Shown here piece by piece: positions 1 to 64,000 of a DNA stretch of 64,000 bases (the stretch's first letter is position 1; each line of letters opens with the position of its first letter). The stretch lies in contig CM065883.1 of assembly GCA_033439255.1 (NCBI GenBank), positions 1,674,001-1,738,000 of the forward strand. The letters are read 5' to 3'. Made by a program: the position numbers and the translations under genes. A model generated the notes under the pieces. The model was not told the origin of the DNA, ran no database searches, and saw nothing but the letters and a program-made list of their open reading frames with translations. The DNA is from Hericium rajendrae. Lineage: Eukaryota > Basidiomycota > Agaricomycetes > Russulales > Hericiaceae.

Positions 1-443
1 CTCTCGAAATATGCCGAGCGCTGAGCAGGTGAGAATTCAGCAAACTGCAGATGTGGGCAAAGGTTTCATGAGCATGCCGACATACCCCAAACACAACCAC
101 CGCAAAGTCATACGCGTACTCTCCTGAGAAACATCATAAGACAACCACATCACCCGATTCGTAAGCATACGACGTACCAATTTCCAGGTAGCTACGCACG
201 AGTTCTTTGAAGCACTTCAGTCAGCACGCTGGAGAATAGAAGACTGTTTACGCACGACGGATGTCTTTGTTGGGTACTTGGAGAGCGCCAGCCTACACGG
301 AATTCCACGACATAATGTAATGAGTGATTTCAAGTCAGCAAGAAGCTCTATACGCACGTTATACCTGTAGAACGCTTGATCCCGGCGAGAAAGGCGCTGA
401 TCAGCAGGGCGTCGAAGCCCCAATGGATGAGCCAGCCAAACAT
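1..443 (-). CDS. ATG44: Mitofissin (Atg44/Mdi1, DUF1748) homologue, 3' end beyond window
   Basis: Small mitochondrial intermembrane-space protein of the DUF1748 family, which in yeasts drives mitochondrial fission for mitophagy (family knowledge). I assemble five exons on the minus strand: 443-358, 292-252, 204-178, 123-86 and 20-1. All junctions are GT-AG and the phases agree. The 70 visible residues start MFGWLIHWGFDALLISAFLA, the family's amphipathic/hydrophobic N-terminus, continue with GIKRSTGI, and reach YLEIGEYAYDFAVVVFG followed by RSAYFER, the conserved C-terminal block. Usual family length is about 70-90 residues, so only a few residues lie outside the window. The ATG at 443 is the only one giving the family N-terminus. 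The second and third junctions are the least certain because the middle of the protein is variable. Identification of the family is strong; in vivo role is inferred. Confidence 0.82.
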
Positions 444-936
444 GGTTTACGGAGTGGTTATAAGCAGAGATGAGTCAAGAGAGTCGTCGCTGATGACGCA
501 GAATTAAGTCTGGAGATGCTGTTGGAGAAAGCGGGAAAAGTGATAGTGGCAAGTAGAGCCTGAGTACGGCAGGAGGCAAGCATGAAGCCTGCAGGGCGCC
601 TTTGGACGTAAAGCTAGACCCAAATCGGGCAACCTGCCAACGTCACATGCAGCGGACGCGTCTTTCATGGACGCGTCGTCCGACCTTCGCGTTCGTTAAC
701 CCGGTGTTTCCCGGAAGCGTTTGTTGGGTCAGAACCATCATGTTTGCCCACTAACATATCAATCATGCAATCGCGATCGTCTGCAATGCCGAACACATAC
801 GCTCTTCGTCGGCCAGTAATTTCTCCAATGCCGAGCATACACGCTCTTCCCCGGCCGCCGAGCCAGGAGGCCACGACATCGGTATCCGCACTGCGCTCTT
901 CGTGATCATGGAGACAATGTAATTGAGTCGTGGCTC
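444..936. other. Intergenic region between mitofissin and methyltransferase
   Basis: No convincing coding region. It contains the divergent promoters of the two flanking genes. An imperfect 30-bp direct repeat starts at 785 and at 827 (42 bp apart); both copies begin aatgccga and end ggcc around a cgctcttc core, and a shorter cgctcttc echo lies near 893. Confidence 0.6.
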
Positions 937-944
937 TATATAAA
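937..944 (+). promoter_or_regulatory. TATA box of the O-methyltransferase gene
   Basis: The octamer tatataaa lies 40 bp upstream of the ATG at 984. The reading frame stays open through it without any ATG, which supports 984 as the true start. A TATA this close implies a short 5' leader. Confidence 0.6.
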
Positions 945-983
945 CCCCTCCTTTATTGCTCATATCCATCACAGTTCTCTGCC

Positions 984-2891
984 ATGGCTTCCCCTTCTCC
1001 TCTAAAGCAGCTAGCAAACCTCATCGTCGCATCCGTCGATCAGATCGACGCAGCCTGCAATACGCAGGGCGTGTCCTTCCCCTCTCTCGATGAACCTATC
1101 TCCCCCTCCTCTGAGGGGATTCGTCACCAGCCTGACGTCTCGCAGGCCATCAACGTCATCGTTGCAGCTGCAACTCAGCTGGTTGCCACCGCTAGAGTCC
1201 CCACGATTAGCGTCGTCACCCTCGGGCTGCAGGTATGTCCAGACGGTCGCACGGTTGCACCAGTCGTCTTTGACCTTACTTACAAATTATACCTCTAGTG
1301 GGCCGCGGTTTCTAGCCTGGGTGTGGCAAACGACACTAATATCGCAGAAATCCTGCGCGAGGCAGGGTCGCAGGGCTTGCACGTCAACGAAATCGCGAAG
1401 AAGAACGGGCTGGATCCTACTCGCATCGGTACGATTCCTTATTTGACTCAGTCAGGATGGCATATCTATGTTGGTCACATGCCAATTTTACTAGGTCGAG
1501 TCTTGCGAGCCTTGGCTACAATTCATGTCTTTAAGGAGGTGAAGCCGGACGTGTTCGCGAACAACGCCCTATCATCTGTCCTGGACACAGGCAAATCCGT
1601 CGAAAATTTGCTGAAAGAGTGCGTATGCCCCTGTTTACATGTCTGATCCGTTCTGATCCACAAATTTGAAGTCCTATGGGCAAACATGATGGAACGTCTG
1701 GCATTTCAGCTATCGTCGGTCATTCGTTCGTTCATTCTGCTGGACATGCTGTCTTGATTATCTCACTTTTCTCCGTTTCAGGACTGACGAGGTCTACAAG
1801 GCGGGCGTTGAAATCTCGGCGGTGCTGAGAGATCCAAAGTGGGGCCATTCCCAAGAGCCCACCGAAGCACCTCTCAACAAGGCGCTCAACACGCCGTTGA
1901 CTTCTTTCGAATGGCTTGAGCTGCCTGAGAACGCTTACAGACTTCGCCGATTTGGAGTTGGCATGGACGGGATCTCGAAAATTTTTCCTACTGGTGCAAT
2001 CCTACAAGGTTATCCTCATTCATTTGTTCTTGTGGGTGCGAAAGGCTGATACATACCTTATCGGAGGTTTCGATTTCGGTGAGCTGCATGACGGTGCTAC
2101 AGTCGCTGATGTCGCGGGTGGCATTGGATCCGTATCTATGCTCATCGCCAAGGCGCATCCACACCTGAAAATCCTCGTGGAAGACCGTGAACAGGTTGTG
2201 CCCGAAGCAAAGAAGGTCCGTCACACATCACTTCCTTCAACCATCGTTGATTTTTTTCTCTCTACCGCGTGGCAGTTCTGGAACTCTAACCTGCCCGACG
2301 CTCTGTCTTCCGGTCGCGTCAGCCTTGTCCGTGCGTAACATGCACGATCTGTCATCCGCACGCCACCGAAACTAACTATTCACTTACCTCAGCATTCGAT
2401 CTGTTCGCCGCTCAGCCCCCAGTCGGTCGAAACGCAGACCTCTACATTATCCGCCAGATCCTCCATGACTGGTCCGACAAGTACGCGGCCAAGATTCTGA
2501 CGCAGCTGCGTGCGGCCGCAGGTCCTCAGTCGAAGCTCCTGGTCATCGAGAACACCGTGTCGTACGCTTGCGAGCAGCCAGCCGACGAACTGACCATCAG
2601 CGGCGCGCAAGCCAAGGTTGTTGCCCCTGCACCTTTGCTGCCGAACTTCGGCGGTGCCGGCGCACCTTCGTATTTCGCTGATCTCGTGGTGCGTGTTTCA
2701 GATACAATGAGTTTGTCTAGATGATTAGTGCTGACACTGCACACCCATAGATGCTGACTATCCAGAACGGACAGGAGCGCACGCTGCTGCATTTCTCTAA
2801 CCTGCTGAAGAGCACGGGCTGGGAGCTCAAGGAGGTGCGGAGGCCACCGACTGGCGTCGGCCACAGCTACCTCGTTTCCGTGCCAGTTTGA
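984..2891 (+). CDS. Class I O-methyltransferase (COMT-like), intact
   Basis: SAM-dependent O-methyltransferase of the plant COMT/fungal type, which methylates hydroxyls of small, usually phenolic, molecules. Eight exons: 984-1232, 1299-1428, 1495-1618, 1782-2008, 2067-2215, 2276-2330, 2393-2688 and 2751-2891. All junctions are GT-AG with matching phases, giving 456 residues, a normal length. The N-terminal half (about 70-170) is the winged-helix dimerisation part. The SAM-binding glycine loop is VADVAGGIG at about 256-264, followed by the acidic ribose-binding stretch LKILVEDRE. The catalytic base is His336 in LHDWSD. The start ATG has gcc before and g after it. A damaged copy follows directly downstream, so this is the intact member of a tandem pair. 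Cytosolic; no signal peptide. The substrate cannot be read from the sequence. Confidence 0.9.
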
Positions 2892-3554
2892 AATGGAGGG
2901 GCATTGGCTTCTTGCTTCGTCAACCAGGAGCAGGGATGTTTCGATAGAGACATATCAATTTGTGTTTGTTCACATGTATCAATAGTTAAACCACATCTCC
3001 GGACATATATCAATTCAACATTGAACAGGACCGCAGAACCGGAGAGCACCCGATATTATAATAAAGGTTTCAATTTCGGTGCGCTCTCTCATGGTGTTAC
3101 AGTCGCTGACGTTGGGAGCGGCATTGGATCCGTGACTATAGTCATTACGAAGGCACATCCAAAGCTGAAAATCTCGGTGGAAGATTGCCCACAGGTGATG
3201 CCCGAAGTGTAGAAGGTCAGTTGCAGACGAAAGATCCCCGGACTCAACTAAACGGACTGAGCCGAGTAAAAAGAAATTGGTGTTTTGTGTTACTTAAAGC
3301 TTGGAAGACATAGGAATTGCAGGAGCTCATCGAGCTTGATATTCAGTTACAGAAAAGGTAGGAATTTTCTATTAAGACCAGTAACTAAAATTTTCTCATA
3401 CCAACACTCCTGAATATAATGGCTCTCCTAACTGTTGTCTCACATTTGCATTCCCACTGAACACTTCTTACAATTTTCAGTCCCTATCTTAAGACTGACA
3501 CTGCCATACTAATATTCAACCATTGGTGGTTAACTAAACTGAGCATCAAGACTA

Positions 3555-4745
3555 TCATACAGTTGATGACCCTTCAATTTCATGTCCCTCAGCATCTGCA
3601 GGCATATCATATGTTGTACACAATGACTCTAATGCAGCCACCCGAGAATCCAAGTCCTCCAACTCTTGGATCAGGGACTCCTTCCGATCCACAATCCATC
3701 TGATATGAGCTAAACAGCAAATGAATATGATTCTATAAAATTTTCAAATAAAAAAAAAAGGAGAAAGAACCATACCATGGAGTGCACCTTTGATCCATGT
3801 AATCCGGTCATTCTCATTCTCAACTGGTGCTCTTGGAGGCTGAGGCAAAAATCCAATATGAGGTTCATCCTATCCAAGACCTTTGCTGAGAGGTTTCTTA
3901 AATATTCATCAGGCTCAACTCACCTGGCCTCCAGGACTAGGTGGGAGGGCCATTGACAACAATGCAGATTGTTGGTGTGAGAAGCAGTAGCTGTCCTCTG
4001 TTTCAACATCCTGAGACATCAGGACTGGCCTTTGAGAGGATGGGGCATCCCCAACATTGGACTCCACATTGGACAGATTGGGCACAAGGGGGTGTTGGTG
4101 GACATGCAAGGTAGATGGTGTTGTTAGAACTGCTCCAATATGCTCTGGTGTTTGCCTGTTAGTCAACTGGGCACTAACTGCAGGAGACAGATTGATGGTG
4201 CCATCTGTTTCACTACAGTATGATTCAACATCAAATGTCATACCAAAAAGCTGATTTACATACAGTAAATTGATCTCACTGTCCTCCACTTCAGAGAACC
4301 AGCCACCCAGCTCCATCAGAAGGTTCTGAAGATTGTCAGTAGCCCTCTTGCTGATGTCCAATGTGGTCCCACATATCATCCCCTCATGCAACTGCCAATT
4401 CTCTGACTCCCAACTAGATGATCCATCTCTGGCCACATCACTCTCCCTGACAAGGTTGATCTCACTGTCCTCCACTTCAGAGAACCAGCCACCCAGCTCC
4501 ATCAGAAGGTTCTGAAGATTGTCAGTGGCCCTCTTGCTGATGTCCAATGTGGTCCCACATACCATCCCCTCATGCAACTGCCAATTCTCTGACTCCCAAC
4601 TAGATGATCCATCTCTGGCCACATCACTCTCCCTGACAAGGTCTGCTTCCTGTGCCAAAGCTTGAAATCCTTGAGGTTCTGAATCACCTGTGTTGGCATG
4701 CATCACCATGAGGTGTAGGATCCATTTCATAATGGTCAGAAACAC
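3555..4745 (-). CDS. Unknown protein with a 62-residue tandem duplication, inside DNA inserted in the second methyltransferase
   Basis: Product not recognised. Minus-strand gene with three visible exons: 4745-3924, 3869-3776 and 3709-3555. Phases agree across both GT-AG introns, giving about 357 residues. The first in-frame ATG is at about 4730, and an upstream exon is possible because the frame is open to 4745. Two nearly identical 62-residue units sit head to tail (one spans 4458-4643, the next 4272-4457). Each contains VRESDVARDGSSSWESENWQ and ends in GGWFSEVEDSEIN. The C-terminal exon (KESLIQELEDLDSRVAALES) looks like a short coiled coil. The surrounding 3.24-4.87 kb is poor in CpG and in GC compared with both neighbours, which suggests past cytosine methylation and a mobile-element origin. 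No transposase, reverse transcriptase or helicase motif is visible. It could be a cargo or accessory gene of a larger element. Confidence 0.45.
4272..4643. repeat. Two-copy 186-bp tandem repeat within the inserted gene
   Basis: Copy 1 is 4272-4457 and copy 2 runs 4458 to about 4643, both beginning gatctcactgtcc. Only a few differences are visible (for example cagtagccc versus cagtggccc, catatcatc versus cataccatc). The period is a multiple of three, so the duplication keeps the frame and adds 62 residues. Confidence 0.9.
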
Positions 4746-6024
4746 ACAATAATCTATGCAATATGCAGCATACCCATCTTATTTCTGGACCTTGTGACCA
4801 GAGTTCAGGAAAGGATGGTAAGCTGCAGGGAGCGACGATGAGGGGAGATGGAACGGTGAACGCACACCAACGCCTCATGCAAAGGGCGTGTCAAAGTTAG
4901 GTCCAATCGGGTTAGGGTCTGATAAAATGACCCACCGGACTACACGGAAAATGAGTTCCTCAGTCTCCTCCCGCCACGTCTCTGCTTCCAACACCCATTT
5001 TCGCCTTGCGAGCGCATATATTGTGCTCGGAGAGCAGATGTTCGCCGTAGATGGAACACCAATCATGCAGTCCGGGATCATGGCGAGTGCATATGGCCGT
5101 ACACCTCGCCGGGCAGTGGTACTGTATGTGCTTCCTGCACACGCCCAACGGATTGACCTCCGGTTGCATCAGCCTTGTCCATGAGTATCACACAGGCTCC
5201 ACCAAATGCTTCGCTCACATCACGCACGCCCCCCCAGCGGTCGATCTTTTCGCCCAGCAGCCTGGAGTCGCTCGCGATGCAGACCTCTACATCCTCCGCC
5301 AGCTTCTGCATCACTGGTCTGACAACTACGCGGCCAAGATATTGACACAGCTCCGCGCAGCCGCAGGTCCTCAGTCCAAGCTTCTGGTCATCGAAAGCGT
5401 CCTGCTTTATGCCTGCGATCAGCCCCCCGAAGAACTCGCCGTCAAAGGTGCTCAAGCCCTTGTTCCCCCGCACCCCTGCTTCCGAATCTCGGCGGTGCTA
5501 ACGCAAGACCGTACTACGGCGACGTATTGGTATGTACTTCAAGTGTGTGGGATTGAGTTAAATGACAGACGCTGTTGCGCCTCAGATGCTGGCTATCCAT
5601 AATGGGCAAGAGCGTACAGTGCTGTACTTCGCTGAATTGTTTAGGAGCTCTGGCTGGGAGCTGAAAGAGGTACAGAGACCGCCAGCTGGCGTTGGTCACA
5701 GTTACCTGACTGCCGTGCCAATTTGAAGCGAGGGGACTTCGCAGCCTTGTGTTTCGTCGACCGGGAGCACGAACGCATATTATAACGATTCTATCAGTCT
5801 TGATTCATTGGGCACATGTAGCAAAGCTAAAGAACTCTTGTCTCGATGCAATTCAATTCAACATTGAACAGCGATGAAAAGACTTATTTAAAAGGCCTAT
5901 TTCGCTCTGGCTGCTCCCGCCATCTATGGCCGCCTTGATCAGGGTTGTTTACTTTCGGTCACAGTAATGATATCCTCCGAGCATGCGGCTCTATCGACAT
6001 CTATATGGCAGATTATTACACACT

Positions 6025-6943
6025 TTACAAGATACTGCGGTATGGCAAGAGTGTCGATACCGATTTCTGCGTAGCCGCTTTCTCTTCCTTGATAGCGGTA
6101 GAAAATGCCTTGAAATTTGGGGCGGAAGAGTCCTCTGAAGATTCCGCAATGACTACGATTGGACAGACCATGAAAATCAAGAACGTACTTTGCAGCTGGA
6201 ACAACAGGCTCTCGCTCGTGGTGATCTGGGCACCGGCGCGTGCCATGCGAGCAAGCGCGATGGGGACTTCCTCTTTGTTGCAGCTGGAGACTCCGTCTGC
6301 AAGGACGTGGACATCGAAGCCAAGTTCGAGGAGGTCGAGCGTGGATTGCAGAACGCAAACATGAGACTGTCGGACTGCGTGAGACGGCCGCAGGTAGACA
6401 AAAACGCGAAGAAATGGGGCACACTTCTATGCCAAAGAGAACGATAGAATGCATATGGCGCTCCTTGAGCATAGAGATAACTTCTGGGGTAGCCATGGAG
6501 AAGAGAGTCTTCTCGATGGTTCCCAGATGTAAGTCTCCCAGCGGCTCGGCAGGGAGTTCGGGGACGGTGGGACCAAGAGCTAATTATAAGCACAGTCGAG
6601 CGGTCTCAGAATGACGACAACAATATGGTTAGCCTACCCTTCGGATTTTGCTCCGTGAATATCACTGGAACTTGCAGAATCTACCGTCACATTTCCTGAT
6701 CCTTATTCGCAAGAGCTAATTAGATGGGTATAAGGCCTACCTTGGCGAATTTAAGCATCTTGCTTGCGGTTGCCACGAGCTCCGGAAAGCCATGGATAGC
6801 AGTTCCTATCCACGATGAAGCAGGTCAGCGATTGACGCCCTCGAACGAGCAGATGCCTTCGTACTAAACCTGGTTTGGACATCGCACAACAAGAATATAG
6901 TGCGGCCTTGGATGACCTTCGTAATCTCGCGGGGGTACGCCAT
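6025..6943 (-). CDS. Isochorismatase-family cysteine hydrolase (ISOC1/2 type)
   Basis: Hydrolase of the isochorismatase/nicotinamidase fold, closest in pattern to animal ISOC1/ISOC2 and fungal relatives, whose physiological substrates are poorly known. Six exons on the minus strand: 6943-6865, 6805-6741, 6680-6638, 6579-6425, 6366-6189 and 6134-6025. Phases agree and give 209 residues, normal for the family. The catalytic triad is visible: Asp21 in LLCDVQTRF, Lys86 in IEKTLFSM and Cys118 in ESHVCVLQ. Other family blocks are TAIHGFPELV, VPVIFTEQNPK, LGPTVPEL and RMARAGAQITTSES. The last intron acceptor could be two bases later, which changes one residue only. It is convergent with the damaged methyltransferase and divergent from the Ser-rich protein. 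No targeting signal is seen, so it is probably cytosolic. The fungal siderophore or salicylate link of true isochorismatases should not be assumed. Confidence 0.88.
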
Positions 6944-7452
6944 GGCTTAACTACAGAGACGTGTTGGATGGACAAAAATCAAGCCTCCAGGTTTCGAGGA
7001 CCAGGTGGGCGCTGATAGGAAATCAGATGCCCCAGACGGCGTAGTCATATGGAGACTTACCCAACTAAGAACGCCGTTGCGGGGTTGCACGGCGCGTTCC
7101 GCAGAATATTCACGGTGAGACCCAGGAACGGAAAAAAAATCGCGCACATCCCAAGCATATAAAAGGTGAGCATTGTAATATTCTGGGATACTTCAAGGTG
7201 CAAGGGCACGCTCAAAAAATGGAGGAGGAAAGAAATGAAGGTGGGGATGGGGAAGATGGCGCGGGAGATGCCGGTATTTGGGGTTGTGAGTTGCAAGTTG
7301 AAGAGACTTCCCTTGCCCGTCGCCATCATCATCTCTGTCCTCGACAAAGGTGTCTCCGTTCTACGGTCCTTCCTTTCTTTTCATCCCCACGTTCTCTCAA
7401 CTCTCAGTCACTCTTTCGATTCGACGAACACGAAAACCCCGAAAATTTTATC
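6944..7452. promoter_or_regulatory. Divergent promoter region
   Basis: This 509-bp space separates two head-to-head starts (isochorismatase ATG at 6943, Ser-rich protein ATG at 7453). A plus-strand TATA-like catataaaag lies at about 7156-7165, and a pyrimidine-rich leader (tttctttt, ctctcaactctcag) precedes the plus-strand ATG. Short open frames here show no family similarity that I recognise. Confidence 0.4.
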
Positions 7453-10400
7453 ATGGACCACACCGACGTAGCCACCAACGGGACGAGAGATGACGAGTTC
7501 CATGCCGACAAGAAGAGGGTCTGTTGATCATGCCTACTATATCTCGTTTACGGTCGTCTCTTACTGACCGAACTTTGTGGAACAGTTCGACTCCTTCCGC
7601 TTGGGCGGAGGTCAACCTTTGTCCTCAACCGCATCCATCTCAAACACAAGATCATCATCACATTCACGTTCTCACTCTCGCTCCCACTCTCGCAACAATT
7701 CTATTTCAACTGCGCCTTCTCTTTCTTTTTCTACTTCGAGCAATTCTACGAACGATATGTCTTCTTTTTCTTTTGGTTCGCAGTCTACTGGCTCTACTTC
7801 AAGCAAGCGCAACTCGCATCATCGTCGTCGCTCCTCCGTTTCCACGCGTCGAGAGTCCGCAGAGGTCATGGGCGTCTCATTACCGGAGCTTCCGGTTTCC
7901 CACAGCGAGGAGAATATTAATCTTGGCGACAAGGACTCAATTCGCAGGAGGGCCCTTTGGGCACTGGAAGGGAAGACCGACTCGTCCTTTTCTCCTGTGG
8001 AGATTCCCGAGCTTAACAGCACTGAGGTTGAGAGGAGGATTTTCGAATTCCGTAAGTGTCGTTCGATCACTGTATCATCAGAAAATTCTCAACATATTCG
8101 GTAGCGAGCAAGCCATCTTATCCTCCGGGGATTGGTGGTTCATATGGTTCCGGCTTGAGCGGTCTCGCTAACAAGCGGGACTCGTTCGGCAAGCACCTCG
8201 TATCATCCTCTGTTAGCAAGGACCAGCTCCACACTCTGATCGAGGAGGAGGAAGAGGAGGAAGAACAAGATGTCCCCGCCACACCCGTGCCCACTGCATC
8301 TCCCGCGGATGTTGTGGAATCTCCCGTCGAGATCGTTACTCCGCTCCCGTCACCGCCGCGCCACCGCCCAGCGGGCCTCAACCTTCGCCCCTTGTCACTG
8401 ACGCCGCAAAGCATCGTCACTACTGTCGATTTTGATGGGCTGCCAACTCCGGATCTTACGCCGAGCCCCAGCAAGTCATCAGGCTTGCGATCATTGACTT
8501 TAGGATCTTCTCCTAGTCTAATTTCCTCCCCTTCGCCTTCCACGGCGACTACCGAGACCGCTGAGAGTGCCACGTCTTCATCGACCGCTGCCTCTCGCCG
8601 ACGTTCTTTTATCCTGCCCTCTGTTGGATTACCGAATGTTAACGCATTCCGTCGCTCTTCGCTCAATCTGCGGCGGGACAGCGTTTCGTCAATCTCCTCG
8701 GATACCGCAGAGAACAAGAGGCGCAGCAGCATCTGCTACAAGCCGTCGCGCAATTCTGCGTCATATGGATTGCCCACGCCGGACTTGACACCCACGACCG
8801 ACCGCCGCATTTCCTTCAGTTCGGACAGCGAATGGGGTGGCGACCGATCGTTTCCGAGTGAGCAACAGTTTCTTTATCAATCACATGCTGCCCTTTTATC
8901 CCGCATCACGGACCTCGAACGTGCCTTGTCTTCTTCCCGGACGCATTCCCGCCCTGTGTCATACGCATCTGACGCATCTGCGCAGAGCATTACTTCGGAA
9001 CCAAGCGACGAGATGCTCCGACTCATCGCCGATCTCAAAGCGGAGCGGGACGAACTGAAGAAGGACGTGGATGGCTGGCGCGTGCGTGTAGCCGACTTGG
9101 AGAAGCAGCGCGGTCTTTTGGCAAACAGGGTTGATTTGGAGAGGAGGGAGGCCTGGGTTGCCCGTGAGCGCGTCGGGCTCCTGGAGATCGAGAAGCGCGC
9201 GGTGGCGAAGGACGTGGAGGAGAAGACCGCCTTCGCAGAGGAGATGGTGCGGAAATACGAGGCGCTTCAGGCAGAATGCAATGCCATTAACGAGGAGCGC
9301 GACAGGCTTCTTGAGCAGGTCAAGGGAGCTCAAGAAACTGAGACCGAGTGTGCACGCCTCAGAGAACAATTGGCGGGAGAAACTTCACGGAGGGAGGAAC
9401 TGGAGCGGGAGTTGGAGGGTGCTGGTTTACTCAACACTCCCACTCCGGACGCCTTCGATTTCAGGTCTGCAGCCGCTACATCTTTCATGCGTCGGCGGGG
9501 ACTTGGACTACAGTCCGTTGATTCTGAGAGCTCGTTCACCGATGTCGAATCCGTTGACGGATTGTCTGGCAAGAGTTTCGAGCTCAATGCGGTCATCGAG
9601 GAAGAGGAGCACGTTTTCTCTGACGAAGACAACGGCCTCGCTGGTTATGAGGACGAAGAGGAGTTCGATGAAAGTTTTGAAAGCCCTGGCGGATCGTCTA
9701 TCGCATCGATGGACGATCTCCCTCCCTCCACTTCTCATCTCAAGCTGGAGATGCCGACAAGTGCTCCAATGTCCGTCTCTGCGTCGCCGACGCGGTCAGA
9801 TCCTTCGTCGCCGTCTCATGAGCGTCGTACGTCTCTGCCGAGGGTGTGGTCCTTCCCGGCGAAGGGCTCTCTCCCCACTCTGCCTCAGCGTTCACCCGAA
9901 GAAGTCGATCGTTTCTTCGGGTGCTTGGAGGATTTGGAGGATTCACCCCCCGCCTCTTCAACGACCACCATGGCCAACCCATTCGCGAAAGGCTTTGCTA
10001 TTGATAGCGAGGACGACGACATGCCACCTTTCTTCATTCCATCTGATGTTGGTGTTGAAGTTGTTGAGACCGCTGTGCTCGAAGCGCCCGCGACGGGTCT
10101 TGACAGTGTCACCGAGGAGGAGGAGCCTGAGGAGGAGGAGTCTGAAGAGGAGGGCCTGTCCGTTGTCGACGAAGAGGAGCAGGAAGAGGAAGAGGAAGAG
10201 TTCATCGGTGAAGAGGTCGAGGGTGGGATCAAGTTCACCTTCACTATCCCGCCGGCGTTCGACTCCCCTGTTTCCACCGAATTTGTCCGGACGCCTTCCC
10301 CTCCCGGTCTCCTACCAGGAAGCCTTTGCCGGTATATGAACCTTCAACGGACGACGAAGATTCATTCTCTTTTGGATCCCAGTCGGCGCCGATGCCAATA

Positions 10401-11270
10401 CAGAAGTCCCCAACACCTGGACGGTCACCTGCCAATGTCTCGCCATCCTCAATTCCCCGTGCATCGGTTCTGAAGCGGCTCGAGACACCCACTAAGATCC
10501 CGGCTCCGCAATTTGGATCGCCTCGTTCTGTGCCTTCGTCGTTCATGACACCGCCCACCAAGCGAGGTGGTACCCAGCCCTCGTTCATTCCGCAGCCTCG
10601 TCATGAACTGGCTTCACCTTCGAGCAGCCCTCGACCAAGCGCTATCCCGCCGCCGAAGTTCGTGCCTCAACCGCAGCGGAAGTCCGTCGCACCCAATACG
10701 TCCACGAGGATCAAGCTGCAGTCTCCAAATGGTGTGACCTCTCACTCTGGATCCTCCTTCAGTACGCCTAATCCCTCTCTTTCTGTTTTCGTTTAGCCAA
10801 CATATGTTCGACCAATGTATCCAGGCTCCCCATGCGCTGGTCGGCCTTCGGCATCGCTGGAAAGCAGCAATGCTGAGTGCAGCTCTTCCGCAGATCAATT
10901 CTCTGCAGTGACGACTCCCCCGCTCGCGGCACGATATTCTTTCCAAAGCCTTACGAAAATGATATCCATTTCTTCGTTCCATTGGGCGCCCCGTTCAGCC
11001 GCGTCGTGCATGATACCGGAGGCCTCAAGCTCCAGCACGATCGGCAGCGCTGCGGATGAGCAGTTATCTTCAACGTCGCCGCAGCGGGCAATGCCATTTT
11101 TTGGTGGTGGGAGCAGGCAGGCGAAGCCCGAGAAGCGTGGCTTTGTGTCGAAGGAGCAGCAGCTGGTTCGGCTCCGGTTGAGGATGGAAGAGGAGATGCA
11201 GGGCAGGACGGCGGGTCTTCAAAGCAGTATACCGTGTAAAATGTGCAGGGATCATGAGCTGGCCTTCTAG
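7453..11270 (+). CDS. Large Ser-rich, coiled-coil, acidic protein of unknown function
   Basis: Not a family I can name. Firm exons are 7453-7518, 7586-8051 and 8105 to about 10318. The reading then continues in another frame from about 10319 to 10755 (a base appears to be missing in a GG run near 10318; an intron with a poor donor is less likely), followed by a probable intron at 10760-10795 and an uncertain C-terminal part ending near 11270. Order of regions: Ser/Arg-rich N-terminus; long Ser/Thr-Pro-rich stretch with GLPTPDLTP twice; a strong coiled coil at about residues 430-620 rich in Glu, Arg and Leu; acidic blocks including EEEEPEEEESEEE; and a Pro/Ser-rich tail. FSFGSQS occurs near both ends. 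The composition suggests a phosphorylated cytoskeletal, polarity or septum scaffold, but that is inference. Exact C-terminus unresolved. Confidence 0.7.
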
Positions 11271-12050
11271 GTGGGTGTTCCTAGCCTTTCATCCATATTA
11301 CGCTTGCTTATATCTGTATGATGCAGTTCTGTATGGTCCTCCCGATGCACATCCATGGTTACTTCACGCCCTAAGTCTTAAGTTCAGTTCACGCCCCTCA
11401 ATCTACAGCATCCGTCGACGCCGATGCGCTCTGATTTGTTGTATTGTCGGACAACTTTTCATTCTATCCTATTACCCCCGTGATGTCCCCCTCCCCCCAT
11501 CCCCCGCCTTGCTTTGTTCAGTTAGTATCGATTTGCATATTTTATAGGGCTTGATGCCCTCATCGCACCAGCAGGACTCTTCTCTTTGTGCATGTCACGC
11601 AATTTGTGTTTTATATGTACATTAGGGTCGGACTCTGCCTGGACAATTACGTTGTTCCTTTGCAGTGGACGTTATGTTCCACTCATCTATCTTCCAATGA
11701 AATTAGCTTGCAGTCAATATATGGTTAGGCATTTTCTATGTGAAGTTGCGGTGAGAAGTGTGGACCTCTGAGAAACTACTTATAGGTCCAGCTGATTCAT
11801 AGCTATCTTCATGTCTGGGTAGCGGCTCCTCTTGCCTCCCAACTGTGTACATCCTCCAATATCAGCCGCTTGGAGCTTACATGAACTGGACCACCACTAG
11901 ATTTAGCTGGAGTTTGACTGGGCCAGGCGTCGTGGGAAATATCCACAGCCGGCCGCATCCGAAAACCTGAACGCGCTCCGTTGCATCGACATTTATCTCG
12001 AACACTCACCACACGCCCTTTGCATCCCGTTACACCCCTCTATATTCGCC
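11271..12050. other. 3' flank and intergenic spacer
   Basis: AT-rich 3' untranslated-like sequence of the Ser-rich gene followed by the promoter of the NDUFA4-like gene. No open frame with family similarity was found. The stretch next to the downstream ATG is pyrimidine-rich (cacccctctatattcgcc). Confidence 0.5.
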
Positions 12051-12532
12051 ATGTCGAGGAACCTGAGGCACAGCTTCGCGAAGAACTGGTTCGCCGTTGA
12101 GGTATATCCCAGTCACTGCTGATGTTGAACAGGAACGCTGACCACGGATGCGTTTGCACAGGCCATTCCTATGTACGCACTCCAGCTCTGTGCTTCGCTC
12201 TAGGGAACTGTCTAATTAATTTGCCAACAGTTACACTGTCGTTGGTTTTGTTGTCCTTGGTGGCACGTGGTACTTGGCCCGTCTTGCTCGGGGTCCCGCT
12301 GGTGCGTTGCCAATACGGAGGACGTTTTATCAAGGCCCCATTTTCTTACTCGTACCCTTAGTTGTCTGGACCAGGGCCAACCCCACGCCGTGGAACACTG
12401 TCGAGCAGGACGAGAACGTCAAGATTATGTCCGTGAACCAGAAGTTTGACAAGAGGTATGACTTGCCTCATCCCGCCCACGATATATTGACTGATCGACA
12501 TTCGCACTAGCTGGTCACGGGATAAGCTCTAA
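12051..12532 (+). CDS. NDUFA4/B12D (MLRQ)-family small respiratory-chain protein
   Basis: Single-span inner-mitochondrial-membrane protein of the MLRQ/B12D family; the animal member NDUFA4 associates with cytochrome c oxidase. Five exons: 12051-12101, 12162-12172, 12231-12301, 12362-12455 and 12511-12532. All junctions are GT-AG and in phase, giving 82 residues, as usual. It starts MSRNLRHSFAKNWFAVEAIP, then has a hydrophobic span (YTVVGFVVLGGTWYLARL), then the family signature VVWTRANPTPWN, and ends KFDKSWSRDKL. Exon 2 is only 11 nt long (two bases plus three codons), so automated predictors may miss the gene. No additional targeting signal is expected; the positively charged N-terminus fits import. 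Identification from the TM plus W..R.NP.PWN pattern is solid. Confidence 0.87.
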
Positions 12533-12840
12533 TTTTCTGCATCTGAGCACATGCATGGAGTTGGTCACATTTTCCAGCGAATTGCATCTGTGTATGTAGA
12601 GATCTAAATCGAAGCTTCATCGTCCATTTGTCGTCTTCCATGACCACACCCTCTGAGCGTGACCCCCTTGTGACATGACGTCGGCCCGGCGGGCTCAACT
12701 GATCGATGGCTCTTGCCTGAAGACAACATCGAGGGCGCTCAACAAGTTCAAGGATGCTTATTTAAGACTTGCACACAGACGCCAGTCCTTCCGCGTAACC
12801 ACCATCTCTCGTTCCCCGTATAGCAGGATTTGTTCGAACC
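12533..12840. other. Short intergenic spacer
   Basis: 308 bp between the NDUFA4-like stop and the ARA2-like ATG. No gene or repeat seen; it must hold the terminator of the first and promoter of the second gene. Confidence 0.5.
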
Positions 12841-14242
12841 ATGGTTGTCGCCCTCGATTCAGCGCAGCCAGTATTCACCCTTCCTCCTCTAGACTCTATA
12901 GCAGATACGCAAGAGGACAAACCAGTCCCTGGTCGGCCTTTGGTATTTCAATCGTATTTGTCTAGCACCTGGAGTTCTGACGAGCAACAAGGAAGAAATA
13001 GGCCCCTTTAGATTGTCGTCGTTGGTATTCGGCGCGGCAGCATGGTCGCACTTCTACAACAACGATGACCTCCTCGCCAGTGACGTCCCTGTCCGAACCA
13101 TCCGTCTTGCGTTGAGGTACGCGCCCGAAAGTCATACTGGTAGCATGACATTCTGAATATGCGGCGTTAGGTACGGAATTCGGACGTTTGATACGTCGCC
13201 GTATTACGGGCCATCTGAGATTGTACTCGGCACGGCGTTGAAAGCTTTGGAAGTCGAGTTCCCTCGTACATCCTACCAACTAGTTTGTCTCCCTGTGTAT
13301 TCCGATCACCATGAATGATTTGCTAAATTGCTTCTCTTCAGATCACCAAATGCGGCCGCTACGGCTCCTCAGACTTCGACTACTCCCCAGCGACCATACG
13401 CCGAAGCATCGAGCGCAGCCTGGCGCGTTTCCATACCAACTATCTCGATGGAGTATACCTGCACGACGTCGAGTTCGTCGCCGAGGATGTCATGCCTCAG
13501 AAGGCAGGGCATGCACACCGCCGCGTTGGGCGCAGAGGCTGAGGCGTTCGGGCTGAAGGAGGGACAGGAGAGCAAGGTGTGGGGGCCAGGCGATCAAAAA
13601 TCCTGGATGCAATTGCGGAACTGCGAAAGATGCAGGCCGAGGGTCTCATCAAGTACATTGGTATCTGTGGTACGTCTTTCGTCATGTCAGACTTAGCAGT
13701 TTTTGAATATTTGAAACTTGTAGGCTTTCCCCTCCCAATGCTCCTCCGTCTCTCCCTCCTCGTGCTTCACACAGCCCCATACCGCCCGCTTGACCTTGTC
13801 CAATCCTACTGCCATCTGACTCTGCAGAACGCGACACTCCTCGCCTTCCTTCCCGCCTTCCTGCAGCGCGCGCGCATCGGGCAGGTGCTCACCGCGTCTC
13901 CGCTCTCGATGGGGCTCCTCACGCCGACCGTGCCCGGCTGGCACCCGGCCCCGCAGTCCGTGCGCGACACGTCCCCGCGCGCGGTGGAAAGCGCGGAGGG
14001 ATGGGATGATGGCCTGCCGACGCTCGCGATTGCGTGGGCTGTGAAGCGCGCGGAGGACGGACTGGGTGGGGAGGGCGTGATGCCCACTGTTGGTCGGGCT
14101 GAGCAAGCCGCAGGAGGTGCATCAGGCTGTGAAAGGCTGGCGGGATGTCAAAGATGGGGTAAACGAAGAGAGGAGGGAGGAGTATGCGGCGAAGGTGATC
14201 AAGGTCTTTGAGGATGGCGGCGTCAAGGACTGGTCGTGGTGA
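12841..14242 (+). CDS. ARA2: D-arabinose/L-galactose-type dehydrogenase (aldo-keto reductase), frame interrupted
   Basis: NAD(P)-dependent aldo-keto reductase of the ARA2/L-galactose dehydrogenase group, which makes the lactone precursor of erythroascorbate. Pieces in order: LSSLVFGAAAWSHFYNNDD (about 13012-13068), exon 13171-13282 with YGIRTFDTSPYYGPSE (Asp and Tyr of the AKR active site), exon 13342-13669 beginning ITKCGRYGSS (active-site Lys) and containing LDGVYLHDVEFV (active-site His), and exon 13724-14242 with PLDLVQSYCHLTLQN and the C-terminus VFEDGGVKDWSW. The frame changes near 13490, at the A5 run near 13594 and at a GG near 14087. The join of the first exon near 12960 is also out of frame. 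Every part is otherwise well conserved, so I favour sequence errors over a true pseudogene, though decay cannot be excluded. Converges on STI1 with 200 bp between stops. Confidence 0.75.
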
Positions 14243-14441
14243 ACCTTGCCGAACTTTATGATCTAGAAACTCAAGTGTAGAAGAAGTAGATTCAACAAGT
14301 GTTATTGCAACGACAATTGATACAAATAATGCAGCCTTCGTGACTTCATGACTTCATAACACAAAGCAGACCCAGTAGATGTTCAAGATAAATCCAAACA
14401 AGAATGGCTTAGCCTACGTCCCCTCACAGATTTACCTCCGC

Positions 14442-16615
14442 TCAGCGTGTCCTGATAATACCGGCATTGATCAGTTTCTGGATCTTCGTCCTGACTCCCG
14501 GGTTCTTCATGTGGTCCTGCAAGCGCCTGCGGGTTCGACTGCGCTTGCTGAAGAATGGACTGCATGACGGGGTCGTTCATGATACCCTACAAGCAAAGTC
14601 AACATGACGATCTCACTGTCAGAACGAAATGTACTCACAGCCACCTCCGGGTCGCGCATTGCACGCTCGAGGGTCTCCTGTTCCGACTCGCCCGCGCGCT
14701 GCTGCATGAGCGCCTGCTGGATCTTAATCATCAGCGACTGGATCTCAGAGATATGCTTCCCCTCGTTGTCGTGCTCGGTCGCCTCCTGCGCGGCCTCAAG
14801 CGCCTTGTTATGATCGCGCATCGCGAACAGCACGTTCGACTTGCGGATGTACGCCTTGACGAACGTGGGATCGACCTTGATCGCCTCCTCCGCATCCTTG
14901 AGCGCCTCCGGGAACGCGACCAGCTTGGTGTACGCCAGCGCCCGGTTGTTGTACCCTCGCGGGATCGCTCGGGTTCCGCTTGATGCTTTCCGAGTAGGCC
15001 TTCACCGCGCCCGCGAAGTCGCCATCCTTGAACAACTTGTTGCCCTCCTCGCGCGCGACTTCCGCCTTCTCAGGGTCGATATATGCCTGGCGATCAGCGT
15101 CGGCCTTGGCCTTCTGCGCGTCGCGCAGCTTGTTGAGGATGTCGGGCGTGCGGTGCTCGGTGAGCGACTTCTCGAAGAAGCGGACCGCGGTCTCGAGATC
15201 GTTTTTGCGCAGGTAGGCGCTGCCGATGCGGCCGTAGGCCTTCGCCACGAGCTTATAATCGGCATGAAGCTGGATAAGGCGTCAGTTTGTGAAGCGCGCA
15301 TCGATTCGCCATGAAGAACAACGCACCTCGCGACCCTCCTCGACAGCTTTTTCGCAAGTCTGGATGGTTTTGTCGTAATCGCTTTGCTCGTAATACACGG
15401 CTGAAACCTTAGAATCAGCATCGCCCGCCCTCGCATTTGAAACATGAGAATACATACCGCCAGATTGGTCAAGAACGTAATGTCCTTGGGCCACAGCTCC
15501 CAAGCCTTCTCGAAGTGCGTCGCCGCATCCTCGAACTCGCGCTTCTTGTACGCCTCGCTACCGAGCTTCTTCTCTGCCTCGGCCGCCTTCTTCGCCTGCG
15601 CCTCCTCTGAACCAGTTTCCGGCTCCGCCTCTTTCATCTCGACGTCTTCTTCTTTGCGCTTCGGCGGTGTGGAGGTCGAGGCCTTCGGCTGGGGAGAAGG
15701 TGTGGGCTTAGGCGAAGGGGTCGAGGCGCTCGCGCCAGGAACGCCGGGAGGCAACTCCTCCGAGCCTTCTGGGCGGGTGAAGCCCTGCATGTCGATGCCC
15801 ATGAGCACACCGAGGACGTCGATCATGCGCGGGTCGCTCTGGAGGAAGTTGTTTGCCATCGACGGGTTTTTCTGCATCGCTTGAAGCTAGTGCCACACCA
15901 TTGGGTAAGATAGACGGATAGAAGAAAGGAATGAGTAAAATCTTACCATTTGCACGAAGTTTGGGTCTGCGAGATGCTTCTGGGTGCGGGGGTTTGTGGC
16001 GAGCTTGCCAATCAAGTTCGGGTCCCCGAACATCTTTCCGAGACCCATCGCTTCTGCGCCCTCTCCTCTCTCGTCGGCAGCTACATGAATCGTGCAGGTG
16101 GTTCAGATTGCATCGTAAGTTGCATAATGAACACCATGCTTACCCTTAGCAGCCTTCACCTCCTCTAGACCCTTCTTAAGCGCCGGGCTGTCCTCGAGCT
16201 TCAGACCCGCCTCATACGCCTCGATAGCCTGGTCATATAGTCGCTGCCCGTGCAGCGCTGCACCCTTACGCGCAAATCCCTTCGACCAACTCGGGTTCAC
16301 TTTGATGCACTAGCAAAAAGCAACGATTCAAAATCGGCATTTCATGCGTCGGTGCCTCCTGTGGCGCGCACCTGCTCTGCGTCCTCGAGCGCGGCTTCAT
16401 AGTCCCTCTTGCCCGCCTTCGCGGCACTTCGGTTCGACCATAGCACGAAGTTGCTCTGATCAAGCTCGAGGGCCTTGGAGAAGAGCTCGATAGCGCGATC
16501 GTAGTCTTTGGCCGAGAAGGCCTTGTTGCCCTCTGCCTTCAGTTCGTCTACCTATCGAGCGTGTTAGAGACAGTCAGTCTATCATCTGCGTCTAAGTACG
16601 ACTTACAGATGACAT
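14442..16615 (-). CDS. STI1: Hsp70-Hsp90 organising co-chaperone STI1/HOP (TPR protein)
   Basis: Cytosolic adaptor that hands client proteins from Hsp70 to Hsp90. Eight exons on the minus strand: 16615-16607, 16551-16372, 16309-16144, 16080-15947, 15886-15458, 15407-15327, 15269-14639 and 14586-14442, about 590 residues. Order: TPR1 (ELKAEGNKAFSAKDYDRAIE, NPSWSKGFARKGAAL), first DP repeat (DPNLIGKLATNPRTQKHLAD), a Pro/Ser and Glu/Lys linker, TPR2A (GSEAYKKREFEDAATHFEKA, YDKTIQTCEKAVEEGRE), TPR2B (AREEGNKLFKDGDFAGAVKA), and the second DP repeat (DPVMQSILQQAQSNP). Two single-base frame changes are visible, near 14960 (CCC run) and near 14521 (TT). Beyond the second, another frame supplies the canonical end NPGVRTKIQKLINAGIIRTR. 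Both are probably sequence errors in a conserved gene. The first exon holds only three codons. A heat-shock element lies about 100 bp upstream. Confidence 0.92.
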
Positions 16616-16704
16616 TGTAAAAGGTTGAGATTATCGAATCGCCGTGAGGTCAGGGTAGGACGCTAGGAGAAGAACAAGTTATATCATAGTTGCGCGCCGT
16701 CCCG

Positions 16705-16727
16705 GAAATGTCTAGAAACTTCGAGAA
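16705..16727 (-). promoter_or_regulatory. Heat-shock element in the STI1 promoter
   Basis: The core gaaacttcgagaa (16715-16727) is a perfect inverted three-unit HSE (GAAnnTTCnnGAA). Another in-phase GAA sits at 16705-16707, with an imperfect unit between. It lies 90-112 bp upstream of the STI1 ATG, the expected place for Hsf1 control of this co-chaperone. Confidence 0.7.
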
Positions 16728-17026
16728 CTCTGGTCCCGATTTGTCCAACTTCGAAGCCTAGCGCCCAGCTGTTGACCACATATTTACTGAATCCTTGGAA
16801 AAATCGGAGAACTTGAAAAGCCTGTAGTATACAGCAGAACAACTACAGGCAGGGGCGGAAAGCTTAACTGCTCGAGGCATGAAACGTCGAACGAAACTGC
16901 ATGGTCCTGCGCCGTAGGCATTCGGTGCATCTCTACTCACCTGCCCCAGCATTGGCCATTGCCCTCAAGTAGTTCACAGACCATGGGGAAACGGGGAAGT
17001 TTTTCTCGCACCCTCTCGCCTGGCCA

Positions 17027-17035
17027 AAAAAAAAT
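17027..17035 (-). terminator. RNA polymerase III terminator of tRNA-Ser
   Basis: A run of nine T on the minus strand begins about 19 nt beyond the 3' end of the tRNA, the usual Pol III stop signal. Confidence 0.7.
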
Positions 17036-17054
17036 GGTGTTGTTTTCCCATCAC

Positions 17055-17136
17055 CGACGCCAGCAGGACTCGAACCTGCGCTCCCAAAGGGAAACAGATT
17101 TCTAATCTGTCGCCGTAACCACTTGGCTATAGCGCC
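17055..17136 (-). tRNA. tRNA-Ser (anticodon AGA)
   Basis: 82-nt cloverleaf on the minus strand without intron. The acceptor stem pairs GGCGCTA with TGGCGTC (two G-U pairs), discriminator G. D-loop region AGCCAAGTGGTTACGGCG, anticodon loop in CAGATTAGAAATCTG (anticodon AGA, five-base stem CAGAT/ATCTG), long class II variable arm TCCCTTTGGGA, and T-arm GCAGGTTCGAGTCCTGC. The long variable arm plus AGA defines serine. It reads UCU codons, and UCC by wobble after A34-to-I editing. Confidence 0.96.
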
Positions 17137-20100
17137 GTAAAATACCGGATGGAAATAAATACATCACTATATGCCAATATACAGGTTCAGTAATAAGTTA
17201 GACATCGGGACCTACCTCGACCCCATCTGAGCGCGTGCAGACCTGATATGGAGCTCATGTTCTCCATATTCCCTCCAGAACACCATTTCAAGCTGTAAGC
17301 CCATGAAGCAACATGCTTTGTGAGGGACGAACATGCATATGAGCATCACCATCAACTATGCGGCCCCGTCATGATGGTCTCCCAAGCAGCGCCCGACTCT
17401 GCTGCAAAACACCGTTACTTGGAAAGGGATAGCGAGGTAGCAACGCGCAGCGGACCGCTTATCCGCCACCATCCATCCCTGACCATCGTCGGCAATGACG
17501 CACCACCACCGATTTCAAGAATGCAGCTAGCGGCGCTCACGCGACCAAATAGCATCTGTCAAACCAGACAAAACAAGCTCTAACGCTTACTGAGAGTGCC
17601 AAGCCCAGCCCAAGTCACCATTGACGCGTCGACCGACGTTGAAGATCAACACAGCCAGCGGACGGAAGTCGGGACGGAGGATGGAGATAGACAGGGCAGC
17701 ACAGGCGTCCGCGGCGCGCGGGTAAAACATGCTCCTGTGCGAGTCTTCGACATCAGAACACCGCTTGGTGGGAAGCTGCTGGGCACTTGAAACACCTCTC
17801 GTGGGAGCTCCGAAGTCGACGACGAGGGCCGCACAAAGCGCGCCCCCTTCTGGTTCTCGCGTCTGTTCTTTGTTACGGCACAGATAAGCGGGGGGCCTGA
17901 GTGTAAACGGCTCGAGAAACTGTCCCGCGGGGCGCGGTTTTAGTCGAGCATGGCCGATGGTAAGTCATTGGCGTCTATGTTTGTGTCTGTGCCGTGGAGA
18001 CGCAGACCATCAAGACATCAAGACGAGAAGCAGCGCGAAGATTGCGAGCTCAACTGCCTTTCGTAAAACTGCCCCGCGAAAGGCGCTCCGAACTCGCACA
18101 CAGCGGGCTCGGGCTCGGTTACATAGGCCTTGCTCGCCCGTACTGAGCTGAGCAAGAGTGATCCGAACAAGGAATGAACGACGCTGGTTGGAAACTCACC
18201 GAACAAACCTGTAAAGTTCGGACGTCCGAACACGGAAATGAACACTGGCGGTGATCACCCCGCTGTTAGCTCAGCTCGCGCTCCGAGTCCGCGTCATGCT
18301 GACTGACAAACCGAGCCGGAGAGCGAGCTATAGCAGACTATAGCGCAAAAGCAGCGGGCATTGCCCAGTGACGTCTGGGCTGCTCTGCGCAAGCCACAAA
18401 TGCACACCGCAATCTGCAAGATATCCCCATCGGTGCATACGTCCGAAAACATGGCTTGGCGCAATCGTGCGTGACTGTCTGCTCCAATTAGGATGCAAGT
18501 GACTGAGGATATACGGAGATAGGTGGCAATGTGTGTGCGGGAGCATTGAATTTGGAGGCGCATCAACGATATGCCTTGATTGGACGGATATCGACAATGG
18601 GGAGGGTCATAGGAGTGTCATTAATTATAAGTGATATCATGCAGAAAGCGCCTGCGAAAAAAGGGTCGATGGACGAATAGTAATGGGAGGCGATCACTCA
18701 CCTGTCTTTCGGTGAATACTGTAAGGAACGGTCATGTCTGTAAGGGTCAACTAGAATCACTGAAAGAGACGAGAATCTTCTGAGCTTATGCATGAGACGT
18801 CGCTGAAGACAAGCACCCGCGAACAAGCATTTAAATAATGATTGGGCCGTATGGAAGTCGTCCATTTGATCTGCCTGGGTGTGAATATTAAAAGGTACGG
18901 TCACATAGGTCGCATGGTCTTGAGATTCGAAGCCTGTCAACTCTTGGAGATGGTCGAGTCAGAGAATGGAAGGACGAACTGAATAGATGCTCACCCGGAA
19001 CACCAGCGAAGCCTCGCTCGTCGTAAAGCGGCGCAAATGAACTGAGAAAGACATACCTATGTCCCGATAGACCGCATCCATTAAATCACCACGCCAGCGG
19101 TAGTGAATTAGTGATTCATCTTTTCATCTTTGACGCGCCGCAAAACGTAAACACTGTCAACTGCAGGGCCGCGGCCTTGCCGCAAATGTAACCAACCCAT
19201 ACAGAAGTGGAGCGTACGGTCAGCAAGACCAGGCTCGGATGATGAAAACGCAGGGCCGCGGCCTCTCAAGACGTATGCATGTACACACGACACCGAGTTC
19301 TAAAACATGAACGGTAGTTAGCATATGCTTAAACCGTATTAGGATTGAGAAAGTGTACACATATATGACATGCCGAATAGCCGCCGTTTCATGTCGGGCG
19401 CATGACGGGCCACAGCACATCCAAGAACGGCCCCCGACTGCGGGATCTCCTGAAGGCGCAGAGGAAAGAGCGAGCAAGGGAACATGACGCACAAACCAAG
19501 GCCAGCGACCGCGACGATCGCCATGAACATTCCGGCCCAGAGCGAGTGTGTGCATCTAGGCGAGATGGGCGATCGGCGATCCTGTGGGTGCTCGTGCCGC
19601 TAAGGTCTCGCTAAGTTTAAAATTACAAGTGGATCGCATGCGCACCGGGGACTCACAGTGGCCGACATGGTCGAAATTAGGCAGAATTCGGCTTCATTTG
19701 TCAGACTCTCCATGTGCTATTAACGCCGGAAGACTTGGTGTGAGTTGTATGAATAATGGTTAGGGTGGTGAAGACGTACGCGTGAACCCATGGGGAATCA
19801 TCGCAATGACGGTGTGCCGCTGGTTTGACCTGAGTATCAACCGCATCGAGTGTTCTGTGAGGCAGGAGCATGGCCTGCGCAGACCATGGGTGAAATCCCC
19901 TGTAAGAATGTCAGTTTCGCAATGCTATTCTGTCCGGCAAGGATCAGCGCTGTATCCTGAGACTTGGACGCGGCCTGGACAGTCGCACCTGACATATGAG
20001 TGTCCCGGCTTCTATCTGATGCGTACTTCAGCATGGCCTGCACGTAAAATGTCGAGTAACTGGGACCGGTAGTCGTAGTGACCCGCCGACACGCATATTA

Positions 20101-21716
20101 TCAGTGGTTGAGTTACCATATAAACATCGTGTCCGTGGAGGTCTGAGGATGCCATCGCAACAAGGGATGACGTCGCAAATCGGGACCATGCCGCCATCAG
20201 GACAACGTTTGTCTTCTCGACACACGTTATGCCCAACACGCGTCTCAGGGCCGAGCGGATGCAACTGCTGCACAGTTTATTTCTCGCCCGTGCGCGCCAC
20301 CAATATCGCGCCGCCACTCGGACAAGCAAATATGCCGTTCGTTTAATATTTTAAACGGCGAGCGCATGCCTGAATTGAGCGTGATAAAACATTAGCTTGG
20401 ACCGGCGCCGGCGCATACGATCAAGTTTCGCACCGCGCGCAGGGGGAGTAGATCGAAATGGCAGGAGTCTATCCTAGAATGGCAACCTCGCGTCGGGACG
20501 ACGAGCGGGCAACCAAGCGGAACCCGCCGTTCCTGGCTCTAAATTTGATTATTTTCACGACATTGACATTAGAGGATAAATTCAGGGAGTGCTCGGCTGA
20601 GGCTGATGCAGGAATTTATAGCGCGTTTCGGATGGTGCACGATCCGATGACGCTGGGTTTCGACGGCAGTTGCACTGACAACGGCGGCTTTAATTTTGAA
20701 ATTCTGAAACGGTGGCGCGACCGGTATCGTGCCAGCAATTTTTATCAGCTGGCTTGAAGACGAGTATACTCAGATGCTCCGCGAGCCTGAGCGAGAGTTG
20801 GATTCATCTGGATGTACTTATATCTCGATAAGATCAGGCGGAGCAAGCGGCCGGCTAACAAAGTGATCGAGGATCGGGAGCCGGAACGGTATGGACTTCT
20901 GTGGACAAGGCGCCCCGCGTCGTGCGGAGCCGTGCTGTGGCAGGTAAAACACAGTGGATGGCGGCGCCGAGGGTGATCTGGAGGCCTGGAGATGTGTCGC
21001 GCAGCCTTGTCGGAAATCGGGGCGCGCAGAGGCGCTGGGGAGGGCAAGATCTGCATGGGGTATGTTTTGTGTGTAGAAGTCGAAGCCGCGAAGATGGAGA
21101 AGGCGAGGAACAGATGACAGACGCGCGTGGGGATCACTGGGCGTGACTGTGACCACGTTCATATATCCATCGACATCTGACGCTTGTCGGGAAAGAGAAC
21201 AGGACAGGCGAGGCGATTGTCGCGCCCTCCGAGAGAAGAGCGAGTGCAGCTGCTCAGCAGAAATGACGGATACTGTACGTGAGGTCGCGTGATATTTGAC
21301 CAGTTTTGGGATCAAAGTGAGATGTACCGGGGGATATGACAGATTGTGGTACGGTGCTAAGTGAAGAGGAGGGCAGGGGGCGGAGGGTCGGCCACGACGC
21401 AGACACGCGTCGAGGACGTGTAGGGTTTGGCGGAGGGGCCGGTGACGGTGTCGAGCGCGGCGGGGCGACCAGGGGCTTGTTCCTGTTTGAAGGGCGTGGG
21501 AATGTGTTGCCATAGGCGGTGGTAAGAGGTGCGGTCGGTTGCCAACGAAATTGCCCACGGCTCTTGCCTCCCGTCATCATTTCACCCCTTCCTGCCTCCC
21601 CTTCCGCCCGCCAGTCGCCCTTTCCCTCCCGCCTTTCTCTTTTATTCAACGTAGTCTCCCGCATCAACACTCGTAATCTCCCCTCTCTCACTTACTCCCC
21701 TCTCCATCCTGTACAC
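17137..21716. other. 4.6-kb gene-poor region with scattered relics
   Basis: No complete gene recognised. Short open frames on both strands lack family motifs. Noted inside: a spliced minus-strand fragment (18702-19056, listed separately), a 15-bp direct repeat gcagggccgcggcct at 19163 and 19250, and a near-perfect palindrome at 20340-20357 (cgtttaa / ttaaacg around tatt). The last 150 bp is a pyrimidine-rich leader of the RGS gene (cccttcctgcctcccc). CpG is not depleted, so this does not look like an old methylated transposon. Confidence 0.4.
18702..19056 (-). CDS. Possible spliced fragment of an unrecognised gene
   Basis: Two minus-strand segments, 19056-18995 and 18933-18702, join across a 61-nt intron with gtgagc donor, an internal ctgac and a cag acceptor. 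The frame stays open over the join: YVFLSSFAPLYDERGFAGVP, then GFESQDHATYVTVPFNIHTQ and on to a second gtgagt donor at about 18701. I do not recognise the family. Hydrophobic but fragmentary frames lie upstream on the same strand (for example GMFMAIVAVAGLGLCVMFP near 19510), so a decayed membrane-protein gene is possible. Chance cannot be excluded. Confidence 0.25.
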
Positions 21717-23870
21717 ATGCCGGCCCAACAGGACATGTCGCCCGCAGCATCTTCATCGCATATGATGAAGACCACCAAACGTGGTCGGCCCTTCCTAAAA
21801 GTACGCCTCCTTATTTTCTAGGTCGTTTGTGCATTCGCTAATCCGGTTTCTTGAACGATAGGACACGCTCGACCTCTTCGCAACCCTCATCGTCTCCCTA
21901 CAATTGACTACTCACAAGCAATTCTTCCGCACCTTTCCTAATTCATTCACAACGTGCGTCGTTCGCTCATCACCTCGTGTGCCGAGTCTCATATTTTTTG
22001 TCCGCTCCCAGCGATGAGGCTGCCCTGAACTTGGCGTCGCTCAAGTTCTCCCAGTCCAACCGAGGGCCGGACCCAAGAGAACCGTCACGAGTTATCACGA
22101 CTACCACCACCACGACCTTTTCGATGACCCGCGATATGGCGAAGGCTATGAGCCAGCATTTCATGGACGCACGCCTGATTGAGAACGCAGCCGATCCCTC
22201 CTCAAATCTCTTCAAGGAACGTGGTGTTTACGTCCTCACGCCGAAAGGTCTCCATGTTCTCGAGCGGTTCATTAGTCGCAACGGCATCAACGGCGACCAC
22301 CTCGGCCATGTCTTCGCCTCACAGCCCATCTGCATGAAGCTCCTCCATCTCGAGCGACGGTCAGTCGATGATGAGATCATCGTCTCCCAATCCGTTATCA
22401 CTGCGCTGTTCCGTCGGTTTGTTGGTCGGCAGGCGAACTACACGGCACCCTCTGTCCCGCCGCAGGATACCACTAATGCGTACCAGGATCGCTCCAAGGG
22501 TATTCAACTGACAGATATGCCGGATAAGCAGGGATCGGGCAAATCGGCGACAACAATTAAGTACTGCTTCCAGGCGTTGGCAGCACTCGAATGGCTCTGC
22601 GATTTCACATCGGTGGTGGGAAGGGAAGAGGGTGCGGAGATGGCGGCCCAGTTTGTGCGCTTCGGGTTGATCACGCTGGTCAGCGATAAGAGGAAGAACA
22701 ACGACTCTGCGATCATCTTCACGGTTCGCGGTACCGCACCAGGTGGCAACTCACCTATCAGCGTAAGTTCCATGTTTTCCCATACCCAAACGGTGCTAAA
22801 TCGATTTTGGGCTTAGCAAACGGGTGAGTTCCGCTGCACGGCGAAGGCGATTTACAGGATCACAGAAGAGGGCGTTCGTGTCGCTCGGTGGGATTCATCC
22901 CGGGGCGGGCATGATTCGCCAAACGCCTCCGCAGCCAACGTCGCTACCGACCGGGCATCGATCGACGAGAGGGAGGGTCCCGTCTCCGTGCCGTCGAACG
23001 GCGAGGCTAGGCTCCACAGGCGCGTCTCGATGGCGGAGAGGATGAACGCCCACGAGGCGGACAGGAGACAAGGGAAGGAGAGCAATACGGAACGCCTGCG
23101 CTTCATTATCGACGCGCCGCAGCTGAGGAACCTCTTTCGGGAGTTTCTCCGGGACAATTTCTGCGAGGAAAACCTGTCGTTCTGGCTCGAGGTCGAGGAC
23201 TTCAAGCGCAAGTTCAACATCACGTCGTCCGCCTCGTCCAACATCGTGCACCCTTCCCAGCTGGTGAAAGGCACTCCAGGACAGCTGGCCATGGAACAGC
23301 ACCACGAGGCGCTCATCCAGCAGGCGTTCGAGATTTACAGCACGTATCTCGCGCCATCCAGTCAGTGCGAGCTGAACATCGACCACGGACTACGCAACGA
23401 GCTGTCGGCATACCTGAGCGAGGTGATGACGAGTTTGACGGGCGCACCGTTCAAGGGACGGCTGGAGCAAGAGCAGTTGAGCGCCTTCAACGCCACGCAG
23501 CTGCAGACGATGATTCGCCTGTACGAGAGAATCCAGACCCACGTTTTCCGTCTGATGGCTACGGACTCCGTGCCCAAGGTAGGCTGGTCTGTCTTTCGCA
23601 TATTCTGCGCATGCTAATCGCGCATATATGTAGTTCACCAAGACCTCGAAGTTTGTGGCGCTGCGGAGCAAGAACGACGACTATGATTTCCTTGACAGCG
23701 ATGTGCATTACATGTCGAACTCTGGTCCATCTGTACCACCAGGCCTTGACCCGGACCAGGAAGAAGTTGGCGGCGCGTACGTGACGGTGTCGCAGCAAGC
23801 GAGCGAAGGACGGCAACAGCAGCGGGAACGCGAGCAGAACCAGCGGGCATGGAATGAGCGATCCCCATAG
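21717..23870 (+). CDS. DEP-RGS regulator of G-protein signalling (FlbA/Sst2/Thn1 type)
   Basis: GTPase-activating protein for heterotrimeric G-alpha subunits; FlbA controls asexual development in Aspergillus, Sst2 pheromone desensitisation in yeast and Thn1 colony morphology in Schizophyllum (family knowledge). Five exons: 21717-21800, 21862-21953, 22012-22762, 22817-23578 and 23634-23870. All junctions are GT-AG and in phase, giving 641 residues, with no frame problem. The first DEP domain (about 65-140) ends with LIENAADPSSNLFKERGVYV. The second DEP-like part is at about 210-340 and includes KAIYRITEEG. The RGS domain (about 400-560) carries LRNLFREFLRDNFCEENLSF, LSFWLEVEDFKRK and a bundle-ending MIRLYERIQTHVFRLMATDS. 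The tail is Gln/Arg-rich. The ATG at 21717 is followed by a Ser/Lys-rich leader. It acts at the plasma membrane. Confidence 0.93.
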
Positions 23871-25322
23871 GCGCGCTTGCTCTGAGCCACCCGTGACTTT
23901 CATTCCTGCATCTGTTCCGGTCTCCCCAAAACTCGATGGACTCCTGTGCTATTCAACCTCCCTGCTGTATTTTCGCCCCCGTCCTTTCCGATTCAACGTC
24001 CCTGCATAATCCCCGGCCGGCGACGTTTCGTCTCTCACTGAATCTCTGCATGCACGCTCACCTTCGCGTTCGGTTTGTTGTTTTCGTGGTTTCTCACTCC
24101 AGGCGGGTTTTAATTTCGCACACTGCTCTATATTCACTCAGACAGTCCCTTTTATCTATTCATTCCTACTTACACCATGGGTTCCATATATCCATCCATA
24201 TCTCGCCTCGGTATCCTTTTGCATCATGCAGTCCTATCCATCGCTACCTACTCGCAGCGTCTGTCTTCTCATACCATTTTGATGTACACCTACGTACCTT
24301 ACGCATTTCCGTAGTGCCTTTACGGGGGTTACGGGAGCCCTTCCTTAATTATAAATGCTCGTTGTCACTCACATATAGTACGGGACGTGGCCAATGATTC
24401 ATACTCATGTACAGTGGCTTGTGGGTGCGGTGTGGGCGTGTTGGGCCTTCTGTGTTTGATGCTTGCTATCATCGCAAGAAGGCGGCCCCTTGATGTCGAG
24501 GCGGTGTGCTTCCCTGAGACTTCGTGGTTGTTTCCATTTGCACGGGTCAGAAGATAGACGCTGCAGAGATCTGCGGGGATGTTTTGCATCTTCGGAATCG
24601 CGGCGGTTGCGTTTGCCTCCGTTCACGTCACGCAGACCCCGAGAGCGCCATGCCTGTAACGCGTGAACCCACAAATTTACCTGCGGGCTTGCACATTTGC
24701 GCGTATCTAGGCCCCGTGAAGCTCCTATGTATGCTTCCCGGTCAGAGAGGTCGAAATCCGCCGAGAAAAGTTCAATGTTTGGAGTCCGAAAAGTGCTATT
24801 ACCGGGAACCATCTGTCACATTGGGGATTTTCTCGTATCTGTGATGTATTGTCACAGCATCTCCTCAGCACCGTTCTAGAGGGACTATAATTCGAAGCTT
24901 GAACAGTATTCAATGTATTCAATGTACGAACATATACTACCATTACACATATTCTAGTTTGTAGCAATTTCGTATCAAAATGATCAGTCCTGCAAGATAG
25001 CGCGGACTTCGTCTGCGCAAGGGCTCCCCTTGCGAGTCGTGTGACGCCGTATTCGGATTCAACTGCACGAAGTTGCTATTGCGAAGCTGCTCGTCAGTAC
25101 TTGTGATGCTTTTGTGCTTAAGTTATAAAGAACGTGATCTGCTTTTGCATGTATAAGCAGGAGAAATTTATCGTCCACGCAGAAAAAGGCGTGGATGATG
25201 AGTCTTCATGACGCCCTTTGAGCACGCATCAGTGTCCGACACTGATTTCGAATCGGGGACAAGACTCATGCAGCGCGTGCCCTCTGCGTTCAGCCGGCGC
25301 GCGTGCATGGCAAGAGAGCGAC

Positions 25323-25394
25323 GCAGCTGCGATAGAGCATGAGCGCGCAGCCGCGATAGAGCGTGAGCGCGCAAGCGATGCAGAGCGAGAGCGA
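25323..25394. repeat. Degenerate 24-bp tandem repeat, about three copies
   Basis: Units start at 25323, 25347 and 25371 with the pattern gcagcygcgatagagcrtga; the third unit is diverged. The tract is GC-rich and purine-alternating. Confidence 0.65.
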
Positions 25395-26051
25395 GCTTGC
25401 ATGAGAGCGGGCGCAGCGCAGCAATGCGAGCGGCCAGCGCGCAAGAGGCGGACTCGCTGCGACTCCGCATCACAATGATCCATGTGACTATGGTTCGAAA
25501 GGCAGAGAGGGAATGGTACATACATGCATCAAGGGAAGGTAGCGATGGAGACAGATACGATAGACCTGTAGCCGAGTCGACAGCGTCGACCGATCTTTGA
25601 ACAGTGTTGACGACTTGCGCCTTGCTTGTAAAATTCGAGCCTTGCGCCAATATAGCAGCGGCCGCCCTAGTATGTCTCGCTGCGCGTCACCACAGAACTG
25701 CCTCATCCAAGTATGTTGATCATGCAGACATTTCCCTCTGCTAGATTCAGAAAAAGATCTGGAATATTGTGGGCAATAATCGGGTGAGGATCTTTATTGT
25801 ATAAAGCTAGTGCGCACCTTCGCCCACGAGAAGCGTAACAGGCTTCGCTGTTGTCCTCCTGTCAGTGGAATTCATGGTCAACTTTCGGCTTGTGCATCTC
25901 AGATCAAGGCCCTGAGCAAGACGAAATGATGCGGCATGCCTCACGGGCTGACAATTGCATTGAGCAGCACCGTAAGAAGGTGGACCACGGGCCGCCTTTG
26001 ATCATGTCCGCGCCCGGTCTAGTAAGATCAATCCCTGCCAAAATCGGCCCC

Positions 26052-26160
26052 AAAAGTGCTATTTAACGGGAAAGATCGGCCGTCAACCGCCCAGAAAAGT
26101 TCTATATTCGGGAAGGAAAATCGCAAAATCCGGTTCAAAAAGTGCTATTCTGTCGGGAAA
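26052..26160. repeat. 43-bp tandem repeat with an AAAAGTGCTATT core
   Basis: aaaagtkctat followed by a cggga block begins at 26052, 26095 and 26138, exactly 43 bp apart, so about 2.5 copies. The same core recurs at 24789 (aaaagtgctattaccggga), and a variant at 24766, next to the other arm of the inverted repeat. Confidence 0.6.
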
Positions 26161-26413
26161 CGTACATAGGAGCTTCACGGGGCCTGCGTATCTGCAGTAG
26201 CCGACCGTCATGGCCTGCTCAAATGCAGAAGAATGAGGACGCGAACAACGAATGGCGAATCTTCTAATTGTTTCGTACACGGCTCACGTGCCGCTATCTG
26301 CGCGCGGCATGTGGACAGGCGACGTGTCCAGAAGATCCCCAGGTCAGTACACATCTGTCCCCACCTTCGCTGCGACACCCATCTCACCTTGCATCTCACA
26401 GCAGACCCGCAGC

Positions 26414-27595
26414 ATGTCTTGGCTAGCCAACATCGAGGGGAAGCCCGACCCGAACTTCAGGGACGACGGGCCCAAGGTCGCAGACCCGAGCATCCCGAAC
26501 CGCATGGTTTCGACCAAGAGCGCGAACAAGCCCTTTCTCGCGTGCGTGCGCCTTTTCTTCTCTTCTCTCGCCTGTCGTGATCGTTCATTTGCGTGCGGCT
26601 GACGGGGTTTGGTGTGGTGTGGTGGTGCAGATACAAGCAGTACCGCGAGCAGCGGCAGCAGGCGCACGATGCGTGGGTCGAGCGGAAGAAGACGCGCGAC
26701 GCGAAGCTCGCGCGCGGCGAGAAGGTGGGGCCCGCGGAGCGCGACCCCACGGCGGAGCGCGACGTCGGGCTCGGCGAGCTGCTCCGCTTCGTGCTGTATG
26801 TGTCCGTGTTCGTGCTGCTCGCGGGCAAGCTCGTCACGGGCGACTTCCTCTGGGGCTACGAGGGCAAGTGGGCGCACCTCAAGACGTACTGGCCGGTGCG
26901 TCTCGCCAGAACCGCCTTTGCGCCGTGTGCTGTGAAGTGTTGATGCGTCGTGCTGCAGACGGACCAGACGCTGTTCTCGGAACGCCAGCTCGCTTCGTTC
27001 GACGGCAGCGACCCGCACCGTCCGCTCTACATTGCGGTGCGTACGCGCACGACGCGGCGTGCTTCCCCCGATCGTTGATGCTTCTGTCTTCTGCGGACGG
27101 CCAGATCGATGGAGACGTGTATGACGTTTCGAGCAACCGGCGTGTATACGGGCCTGGTGGCTCTTACCACATCATGTGCGTTCTTCTCCGTCGTGGCGTC
27201 GTCTTCGTCTTCTCACTGGCGCGCAGGGCCGGCAAGGACGCCGCGCGGGCGTACGGCACCGGGTGCTTCGCGACGCACCAGACGCACGACCTGCGCGGGC
27301 TGAGCGAGAGCGAGCTGCGGGTGCGTGTTCGCGTTCGCCTTGTCGGTGTGGCAAAGCTGACGGCTGGCTCCAGGGTGTGCGGCACTGGAAGAAGTTCTTC
27401 GAGGACCACAAGATGTACCGCAAGGTCGGGCGCGTCTCGCATCCGCCGATTGACCCCGCGACGCCGATCCCGGAGCATTGCAATCCGAAGAAGGCCACGG
27501 CGGAGAACGCGGGGCCGATGAAGAAGACGAGTGAGTTTGGGGGTCCGCAGGACGCGCAGGCGGCACCACCGCCGAAGGCGCACGAGGAGCTATGA
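26414..27595 (+). CDS. Membrane-anchored cytochrome b5-like (MAPR/PGRMC-type) protein
   Basis: Haem-binding membrane protein of the MAPR branch (fungal Dap1, animal PGRMC1), which in family members supports sterol and P450 metabolism. Six exons: 26414-26541, 26631-26895, 26959-27036, 27105-27175, 27227-27320 and 27374-27595. All are in phase and give 285 residues, longer than Dap1 because of N- and C-terminal extensions. N-terminal 43 residues are polar, then a charged helix, then one transmembrane span at about 92-110 (LRFVLYVSVFVLLAGKLV). The b5-like domain at about 128-225 has the MAPR tyrosines in RRVYGPGGSYHIMAGKDAAR and the end block WKKFFEDHKMYRKVGRV. Pro/Ala-rich tail. Probably in the ER, with domain side not determined. 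Reading is clean. Confidence 0.9.
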
Positions 27596-27844
27596 AATGC
27601 TTGTATTTAATGGTACATACAGAACGATGATCGTGCGCGGTATATACATGCAAGGATTAGTAGGGAGGCCACGTCCATACATAAGGGTAGGTGCTATCAG
27701 GCAGGCATAGAAGCGTACTTTTGTGAGACGTATAGATAGCAGAGAGCAGTAAGAAAGTTCCAGAGCATAGGCGATAGCACGAGAGAATAGTTATGGGACG
27801 CGGTCAAACCAGTGGCCGCATGTACGCACGATCAAGATAGAGAA

Positions 27845-28504
27845 TTACCTGGTAGAAGGCCCAGGCTCAGACGCGGGAGGCTCTGCTTCAGTAGTGCTGC
27901 GAACGGGCTCAGCGAACGAAGTGGCCACCCGGCGAGAGGAAGAAGGGGCCTCGCTTACCCTGATCGGGGACGGGTGCGTGGACAGGTAGTTCTTCAGAAT
28001 CGGGAAGTCCGCCATTGACGCGTTCATCATCGCAGAAAAGCGGCCGTCGCGATACTTCGCGATGATGATGTTCCCGCGCCAGCTGAGGTCCTCTCGGAAG
28101 CCCTTTCCCTGGATCTCGCGGATGGACTTGTTCACGGGGAATGGCATCATGTCGCGCGAGTGCACGGGATAGAAGATGATGTAAGGGTTGGTAAACTTCT
28201 TGTTCATGCCGTCGAGCGCCTCGACGAGCTGTGTACGTGATGATGATTCAGGTCAACGTAGATTCGCGCGCTGAGTGAACGAGGCGGGCCTGACCTGATA
28301 GTTCCACGCGCGCTGCCCAGGGATCTCCGCAATGTAGTCCATGTAGACTTCGGGATGTGGGACGCGCGACTGCGCCACACTCGCGGTCATCTGGAGCGAG
28401 TGCGGGTCGGTGAAGGACGCGGGGCTGGTCATCAGTGCGACGACGTGTGGTGGACGGCCGTCAGAGGGGAAAAGGAGCGCGTCGAAGGAGTAGAGCTGGT
28501 CCAT
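27845..28504 (-). CDS. Conserved-looking protein of unknown function, 197 residues
   Basis: Family not recognised. Two exons on the minus strand, 28504-28295 and 28228-27845, join in phase across a gtcagg..cacag intron of 66 nt. The protein starts MDQLYSFDALLFPSDGRPPH, has a well-structured middle (IPGQRAWNYQLVEALDG, NPYIIFYPVHSRDMMPFPVN, WRGNIIIAKYRDGRFSAMMN) with many aromatic residues, and ends in a Ser/Pro/Glu-rich tail. No signal peptide, transmembrane span or known catalytic motif. It converges on the cytochrome-b5-like gene (250 bp between stops). The even spread of hydrophobic and aromatic residues and clean splice sites make it a real gene. It may be an alpha/beta domain limited to basidiomycetes. 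Confidence 0.75.
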
Positions 28505-31340
28505 GTTGGTGCTGTTACAACGGAGGGGTCAGACGAGCTTTCCTCTCTAAAGGTTGGAATACTCACAAAGAGAAGGATGAAATATGACGGGATTAAAAGG
28601 AGAACAGTAGGAATAGCGACGAAAAAGAACAAGGGAACAAGAGAGAAGAGCTACGACTCAAGATACGGTACCTCAGACCTGAACTCGGTTTTGAGAGGAC
28701 AACCATTGGCATGACGGCGATCCTTATATACAGATTGAGCGAGGCAACGAGGTGTTGGTGCTACCTGCTTCGATCAGCAGCAGAGATTCGCACTTGTGAA
28801 GAGGGGGAAGCCCACGAGGTGGAAATGACGGATCATTTACCAAAGGGCACATGAAAACAGAGCGAGTCGGCGCTCAGGATGGCGGCGCACGAAGGGCGCA
28901 ATCTGCAAGAATTTTAGCTTGGAGATTCTGAAACTCTAGACCGCACCGAAGGGACGGTCCATCTGGGCACGCTGCGCTTGTATGTACTGCCACGCCCGCA
29001 AGCGAGCCCCGGGAAACTTGCATAACGTTCCTGCTGGCTTGTCACCTTTCACTCTCCAAGTCGACAAGGCAAAAGGGGGTCCGATTGCTGGCGCGGGGAG
29101 ACGTCAGGGCGTGCAAGGTCGTTCAAGCTTGTCTCTTTGCCAACCATATGATGTTCGTCCCGGATATAGCAACTGAGTAAGTTCGTCTCGGAATGCTTCA
29201 GTTTGCTTCCGACTCAGCTGCCGTTCGTCCTGCAGCACATCAACTCTGTCGTCAGCTGGTATATGGGCAGTCCTGCAATGGAGACGGTGCTAATAAACCC
29301 TCTTTACTCGGCCAATCGCCTGCGCCGGTCTCGCAGTTACACGAGGCTTCAATATAGGCCCGGACCCGCGGCTTATCCGCGCGAATGCCCAAAGACGGCT
29401 CCTAGCTCAGCAAATGCCCTACTTTGTCGGGACGAGCGACACGTTCTGCCATTGGTGTGATTAAAATCAATCTACCAACATCAGATTCATTCATCATAGT
29501 TCGTCCGATTCAGCGCTGCGTCTCGACCGTCCGACATGCGGCGCGTTGCCTGGATTGCGATTGTCCTTAAAATGTGTTCGGTCGTGATGCGCCTGTCCAC
29601 ACCTGTCCCCTGGTTTCTCGCACCGAAAGCGCGTGCTATCCCTAGTCCAAATCCGAGACTCCGCGAATATGCCAGGTCCAAGAACGGGGCGTCATTTTTC
29701 TCGAGTTGGTAGACACGCTGGATATGGGGTCAATAGTCAGTCCTGCTTTAGACTCTGGACTCTCCTGTTATGGGCGGCAGGCGATCGAGCAGAGCAGTAC
29801 CATATACGATTCCGTCGATTAAAATCGGAGTAGAACCTGTGCTCATTTGGTTCTTGCATGAACTGTTGGCGCAGCCGTATGCCTTGAAGAGACGTTCCGC
29901 CAGAATTAACTGAATCGGCCTATCAGAGCAAGTCAAGCATGCACATACTACGTGCAACATCGCCTTTGTCAACTTAAGGTGACGACCGAGACCCCTTCTG
30001 ACGATGCTTCATTCGTGATCATGAATCCACCACCACACACACGCCGTTTGAATGCCACACCTCAGATGTCGAGGCCTTCATCGACAACAGCTCAGATTCC
30101 TGGGTTTCACGACGTGTTATGGAACACTGCCCCCTTGACAATGTGACAGTCAGCGCACCTCATCGGGAGACCACCACCCAGATGTCGAGATGCTTCATTT
30201 CGGTTGAGCGTCAACTCTCGACCACTCATCCAAGCCTTGAAAACAGCATGGAGGGCACGACTTCTGCGAATAAGCTTGGTCAGACTTGAGGCAACCATGA
30301 AGTTGGTTCCGTACGTCTCGAAATACAACGGCAGCCCATTGGTGCTCAAGGCCATGCGCCGTCGACAGCGATCTTATATGCCGGGTCTGCTGATTCAGAC
30401 CCTAGCTCCGCAGGGCAAACACGATTCGCAGCAGTCCGGCAGATTCTGTTATCCCCCTGTGAGCCTGATCGAACAGGAGGCACCTATGCGCACGAACTTG
30501 AATAAGACTGGGCCGAAAGAGCGCACCTTCGCGAGGACGGAACTGCGGGGAATTTTGCTCCGCCGGCCGTCGTCGAATTGCGGAGTCCCCGCATCAATCT
30601 CTAGGCGAGCGCGCGACTTGGCCGTCCGGTGGAAAGGCGCACCGACCTCATGAGTATCTCGCGGTCGGAAGGCATCAATTAGTCAATCCTGACTATTCTG
30701 AAAACGAACGTTCCTGCAGATATCTTGGGCAGTCAGCAGCCCCCCTGAGTTGACACGAGCAGTGCAAGGCCGACCGTCCGCCGTTGGCATACTCGATCAT
30801 TCATTCGATTTGTGTCGAAGAGCCCGACGGCCAACCATGCCAGAGATTCTGGGGGTGCTCAAGCGAAGCACCGAGTCGTCGCATGATTCTTCCAACGATC
30901 GATTAGATTCGTTTGCACATTCGTGACTGGCCTCCGTCGAACATGCGCCAGCGGCGTGGTCCTGCTCTTCTGCCCTGAGGCCTGATCAGTCAGTATGGAC
31001 ATGCCGAGGACGTCGTCCCGCGTGGTCGTGTGTGGGGGTGTGGCCTAATTTTCCTAGTCTCACGGCATGGGACTAGAAGCCTAAGACTGGGGACTGGACA
31101 GTTATCAGTTAAATGCAAGCACATGAAAGTAGACGCACGAATGAGTCATCAAATGATCTCCGTCAAGACAGACGGACGTCGCAGTGCTTGATAGCCGCAT
31201 AAGTCGTGGCCAGCAGCGTGACCGACGGCGAATTATCACACGGAACAGCGCATAAGGGCACAGCGACGCAATTATAATCTTAAAGCAAAAAGTAAAAGAA
31301 CAAGACTCCAACAGATCACAAGAACTGGTAACGGCGACTA
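28505..31340. other. 2.8-kb gene-poor region
   Basis: No gene recognised. Open frames are short, and their compositions look like random high-GC sequence. CpG is abundant, so it does not resemble methylated repeats. A short inverted repeat (cctagtc / gactag) lies near 31058-31080. The left end holds the promoter of the unknown 197-residue protein. Confidence 0.45.
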
Positions 31341-34300
31341 TCACCTGCCGCCTTTCTTCTCCACCTTCCACTCCTTGAATATCCCCTCCAGGCTTTTGTG
31401 CAGCAGATGTGATGGCAAGCATCGGATGATCTCACCCACACGCTCTTCCACCTCGCTCTTGCCCCTGTCTTCGCCAACCGCTTTTTTGGCATACTCGACA
31501 GCCATACGGAACATAGCCAAAACGGCAAGTGAAACGTGTGTCTGCTGAGCCCCATGGGCTGATCCTTGCGAGAGTGCATTGAGAAGAGGTCCCGAGATGC
31601 TCGTCGCCGAAATTGCGGGCGCAGACTGCGAGAAGGGAGTTGCCCGCTCGCCTCTGACCAGGCGCAGCAAGATCTCCAGGATGTTGTCGGTCTCTATCAT
31701 ATGCGTCCGCAAGAATCGCTGTCGTTCCGTCTGCGTTCCGACTGTCGAGTTCTGCGCCCAGCCGTCCAGGACAGTCCAAATAGTGGGCGCCTAGATAATA
31801 AGTTCAGCACTATTAGGGTTTCATTCCAGGGTAGTCATACGCACCGGATCTGGATCGATGACCTCGATCTTCTTTTCCCAGCCTTCGGCGGCGTCGCCTG
31901 CGACCCAAAACATCCGGCCGAACATGCTCTTCAGCCACTCTTGCACGTCGCCGGACTTCACCCATTTTGGCTCCGATAAGGGGCGCTCCCTATCAAGATG
32001 GACAAGAAGGAGAAGAGTTGTAGGTGTCACAGCCTTCGAGAAGGGTGGGACGGTGGGATCGGCTTCCACTGCAGGAGATGGCACCTCGAGTGGAGCGTAT
32101 GACTTGGTGGAGTCGGAGAGACTCTCAACCTGTGTGCGGCAACGCCCGTGAGTTATGGGAAGACGAGCGTAAAGCTTAATGAAGACGAACCAAGACCCCG
32201 TGCAATCCGTTAGAGCCGTCCTTTTCAAGCTTCAAGCGAACTTCTATGCGACTTTCAGCGCGGAAGACTTTCAGAGATTCGACAATCTCCGCATCGATGA
32301 CCAGCCGTTTTGATCCACCAGCGTACGATATCGACAATCGATTGGCCGAAGGAGTGCGCACGCCAACCTGGGGCTCGGTATTCACCGGGATCTGGTTGAG
32401 CTCGCCGTACGTTGAAATGGTGGACGTATTAGAGATAATCGCAGACGTGTCAGCCGATGGCTGTTCGTCGATCTGGGTCTCCACTTGCGTAGCCGAATCG
32501 TACTGCGTGTCGTCGTCGATCCGTGTGGGGAGTTGATCATCATTAAAGGAGATCTCCTGTGTGGCAGGAAGACTCTCAGCTTCGGCAGAGGAGGCGATGG
32601 AGTCGGGCTGCGTGCTTGGCGGGACCTGGGTGTCAGGGCTGCAGGAAGTGTCAGCAGACGGTTCTGCAGCAGGTAATGCAAGCTTTGGTGGAGCGATAAC
32701 GGGCCCAACAGGCTCATGTGATGGGGCAACAACGCTGTCGCCAGCGGAAGAAGCAGAGGTAGGAGGCGCTGCGGCAGGACTGCCTACAGGCGCCAGATCT
32801 GTAGCAGCCTCGACAGGCGCGTCTTTATGATCGTCAGGGGCAGCGGCCGCATCCGAAGGAGCAGACGGAGCGGGGACTTGCTGCTCTGGATGGGGAATGG
32901 CACCAGAAATCTCCGGTGCAGTCATCGCAGTGTCCGAACTACTAGCACCACTGCCCGACCCATGACGGCCTTCAGAGAAAAGCTGGTCAACGACCCCCGC
33001 AGATGCGGCAAGTGCCGCAGACGCATCATGGGCGCTATCGAAAGCCTGCCCTTCCGAGAGACCAGGCGGATCTTCTGGAACAGAGCTTTCACCGCGCTCA
33101 CCAACATCCAGCCCCGTGTCACCAGCGTGGTTATGAGCCAGGTCAGAGTCCGCGCCACCAATATTGCCTTCACAACGAAACAAACACGAAAGTCAGCGAT
33201 GCGGACAAGGCGTTGGCACCGACAAGCTACCCGTGGTGTAAGCACGGGCGTTGAATCATGAGACGTTGGTGAACGCCAAGGTGCCGTTGCCGTCGCCGCG
33301 ATGCTTCGATTCAGAAAATCAAGAGCGACTTACCATTCTCCGACTCGGCCGTGTGACCATTGGCATCAGCCTCTCCCATAGGTTCCCCATCTCCAGTAGG
33401 TTGTCCATCTCCATCCTGAGGCTCGACTTGGGTGACGTGGAGGTCATCCTCACCATCGGCATCATCCCCCTCATCCTCCACAATTGCTGCCATGAGCCAA
33501 TCGCCCTCACTGGCAGTCTCAGCAATACTTGGAGCAGCACTGTGACGATCAACAGCGTCAGTACTCAATGCCCGCTCATGGTGTCCACCGGGAGGAGGAG
33601 GAGGAGCGCGCCGCTCTTCGAGGTCTCCATCGTCATCCTCGAGCTTCTTCCGCTTCCCCTTGCGGACTGCGGACTCGTTCGAAGAAAGGGAAAATGAACC
33701 AGAACCATGCGGAATGGGGTGCGAGTCGTCAGGAGACACGGGAGTGTGGAAGTAGATACGAATGCGAGATGGCGGAGGAGGGATGACATTCGGCGCGGGC
33801 ATGTCAGACACAGTCTTCTGTTCCGTCAGCCCGTTCGATAGAGACGGAACATCAGGCTTCTCCTCGCCCTGCGAGTCCTCGACCTTGACAACCGCATCAT
33901 CGATATTAGACGACTGCGTATCCACAGGTCCGACAGAGGGCTCTGCAACCGGCTCTTTCGCGTGAGCATTTGATGGATGCGCCGCATCCGCAATGGGAGC
34001 AGGTAAGACGATGTCTCCATCCATTTCGCCAGCTTCGACCTTCGGGGTTGGCGGGGCTGCAGGCAAAGAATTCCACGACCATCCCAACTCCTGAATTTCA
34101 AGACCCACGATCTTGAAATCAGTCAGCGTCCGGCGGTTCTCCTCTTTCTTACCGCTGCTGCTGCCCTGGCTGCTAGCAAAGCTGGACGACATCATCCCAT
34201 CACGAGAGCCAAACGCCCCGCTCCCACTGCCGCCACCATCGTGTCGCCCACCCCGTGAATAGCCGTGCGCATAGCCGTGGCCCTGCCCACGCCCACGGAA

Positions 34301-35378
34301 TGAAGAGCCCCCAGCCCCTTGCTGGTGGCTATGCGGACCACTGCCGCCCCCGCCCCCACCAGGACCACCAGTAAAGGACCCACCCCGGCGATTCCCATAA
34401 TCTCTGTTTCCACCGAAATTGCCGCGCGATCCGTGTCCTTTTAGCTGCTGACCGCCTTGCCCTCCGCCCCGACCACCACCGTACATGCCACCACCACGTC
34501 CCCGGCCCGCACCTCCTCGATTGTTCCCCATATTCCCACCTCTGCCTCTACCCGGCCCGCTGCCCCGTCCTGCCCCCTCCCCCTCTGCCCGGAGGCCCTA
34601 CATTCTGCCCGCCTCCGCGCCCGCCTCCGAACATACCACTCATCTGCGATGGCTGACTCATAGGCCCAGAAGGCGGCGGCGGCGGCGGCGGCTGAAATTG
34701 TGGTTGGGGAGGCGGTGGTACCTGCTGTTGAGGCCGACCATTATGCTGCCCTGACGAGTCGTACTTCGGGCGTTTCGCAGGAGGTAAATGCTGAGGGGGA
34801 GTGTGGTGAACGCCGTGGCCAAAATGCTGCTGTTGCTGCTGAGGGGGCGGCTGGTGTTGCCGCTGTTGCTGGGGGAAGAATTGACGCTGTTGCTGGTGTT
34901 GCTGAGGCGGGGCATACTGCTGCTGAGCAATCAACGGAGGCTGCAAGGGCGCTGGAGCAGATTGAGGGACATATGGTTGGGCGAATGCCGCCGCTTGCTG
35001 AGGCTGATAGGGATTATATGGCTGGGGTTGTGGGGGAGGTATGTGAGGCTGAGGAGGCTGGAATGGTGCTTGCGGAGGCCGGTGCTGCTGCTGCTGCTGT
35101 TGCTGCCATTGAAAACTCTGCTGACCGCCATATCCATAATTCGCGTAGAGTGAAGATTGCTCCGCAGGTGGCCTTGGTGGTGGTGCTGGCGCTGGCGCCG
35201 CCGCTCCTGGCCACTGAACGTTGTATGCGGGCGCTGCATGTGGCTGAGCTGCTGCCGCTGCTGCTGCCCAATATGCAGAATAGTCCGGCTGCGAAGGTTG
35301 AGGGGGAGGTGGCCCCGGTGGCAATGGAGGTTGCTGAGGATTGTACGATGGCTGCGGTGCGAATGGATTTTTGTTCAT
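31341..35378 (-). CDS. Large low-complexity protein: Pro/Gln-rich prion-like N-terminus, RGG tract, acidic middle
   Basis: Not a named family. Four exons on the minus strand: 35378-33334, 33167-32191, 32129-31845 and 31790-31341, about 1,250 residues. Order: Pro/Gln/Tyr-rich stretch with runs of Gln and Pro (about 1-260); Gly/Arg-rich tract with many RGG and GGG units (about 260-390); Pro/Ser/Asp/Glu-rich middle with a basic KGKRKK; and a folded C-terminus (GDVQEWLKSMFGRMFWVAGD, IWTVLDGWAQNSTV, and near the end a block LPSHLLHKSLEGIFKEWKVE). The exon 1 frame shifts by one base in G-runs near 34560-34590, between the Pro/Gln and RGG parts. I read this as one protein with a consensus error; otherwise two adjacent genes would be needed. 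The composition is typical of RNA-binding proteins that form condensates, but no RRM or KH domain is visible. Confidence 0.72.
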
Positions 35379-38300
35379 TTTTAAGGTCGTGAAGCGGTAG
35401 ACTCGTTAGATTGTATCAGAGCATGAATATGCTATGCTGAGATTGAACTAAATTTTGTTAATAAAAGCTCAAAGACGAAGATGACGAAGAACGCACTGGA
35501 CGACGTCGACGTCGACTTGCGGGAACGGCGAGCGTGAAAGGCAAGTCGCTTATTCGCGGTATTTTCCAAATTTGGACTCCGGTGGCGGTGGGCGGCGAGG
35601 CCCTGTTTGTCCGCCTTTCGGCCTCACACCCTCACCTAATTTCCGCCCGCGCGCACTGATGTCCACAATTTTGCAATCACGGATTGGGAGACTGCTTAAG
35701 GGCTCCGACATTTCCCAGAAATCTTGTGATTTCTCTGCCGCTACGTTTATCACGGAGCAGCTTCCTTGGCGGCATAACGGAATTCAGCCATCGTCAACTT
35801 TTACTCCTTGCGGATGAGCGCAGTGATATCAGTCCGAACTTGGCTCGAACAGCGTTGAGCGGCCAGCCTCGCCTTCTACTCTGCGATGCGCTCTGGGCAT
35901 CAGATGACACAGTGAACCTGTCACAACATTCACGAACATCGGCTGCGGAAGGGACAAGGAAATTGCGCTCAAGGAGGCTCCGGCGTTCCCGTTGTCAATT
36001 AGATTTTGCCTTTGTTGATGAACTCATCGGGTCAGTATTCTTCTGGCCCCTGGGTCTTCTCAGAAAACCGTTGCATATCAAGGAATCGGCCAGAGGCATA
36101 GCGACCGCTTATCAGTCTTCTCAGACTCTCACAGCGACCTGCTGGGTTCCATTGGATACATTCTGTCCGTCCTCCTCCTCTGTCAGTGTCCTACACTATG
36201 GAATTAACAGAACAGAACTCTAGCCAGCATGCTCCGGCGCCGAGTCGACTCTTCTACTTCGTCACCGGTCCCACTGAATAACGGGTAAGCGCTGCAAGTT
36301 GCGCCGAACCATAAGCACCCGTGGTGAGTCTGTTTCATTGCCTCATCTCCTTCCTTCATTTTATCTTGAACATCTGACTTGTTATGCTCTTTTCAGAAAG
36401 CTCTCGCGGCCTTTGCCCGTTAAGGCTGAGGCGATACACAGTCGCATGGTCTGTTAGCGGAGATCATCTGTATTAGTAGTACGTGTTAATCACTATGCCT
36501 TCAGTCTCCCTGTGCTACACCTGGCGTCTAGTCATTGAGCCCTGAAGTTTCCTCTCGAAACTCATCTCGATTTTCCATCAGGTGAGCCTGCCGTTCGCGT
36601 CATGTCGCCTTCATGTTTCTGATAAGAGTGGGAGTTCAGTTCAACGCCTTAACGCTCACGGAATCATTGTCGGAATGGCAAGCGACAAAGGCCATATCGA
36701 TGCATCGGCGTCTACTATAGCAGCGTAGCTCCAGCTCATAATCTGGCGATTGCACTTCCCCAGCCACCGGTACTTACCAGGGATAAAAAAATTTCTTGCA
36801 CCGTTCCATCACCACAAGCCTGCGTCCAGCGTGCAACCGGCCCGCTTGGGACGGCATGGTTTTAGCCTTTAAAGTAGTCATGGGTAAGCCATCCGGAAAC
36901 TAGCCGCTTCGCCGTTCTCACCCTTGATCCATGTTTTCTCTGATCAGTCGGACAGTTACGTTACATATCCTTACGCCTGATCGTGTTCCAACAGCTCGCG
37001 CCGGATAAGCCCGCTCATCGCCCGCATGGATCTTTATCTGACGGCGTCTTGCGCTCGTATCTGCTCTCGGACGAGGGGCAGCCGTTGCGATGAGTCTGTG
37101 GGGGCCGATACCGAATTCCGCACAGCGGTTTAGTCGATGACAGGATTCCATACAGCGCCTTCCTTCATGCAGCACCTTCCTCCTCGAACATGAAGATCCT
37201 AGATGGGCCAAAGCAAACGTGAGTCGGGAGAAAGAAGTCGCAGCGTCCGAGTTGAGCTCGATCTTATCCTCACCTTGCACCTTTCGGTGGCTCGCAGCTC
37301 GACGGGCTTCCTCCATGCCGCAACTCTAGCCCCCTCGTGCCCCGTCAGCCTCGCGTACCTCATCCTGCCCTCAAAGTAATTGGGCACGCACCCGAAGTCC
37401 TTCTCTTCTGTGGCTTGACGCTCAGTTAGCACGGCGATCGACCGGACCTGAGCAGGGTGGATCAAGGACACATGTAGCGCACCGATTGGATGGGAAGATT
37501 GGTTTGTCGCGTTACACAAATGGCACTTGGTGTGCGCGGTCCCATTTGGCCTGCGATGCGCAGCTCCGGGTAGGTCCGAATCGACGGTATGCCGCAAACA
37601 AGGAGCGCAAGGTCCCATATGACTTTCTGACCTGTCACAGTAAATCAGACTCCACGCGCGCGAGGACTTCCCCGCATGATGCATTCACTGGATCCTTCCT
37701 TTCCATGCGCCCTTTGAACGGTGGCTGGTCGGGAATATGCCGACGGTATCGGCAACTATGTGTTCCCTGGTGGGCTTGTTCCCAAACATCAAAGGATACG
37801 TAACATCTGATTCTTCTGTGCAGGCGACATACGGGCAGGGAGTCTGCTATTGACCGGCCTATTCGCGTCTTCTTGGGCCCGAGTGGCCGTTATTCTGCCA
37901 ACGAAGACTGCCATAGTGGTACGACTATGTCCTGAAACAAGTTCATAGCCGTGGGCCTCCTAGTGGGCAGTATCGCAAGCGTCGAAAAAGCTCTATACGG
38001 GTTGGCCCGAGTTCGTTCACTTGTCATTCACCGTTGCCTATGCATGTCTGACTTCTGGAATCATCGAGCGGTTCCCACTACCCAAGCGAAGTTGCCGAGG
38101 GGACGTGCTCTTTGAACGAAGTCCACCGATGCTGTCATGATCACCAACTAATTAACTTCAACCTCGCGCTGTTCGTACACAGGCGGCGCACATACGGATC
38201 CAGGAATCCACCAGTTGCTAGTTAGCGGTGCTCCTCTCAGCAAACGGCTTTCGTGCGTTTCATCTCCGTACGATGTTCCGGTTCATGTAAGGCTAATAGA

Positions 38301-41300
38301 TTTTCTCAGATTGTTCCACTTCGCTCTTCCCCCTTATGATTGGAAGCATCATGCTGTCGGCCTTTCATTTACAATATATGCGATTCTTCCTTCATTCATA
38401 TGCTCCGTCATCAAGACATCGTACGACTCCACAATGCTGCTTTCAGTCGGGTAAGCCTCGCTCCCACCCCCACACGATCTCCGAGGCCTTCAGGCCTAGT
38501 CGTTGATCGTGCAACCCATAGCTGTCGTTCAATTGTGAATGTCCCGAAAATTGCACCAGGTCGCTCGATTCCTTCCGTGTCCGAATCAGCTCAATGATGA
38601 ATACGTCTTTGATCATTCGGAGGAATCGATATCCTGATCAGCTTCATTGTGATTAGGAGTTAACATTTATCGTTGTTCAGACACCGCGATCAGGCGAATA
38701 AGTAGGATGCGCCAGTGCGCAAAAGTAAGTGTCGTGTTTATCTACTTAGATCTTGGGTGATGAACCCAATCTGACTGCGTGCCCTGCCAATTTCAGTGAT
38801 CTTCGCGGAGCAAATTGTTAAATATATCTCGAGCTGGCGGCCACCGTCTTCTTGAAAGACATTCAACCATCTTAATTTCGCAACCACTATCCCGGAATTA
38901 GCTGCCGACGTGAGAACAAGATCGTCTCAAACGCCAAATGCCACCCCAGAAATATCTTCCCTCAAGGATACAACGTGCAGTCCATCGCCCACCTCGGTGT
39001 GAAAGTGTCTCTCAACTACTCTTATTTTACGTCTGAGATCGACGCCAGAACACAAGGTTGACTCTATCGGGCCACATATGACAATGCTGAACCTCAAACT
39101 TGGCCGCAGAATTTCTGTTCATGCGTGCGACAGACCAAGCAGCAAAAACAGAGAGGTATCGCGCTGGGCAGCAGCTAAGCTCTCAAAAAAGAGCAAGAGG
39201 GTATTCGAAATCGTGATCGGCCTTTTCAGCTGTTCATAGACAACCATATGCGGTATGTGCCGAATTCCTAGGCATATGTAGAGTAGATCTCATTTTCCAA
39301 AGGATTTCATTATTGCAACGTATACAGGACCCAAAAAATCGAAAACGACAAGTGATTGAAGCTGCGCGTCGAAGACTGTCAATGCATAATGTCGGCGAAC
39401 ACTGGCATCTAGTTCGTCTGTTGCGGTGCGGCCACAGTGCAATCAGGGACTACAGCGCAGTACCTAGGACCACCTGCCTGGTCGAATTGGAACCGGACAT
39501 CGAACTGGTCGTTGTCGTTCCCGCTCCGATATCCGACAGAGATCTTGCCGCCTTGCGCTAGAAAGTGACTGCTCAGTACTTCGATTGTCGGGATCAAGAG
39601 ACTGTCGGAAACATATCCGATCGGAGTTCTAACGACGCGGTACACGGCCTATACGCAAAAAAAATGATCTCATAGCCTATGCCTTTTCACCGTCGTAAAC
39701 CTGGAGCCTTCATTCCGGTCAACCCAAGCTCCTAAAGTCTCGTTTGGCACTCCAGGAGCGCAAGGGCGGTTTTGCGTTGACATCGGCGGCTCACTCTGCA
39801 TTCAGATATCCACAAATGAACATGAACGCGAAATGAGCTTGAAAGACAGCATCATCAGCCAGTGGGTCAACAGTCCGGGGAAGCACCAGGAACGTACCAG
39901 AGACAGGCTGCGGAAAACAATCCGCCACAACACGCCCTGGGATGCCCCGCCATCACCAGGGATTGTGTGTCGTAGGATTTCCCGTTGTCCTCGAGAGCGA
40001 CAGCCCCTGCAAATCAGGGCAAGGACCGCAAGGCATGAGGACTCCCATGCTGCGCGTCAAGTTAGGCTCCGAAAAAAAAAACTTAATTATGAATCTCAGG
40101 GCAGCGGATATTGGCCGACTCTCATTGCAATCCAGGCCTGAGATGCCTGCACTTGCGTTCTATAGCAATGAGCACGCGACGTCGACTTTGGATCCGGAGC
40201 AGGCACTGTGCGGAGCGGGCTGAGGACATAGTGCGGTCTTGTATGACTATCCGTGTCCAAGTCAGAGAGGCGCTTGTGTGTTTCAAGGCTCAAACCTGGG
40301 TGTAAGCGATTGTTTTGTGATACATATGTATACATAATTTCACAAAAATTCTAGAATCCTGCTTATAGTTGACGAAGCGGCTCGAAACTCAATCAGATAC
40401 AACAAGAAAAAAGCGGAAGACGACAATACGAATATACTTTACGGCAAGCCATGCACGGATTGCGGTCGGGTCAGAAAAGCCAGACCTTGCATATGACTCG
40501 CGCGGATCGTTTGCGATGTCCTTGCCCAAGCTGTAACGACACTAGCTCTAGTCAGCGAAGACGTCAGGTCATGCATATCGTGAGCACGGTACTTTCTCCG
40601 GTCAAAAGATAGCAGTCGATCTTCCTCGCGCCACGCGCCTTGTTGCACTCTGGCATGTACATGCGTCCAGATGTTCAATGGTTTGATCAAAACAATGCCA
40701 GTCTCAATTCCAAGAATTTCCTATCGGGCAGCCCAGCCGTGGATTTTCCGCACTCTGTACGCGTCGACGGATTCGTTCCAAGCGCTACTCCGAGTCACAG
40801 CCTAGGCGAGAGTTAGTCTCCGTTGCGACCTTACACAAAACATGGTCATTTTGTGTTTAAGTGAGAGCACCATTTAAACAAACGACTGAATTGAGTTGCG
40901 ATGAAACAGACTGTCTTCCCTGTCTCCGACTCCCCAAACTCAATACCCGAGGCAGGAGCTGTCAGTGCTGAAACACTAACGGCCGGACGGTTTGAATTCG
41001 TCGTTTTAGCTCGAGATATTCTGTCGCGCAATTATGTTGGCACCGTCTTCAATAATAATACCATGTCCTGGATCCATGCGTTCCACCGTATCCCCAAATC
41101 CAGTTACACTCTTTCAAACCAAGGCCTTCATGTTTTTAGTGGCCCCGTAGATTCGCCGTAGACAGTATAACATTAGTGCTATGTACGGTATCATATGAGC
41201 TATAATGAAGAAATATACGTTCCGCATAAGACGTTCATATTACACACAGTCCACGACCCGTCCATGCCTTGCTGCATAAAAATCCGTTTCCGACAGAACG

Positions 41301-41322
41301 AACATTCTTAAGTAGTTCAATT
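35379..41322. other. 5.9-kb gene-poor region
   Basis: The largest gap. Open frames (up to about 180 codons) show no family motif and no consistent splice pattern. No rRNA or tRNA, no reverse transcriptase or transposase signature, and no strong CpG depletion. The first few hundred bases are the promoter of the low-complexity protein. Unrecognised lncRNA genes or heavily decayed sequence remain possible. Confidence 0.45.
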
Positions 41323-41914
41323 TCAGGCGGACTCAGCCGAGCCGGTAGACGTCTTGCGGACCTGCGAGCGACGTTCGTCGCGGGCGATCTGTGGGGAATA
41401 AAGACAATCAGCAACAACTCGATTGGACTGCGCCCGGGACATACATCGCCGGCCACTTTCTTGCGCTGCACTTGCTCGAGCTCCGACTTCTTCTGCGCCA
41501 GATCCGCCTGGAGGCGCTGATTGTGCTGCTGCTTCAACTGTAATATACAGCACCCGTCAGACAACATCACTGCATACCAGACGCAGCGAAATCGCACCTG
41601 CACGTCTTGGTCGGCCTTCCTCTGGCCCGTCACTGCAACCTCGTGGTCGTGCGTCGCCTCATTCATCTTCTTCGCGAGCTTGAGCTCGTCCTTCATCGCC
41701 TTTTCCGCCGTGCTCTCCGCCTTGTACACGTCCTGGATAAGAGGTGCAATTAGTCCCAGTTCCTCCGCTAGGGAGAGCAGGAACGCACCTTCTGCGCCTT
41801 TGTTTCCGCCTTTTCGGCGTTCCTGACGGCCTTTTCAGCGTGAGAGAGCAGGTTCGCATCGCCTTTCTGCTCCTTCGTGAGAGTTTTCTCCAATTTCTTT
41901 ATTTCTGGGTCCAT
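41323..41914 (-). CDS. Small coiled-coil protein, 139 residues
   Basis: Unknown function. Four exons on the minus strand: 41914-41789, 41732-41598, 41537-41445 and 41388-41323, all in phase with GT-AG introns of 56-60 nt. Nearly the whole protein is charged helix with heptad-like spacing: KKLEKTLTKEQKGDANLLSH, EKAMKDELKLAKKMNEATHD and QRLQADLAQKKSELEQVQRK, then a short basic/Ser tail ending TGSAESA. There is no membrane span or signal peptide. Its size and all-helical nature suggest a soluble scaffold or stress protein. Similar small proteins occur widely in agaricomycetes in my recollection, but I cannot name the family. Confidence 0.75.
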
Positions 41915-42862
41915 GGTGGTAGGTGGAGGTAAGTGGTTGAGAGGAAGAGCTGGAGGTGGTGGTGGAACAGGAGGTAGTGGTGATGGGGCGGCAACGCGCG
42001 GATGCATTCTTGTGTTGACTCGGAAATTCGCCGCTGGGGGCCGGTGGCTAGCCATGAATGGATCACACCTGCCTGAGTACTATCATAGCATATCGATTCC
42101 GAGCCTCGAGGCAGTCGTTGACGTCGAGCAGCGCCAGTCGCGCCCAACTATGACGCGCGGGTCCGTGCAGGATTGGTCCATGGACATTCACGTGATCGCG
42201 TCCAGAGGAACCGGGGTTCAGGCTGAAGAAAGAAATGAAAACGGACGTCGGACTCGGAGGTTCCGCTCATTAAACAGAACGACTGTCTTCTGTGTGAGGT
42301 CAGCCACGGAGACTAGAGGTTCCGCTCCGCGACACGATCTTAGCAGCTTGCTTGACGACGGTTACGAGCTGAGCTCGGGTCACAGCAACGGTGGTTTGAA
42401 GGCCCGGACTACACCGCTTGTTTGCCTTCGAATTCTGTTGCGTTGATCCTCGGTCACATCTCCAGCCAGGAGAGACCGCGGCGCAACATCGCAGTCTCTG
42501 TACCCGATGCAATGTATGTGTTATTTTATTTGCGATGTTGACGATGATCTATCCACTTGGACGTGGCTCCAAGGCAACCTGTCGATCTAACGCATGCGCA
42601 GAGAATAGGAAATGGGGGCTTGCCCACGGTCGCTGATGACCGTATCGACCAAGTTGTGCCTGAAGCGCAGCTCCTTATACCTAGTTTACAACCTCGATCT
42701 TACATTTTCTCCACTCTTGACACGCTCTTCGCTTTGCTCACAGATTCGTGAAGGATACCCATCATCATTCTGAGCGACGTAGCAGACGTAGCTGCTTGCA
42801 GGAAGCTCGCGCTGGCGATTCTTCCGACCGAAGCCTGCCGGATTTGACCTCATCACATTGTC
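41915..42862. other. Divergent intergenic region
   Basis: About 950 bp between head-to-head starts of the coiled-coil protein and the MscS channel. No coding signature found. It should hold both promoters. Confidence 0.5.
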
Positions 42863-45800
42863 ATGGCGGAGCCATCGACTTCTCCCAATCATACAGGACA
42901 AACAGCACCCGAGGATGATGTTCACCTGCTCTCTGACAAGAGCTCGCCCGGCTCCACACCCTCGCCTACTCTTCCCGCCCGTTCGTCCCCGCCGCACTTG
43001 CGCCTCGACGGCAGCGAGATCTTCGACACCGACGACTTCCACCCCGCGCTGCCGTCGCCCCCGTACAAAACCTTCGCGAGCGTCACGAACCTGAACGCGG
43101 CCGCGGAGAGCTACGCCCAGCAGACACCGCCATATCGCTCGCAGGCGGACCTTATGGACACGACCCACGACGACCACGCGCGGTCCGATCCCGACCGCAA
43201 GACGCGCGTTGACGACGACGACGAGCAGAATGATGTGGAGACGAAGGGTGTGAAGCCGACGGTGCACTATCCCGCGGACCTGCCAACCGGTCCCACGCCG
43301 ATATACAACACGATACCGCCCGGCATCGAGCACGGCGATTTATACAAGCTGCATTCGCGGGTGGAGTCAATAGCAGGGACGGATGACGAGGAAGACGAGA
43401 GCGAGGACTACGACTGGAGCAATGAAGAAGACCTGGTGGACGAGGAGGCGAAGTTTGAGGCGCAGATGGGACTAGGGAAGCAAACCAAGGGCTGGAGCTT
43501 GCGCAGGTGCGTGACCAGTCCCCGACAGCACCCGACGCGTCGCCGATGCGCTGACCGGATGCGGATGGCAGGATCCTGTCGCTGCTGTTTCGGTTCTCTG
43601 ATTGGCTCGGTCGTGCTCGCGGGCGTGCTTGTAGCCGGGCCGATCCTTGCGTTCTTCTTCTGGTACAAGCCGCATCCCGACGCGCACCGCCGCTATGTCA
43701 TGGACAACGTCATGGCCTGGCTTTTCTGGGCCGCAGCCAACGTCTTGCTCTCCTGGTGGCTCGCCATGTTCATCGACGTCGCACCCATCGTTATCCGCGG
43801 CGCCGTGTCCCTCGTCTGGGGCCATGTCTCCGAGCGCACCAAGACGCACATTGAGATGTACAACAGTGTGAAGGGCACCATCAAACCGCTTTTCTACGCC
43901 GCGAGCGCGTGGGTTAGCTGGATCATCCTGTTTGAAAGCATCTTCAAACTGCATGACCGTGATGATGCAACGCTCAGCCGTGCGCCGTACACCGAGAAGG
44001 TGTGTGACGTCCTGCGAACAGACCGTGCCAATGCTTAGCTCCCCTGCAGCTGTCGGACGTGGTCGAGTTCCTGTTCTTTCTCATCCTTGTCTGGTGCGCA
44101 CAGAAGATGCTATCCCACGCCATCGGTATGCCGCTCACACTCCATGCTAAAACACACTCACCGTCTCCCAGCCTTCCAGTTCCATCGCATCGCATTCAAA
44201 GAGCGCATCGACGACCTCCGCATGTGCCTAACGGTAATCGAGCGTCTGCGCACCTGGCGCCCCAAGAAGGAGCGGCGGCACGGCCGTTCCCGCACACCCG
44301 TCTTCCCGCTCTCCGACGGCGACGCAAGCAGGCGCGCGACAACCGAGACGCCGTCCGAGAGCGAGTGGGACGGCGACGTCGAGGACTCTAGCAAGGGCAA
44401 GGGCAAGAAGAAGGCGAAGGGCAAGAAGGCATTTATGAAGGGCAGGCGCGCGTCGGCGATCCCGTCCGCGCTGAGCTCCGCCGCGGGCTCGCCGTCAGAC
44501 TCGCCACGCGCGATGAGCCCCGCGCCAGGCGACAGCCCGCATCGCTACCCGCCGACGTCGTCGCCGCAGCATACGCACCAGCACTCGCACGACGATGACG
44601 AGAGCGAGATGGTCGTCGTACAGGCCGCGAAGGTGCTCAAGAACGCGGTGCTGCACGACGCGCGGAACATCGAGGGCAAGGCGGAGGACACGCGCGGACT
44701 CGTGTGGGACGTGGCGAACGCGCACGAAGCCGAAGGTGCGTGTTATCTGCGCTCTACGTGATAAATATCGCAGCGCTCACCCGCGGCTGTGTCCTGCTTT
44801 CCCGCTTCCGTGCCCCTCCGTGCCGTCGCTTGTGTCCGGCATGCTCCATAGCGTCTCGCCCGTGCGATCTACACGACGTTCCGCAGCCGCCACCGGCGCT
44901 ACCTGCTGCCGAGCGACTTCGAGCCAGCATACGCGACGCCGGAGGAGGCGCAGCGCGCGTTCCGCGTGTTCGATGGGGACAACAACGGCGACATCTCGCG
45001 CGCGGAGATTAAGACGAAGCTGCTCAAGGTGTACCGCGAGCGGCGCTTCCTCTCGCGCTCGATGCGCGACGTCGGGCTGGCGCTGCACACGCTCGACCGT
45101 ATCTTAATGTTCTTCGCGGCGGCTATCTTGTTCTTCATCTCGCTGAGCGTGTTCAATGTCAATGTGGAGCAGTCGCTGACGAGCGTGTATTCGATTGGCA
45201 TTGCGGCAAGCTTCATTTTTAAGAACGCGGCGAGCAACGCGTTCGATGCGATTATGTTCTTATTTGTGACTCAGTTAGTACATCTCATTCGGTCTTTTCG
45301 GCTGGATTCTGATTGCTTGCTTTTAGTCCTTATGATACCGGAGATCGGTGCTTCATTGACGGTATGTAGCAGCTATATCCCGCGATGGGCAGGTTATCTC
45401 ATTTTCTCCAGAGGAAAATCTGGTCGTCAAGAAAATGGGACTATTTGCCGTGCGTTTGTTGCGTTCTTGCCTGAAGAGGTTGACTGAGGCGGCATTCGCC
45501 CATCCCAGACTGTCTTTACGCGAGCAGACGGCACCGAGACGTACTACTTCAACAGCCAGCTCTTCAACAAGTTCATGTATGCTTGGTCTCTTGTTCCCGA
45601 AAAATTTCTGACATAACCTCTTCCTTCTAGTACGAACGTTCGGCGAAGTGACGTATGTCTTCTCTCCCCGTCACCTTTTGCAGTCTTCCTCATCTCCGCT
45701 GCTGACAGAAAACGACGGAAATTCTCACGATGCAAGTCGCCTGGAAGACACCGCTCGAGAAGCTCGACGCGCTGGAGAAATGCATCAACGACTGGCTCGC

Positions 45801-46290
45801 ACGCGACGAGAACCGATGGTTCCTCTCCGGCACGTCCATTACGCCGCAGCACATCGTCTGCCAGCGCCACCTCGAGCTCACTATCGGTATCCCGCACAAT
45901 GGGTGCGTCCCTACCTTTCTCTCTTCTCCCTTGCCGCACGCTGACAGGAGCGCACAGGAATTGGCAGGACTGGGGCCTGCGCAACGCGCGGCGCACCGCG
46001 TTCCATGCCGCGGTGCAGTACTATTGCCGGCAGCTCGGCATCGTTGCAAACGAGGCGCCGCTGCCCATCGTCTGGGGCGATAACAGCACGCTCACGTACT
46101 CGCCGTCGCTCGACACCGTCGACGCCGCGCGCCGCCATCGCCGCTCCCCGTGCCCGCCGGGACGACCGGCGCGGCGCAAAGCGCAACTGGCTCGGGTTCG
46201 TGCCGACGGAGAACTCGGCGGCGTCGGACATGCGCGCGGAAGAGCCAGAGCAAGAAGGCGGCGATGCGCGGGCTGGGCGCGGACGGCTAG
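42863..46290 (+). CDS. EF-hand MscS-type mechanosensitive channel (Msy1/Msy2-like)
   Basis: Fungal MscS channel with a calcium-binding EF hand; the fission-yeast Msy1/Msy2 relatives sit in the ER and temper calcium release on hypo-osmotic shock. About eleven exons: 42863-43506, 43572-43999, 44050-44125, 44172 to about 44734, 44852-45273, 45327-45361, 45412-45449, 45509-45576, 45631-45652, 45709-45902 and 45958-46290. Order: acidic Pro/Ser cytosolic N-terminus; transmembrane spans (VVLAGVLVAGPILAFFFW, NVLLSWWLAMFIDVAP, SDVVEFLFFLILVWCAQKML); Lys/Ser loop; EF hand FDGDNNGDISRAE; pore region (SVYSIGIAASFIFKNAASNA); and the MscS beta domain HPYDTGDRCFID. The frame shifts near 43605, at the donor near 44735 (an extra G in gaaggtgcg) and twice in the last 200 bp. 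The expected end is KKAAMRGLGADG. Errors are likelier than decay. Confidence 0.85.
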
Positions 46291-46852
46291 TGCGGTTCAA
46301 AAATTGCATTTTGCATTGGGCTGGTAAGATACGGGTTTGGGGGTTTGGGGTTTTGGCTGGTGTCGTATATGGACGTTGGGCTTGAAGGGGAGCGGGCGCC
46401 TTGTGATACCGTGCGTGTTAGAAGAGGGCGGGCCGCTTGCTCTGGGGTTTCTTGCTGTATATTTATTCGATCTCGTCGAATGTCGTCTGGTCCTATCTAC
46501 ACATCATCTGCTCCGGCACATCGCATACATACTCATACATACCTACATGTCATACTGATACACTGCTTGCTTGCATACTCATCGATATCTCGTCGCGCTG
46601 TAATTATCTAGAAGCCTCATGTTTTGTCTGCGTCCTGGTGTGTGGAGGCCTTCGTCTGAATGTTTGAATGCTCGCGAAATGTGGGGAGAACGCGACATAT
46701 CAGTCACGTGTGTCGGAGGAGTTTGCGCATGTTAGGATCGCAAGCTATTGGCTTCGGGGCACGCCCGACGCGTCAGTCCATCCAGACGCGCGGCCTCGAG
46801 CGCATACCACTTTCCTACACTTTCCTACCCTCTCCATTCCATTTATCTGACC
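46291..46852. other. Intergenic spacer between MscS and proteasome alpha6
   Basis: 562 bp, T-rich and A-rich 3' flank of the channel gene followed by the PRE5 promoter. No gene seen and no clear proteasome-gene control element recognised. Confidence 0.5.
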
Positions 46853-47957
46853 ATGGTACGTGCGCAAATCGAATGTGAAGATGAGAAGAAGGTATGCTGA
46901 TGGGTGCGCTGCAGTTCCGCAATACCTACGACTCGGACAACACTGTGTTCTCGCCCCAGGGCCGGCTGCACCAGGTCGAGTATTCGCTCGAGGCGGTCAA
47001 GCAGGGCTCCGCGGCCGTCGGGCTGCGGTCGAAAACGCACGCGATCCTGCTCGCGTTGAAGGTGCGTGTATCCCGCCGTGCATGCGTCGCAGGGGCTGAA
47101 AAGGTATGTAGCGGTCGACGGGCGATCTGGCGAGCTACCAGCAGAAGATGTTCCGTATTGATGACCACGTTGGAATTGCGATCGCGGGGCTGACGTCTGA
47201 TGCGCGGGTGCTGAGGTCTGTTTGTTTTGACTCAGGGAGGTGTGATGGTGGTGTCTGAGTTTCTGCTTTGTGCAGCAATTTCATGCGGCAGCAGGCCATG
47301 TCCGAGCGCATGCTCTTCAATCGTCCCGTCCCCGTCAACCGCCTCGTCTCCGCCATCGCCGACAGTGCGTCCCCTTCTCTTCCGCACGACTGCTTGCTGA
47401 TGTATTGCGCGCAGAGGCGCAGGTGAACACGCAGGAGTACGGTCGCCGCCCGTACGGCGTCGGCTTCCTCGTGATCGGACACGATCACACGGGCCCGCAC
47501 CTGTACGAGTTCTCGCCGGCGGGCACGTCGTTCGAGTACTACGCCATCTCGATCGGCGCGCGCAGCCAGAGCGCCAAGACGTACCTCGAGCGGCACTTCG
47601 AGGAGTTCGCCGACTGTGCGTACCCCCTTCCCCGCTGAAAGAAACGAAGTGTTGATGCATGAATGATGGGTTGCAGGCAACCTGGAAGACCTGATCCGCC
47701 ATGGCCTGCACGCGCTGCGCGAGACGCTGCAGCAGGACAAGGAGCTCACGCCTGCGAACACGTCGATCGGGATCATCGGTCCCGCGGGCGCGCACGAGAA
47801 GGCCGTGCAGGGAGAGGCGTTCCGCCTGCGCGAGGGCGACGAGACGAAGGTCTACCTCGCGAGCATGGTCCCGAAGGAGGTCGCGCATCCCCAACCTGCG
47901 GCGGCGGCAGCGCCAGCAGCGGGGGCGGGCGATGAGGACGTGCAGATGGAGGGATAG
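46853..47957 (+). CDS. PRE5: 20S proteasome subunit alpha6 (Pre5/PSMA1)
   Basis: Alpha-ring subunit of the 20S proteasome. Six exons: 46853-46855, 46915-47061, 47112-47215, 47276-47364, 47415-47615 and 47677-47957, all GT-AG and in phase, 274 residues. The first coding exon is the ATG alone. The protein begins M+[20 protein letters not shown], the alpha6-specific form of the alpha signature (YD...FSP.GR..QVEY), then [38 protein letters not shown] and [14 protein letters not shown], which distinguish alpha6 from its paralogues. The acidic C-terminus DEDVQMEG is usual. No frame problem. It is transcribed co-directionally with, and 0.56 kb after, the MscS gene, and converges on COX15. Alpha subunits have no protease activity; they gate the chamber. 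Confidence 0.96.
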
Positions 47958-48152
47958 ATGTGTATATAGCTAATGAAGTTGTGTTTTGATAGCTGTCTTT
48001 TGAGAATGCATTCGCTGACTGGCCGGGCGTTGAGCAAGGATTATTATAAGATAAGATTGTCGTTTATTAGAAGAGCAGTGGGATAGACGGTACAGATGCG
48101 TGGACGACGGTTACCCAAGAATGAAGGTATATGCAAAAAGAGAGTAGTTCTA

Positions 48153-49794
48153 CTATGCTTTGACACTTGCGCCCTTGGACACATTCGCCTGCCTCCACAT
48201 CCGCGCTGCCATCCCAGGGCGACGTAATACGATCATCATATGGATCATCGCGGTGAGTAGCGCGACGCTGCCGGCCTGGTGCGCCGCCGCGAGCGGGACG
48301 GGCACGAGATACAGCAGCGTCGAGATGCCGAGCAGGACCTGCACGTTTGCCATTGCGAACGCGACAGCCATGGCGCGCGTTGCTAGTGGCGGTAGGGCTG
48401 CGCGGATTGCAGGGCGGAACGTCGAGGCGTAGAGCGCGCCCGTGCTAAGATAGGTCGTGATAGCCTTATGTTCGGGTGAGTAAATGGAGAGAACGTTGCA
48501 AAGTTGAGGGAGGCTTACAAGGACGCGGTGGTCGAATTGCACGGTGGTCGGGTTTTCGAAGATGTTGCGCCAGAGGCCAGCGCCGTCGGGTCCGGTGGCG
48601 TAGGCCGTGGAAAGAAGTTCGTCCGAAGGGGGAGCGAGCCGGCCGCCCATCAATGGGAACTCGTTGTACAGCAGACCAGCATCAAGGCCAGCGACGAAGG
48701 CACCTGCGCACGCTCGTAAAACCCCAACCCAGCACGGACGCGTCACTCACCTGACAGTGCAGTCAAGAAAACCAGGCCTGTGAGCACTACCGATGCCACC
48801 TTGAAACGCCGCACAACGGGGTGCCGCAGTACGCGCTCCCACTGCGCGCCATCCTGCAGGCCGCTCCACGCGCCCGTGCGCGCGAAGCGCCAGTCCTTGA
48901 GCACCGCAATGCCCGTCGCGAACATGCCCGCGTACAGCACGAGCGCGGCGCCGAGATGCGCCGCGAGGCGGTACTGCGAGACGCGCGGGACGGCACCGGG
49001 CGTGTCGAGCAGCGCGTCCTCGAGGCCGGACTTGACCATGTACCACCCTAGCGCGCCCTGTGCGCCGAGGAGCAGCGCCATGCCTGTGAGCTGCAGGGGC
49101 ATGGCGGCGGTCAGCTTGCGGCGCGCGGCGAAGTAGGCGAGCGGGAAGACGAAGGCGAGGCCGATGAGGCGGCCGAGGATGCGGTGGCCCCATTCCATGT
49201 AGAAGATCGACTTGAACTGCGAGAGCGTGATGGAGTGGTTCAGTCTGGCATCAAAGCATGGATCAGACATAAAACTTTGATTGGGGAAATACAAGACGCA
49301 CAACTTAAATTCCGGTGTGGCCTTGTATTTCTCGAATTCTTCTTCCCATTGCGCCTGAGACAGAGGGGGAGGACGCCGGTGATGGGTCGCCATTCTGTAA
49401 TGCTGAGACCGGATTCCGTGAGACGCGTTACACCGCCAACGACGATCACAGCAAACACCAAGGTCGAAGAGAGAAGCAGCCAGCGCGCGACCGGCGGCGG
49501 CGCGAGGACGGGCAGCGCATCCACGACAGCAGATGAATTGTTCGAGAAAAATCGAGGTTCGATCTTGGCCTTCAGTGATGCAGGTGTAGGCTTAGCAAAA
49601 AGAGCATATCGGCGAATCTGGCTGGAGATGGATGGGGACCGCGCAGACTTGGTTAAGAGCGAGGCGCTGCGTTGTGAGAGCGCAGACACGCGACTCGAGA
49701 GGGTCTGCTGGTGCAGTCCCCGAGACCATACCGATTGAAGGCTAAGAGGGCGTAGATTTGACAGCACTATCCGTGCCAGCATTGCTGGTGACAT
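48153..49794 (-). CDS. COX15: Haem A synthase COX15
   Basis: Inner-mitochondrial-membrane enzyme that oxidises the C8 methyl of haem O to give haem A for cytochrome c oxidase. Four exons on the minus strand: 49794-49302, 49244-48751, 48703-48519 and 48464-48153, about 494 residues. The N-terminus ([20 protein letters not shown]) is Arg/Ser-rich and acid-poor, a mitochondrial presequence. Family blocks: [39 protein letters not shown], the span [62 protein letters not shown] and [16 protein letters not shown]. The four conserved haem-ligand histidines are in the EWGHR, RLAAH, FDHR and AAHQ blocks, within eight spans. One C is apparently missing in the C5 run near 49367, between TGV and LSQAQWEEE. 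The frame is open above the ATG, but the presequence supports 49794. Confidence 0.93.
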
Positions 49795-50105
49795 TGAGCA
49801 CCTCCTGATGAACGTTCCGCAGATGTCAGAAATTCCGCAGTAAATTCCGAAGAATTCTGCAAACGTACCTTGAGACAAGCACTGTCCAGCTGGAGACCCA
49901 ATGAGCGTTTTGTGCAAGTAGCGCTGCGGTGAACTACCTCGGCGCTATAAATGCAAGCGTCGCGACTGGTCGCGGCCAACGTCGACGCGTTCTCGGCGGG
50001 AAGCACTTTTTGGGAGCCACGTGATGTACGCGATGACGGAGCATGGCCGGACTTCGAGCGCGTCACTTCCGTTCCTCTCCTCTAGACCTACCCCGCACTG
50101 AAGCC
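49795..50105. promoter_or_regulatory. Shared divergent promoter of COX15 and BOL3
   Basis: 311 bp between two head-to-head ATGs, both of nuclear genes for mitochondrial proteins (haem A synthesis and Fe-S cluster transfer). No TATA near either start. Co-regulation is inference. Confidence 0.5.
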
Positions 50106-50549
50106 ATGTTCTCGAGAGCAGATCCGGACAGCAGCCCCGCCGCTGCGAAGAATCCGCCTCTACACTTCTGCGGCGCGACCATCGCCAACACCGCCTCCCC
50201 TCTCCCCAATTGGACGAAGGCGAGCAAAATATCTGGAATAAACTCTCAGAACGCTTTCAGCCTTCCGAATTACTTGTGCAGGACGTTTCAGGTGCGTTGG
50301 AGGTGGAGATTCATATATTGGTGAGACTGACAAGAGTCTCGAGGTGGATGCGGCACATTCTATGCCATAACCATCGCGAGCCAGGCTTTCAAGGGCCTCC
50401 CAATTGTGAAACAGCATAGACTAGTGAACGACGAGCTGAAGAAGGAAATAGAAGGTATACATGGCTTGCAGGTACGCCTCATTGCCTGTGTCGTTCTCGT
50501 TATCTCACTGATATTGCCCTCGCAGTTGAAAACGATACCTCGAGATTAG
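50106..50549 (+). CDS. BOL3: Mitochondrial BolA-like Fe-S transfer protein (BOLA3/Bol3)
   Basis: BolA-fold protein that helps deliver 4Fe-4S clusters to mitochondrial enzymes such as lipoyl synthase, with Nfu1 and monothiol glutaredoxin. Three exons: 50106-50291, 50344-50471 and 50526-50549, about 112 residues. The first part is a short Ser/Ala/Pro-rich leader with MFSR at the start. Then comes the BolA domain: QNIWNKLSERFQPSELLVQD, the BOLA3-type Cys loop SGGCGTFYAITIASQAFKG, the signature LPIVKQHRLVNDELKKEI (conserved His) and the end HGLQLKTIPRD. The frame moves by one base near 50205 in a C-rich stretch (cctctcccc) between leader and domain, so one C is probably missing. Divergent from COX15. 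The Cys in GGCG separates BOLA3 from BOLA1. Confidence 0.88.
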
Positions 50550-53500
50550 CTAGATTACATCCTCTTTATTCGCGCACCGGCCTTCCACATCATGACATTT
50601 TTATCTTGAACCCTGATAACTCAAACAAGTCGGGCCGTGATGGTTTCGGCGAACTGAGGCCAAGTCCGACGAGGCAACAGAGTCTCCCTGGCAACAGTAA
50701 TCGTTACACACCAATACCTGGGGCCCACGGGAACGGAACCCCATATGTATGTGTCTTCCTCAGGTCCATGATGCTTTGATGGCTGCGGGGGGGTATCAAC
50801 TTCCGTCAAGACCGTCATTATCTTTCGAACACTCGGCGTACTCACGCGCCCGAGCGTACGAGGTTCTCAGCATATGAGAGGACACACGCTGTTCCTTCAA
50901 TAAGTGTGCGGAGAAGATACGCTCCAATTCCTCTGCTTCTGATCGTCGGCGGGCTGTGGTACGGTGAGCAGTTAGCTCCTTTAATCCACTCTTCTCACAG
51001 TGGTGACGCGCCATGAGTCTCTCAATCACCATTTATGTATAGGCATTTGATCAGTGTACACGGGATTGTTCTCAGCGGGCCTTGCGCATTCCGTCTGAGA
51101 AGGGAACCCTGACGGCATTCAATACAGAACGCCCACACATAGTGCATTTTGATCATTATCACTTGCCACGTACTATCGACCCTGTACTACCAGAAGAACG
51201 TTTCTGACGCACACATGTGCTACCAAAGTCCAAATGACAGATTAGTACGTTTTCTGATTTTTGCGCATACAACTCATTTCCTTCCGCGGAAAGGCCTGAC
51301 ACCAACCTGACACTCTAGCAATGAGCACAGTCTGCTGATTTGGCTCTCGCCCATTTGGCTAAATGATTAGCGTTCTCACATTGCTGTTTTCTCCTTTCAT
51401 CCTTATTCCCGCCGCGCTGGATGCAAAGGTTCGAGACAAGTACGCCGTCTTCTCGCCTTCGACGGACTTTTCCTTCCGTGTTGATGTCGTTCATCATTGT
51501 TGCAGATATATTATATTCCACCCACTGTGGGCAATTTATGACGTGTCAAGGCATTTCTGGAGAACTGGATGTGTGAATGTGTCTCACGGCCTTCAGACTT
51601 TAGCAGCCGCAAAAGCCAGGTACTCTTATTTTGAAGAACCAGTCTTGGTCGCTTAAGTGCTGTTTTGCAGAATAGCGCATCGCGGCCTCTCACGCTGTTT
51701 ACTGCTGCAGGCTGTCTTTCAATTCTGCCAAGTTATCCTCGAGTCTGCTCAAGGCCGCAGCAGGGCCGCGGACGAAGTATTGCCACCCAATTCAAGGCTT
51801 TCTCATAGATGTCAAGCGGCAATCTCAGTAGTGGCCGTGAGGCCACCGATGCATGATGGATGATGGATGATCATCGATGATGGTGCATCTTGCCCAGCGC
51901 CGTCGATTGGCACAGGTCCGCGGCCTCACGTGCCCACCCGTTTATCGTTGTGGGTATATTATGCACGTCTTCCTTCGCTGCGAACAACATCTGCAATTTA
52001 CGAAGTGCTCTGTGGGCGTGCTTCCATCGTGATTATCGCCCCCTTCATGCTCGCGCGAGCTTCATCTCACGGTCCTTGCCTTCTCCAGGTTTGACGTCTC
52101 CGCCGCCCACCGAGTTAGGCTGACATCGGCGTACGCGATAAGTGGAAGCTGTCATTTCCGTGGAGACGTGCGTTTTGCGCACGGCCTGGGCTGCCGTTGC
52201 GGCAAGTACCTTGCACCGACTAATAGCATCTCACTTCCTTTTCCCTGCGCGGCCTGAGGAATTCACTGCACGTGCCTGCCGAACATCCAATACAGTCATA
52301 ACCACATCCGAGATGCGACCGCCCTGCATGATGAGCGTGCGCAGGTACGCAGCTGCCAATGGAGGCAAGCAGACCTCCTTCTGGCCTCGGGCGCCGCAGA
52401 CAACGACAACGATACAGGTAAACACAGGATTCGCGGCTATAGTGCTCTGTGCAGGAGCGCCGCACACTTCTAGCGCCTCCTGCTCAGTGCTCAGCGTCGT
52501 CGCGGGACGGGAGAGTGCACTTCGTGCACGAGAAGCGGCGCGAGCGCACCTGCGGCCACATCTCAAGACGCCGCGCGCCCGACAGCACACAGCAGCGGGC
52601 TCCTGGAGGTTGGCAGGTGCCTCACAGGCCCAAACGCTCTGATTCGAAACGCGTTCTTCCCAGCGGACGCGTGGAAAACAGCGTGTTGGTGACAGGTGTG
52701 GGTCCGGGGTCTCTGTCTGGTGCGGCAGCGTGCCGGCGGAGTGAGGTGAGTTCGAACTTTGTGGGGTGCGGGGTGATGGGAGGGCATTTCGGCTGCTTCT
52801 GTGGCAGAGAGTCTAACCGCCCGGAAGTGTATCAGATCTGCACACAGCTCTGAGAGGCTCAGGGAGTCGGGATGGGTCTTGCGTTGGAAGGATGGATATG
52901 GTGGGGTGCACGGTGCATGACGCAGCCCACGATGCTGCGAGCGTCAATTGTCACTGTCCTTGCGCGCGGGACTCGGTGAAAGGTCTGCCCGTTCTCTTGT
53001 CCTGCATGCATGGTGAGCTTTCGTTCAATCGGTTTTGGCGATCCAATGGGCTCAACCTCGAGCTTCGTCACTGGCTTCAGCACCTATCGATCATTTTACT
53101 CACTGCGCGCTCCGTGCTGAGCACTATCTGACCGCAGATACTTATCGCCAGTGCAGGGCATACAATAGCGACACGATTGCAGCCCGAAAGACGTCTGTCC
53201 CTGCGATCATGTGTGTCCGACGGGCACCCGCTGATCGATGAATGCAAATACTGCGATGTCGCCGAGCTCTACGTTTCAGACTTGCTGTGCACGGTGCGCG
53301 GTCGCCTTATATATCTCCACAGAGGATAGCAGGAGAGTTGATATTTGATACCCGAGCTGACCGGCCAATGCAACCATCTTGTAATCTATGGGGCGGTTGT
53401 TCTATGTTCGAGATCAGCAGCGACGACTACTTGTACCGTGCCCAGCGTTATCATTAGAACTTATTTAGAAGAAAGTGAGGATGATGCAGTGCTGTTGAAG

Positions 53501-53907
53501 CGCTCGTCTGACGATATCACGCTAGCGAGACCGGAGCTTTCATGCTCGGATAAATAACGTACTTGAAGAAAAGTGCTGACCACAGATGACTGAGAGTGAA
53601 ACAGACATGACATATGCATCCCAAGAAAGCTGTGGTATTGCTCGTCCCATTCTATACAGTCTAGTCATTCCTTGTTTTACATATTTCATTCTTCGCCTGG
53701 CCCATTCCTCCCAGCGGTTTTCTAAACCAGCGCCTCTCCCCACCGATGATATTCAAAAGCGGCCAGTCTGACCCACGGGATATGATACCCCATGCGATCT
53801 AGAAACGATCATCCAGCGTCACCTCGTTCCATCGAAAATCCCGGTTCCCAAAAAAGAAAAAGACAGCCTTGCTGTCATCTATACATTCCCGATTAGATGC
53901 CCTTCAT
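50550..53907. other. 3.4-kb gene-poor region
   Basis: No gene recognised. Several open frames of 70-170 codons at 52.1-52.9 kb overlap on both strands in a CpG-rich patch without family motifs. The right end is the 3' flank of the EFM6-like gene. No repeat family or RNA gene seen. Confidence 0.4.
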
Positions 53908-55596
<1,689 letters not shown>

Positions 55597-56773
55597 GGTC
55601 CGGTGACGAGTACTAGTGTCTATGTCTGGGCAAGCGTGATCTTCAGAGTATGATGAATACAGAGAGAAGAAAATGGGAATGTCAGACTGACCGTGATGGT
55701 ACTCTTGATAATTCGGAAGTGTGGCCCAATCGTTCTGATCCCGTCCTTCGGCTAATTGACGTTTTGATCAAGAAAGTCCTTTCGTCGCCGATCGACGGTG
55801 GCCGGCAGCTCTCACCGCCCGTGGTGGCGGTGTCGGCATCGTGGCTCTCCTGCCAGCTGTTCATTTTCGAAACTTCGTCTCAATTCTTATCACCATCTAT
55901 ACGGACTGCATGCATCTCTCAACCCACCCGAAAAATGGTATACCATTCGTAGCTGTCATGGGGCTTTCCATAGTGCGAAGCACAATCAACTCATAATATT
56001 GGATTGCGCAGAGCATTCACAGCTCCCAGGATCTGTAGCAGGTACCGGAGAAGCTGTGACAGGGAGCCCTGGACCCTCGTTCGTGATGACTGGAAAGGAC
56101 CATATGCTCCGTATGATTTTCGCCGCAACGACTTTGCTCATTGTCGCTCGGAGCCGAGAACGTGATGCACGGAACATCGAACGTGAGCCCTCTTGCCCAC
56201 GGCCACGCCTATCGTCTGAAAGCGACTACTGTCCTTGCACCATGAATGGCCCTCAACTGGATGTATAGGTATGGCCACTGTTGTTTTGCACTGGGTATAC
56301 GTGGTGATTTTTGTCTTGCTAGGACCTGATGATGATTCAGAAGAGCTTCCCTTCGAATCATATAGATACCGCATTTGGGTCTTGCCTTGCGGGGCCTTGT
56401 ACTGATTTCGTAGCGCGAAGATATATATGGAGCAAGCGTCTGTCTATTCCCCCAGGGATCCCTTCCTGTGATTTCCCCTACGGATTGCAATCCGAGGTCC
56501 GAGAAGAAGTCCCAGGAAGTCGCAAGCTCGCATCAGCTGTATCAGCGCCTCGTCCCCCGCGCTTGGCGCACTCCTTGATGAATTCTCCCTTAGGGCTCCT
56601 TCACCTCCCATCTCCCATCTTAATCACAGCTATATCATCCAGTCCATCCCCGGTCATTGTGTCCCCCTTTCTTCCGACCCTCCACCACCTCCCACCCTTG
56701 CCTCGCACTGCCCTAATCATATAAGTGCTTTGCGCAGTGGTCTCACGACGAGCACGACCTGCTTTGCTCACTC
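55597..56773. other. Divergent intergenic region
   Basis: 1.2 kb between head-to-head starts of the EFM6-like and Pro/Ser-rich genes. No coding signature. The last 200 bp is strongly pyrimidine-rich (ccctttcttccgaccctcca), a typical fungal 5' leader. Confidence 0.5.
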
Positions 56774-57974
56774 ATGGCTCCTCGAACAACTGCACGTCTA
56801 CTTCCTTTTGCCCCCCGTCAGCAGAGCCCGGCGCCCCATGCCCGTTCGCGTTCACCGTGCAGGCCAAAGCAGCAGGGTGCAGGTCTGTCTGTTTATACAG
56901 AACGGGAATCGAGCCTTCCTCCACGACGACCGATGACGCCTTCAGTGTCATCCATCAAGTCCTGCGACTCTGAATGGGCATCGTCGGGGTCGTCATCATC
57001 TGATTCCTCGTCCGCTTTCTGTGCGACACCGTCGTCTTCACAATCCAGCCCGCCATCATCGCTACCTCCGTCCCCAGCGTGAGTGTTTCCCCTATATTGA
57101 TTTCTTATCATCTGATTGACTTTCTCAATATCGTTAGACCGTCCATTCTCGCTTTTCGAAAGCTACGGCCGCTTCCTCATCCGCCTAGCGATGGTCTTTC
57201 CCCGGTGCCTTCGCTTATCTATTCACCTGACTCGCGCAAGTCATCTTCCTCGAGGGATTCGGCACTGCCTTCGCCTGACTTGCCGACCCCGCCTCCTACC
57301 CGGGATGTCGTTATCACACCTTCCAGCCCACAATCATATTCCCCTCGGCGGACCGTGAGACTACCAACACCTCCGCCTCCGCCTCCGCCTCCACCCCCGT
57401 CTCTTTCCATAGCAACGTCATCACTTCCTGATAACTATACACTCAAGCCGCCGAGACCACCTTCACATTCCTTCCTGTCATTGTCTCCTGTTTCATCACC
57501 CAGGACTTCCGTTCTTTCCTCATTTCTGCTTCCGCCTCTCGCACTCCCTTCGTCAACACAGTCGCAACGCACGTCTATGCTCTCTGTGTTCTCCGGATCT
57601 TCCGAGTCCACAGTAACGCCCCTCACAACACCTACGCAGGCCTCTGCGAAAAGTCACCCTGGCGCATGAAGGGCCCGCGCTTTCGGCACCGCCGGACTTC
57701 GACCGCATCCACGCTGACGATGCCGCGCCAGTTGCCCTCCGTCCCCGCGATGAAGATCAACGCGACCGTCCCACCGTCGAGCATGCCCTTCTCGCCGCGC
57801 GAGTACGACACGCCCGTGAATGCGCATGGATGGTCGCTGGCTGGCGACCGCCGGAGCTGGTTCAGGCGGCGGACGGGCGAGGAGCAGTGGATCCCGGGCG
57901 ACTGTGATATTGAGGAGGACGATTCGACGATCGACTGGGATCTGATTGATGAAATCATGGCGTCTTCGGGCTGA
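56774..57974 (+). CDS. Pro/Ser-rich protein of unknown function
   Basis: Not recognised. Exons 56774-57078 and 57138-57974, about 381 residues. The frame moves by one base at an A4 run near 57643, where an A is apparently missing. Order: Arg/Pro/Ser N-terminus (MAPRTTARLLPFAPRQQSPA), Ser-rich acidic patch, Ser/Pro-rich region with SPDSRKSSSSRDS and a Pro run after RTVRLPTP, basic RMKGPRFRHRRTSTAST, and a conserved-looking C-terminus (WSLAGDRRSWFRRRTGEEQW, then EEDDSTIDWDLIDEIMASSG). No domain, signal peptide or membrane span. The many Ser-Pro sites suggest phosphorylation by proline-directed kinases, and the acidic hydrophobic tail could be a binding motif; both are inference. Confidence 0.65.
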
Positions 57975-58378
57975 GGGGCTGGGACAAACTACAATATCAC
58001 GTCTTTCATTGTGAGTAATATTCGGTTTGAACGCGCTTCGCGTGTTTATATCCTATTTACAGGAATGGCTTGATGCCCACATATATACAAGAACACTACA
58101 TGCATATCAACTTCTCGTTTCCCTTCCCGCTCCCATACACTGCGTTACCATCCAAATCTTCTCACCTCGACCGACAGTTGTTGTCTTGTTTACGCCTTCC
58201 TTTTCCTGTGTTTTCGGACATGCGCGCCTCGCGCTAGTGCGGCTCGACCTTACCTTTTGATTTATTTCATCTTTATCTCCTGTGTGTGCTAACAGTTACT
58301 GTGCTGCAGTTGTTGTAGTTCGATAGGACTAATGACTATTATTATCGTGGAGGTAGGAAGGAACATGACATGTAATGA
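57975..58378. other. Convergent 3' spacer
   Basis: 404 bp, AT-rich, between the stops of two convergent genes. It holds both 3' untranslated regions; nothing else seen. Confidence 0.5.
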
Positions 58379-61300
58379 CTACCGAATATATGCACTGCTA
58401 CTGGCACCCTGGTCCATGACATTTAAGTTGCTGTCAAGGTTATTTTGCTGTGCGCTCTCCTCGGCCTTTCGTGATGCTTCCAGTGCTGCCTGTATAATCT
58501 GATCAAAACCGAAGCTTTTCATACGGTTGACTGGTTGAGCCTGCTTCAAGGCTGCTTCTTCACGGGCTCGTCTGTCATACTTAAGCCTGTTGACAACTGT
58601 GAACTGGTTTCGTGGATGTTTGCGTGATCCTGGGTAAATGACTTCAGGATAAAGTTCAGGGCTGGAGGGAATCAAAATTAGACACATCAAATTGAAAGAT
58701 TGAATATAAACTACTAGACTAGATGGTGGTGAGGAACTCACCCTTCAACTAGTGGATTCAAAGAAGTTGCATAGACAATTTCATATTCATATAAAGTGAA
58801 AATTTCATCCTCAGGGTCAATGTTCATGCTTGCCTTAATTTCTTCAAGAACTGAAAAATCACTGTAGTACTTCAGAAAATAATTTGTGTTAAAATATCGA
58901 ACATTCCTTGTTCTTTCAATGAGAACCTTCAAAATGTCACACCAAACAGTATGGCCTTTTGATAAATTATAAAGATCAAAAAGCCTAGTTTTCTTTAAAA
59001 AGGCAGGTTGTGCTGCCCAATTCTGAATAATCAATTGACAACATTGCAAAAATTGATCAGATGAAACATGATCATTCAAACTTTCATGATTGCTTAGAAT
59101 TTCTACAAGATAATTCATCAATTTTTCAGCAATACATATAATACAATCATATGATGCTCCAGTTTTCTCCATTGCAGTTATGCAGATTTTTACCCCATCA
59201 TTTTCAAAAAATTGTTTACATAACAGAGGAGGCTGATTATACAGAGACTTAGAAATGTTTATACAAGTTGTGTCAAACACTTCTATAAATGAAGTCTCTT
59301 TGATTAGTTGGATCATACTAGAAATGAATGTTGTATTTTCTGGTGTCTCATTAGACAAATTGTATCCAAGACCTCCTTGTGGAGTCATGAAACCAGATGC
59401 CTGAAGATAGTATAAATCCATAAATAAATTCAACAGATTCAGTTGTCCATCTACAGTTAATTTTGGATGATGAAAGTATGTACCACTTAAAAATTTGCCT
59501 ATAATATGACATGATTGAAGTACCCATTCCCTATTCTAAGGGCTTTGAATGCAGAAGATGCTCTGAGAGAGACTTGATCATATTTGGTACTACATGCATA
59601 TATTCAGCTGTTGAAGAGTAGAAATTAGTATTAGGTTCTAAGGAACTCCAACTCTCAGGTGAGTCAAGATATTGAAGCAAAATAGAAAACAATAGTCCAG
59701 TAGTTTGACTTTCAATAGAATCATCCTGTATCATAACTTTTACCAATGGAGCACCTTTGACATTTCCATGAGATATCCATAAGAGCTGCATTATCTGTTG
59801 AGTATAATCTGCCTGAGGAAAATTATCCTTATTTTTTTCTAGACACTTTATTAAAAATAAGCCAAAGATCCAAGAATGATGACTTGTCGACTGAGATGCA
59901 CTTCTGAGATTTTTCCAGTATATAATTTGCCTTATAAAATACTGAAGAAGCAGCTCAAGATGATCCTTCACAATTATAGAATCCTCTAGAATACATTTCT
60001 TCAAAACCTTTTGAACACTCTCCCATGAAACTTTGTCAACAGACTGGGGGTGACATTGTGAACAATAAGCCAAAACTTGCAATTCTAAGCTTTTCACATG
60101 TTCTAAAGCAGCCCAGTTCAAGATTATCCATTGAGTGATAGTAGACAGTGGAGCTTCTCCTTTTAAATCAGTAAATTGAAGTAGATATAAATATCCTCGA
60201 AGATACCTCTCTGCCCATACCAGGCCATCTTCATCTTTTAATATGTGAAAAATGCCTTCAATTGTAGATTTGTATTTTTGTAAAAGACTCTCATTGGCAA
60301 AGATCTTGAAGTCATATTTGTCTCTATAAATTCCTGCAAGTGATTGCATAAAAATACTTGTAACTGTTGGATTAGAGGACTTATAGAGCCATGATAAAGC
60401 ATCACTTTCAAGAGACTCTGCCTCCTTGCCAATGATCACATATTCCTTATTGTGAAAGGATTCTCTAGTATCAACATGTTCAGTTTTTGGGGGCTGTCAG
60501 AATACTATTGTTCTCTCCTCAAATTGTTCTGATCTAATGATTTTAAAAAAATTCAAGCTCTTAAGATATAGCTTATGCAAAGAGTATCTCAAATGAGCAC
60601 TTTTATGACAAACAAAATGCCATACATTCACAATCTTATGGTAGACAATATACACATAATCAGATAGAGGAGTCCTATAAGGACAATCCATATAAGCCAA
60701 TGGCAGTAGATTTGAAATGAAGTATGCCAAGTAGGTCACTATTCCAGTACCAGTGATGACCCAAGAGATTGCTACATCCAAAGCACTCAAAAACACTGCA
60801 AGGCCAATAAGGAAGACCAACAGAGACAAATGCATAAGCACAGGCAACATGCCAACAATTCCTTGGACATGCCATTTCTCGAGACCTCGAAATCTGAACT
60901 GTCTGATCTGAACACGAGTTCTGGCTGTTCCGGAGACAGCTGAAACATAGTTCTGCAACCACTGCTTGACCAGCACAGATAACAGAGCAGTAGCCAGATT
61001 GATCGCCAGAGTCGTGAACCATAAGCCATTGACCCAACGGTCATTTGCACTCGGACGGAACGGAGAAGTGCTATTCATATTGGACACGAGGATAGCATCC
61101 GTCGAGGAACCCTGAGAGATAGCCCTCTGAAGGCTCACAAGCTCGGTGAGCAGCGACGCAGAGATCATAGAATAGTCCGGTTGAAGAGCTTGAGAAGTCT
61201 GCACGACGAGTGTTGTAACAACAGCAGAAAAGAGACCAGCCTTTGAAGACACGTCAGTATGAAATCTCCGATGCAAAGGAATAAACCCCACGAAGACAAG

Positions 61301-61806
61301 CAGCACGTCAATTGTGTCTTTCCAACCATCGATCATGTCGCTGTCGAATGCCTCTGCTTCGTCCAAATAGACGCGCCAGACGCGGGCGTTGGGACCTAGC
61401 TCCTCGCCTATTTCATCCGGCGGATATTTCTGCTCGTAGTTATGGGGGTCGTTGCCTGATATATGGTGTGAGTACGTCAGATCGGTTGGGCAGACGCGCG
61501 AGGCATACCAGCGGCATGCGTTCGATATTGCCTTTGAAGACCGAACACCCGCTTGGTCGTTGGCTTCGCTCGAGCATTGACAGCAGGGGGTTCGGATTCG
61601 GCATCGCTGATGGCCTCGACATGGGCCTCCGTGGCGGCGGGCGCGGCTCGCTGAGCTTCTACGTCGGGTGGAAACTGGGCCTCGCGAGGTGCGTTTGCTG
61701 GCGTCGACGTGGCGTGGATTGCGGCGCCGCTTCCATTCGACACCATGGGATTGTCAGGTGAAGATTTCGCATCAGGAGACATGGATTGGCCAGGTGCGAG
61801 AGACAT
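58379..61806 (-). CDS. DUF6535 basidiomycete membrane protein, body CpG-depleted and frame interrupted
   Basis: Function unknown; DUF6535 proteins are abundant in agaricomycetes. Exons on the minus strand: 61806-61509, 61455-61292, 61240 down to 58742, and 58661-58379, about 1,040 residues. Order: Pro/Ala/Glu-rich N-terminus; WRVYLDEAEAFDSDMIDGWK and DTIDVLLVF leading into AGLFSAVVTTLVVQTSQALQ, the DUF6535 hallmark; VNGLWFTTLAINLATALLSV with LVKQWLQNYV; two more spans; then a long helical C-terminal region with many Leu/Ile and few Arg; and a charged tail. An in-frame TGA stands at 60499-60497, where CGA-to-TGA would fit methylation-driven mutation. The frame also changes near 59530. The 5' exons have ordinary CpG, but 58.74-60.86 kb is CpG-poor and AT-rich. 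It is either a silenced, decaying family member or partly affected by sequence error. Confidence 0.7.
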
Positions 61807-62874
61807 GAAAAGATGACAGTCGACTATTGGACGGCAATGACAATGCGATGGGGCAAGGCGACGTCGACGAGCTGGGGGTATGTTGATGGAGTCTGTCCAA
61901 GTATGAGCACCGGGGCCAAACCCAACACGCAGATCATCAGGGTGGGAACAATCGCGATAGTACGCCTCGTGTGGGCGCTGGATTTCGGTTTGACTCTCAG
62001 AAAGCTGCCGAGGTTGCTTTACGCTGCATAATCCTTCTGTCAGAAGACGATATCGAAGATAAGCGTGAGTGATTGATAAAATGAACTGAACGCACCGCGA
62101 GCACAGAAAGACCTGGCGGGACTTCGAGCATCTATACATAACATCGCTCGAACACCAGGTGGCGCACCCATTGGGATTCACATGGGTGCAACACGACGTG
62201 CCCTGAATGAAAACATACGAAATGATTCATTGAAACTTGAATGATGTCATGTTCTCCTGCATTCGAGGATGGTTCGAGGGCGTCCTGGTTGATAAGTTGG
62301 AGTCATAAGTACACGCCGCTTGGAGGCGGTCCGTTAGCGTTTGGAGCTATGAAGTTACAGTATACTCCGCGCACCTCGTACCGGCGGTGGCGATCTGCAA
62401 CAATGAGGATAAGATTTATAATAAACCTCACAGCGAGCTTTGGAAGAATGATGAGCGAAGGAATTGAGCTTTTCCTGCCGAAGGTTCGATAAGTAGAGGT
62501 TCAAATATTCACCATTGGCTGAAGATGGGATGGAAGTGTTGGCAAAGGCGAGACCCGGCTATAATGTAGACTACCGTAAAAGGTGAATTTACGTCAAGCG
62601 TAATTGACGCCTGTCGGTTAGCCAGGCTACACGTTCGACTTCCGTCAGTCCCTCGACTTCCTCTTCATCGTCGTCGACGTTTGACCCCAATCGCGCGTCA
62701 TTCACGTTTTCGGTAAGGAAAATGCCTTGAAGCACAGCGTCAATCATTTCCATGTGGTTTATTGACGACTCGTTATCACAGGTATCTGCGCACCTCTAAC
62801 ACGTTGTGCTCGCCCTCACCCTCACCGTCACGCCGTTAATAATACGTAGCAAAACATCACGAGGCCCAAGCAGC
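61807..62874. other. Divergent intergenic region with a possible Cys-rich exon
   Basis: About 1.07 kb. On the minus strand around 62090-62200 a short frame between a cag acceptor and a gtgcgt donor encodes a Cys-rich peptide (CCTHVNPNGCATWCSSD). No partner exons could be joined with confidence. A small inverted repeat (cgtcaa / ttgacg around gcgtaa) lies near 62591-62608. The rest is promoter-like for the CBM48 gene. Confidence 0.35.
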
Positions 62875-64000
62875 ATGTCGAGCTCTAATGATCTACACGA
62901 GGTCGTTCTCAAATGGTGCGTCCAATGCACGCTCATACTGCGTGCCAGGCTGTGTCCACACCTTCATACATACTTATACAGGCCACGCACCGATGCAAAC
63001 GAGGCTATCGTTACTGGCACATTTGACCAGGCAAGTCTCATATCCATTCATTCTGCATAGTTGAGCTATGCCTTCAATCACGACCGGTCTCTCTTTACGC
63101 CTACCTTCCTTCGCTCTCCCATCCTCTGCCTCCTCTTACCTTTGCTTCCAGTGGTCATCCTCCGTCCGCCTGTCACGCACCTCATCTGGTTTCGAGGCCC
63201 CTGTCCGGATACCATGGGGCGATAAAATCGCCTTCAAGTTCATCGTTGATGGAAAGTGGATGACGTCCGACTCGGCGCCCACTGAGGCGGACTCATCTGG
63301 CTTCATCAACAATGTGTACAGCGCACCTCCTAAGCCCGCTCCGGCGGTGGTGGAGGCTCCTCCTGCACCAGAGGCCGTAAAGGATGAGCCCAAAGCGACC
63401 GAAGCTGGGTCGACCACCAAGACAACGGAGCCCAAGCAGAACGGCGTCACTGGTGCCTTTTCGCGGGCGGCGAGTGCATTCCATGAAACTTTCGTCGCAC
63501 CAGCGGTTGAATTTGCTAGCCAGATGGACTCTGCGTATGACGTGCCCACCCCATCGGCCAACGAGGCCCCTTCTGACTCGGCAACCGAGGCCAAGAAAAC
63601 AGTTCCCTCTGCTGTTGAGAAGGCACAGGAGGTCCCCGCTCCTGTCGTGGAGAACACAGCCCAAGTCGCACCCAAGATGGAGGAAGTGGAAGAACGCAGT
63701 GCTGAAGTCACTAAGGTCTGTATTTATACCTCTGATCGGTAGAATGATGAGGCGCTAATCATAGCCGCCCTTATATACTCTATCTCCTGCAACCATCCTC
63801 GACTGTCCAACGATGTCTGAACAACAGCCTGCTCCATCTGCGGCCCCAGAGCCTGAGCCTGCCCGTGTGAAGCCACTGTCGACAACCGCCAGCGCGCTCG
63901 CACCGACAGCCCCAATAAACATCGTCCCGATCTTTCCCCAGTTGCCCGAGGTCGAGATCGTCGCCGGCTCGACCGTCGCTCCCACCGCCCCCGCCGAGCC
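62875..64000 (+). CDS. CBM48/AMPK-type glycogen-binding domain protein (Crp1/Mdg1-like), 3' end outside window
   Basis: Protein with an N-terminal AMPK-beta-type carbohydrate-binding module, as in yeast Crp1/Mdg1 and many fungal proteins. Exons 62875-62915, 62982-63030, 63152-63715 and 63828 to beyond 64000, all in phase. CBM48 occupies about residues 9-80: VVLKWPRTDANEAIVTGTFD, QWSSSVRLSRTSSGFEAPVR, then IPWGDKIAFKFIVDGKWMTS and a Pro-rich exit. The rest is Ala/Pro/Glu/Lys-rich and disordered. Intron 2 has a GC donor (cag|gcaagt). The last acceptor (acaacag at 63827) is the most consistent choice but is not certain. No catalytic domain is visible in the window. It may act in glycogen-linked signalling or, for Crp1/Mdg1 relatives, binding of DNA cruciforms or pheromone-pathway roles; none is shown here. 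Confidence 0.85.
63031..63151 (+). other. GC-AG intron in the CBM48 gene
   Basis: The donor gcaagt directly follows gaccag and is the classical GC-donor sequence. The acceptor is ttccag. The join gives TGTFDQ-WSSS, the conserved CBM48 core, in phase 0. Confidence 0.75.

Follow-up and report, generated by a model that had tools for sequence, protein, structure and literature searches.

Frame changes in the conserved genes of the window

The window (the whole stretch of DNA analysed here, 64 kb of the Hericium rajendrae NPCB A08 assembly) contains several conserved genes whose reading frames are interrupted by single-base shifts, among them an ARA2-like aldo/keto reductase, the STI1/HOP co-chaperone, COX15, BOL3, an EFM6-like methyltransferase and, probably, an MscS-like channel. 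An earlier note had listed 16 such positions and proposed that they are errors of the assembly consensus. Prints of the three frames at each place show frame changes in the assembled sequence as described, with coordinates slightly corrected; eight of the 16 are well supported, three in the MscS-like gene are backed by a gene finder and five are plausible.

In a spanning test, the two frames on either side of a shift were joined by an X and matched to Pfam or to PDB chains. In addition, a purpose-written gene finder, aware of both frameshifts and introns, was trained and run on the same 234.8 kb: the window (64 kb), the adjacent 40 kb, four 10-kb pieces (on contigs C1-C4) and 90.8 kb in 20 gene-centred regions. 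Its main setting was a penalty of 8 nats with an intron limit of 260, the minimum intron being 42 bases.

The ARA2-like gene, on the forward strand, carries three shifts: an extra base beside GGG (13495..13510, at about 13505, listed as 13490), called by the gene finder at 13506 with penalty 8; a missing base in an A run (13592..13602, at 13596, listed as 13594); and a second extra base (14084..14096, at 14089, listed as 14087), called at penalty 6. The PF00248 match extends over the shifts, the third lying 14 residues from its end. The STI1 gene (14432..16960, reverse strand, N-terminal end approximate) has two, both of them extra bases: one in the C-terminal DP domain (14515..14526, at 14521), spanned by PF17830, and one beside CCC in the TPR region (14952..14966, at 14960), supported by TPR models and by a gene-finder call at 14954. 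A PDB chain of Stress-induced-phosphoprotein 1 (7kw7_E) aligns over both, and a genome search, made for STI1 only, found no second DNA copy or haplotype copy of this gene. In COX15 (48153..49800, reverse strand, PF02628 with E 9e-98, 5′ end approximate) a base is missing in a C run, read as G on the forward strand (49362..49373, at 49367); PF02628 spans this place, and the gene finder bypasses it by placing a different splice there.

The claim that the family sequence continues exactly across every shift thus stands, by Pfam or PDB, for ARA2 (three), STI1 (two) and COX15, which are the six of the 16 listed positions that lie inside one match spanning the shift. Both sides of the well-supported shifts match the family, BOL3 and EFM6 being only adjacent to matches. 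In BOL3 (forward strand, 50198..50210, at 50205) there is an extra base directly after a C run and the BolA Pfam match starts downstream of it, while in the EFM6-like gene (reverse strand, 54183..54196) a base is missing in an A run at about 54188 (listed as 54200) and the PF10294 match terminates there; in both, read by eye, the conserved residues are taken up again immediately in the alternative frame. At penalty 8 the gene finder recovers two of these eight best positions (13506 and 14954).

Short introns mistaken for frame changes are an explanation that such a genome invites, as it is intron-dense (469 predicted introns with a median of 58 bases), and several frame changes between matched pieces of CCT and HSP70 genes do look like introns. 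None of the eight best positions, however, offers space for a GT-AG intron in the frame prints. Because the family sequence resumes within a few bases, well under the 42-base minimum, an intron is not possible there, which refutes this explanation for the best positions and leaves it extremely unlikely as a general account. The conserved genes that were read across their shifts showed no further decay of the pseudogene type (internal stops or lost residues), which is a weak test; likewise, no internal stop was found in 1921 residues read across shifts, the stretches having been picked as open.

Weaker positions and genes without shifts

The MscS-like channel (forward strand) has a probable shift following an intron (43585..43610, listed as 43605; gene finder 43591, at penalty 6 only), a probable shift preceding an intron (44720..44740, listed as 44735; gene finder 44726, penalty 8) and two or three frame changes at its C-terminus (46110..46245), the first of which is backed by the gene finder (46116, penalty 12). 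Three of these (43605, 44735 and one at about 46116-46150) were placed from frames and codon statistics only.

Shifts at the remaining five positions, which lie in low-complexity sequence or have no family match here, are plausible. They comprise the last MscS change (at about 46240), possible shifts read by eye in a Ser-rich protein (10312..10326, forward strand, at 10318) and in low-complexity sequence of a Pro/Gln-RGG protein (34555..34590, reverse strand, at 34575), a possible shift in a Pro/Ser protein (57638..57650, forward strand, at 57643), for which the gene finder gives a call at 57647 under some settings only, and a place at 59530 (59526..59536, reverse strand) where two ORFs, 321 and 265 codons long and next to a DUF6535 match, adjoin each other in different frames. 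Neither 10318 nor 34575 received a gene-finder call, and the frame changes at these two places may be introns. The ORFs at 59530 additionally meet an in-frame stop at 60497, and this place may represent real decay.

The O-methyltransferase, RGS, cytochrome-b5/MAPR, PRE5 and AMPK-type CBM (CBM48) genes had been described as free of shifts. This description holds in that each is matched by Pfam in a single unshifted reading, with the qualification that the gene finder makes a single weak call within the MAPR gene model (26252, penalty 6). At the window rate, the probability of finding no shift in four of them (O-methyltransferase, RGS, MAPR and PRE5, the CBM gene being left out) is 0.02.

Shifts elsewhere in the genome

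The defect is not confined to the window, and other contigs are affected. A whole-genome profile search for HSP90, Cpn60_TCP1 and HSP70 gave 73 matched pieces, of which 72, amounting to 29.6 kb, were counted; one nested CCT piece was excluded, and some overlaps and read-through introns are included. Several junctions between Pfam pieces (e.g. C5:2256702 and C1:696088) resemble introns, so that junctions as such were rejected as a count of shifts and only those without intron space were retained. Five clear shifts of the same type remain outside the window, all in chaperone genes, on contigs C5, C6 and C7.

Three of them are on C7. In the genes for CCT-delta, CCT-alpha and an SSB1-type HSP70 the corresponding PDB chain (CCT-delta, CCT-alpha and SSB1, respectively) aligns straight across the shift, the tblastn frames being 1 base apart in CCT-delta and in the HSP70 and sharing 1 base in CCT-alpha. 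The labels CCT-eta and BiP were considered for two of these genes and rejected, since the PDB alignment identifies the former as CCT-alpha and the nearest relative of the latter is SSB1. The fourth shift lies in an HSP90 gene on C5 and is spanned by the Pfam match, and the fifth in an HSP90-like gene on C6, across which HSP90-beta aligns with a small gap. Other chaperones have long open stretches, such as HSP60 on C8 and HSP70 on C2.

Among the family loci compared, the next-best match reaches 32% identity with the CCT-delta piece, 51% with CCT-alpha, 69% with HSP70 and 91% with HSP90. Judged from these sequences, CCT-delta and CCT-alpha seem to be without a close second copy, whereas the 91%-identical relative of the broken HSP90 lies intact on C7, so that this HSP90 alone could be a true pseudogene. 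Both CCT-alpha and CCT-delta are essential in yeast, and intact versions of chaperonin subunits must be present in a living cell. Shifts thus occur genome-wide (C1-C8, C10 and C14 sampled in part) and irrespective of the importance of the gene, at homology-based rates that are unequal.

Rates and patchiness

At penalty 8 the gene finder made 23 calls in 118.6 coding kb: 5 in the window (28.1 coding kb), 4 in the adjacent 40 kb (22.2 coding kb), 1 in the four 10-kb pieces (15.7 coding kb) and 13 in the gene-centred regions (52.5 coding kb). Call rates in the window and in the other regions did not differ significantly (p 0.53). Four of the five window calls match listed positions (54009 does not), and five of the 13 gene-centred calls are the homology-checked shifts. 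Sensitivity was 43% (218 of 511 simulated shifts recovered), as tested on the finder's own training sequence. The pooled rate is 0.19 shifts per coding kb, or approximately 0.45 once divided by the simulated sensitivity. Some calls depended on the intron limit: at 130 bases and penalty 8 the window gave calls at 7615, 7853 and 57647 that disappear at 260, and a call at C7:1051193, made with the 130-base limit, more probably reflects an intron some 150 bases long and is also gone at 260.

When rates are instead taken by homology, the conserved genes of the window have 8 shifts in 8.9 kb (using an estimated STI1 length of 586 residues) against 5 in 29.6 kb for chaperones elsewhere (p 0.003), a test that is after the fact because the window was picked for its shifts. 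Within the window, five of the eight best sites fall into 1.5 coding kb of ARA2 and STI1 (p 0.0016, the size of this interval having been picked post hoc), and with 15 sites the clustering gives p 0.06, again with sizes picked after the data were seen. The unequal homology-based rates and the clean genes of the window together suggest a patchy distribution.

An excess of shifts in the conserved genes of the window over chaperones elsewhere would also be expected if the losses were real and spared essential genes. NPCB A08 is described as a dikaryon with 3.61% heterozygosity from which haplotigs were removed with purge_haplotigs (PMC10608310), and the broken genes could then be genuine null alleles carried by one nucleus and sheltered by intact alleles in its partner, the assembly having happened to keep the broken copies. 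This would require CCT-alpha, CCT-delta, the SSB1-type HSP70 and STI1 to be broken simultaneously, on C6 and C7, and three shifts in ARA2 and two in STI1 to have accumulated with no other damage seen, which, though conceivable in principle, is hard to credit for so many genes. Such sheltered alleles are therefore very unlikely as the source of the shifts, and it is very unlikely that the dikaryon shelters a large recessive load of single-base nulls in the housekeeping genes of one nucleus and that the purged assembly kept precisely these.

Sign and sequence context

The 13 well-supported shifts (eight in the window and five elsewhere) comprise seven extra and six missing bases; since sign and place are derived from the conserved protein sequence, the exact base is uncertain. 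A run of at least 4 is found no more than 6 bases away from four of the six missing bases (background 8.1%, p 0.0006), but from only one of the seven extra bases (p 0.45), and the claim that the shifts are mostly at homopolymers is therefore half right, valid for missing bases and not for extra ones. GC content offers no explanation, with a mean of 0.568 within 50 bases of the sites vs 0.575 in coding sequence.

Programmed ribosomal frameshifting, were it widespread in this fungus, could in principle account for shifted frames like those described here, which are undamaged apart from the shift and agree with their families. The mixed signs speak against it, no common or slippery motif was found by eye across the 13 contexts, and the aligned PDB relatives read straight through the shift sites, so that the probability of this explanation is vanishingly small.

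Origin of the frame changes

The frame changes are most readily explained as residual single-base indel errors in the NPCB A08 consensus, to which we assign a probability of roughly 0.95; they are almost certainly an ordinary artefact of assembly rather than a biological feature. The reading put forward in the earlier note is in this respect supported, with two corrections, namely that the extra bases are not explained by runs and that the fault is also found outside the window.

As described in the assembly paper's account of its methods, NPCB A08 was sequenced with R9.4 Nanopore and Illumina reads, assembled with NECAT and polished twice with Racon and twice with Pilon (PMC10608310). The assembly, termed high quality in that paper, comprises 46,767,965 bp in 19 contigs (longest 5,307,752, N50 3,238,877) (PMC10608310). 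The BUSCO score given there is 91.6%, vs 96.4% and 97.5% for two PacBio-sequenced congeners (PMC10608310), and this lower value fits a frameshift defect. The words frameshift and pseudogene are absent from the main text of the same paper (PMC10608310), and among the matches listed no title or abstract opening reports errors in the NPCB A08 assembly.

Consensus errors could have arisen and persisted as follows. Nanopore R9.4 reads of a heterozygous dikaryon would be collapsed by NECAT and Racon to a single consensus, which would retain short indels (missing bases mostly in runs, extra bases elsewhere), and Illumina-based polishing with Pilon would remove them incompletely, probably where short reads map in a patchy or ambiguous manner in the heterozygous dikaryon. 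Surviving errors would then be spread over many parts of the genome, though patchily, as may be the case for the five in 1.5 kb of ARA2-STI1, and the reads of the strain would contradict the consensus at these places. We infer that the recorded method and the heterozygosity provide the cause of the consensus errors. Several observations count against consensus error: (i) the homology-based rate is higher in the window, and the four 10-kb pieces gave a single call, (ii) after two rounds of Pilon fewer residual errors would be expected and (iii) the extra bases show no preference for homopolymers.

A comparable pattern has been described for Nanopore assemblies, in an account where, as here, single-base indels break genes and missing bases lie in runs (PMC12007338). 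Extra bases are there often tied to no particular run, and some follow a C run before A (PMC12007338), which may be compared with BOL3. The assemblies in question are bacterial and false deletions form the majority of their errors (PMC12007338), whereas in the present, Illumina-polished assembly the two signs are about even.

Consequences for users of the assembly

Such errors will appear to users of the genome as false pseudogenes and false introns in studies of gene families, gene loss or pathways, and no biological inference should be drawn from the absence or splitting of a gene in the NPCB A08 assembly without recourse to reads. The exons of NPCB A08 are given as 17.1 Mb in total (PMC10608310), and extrapolation of the above rates to them yields about 3,300 to 7,800 shifts, a rough figure because the gene-finder calls may include false positives. 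Annotation pipelines may splice around shifts, as the gene finder did in COX15.

Frame changes and gene models

The single-base frame changes, which we read as residual consensus errors of the assembly, can be masked by annotation, as the frameshift- and intron-aware gene finder spliced around the one in COX15 (gene at window 48153-49800). Inside its EFM6 gene model, the same program called a frame change at window 54009 that the earlier note had not listed. Elsewhere in the assembly, two similar HSP90 genes lie on separate contigs (C5:2643233-2644958 and C7:2132585-2134313) and are 91% identical across 95 residues; within the matched pieces, only the C5 gene shows a frame change.

On the minus strand, a lower-GC stretch (window 58738-61753) adjoining a DUF6535 match holds stop-to-stop ORFs of 418, 321 and 265 codons. 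Its reading frame changes at 59531 and meets an in-frame stop at 60497; either true pseudogenization or a gene of several exons may account for this.

A possible decayed copy and adjacent genes

Downstream of the more complete O-methyltransferase reading (window 984-2891), a partial second one at approximately 5093-6400 matches the Methyltransf_2 profile (best stretch, profile positions 127-178 of 210) and is possibly a decayed tandem copy. At the window start, a single gene model running from the adjoining sequence into the window (-2128 to 443, negative values lying before position 1) contains both Mitofissin and Sod_Fe_C domain matches, and probably represents two adjacent genes fused by the gene finder. 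A tRNA-Ser gene (window 17054-17137, minus strand) lies a short distance upstream of STI1.
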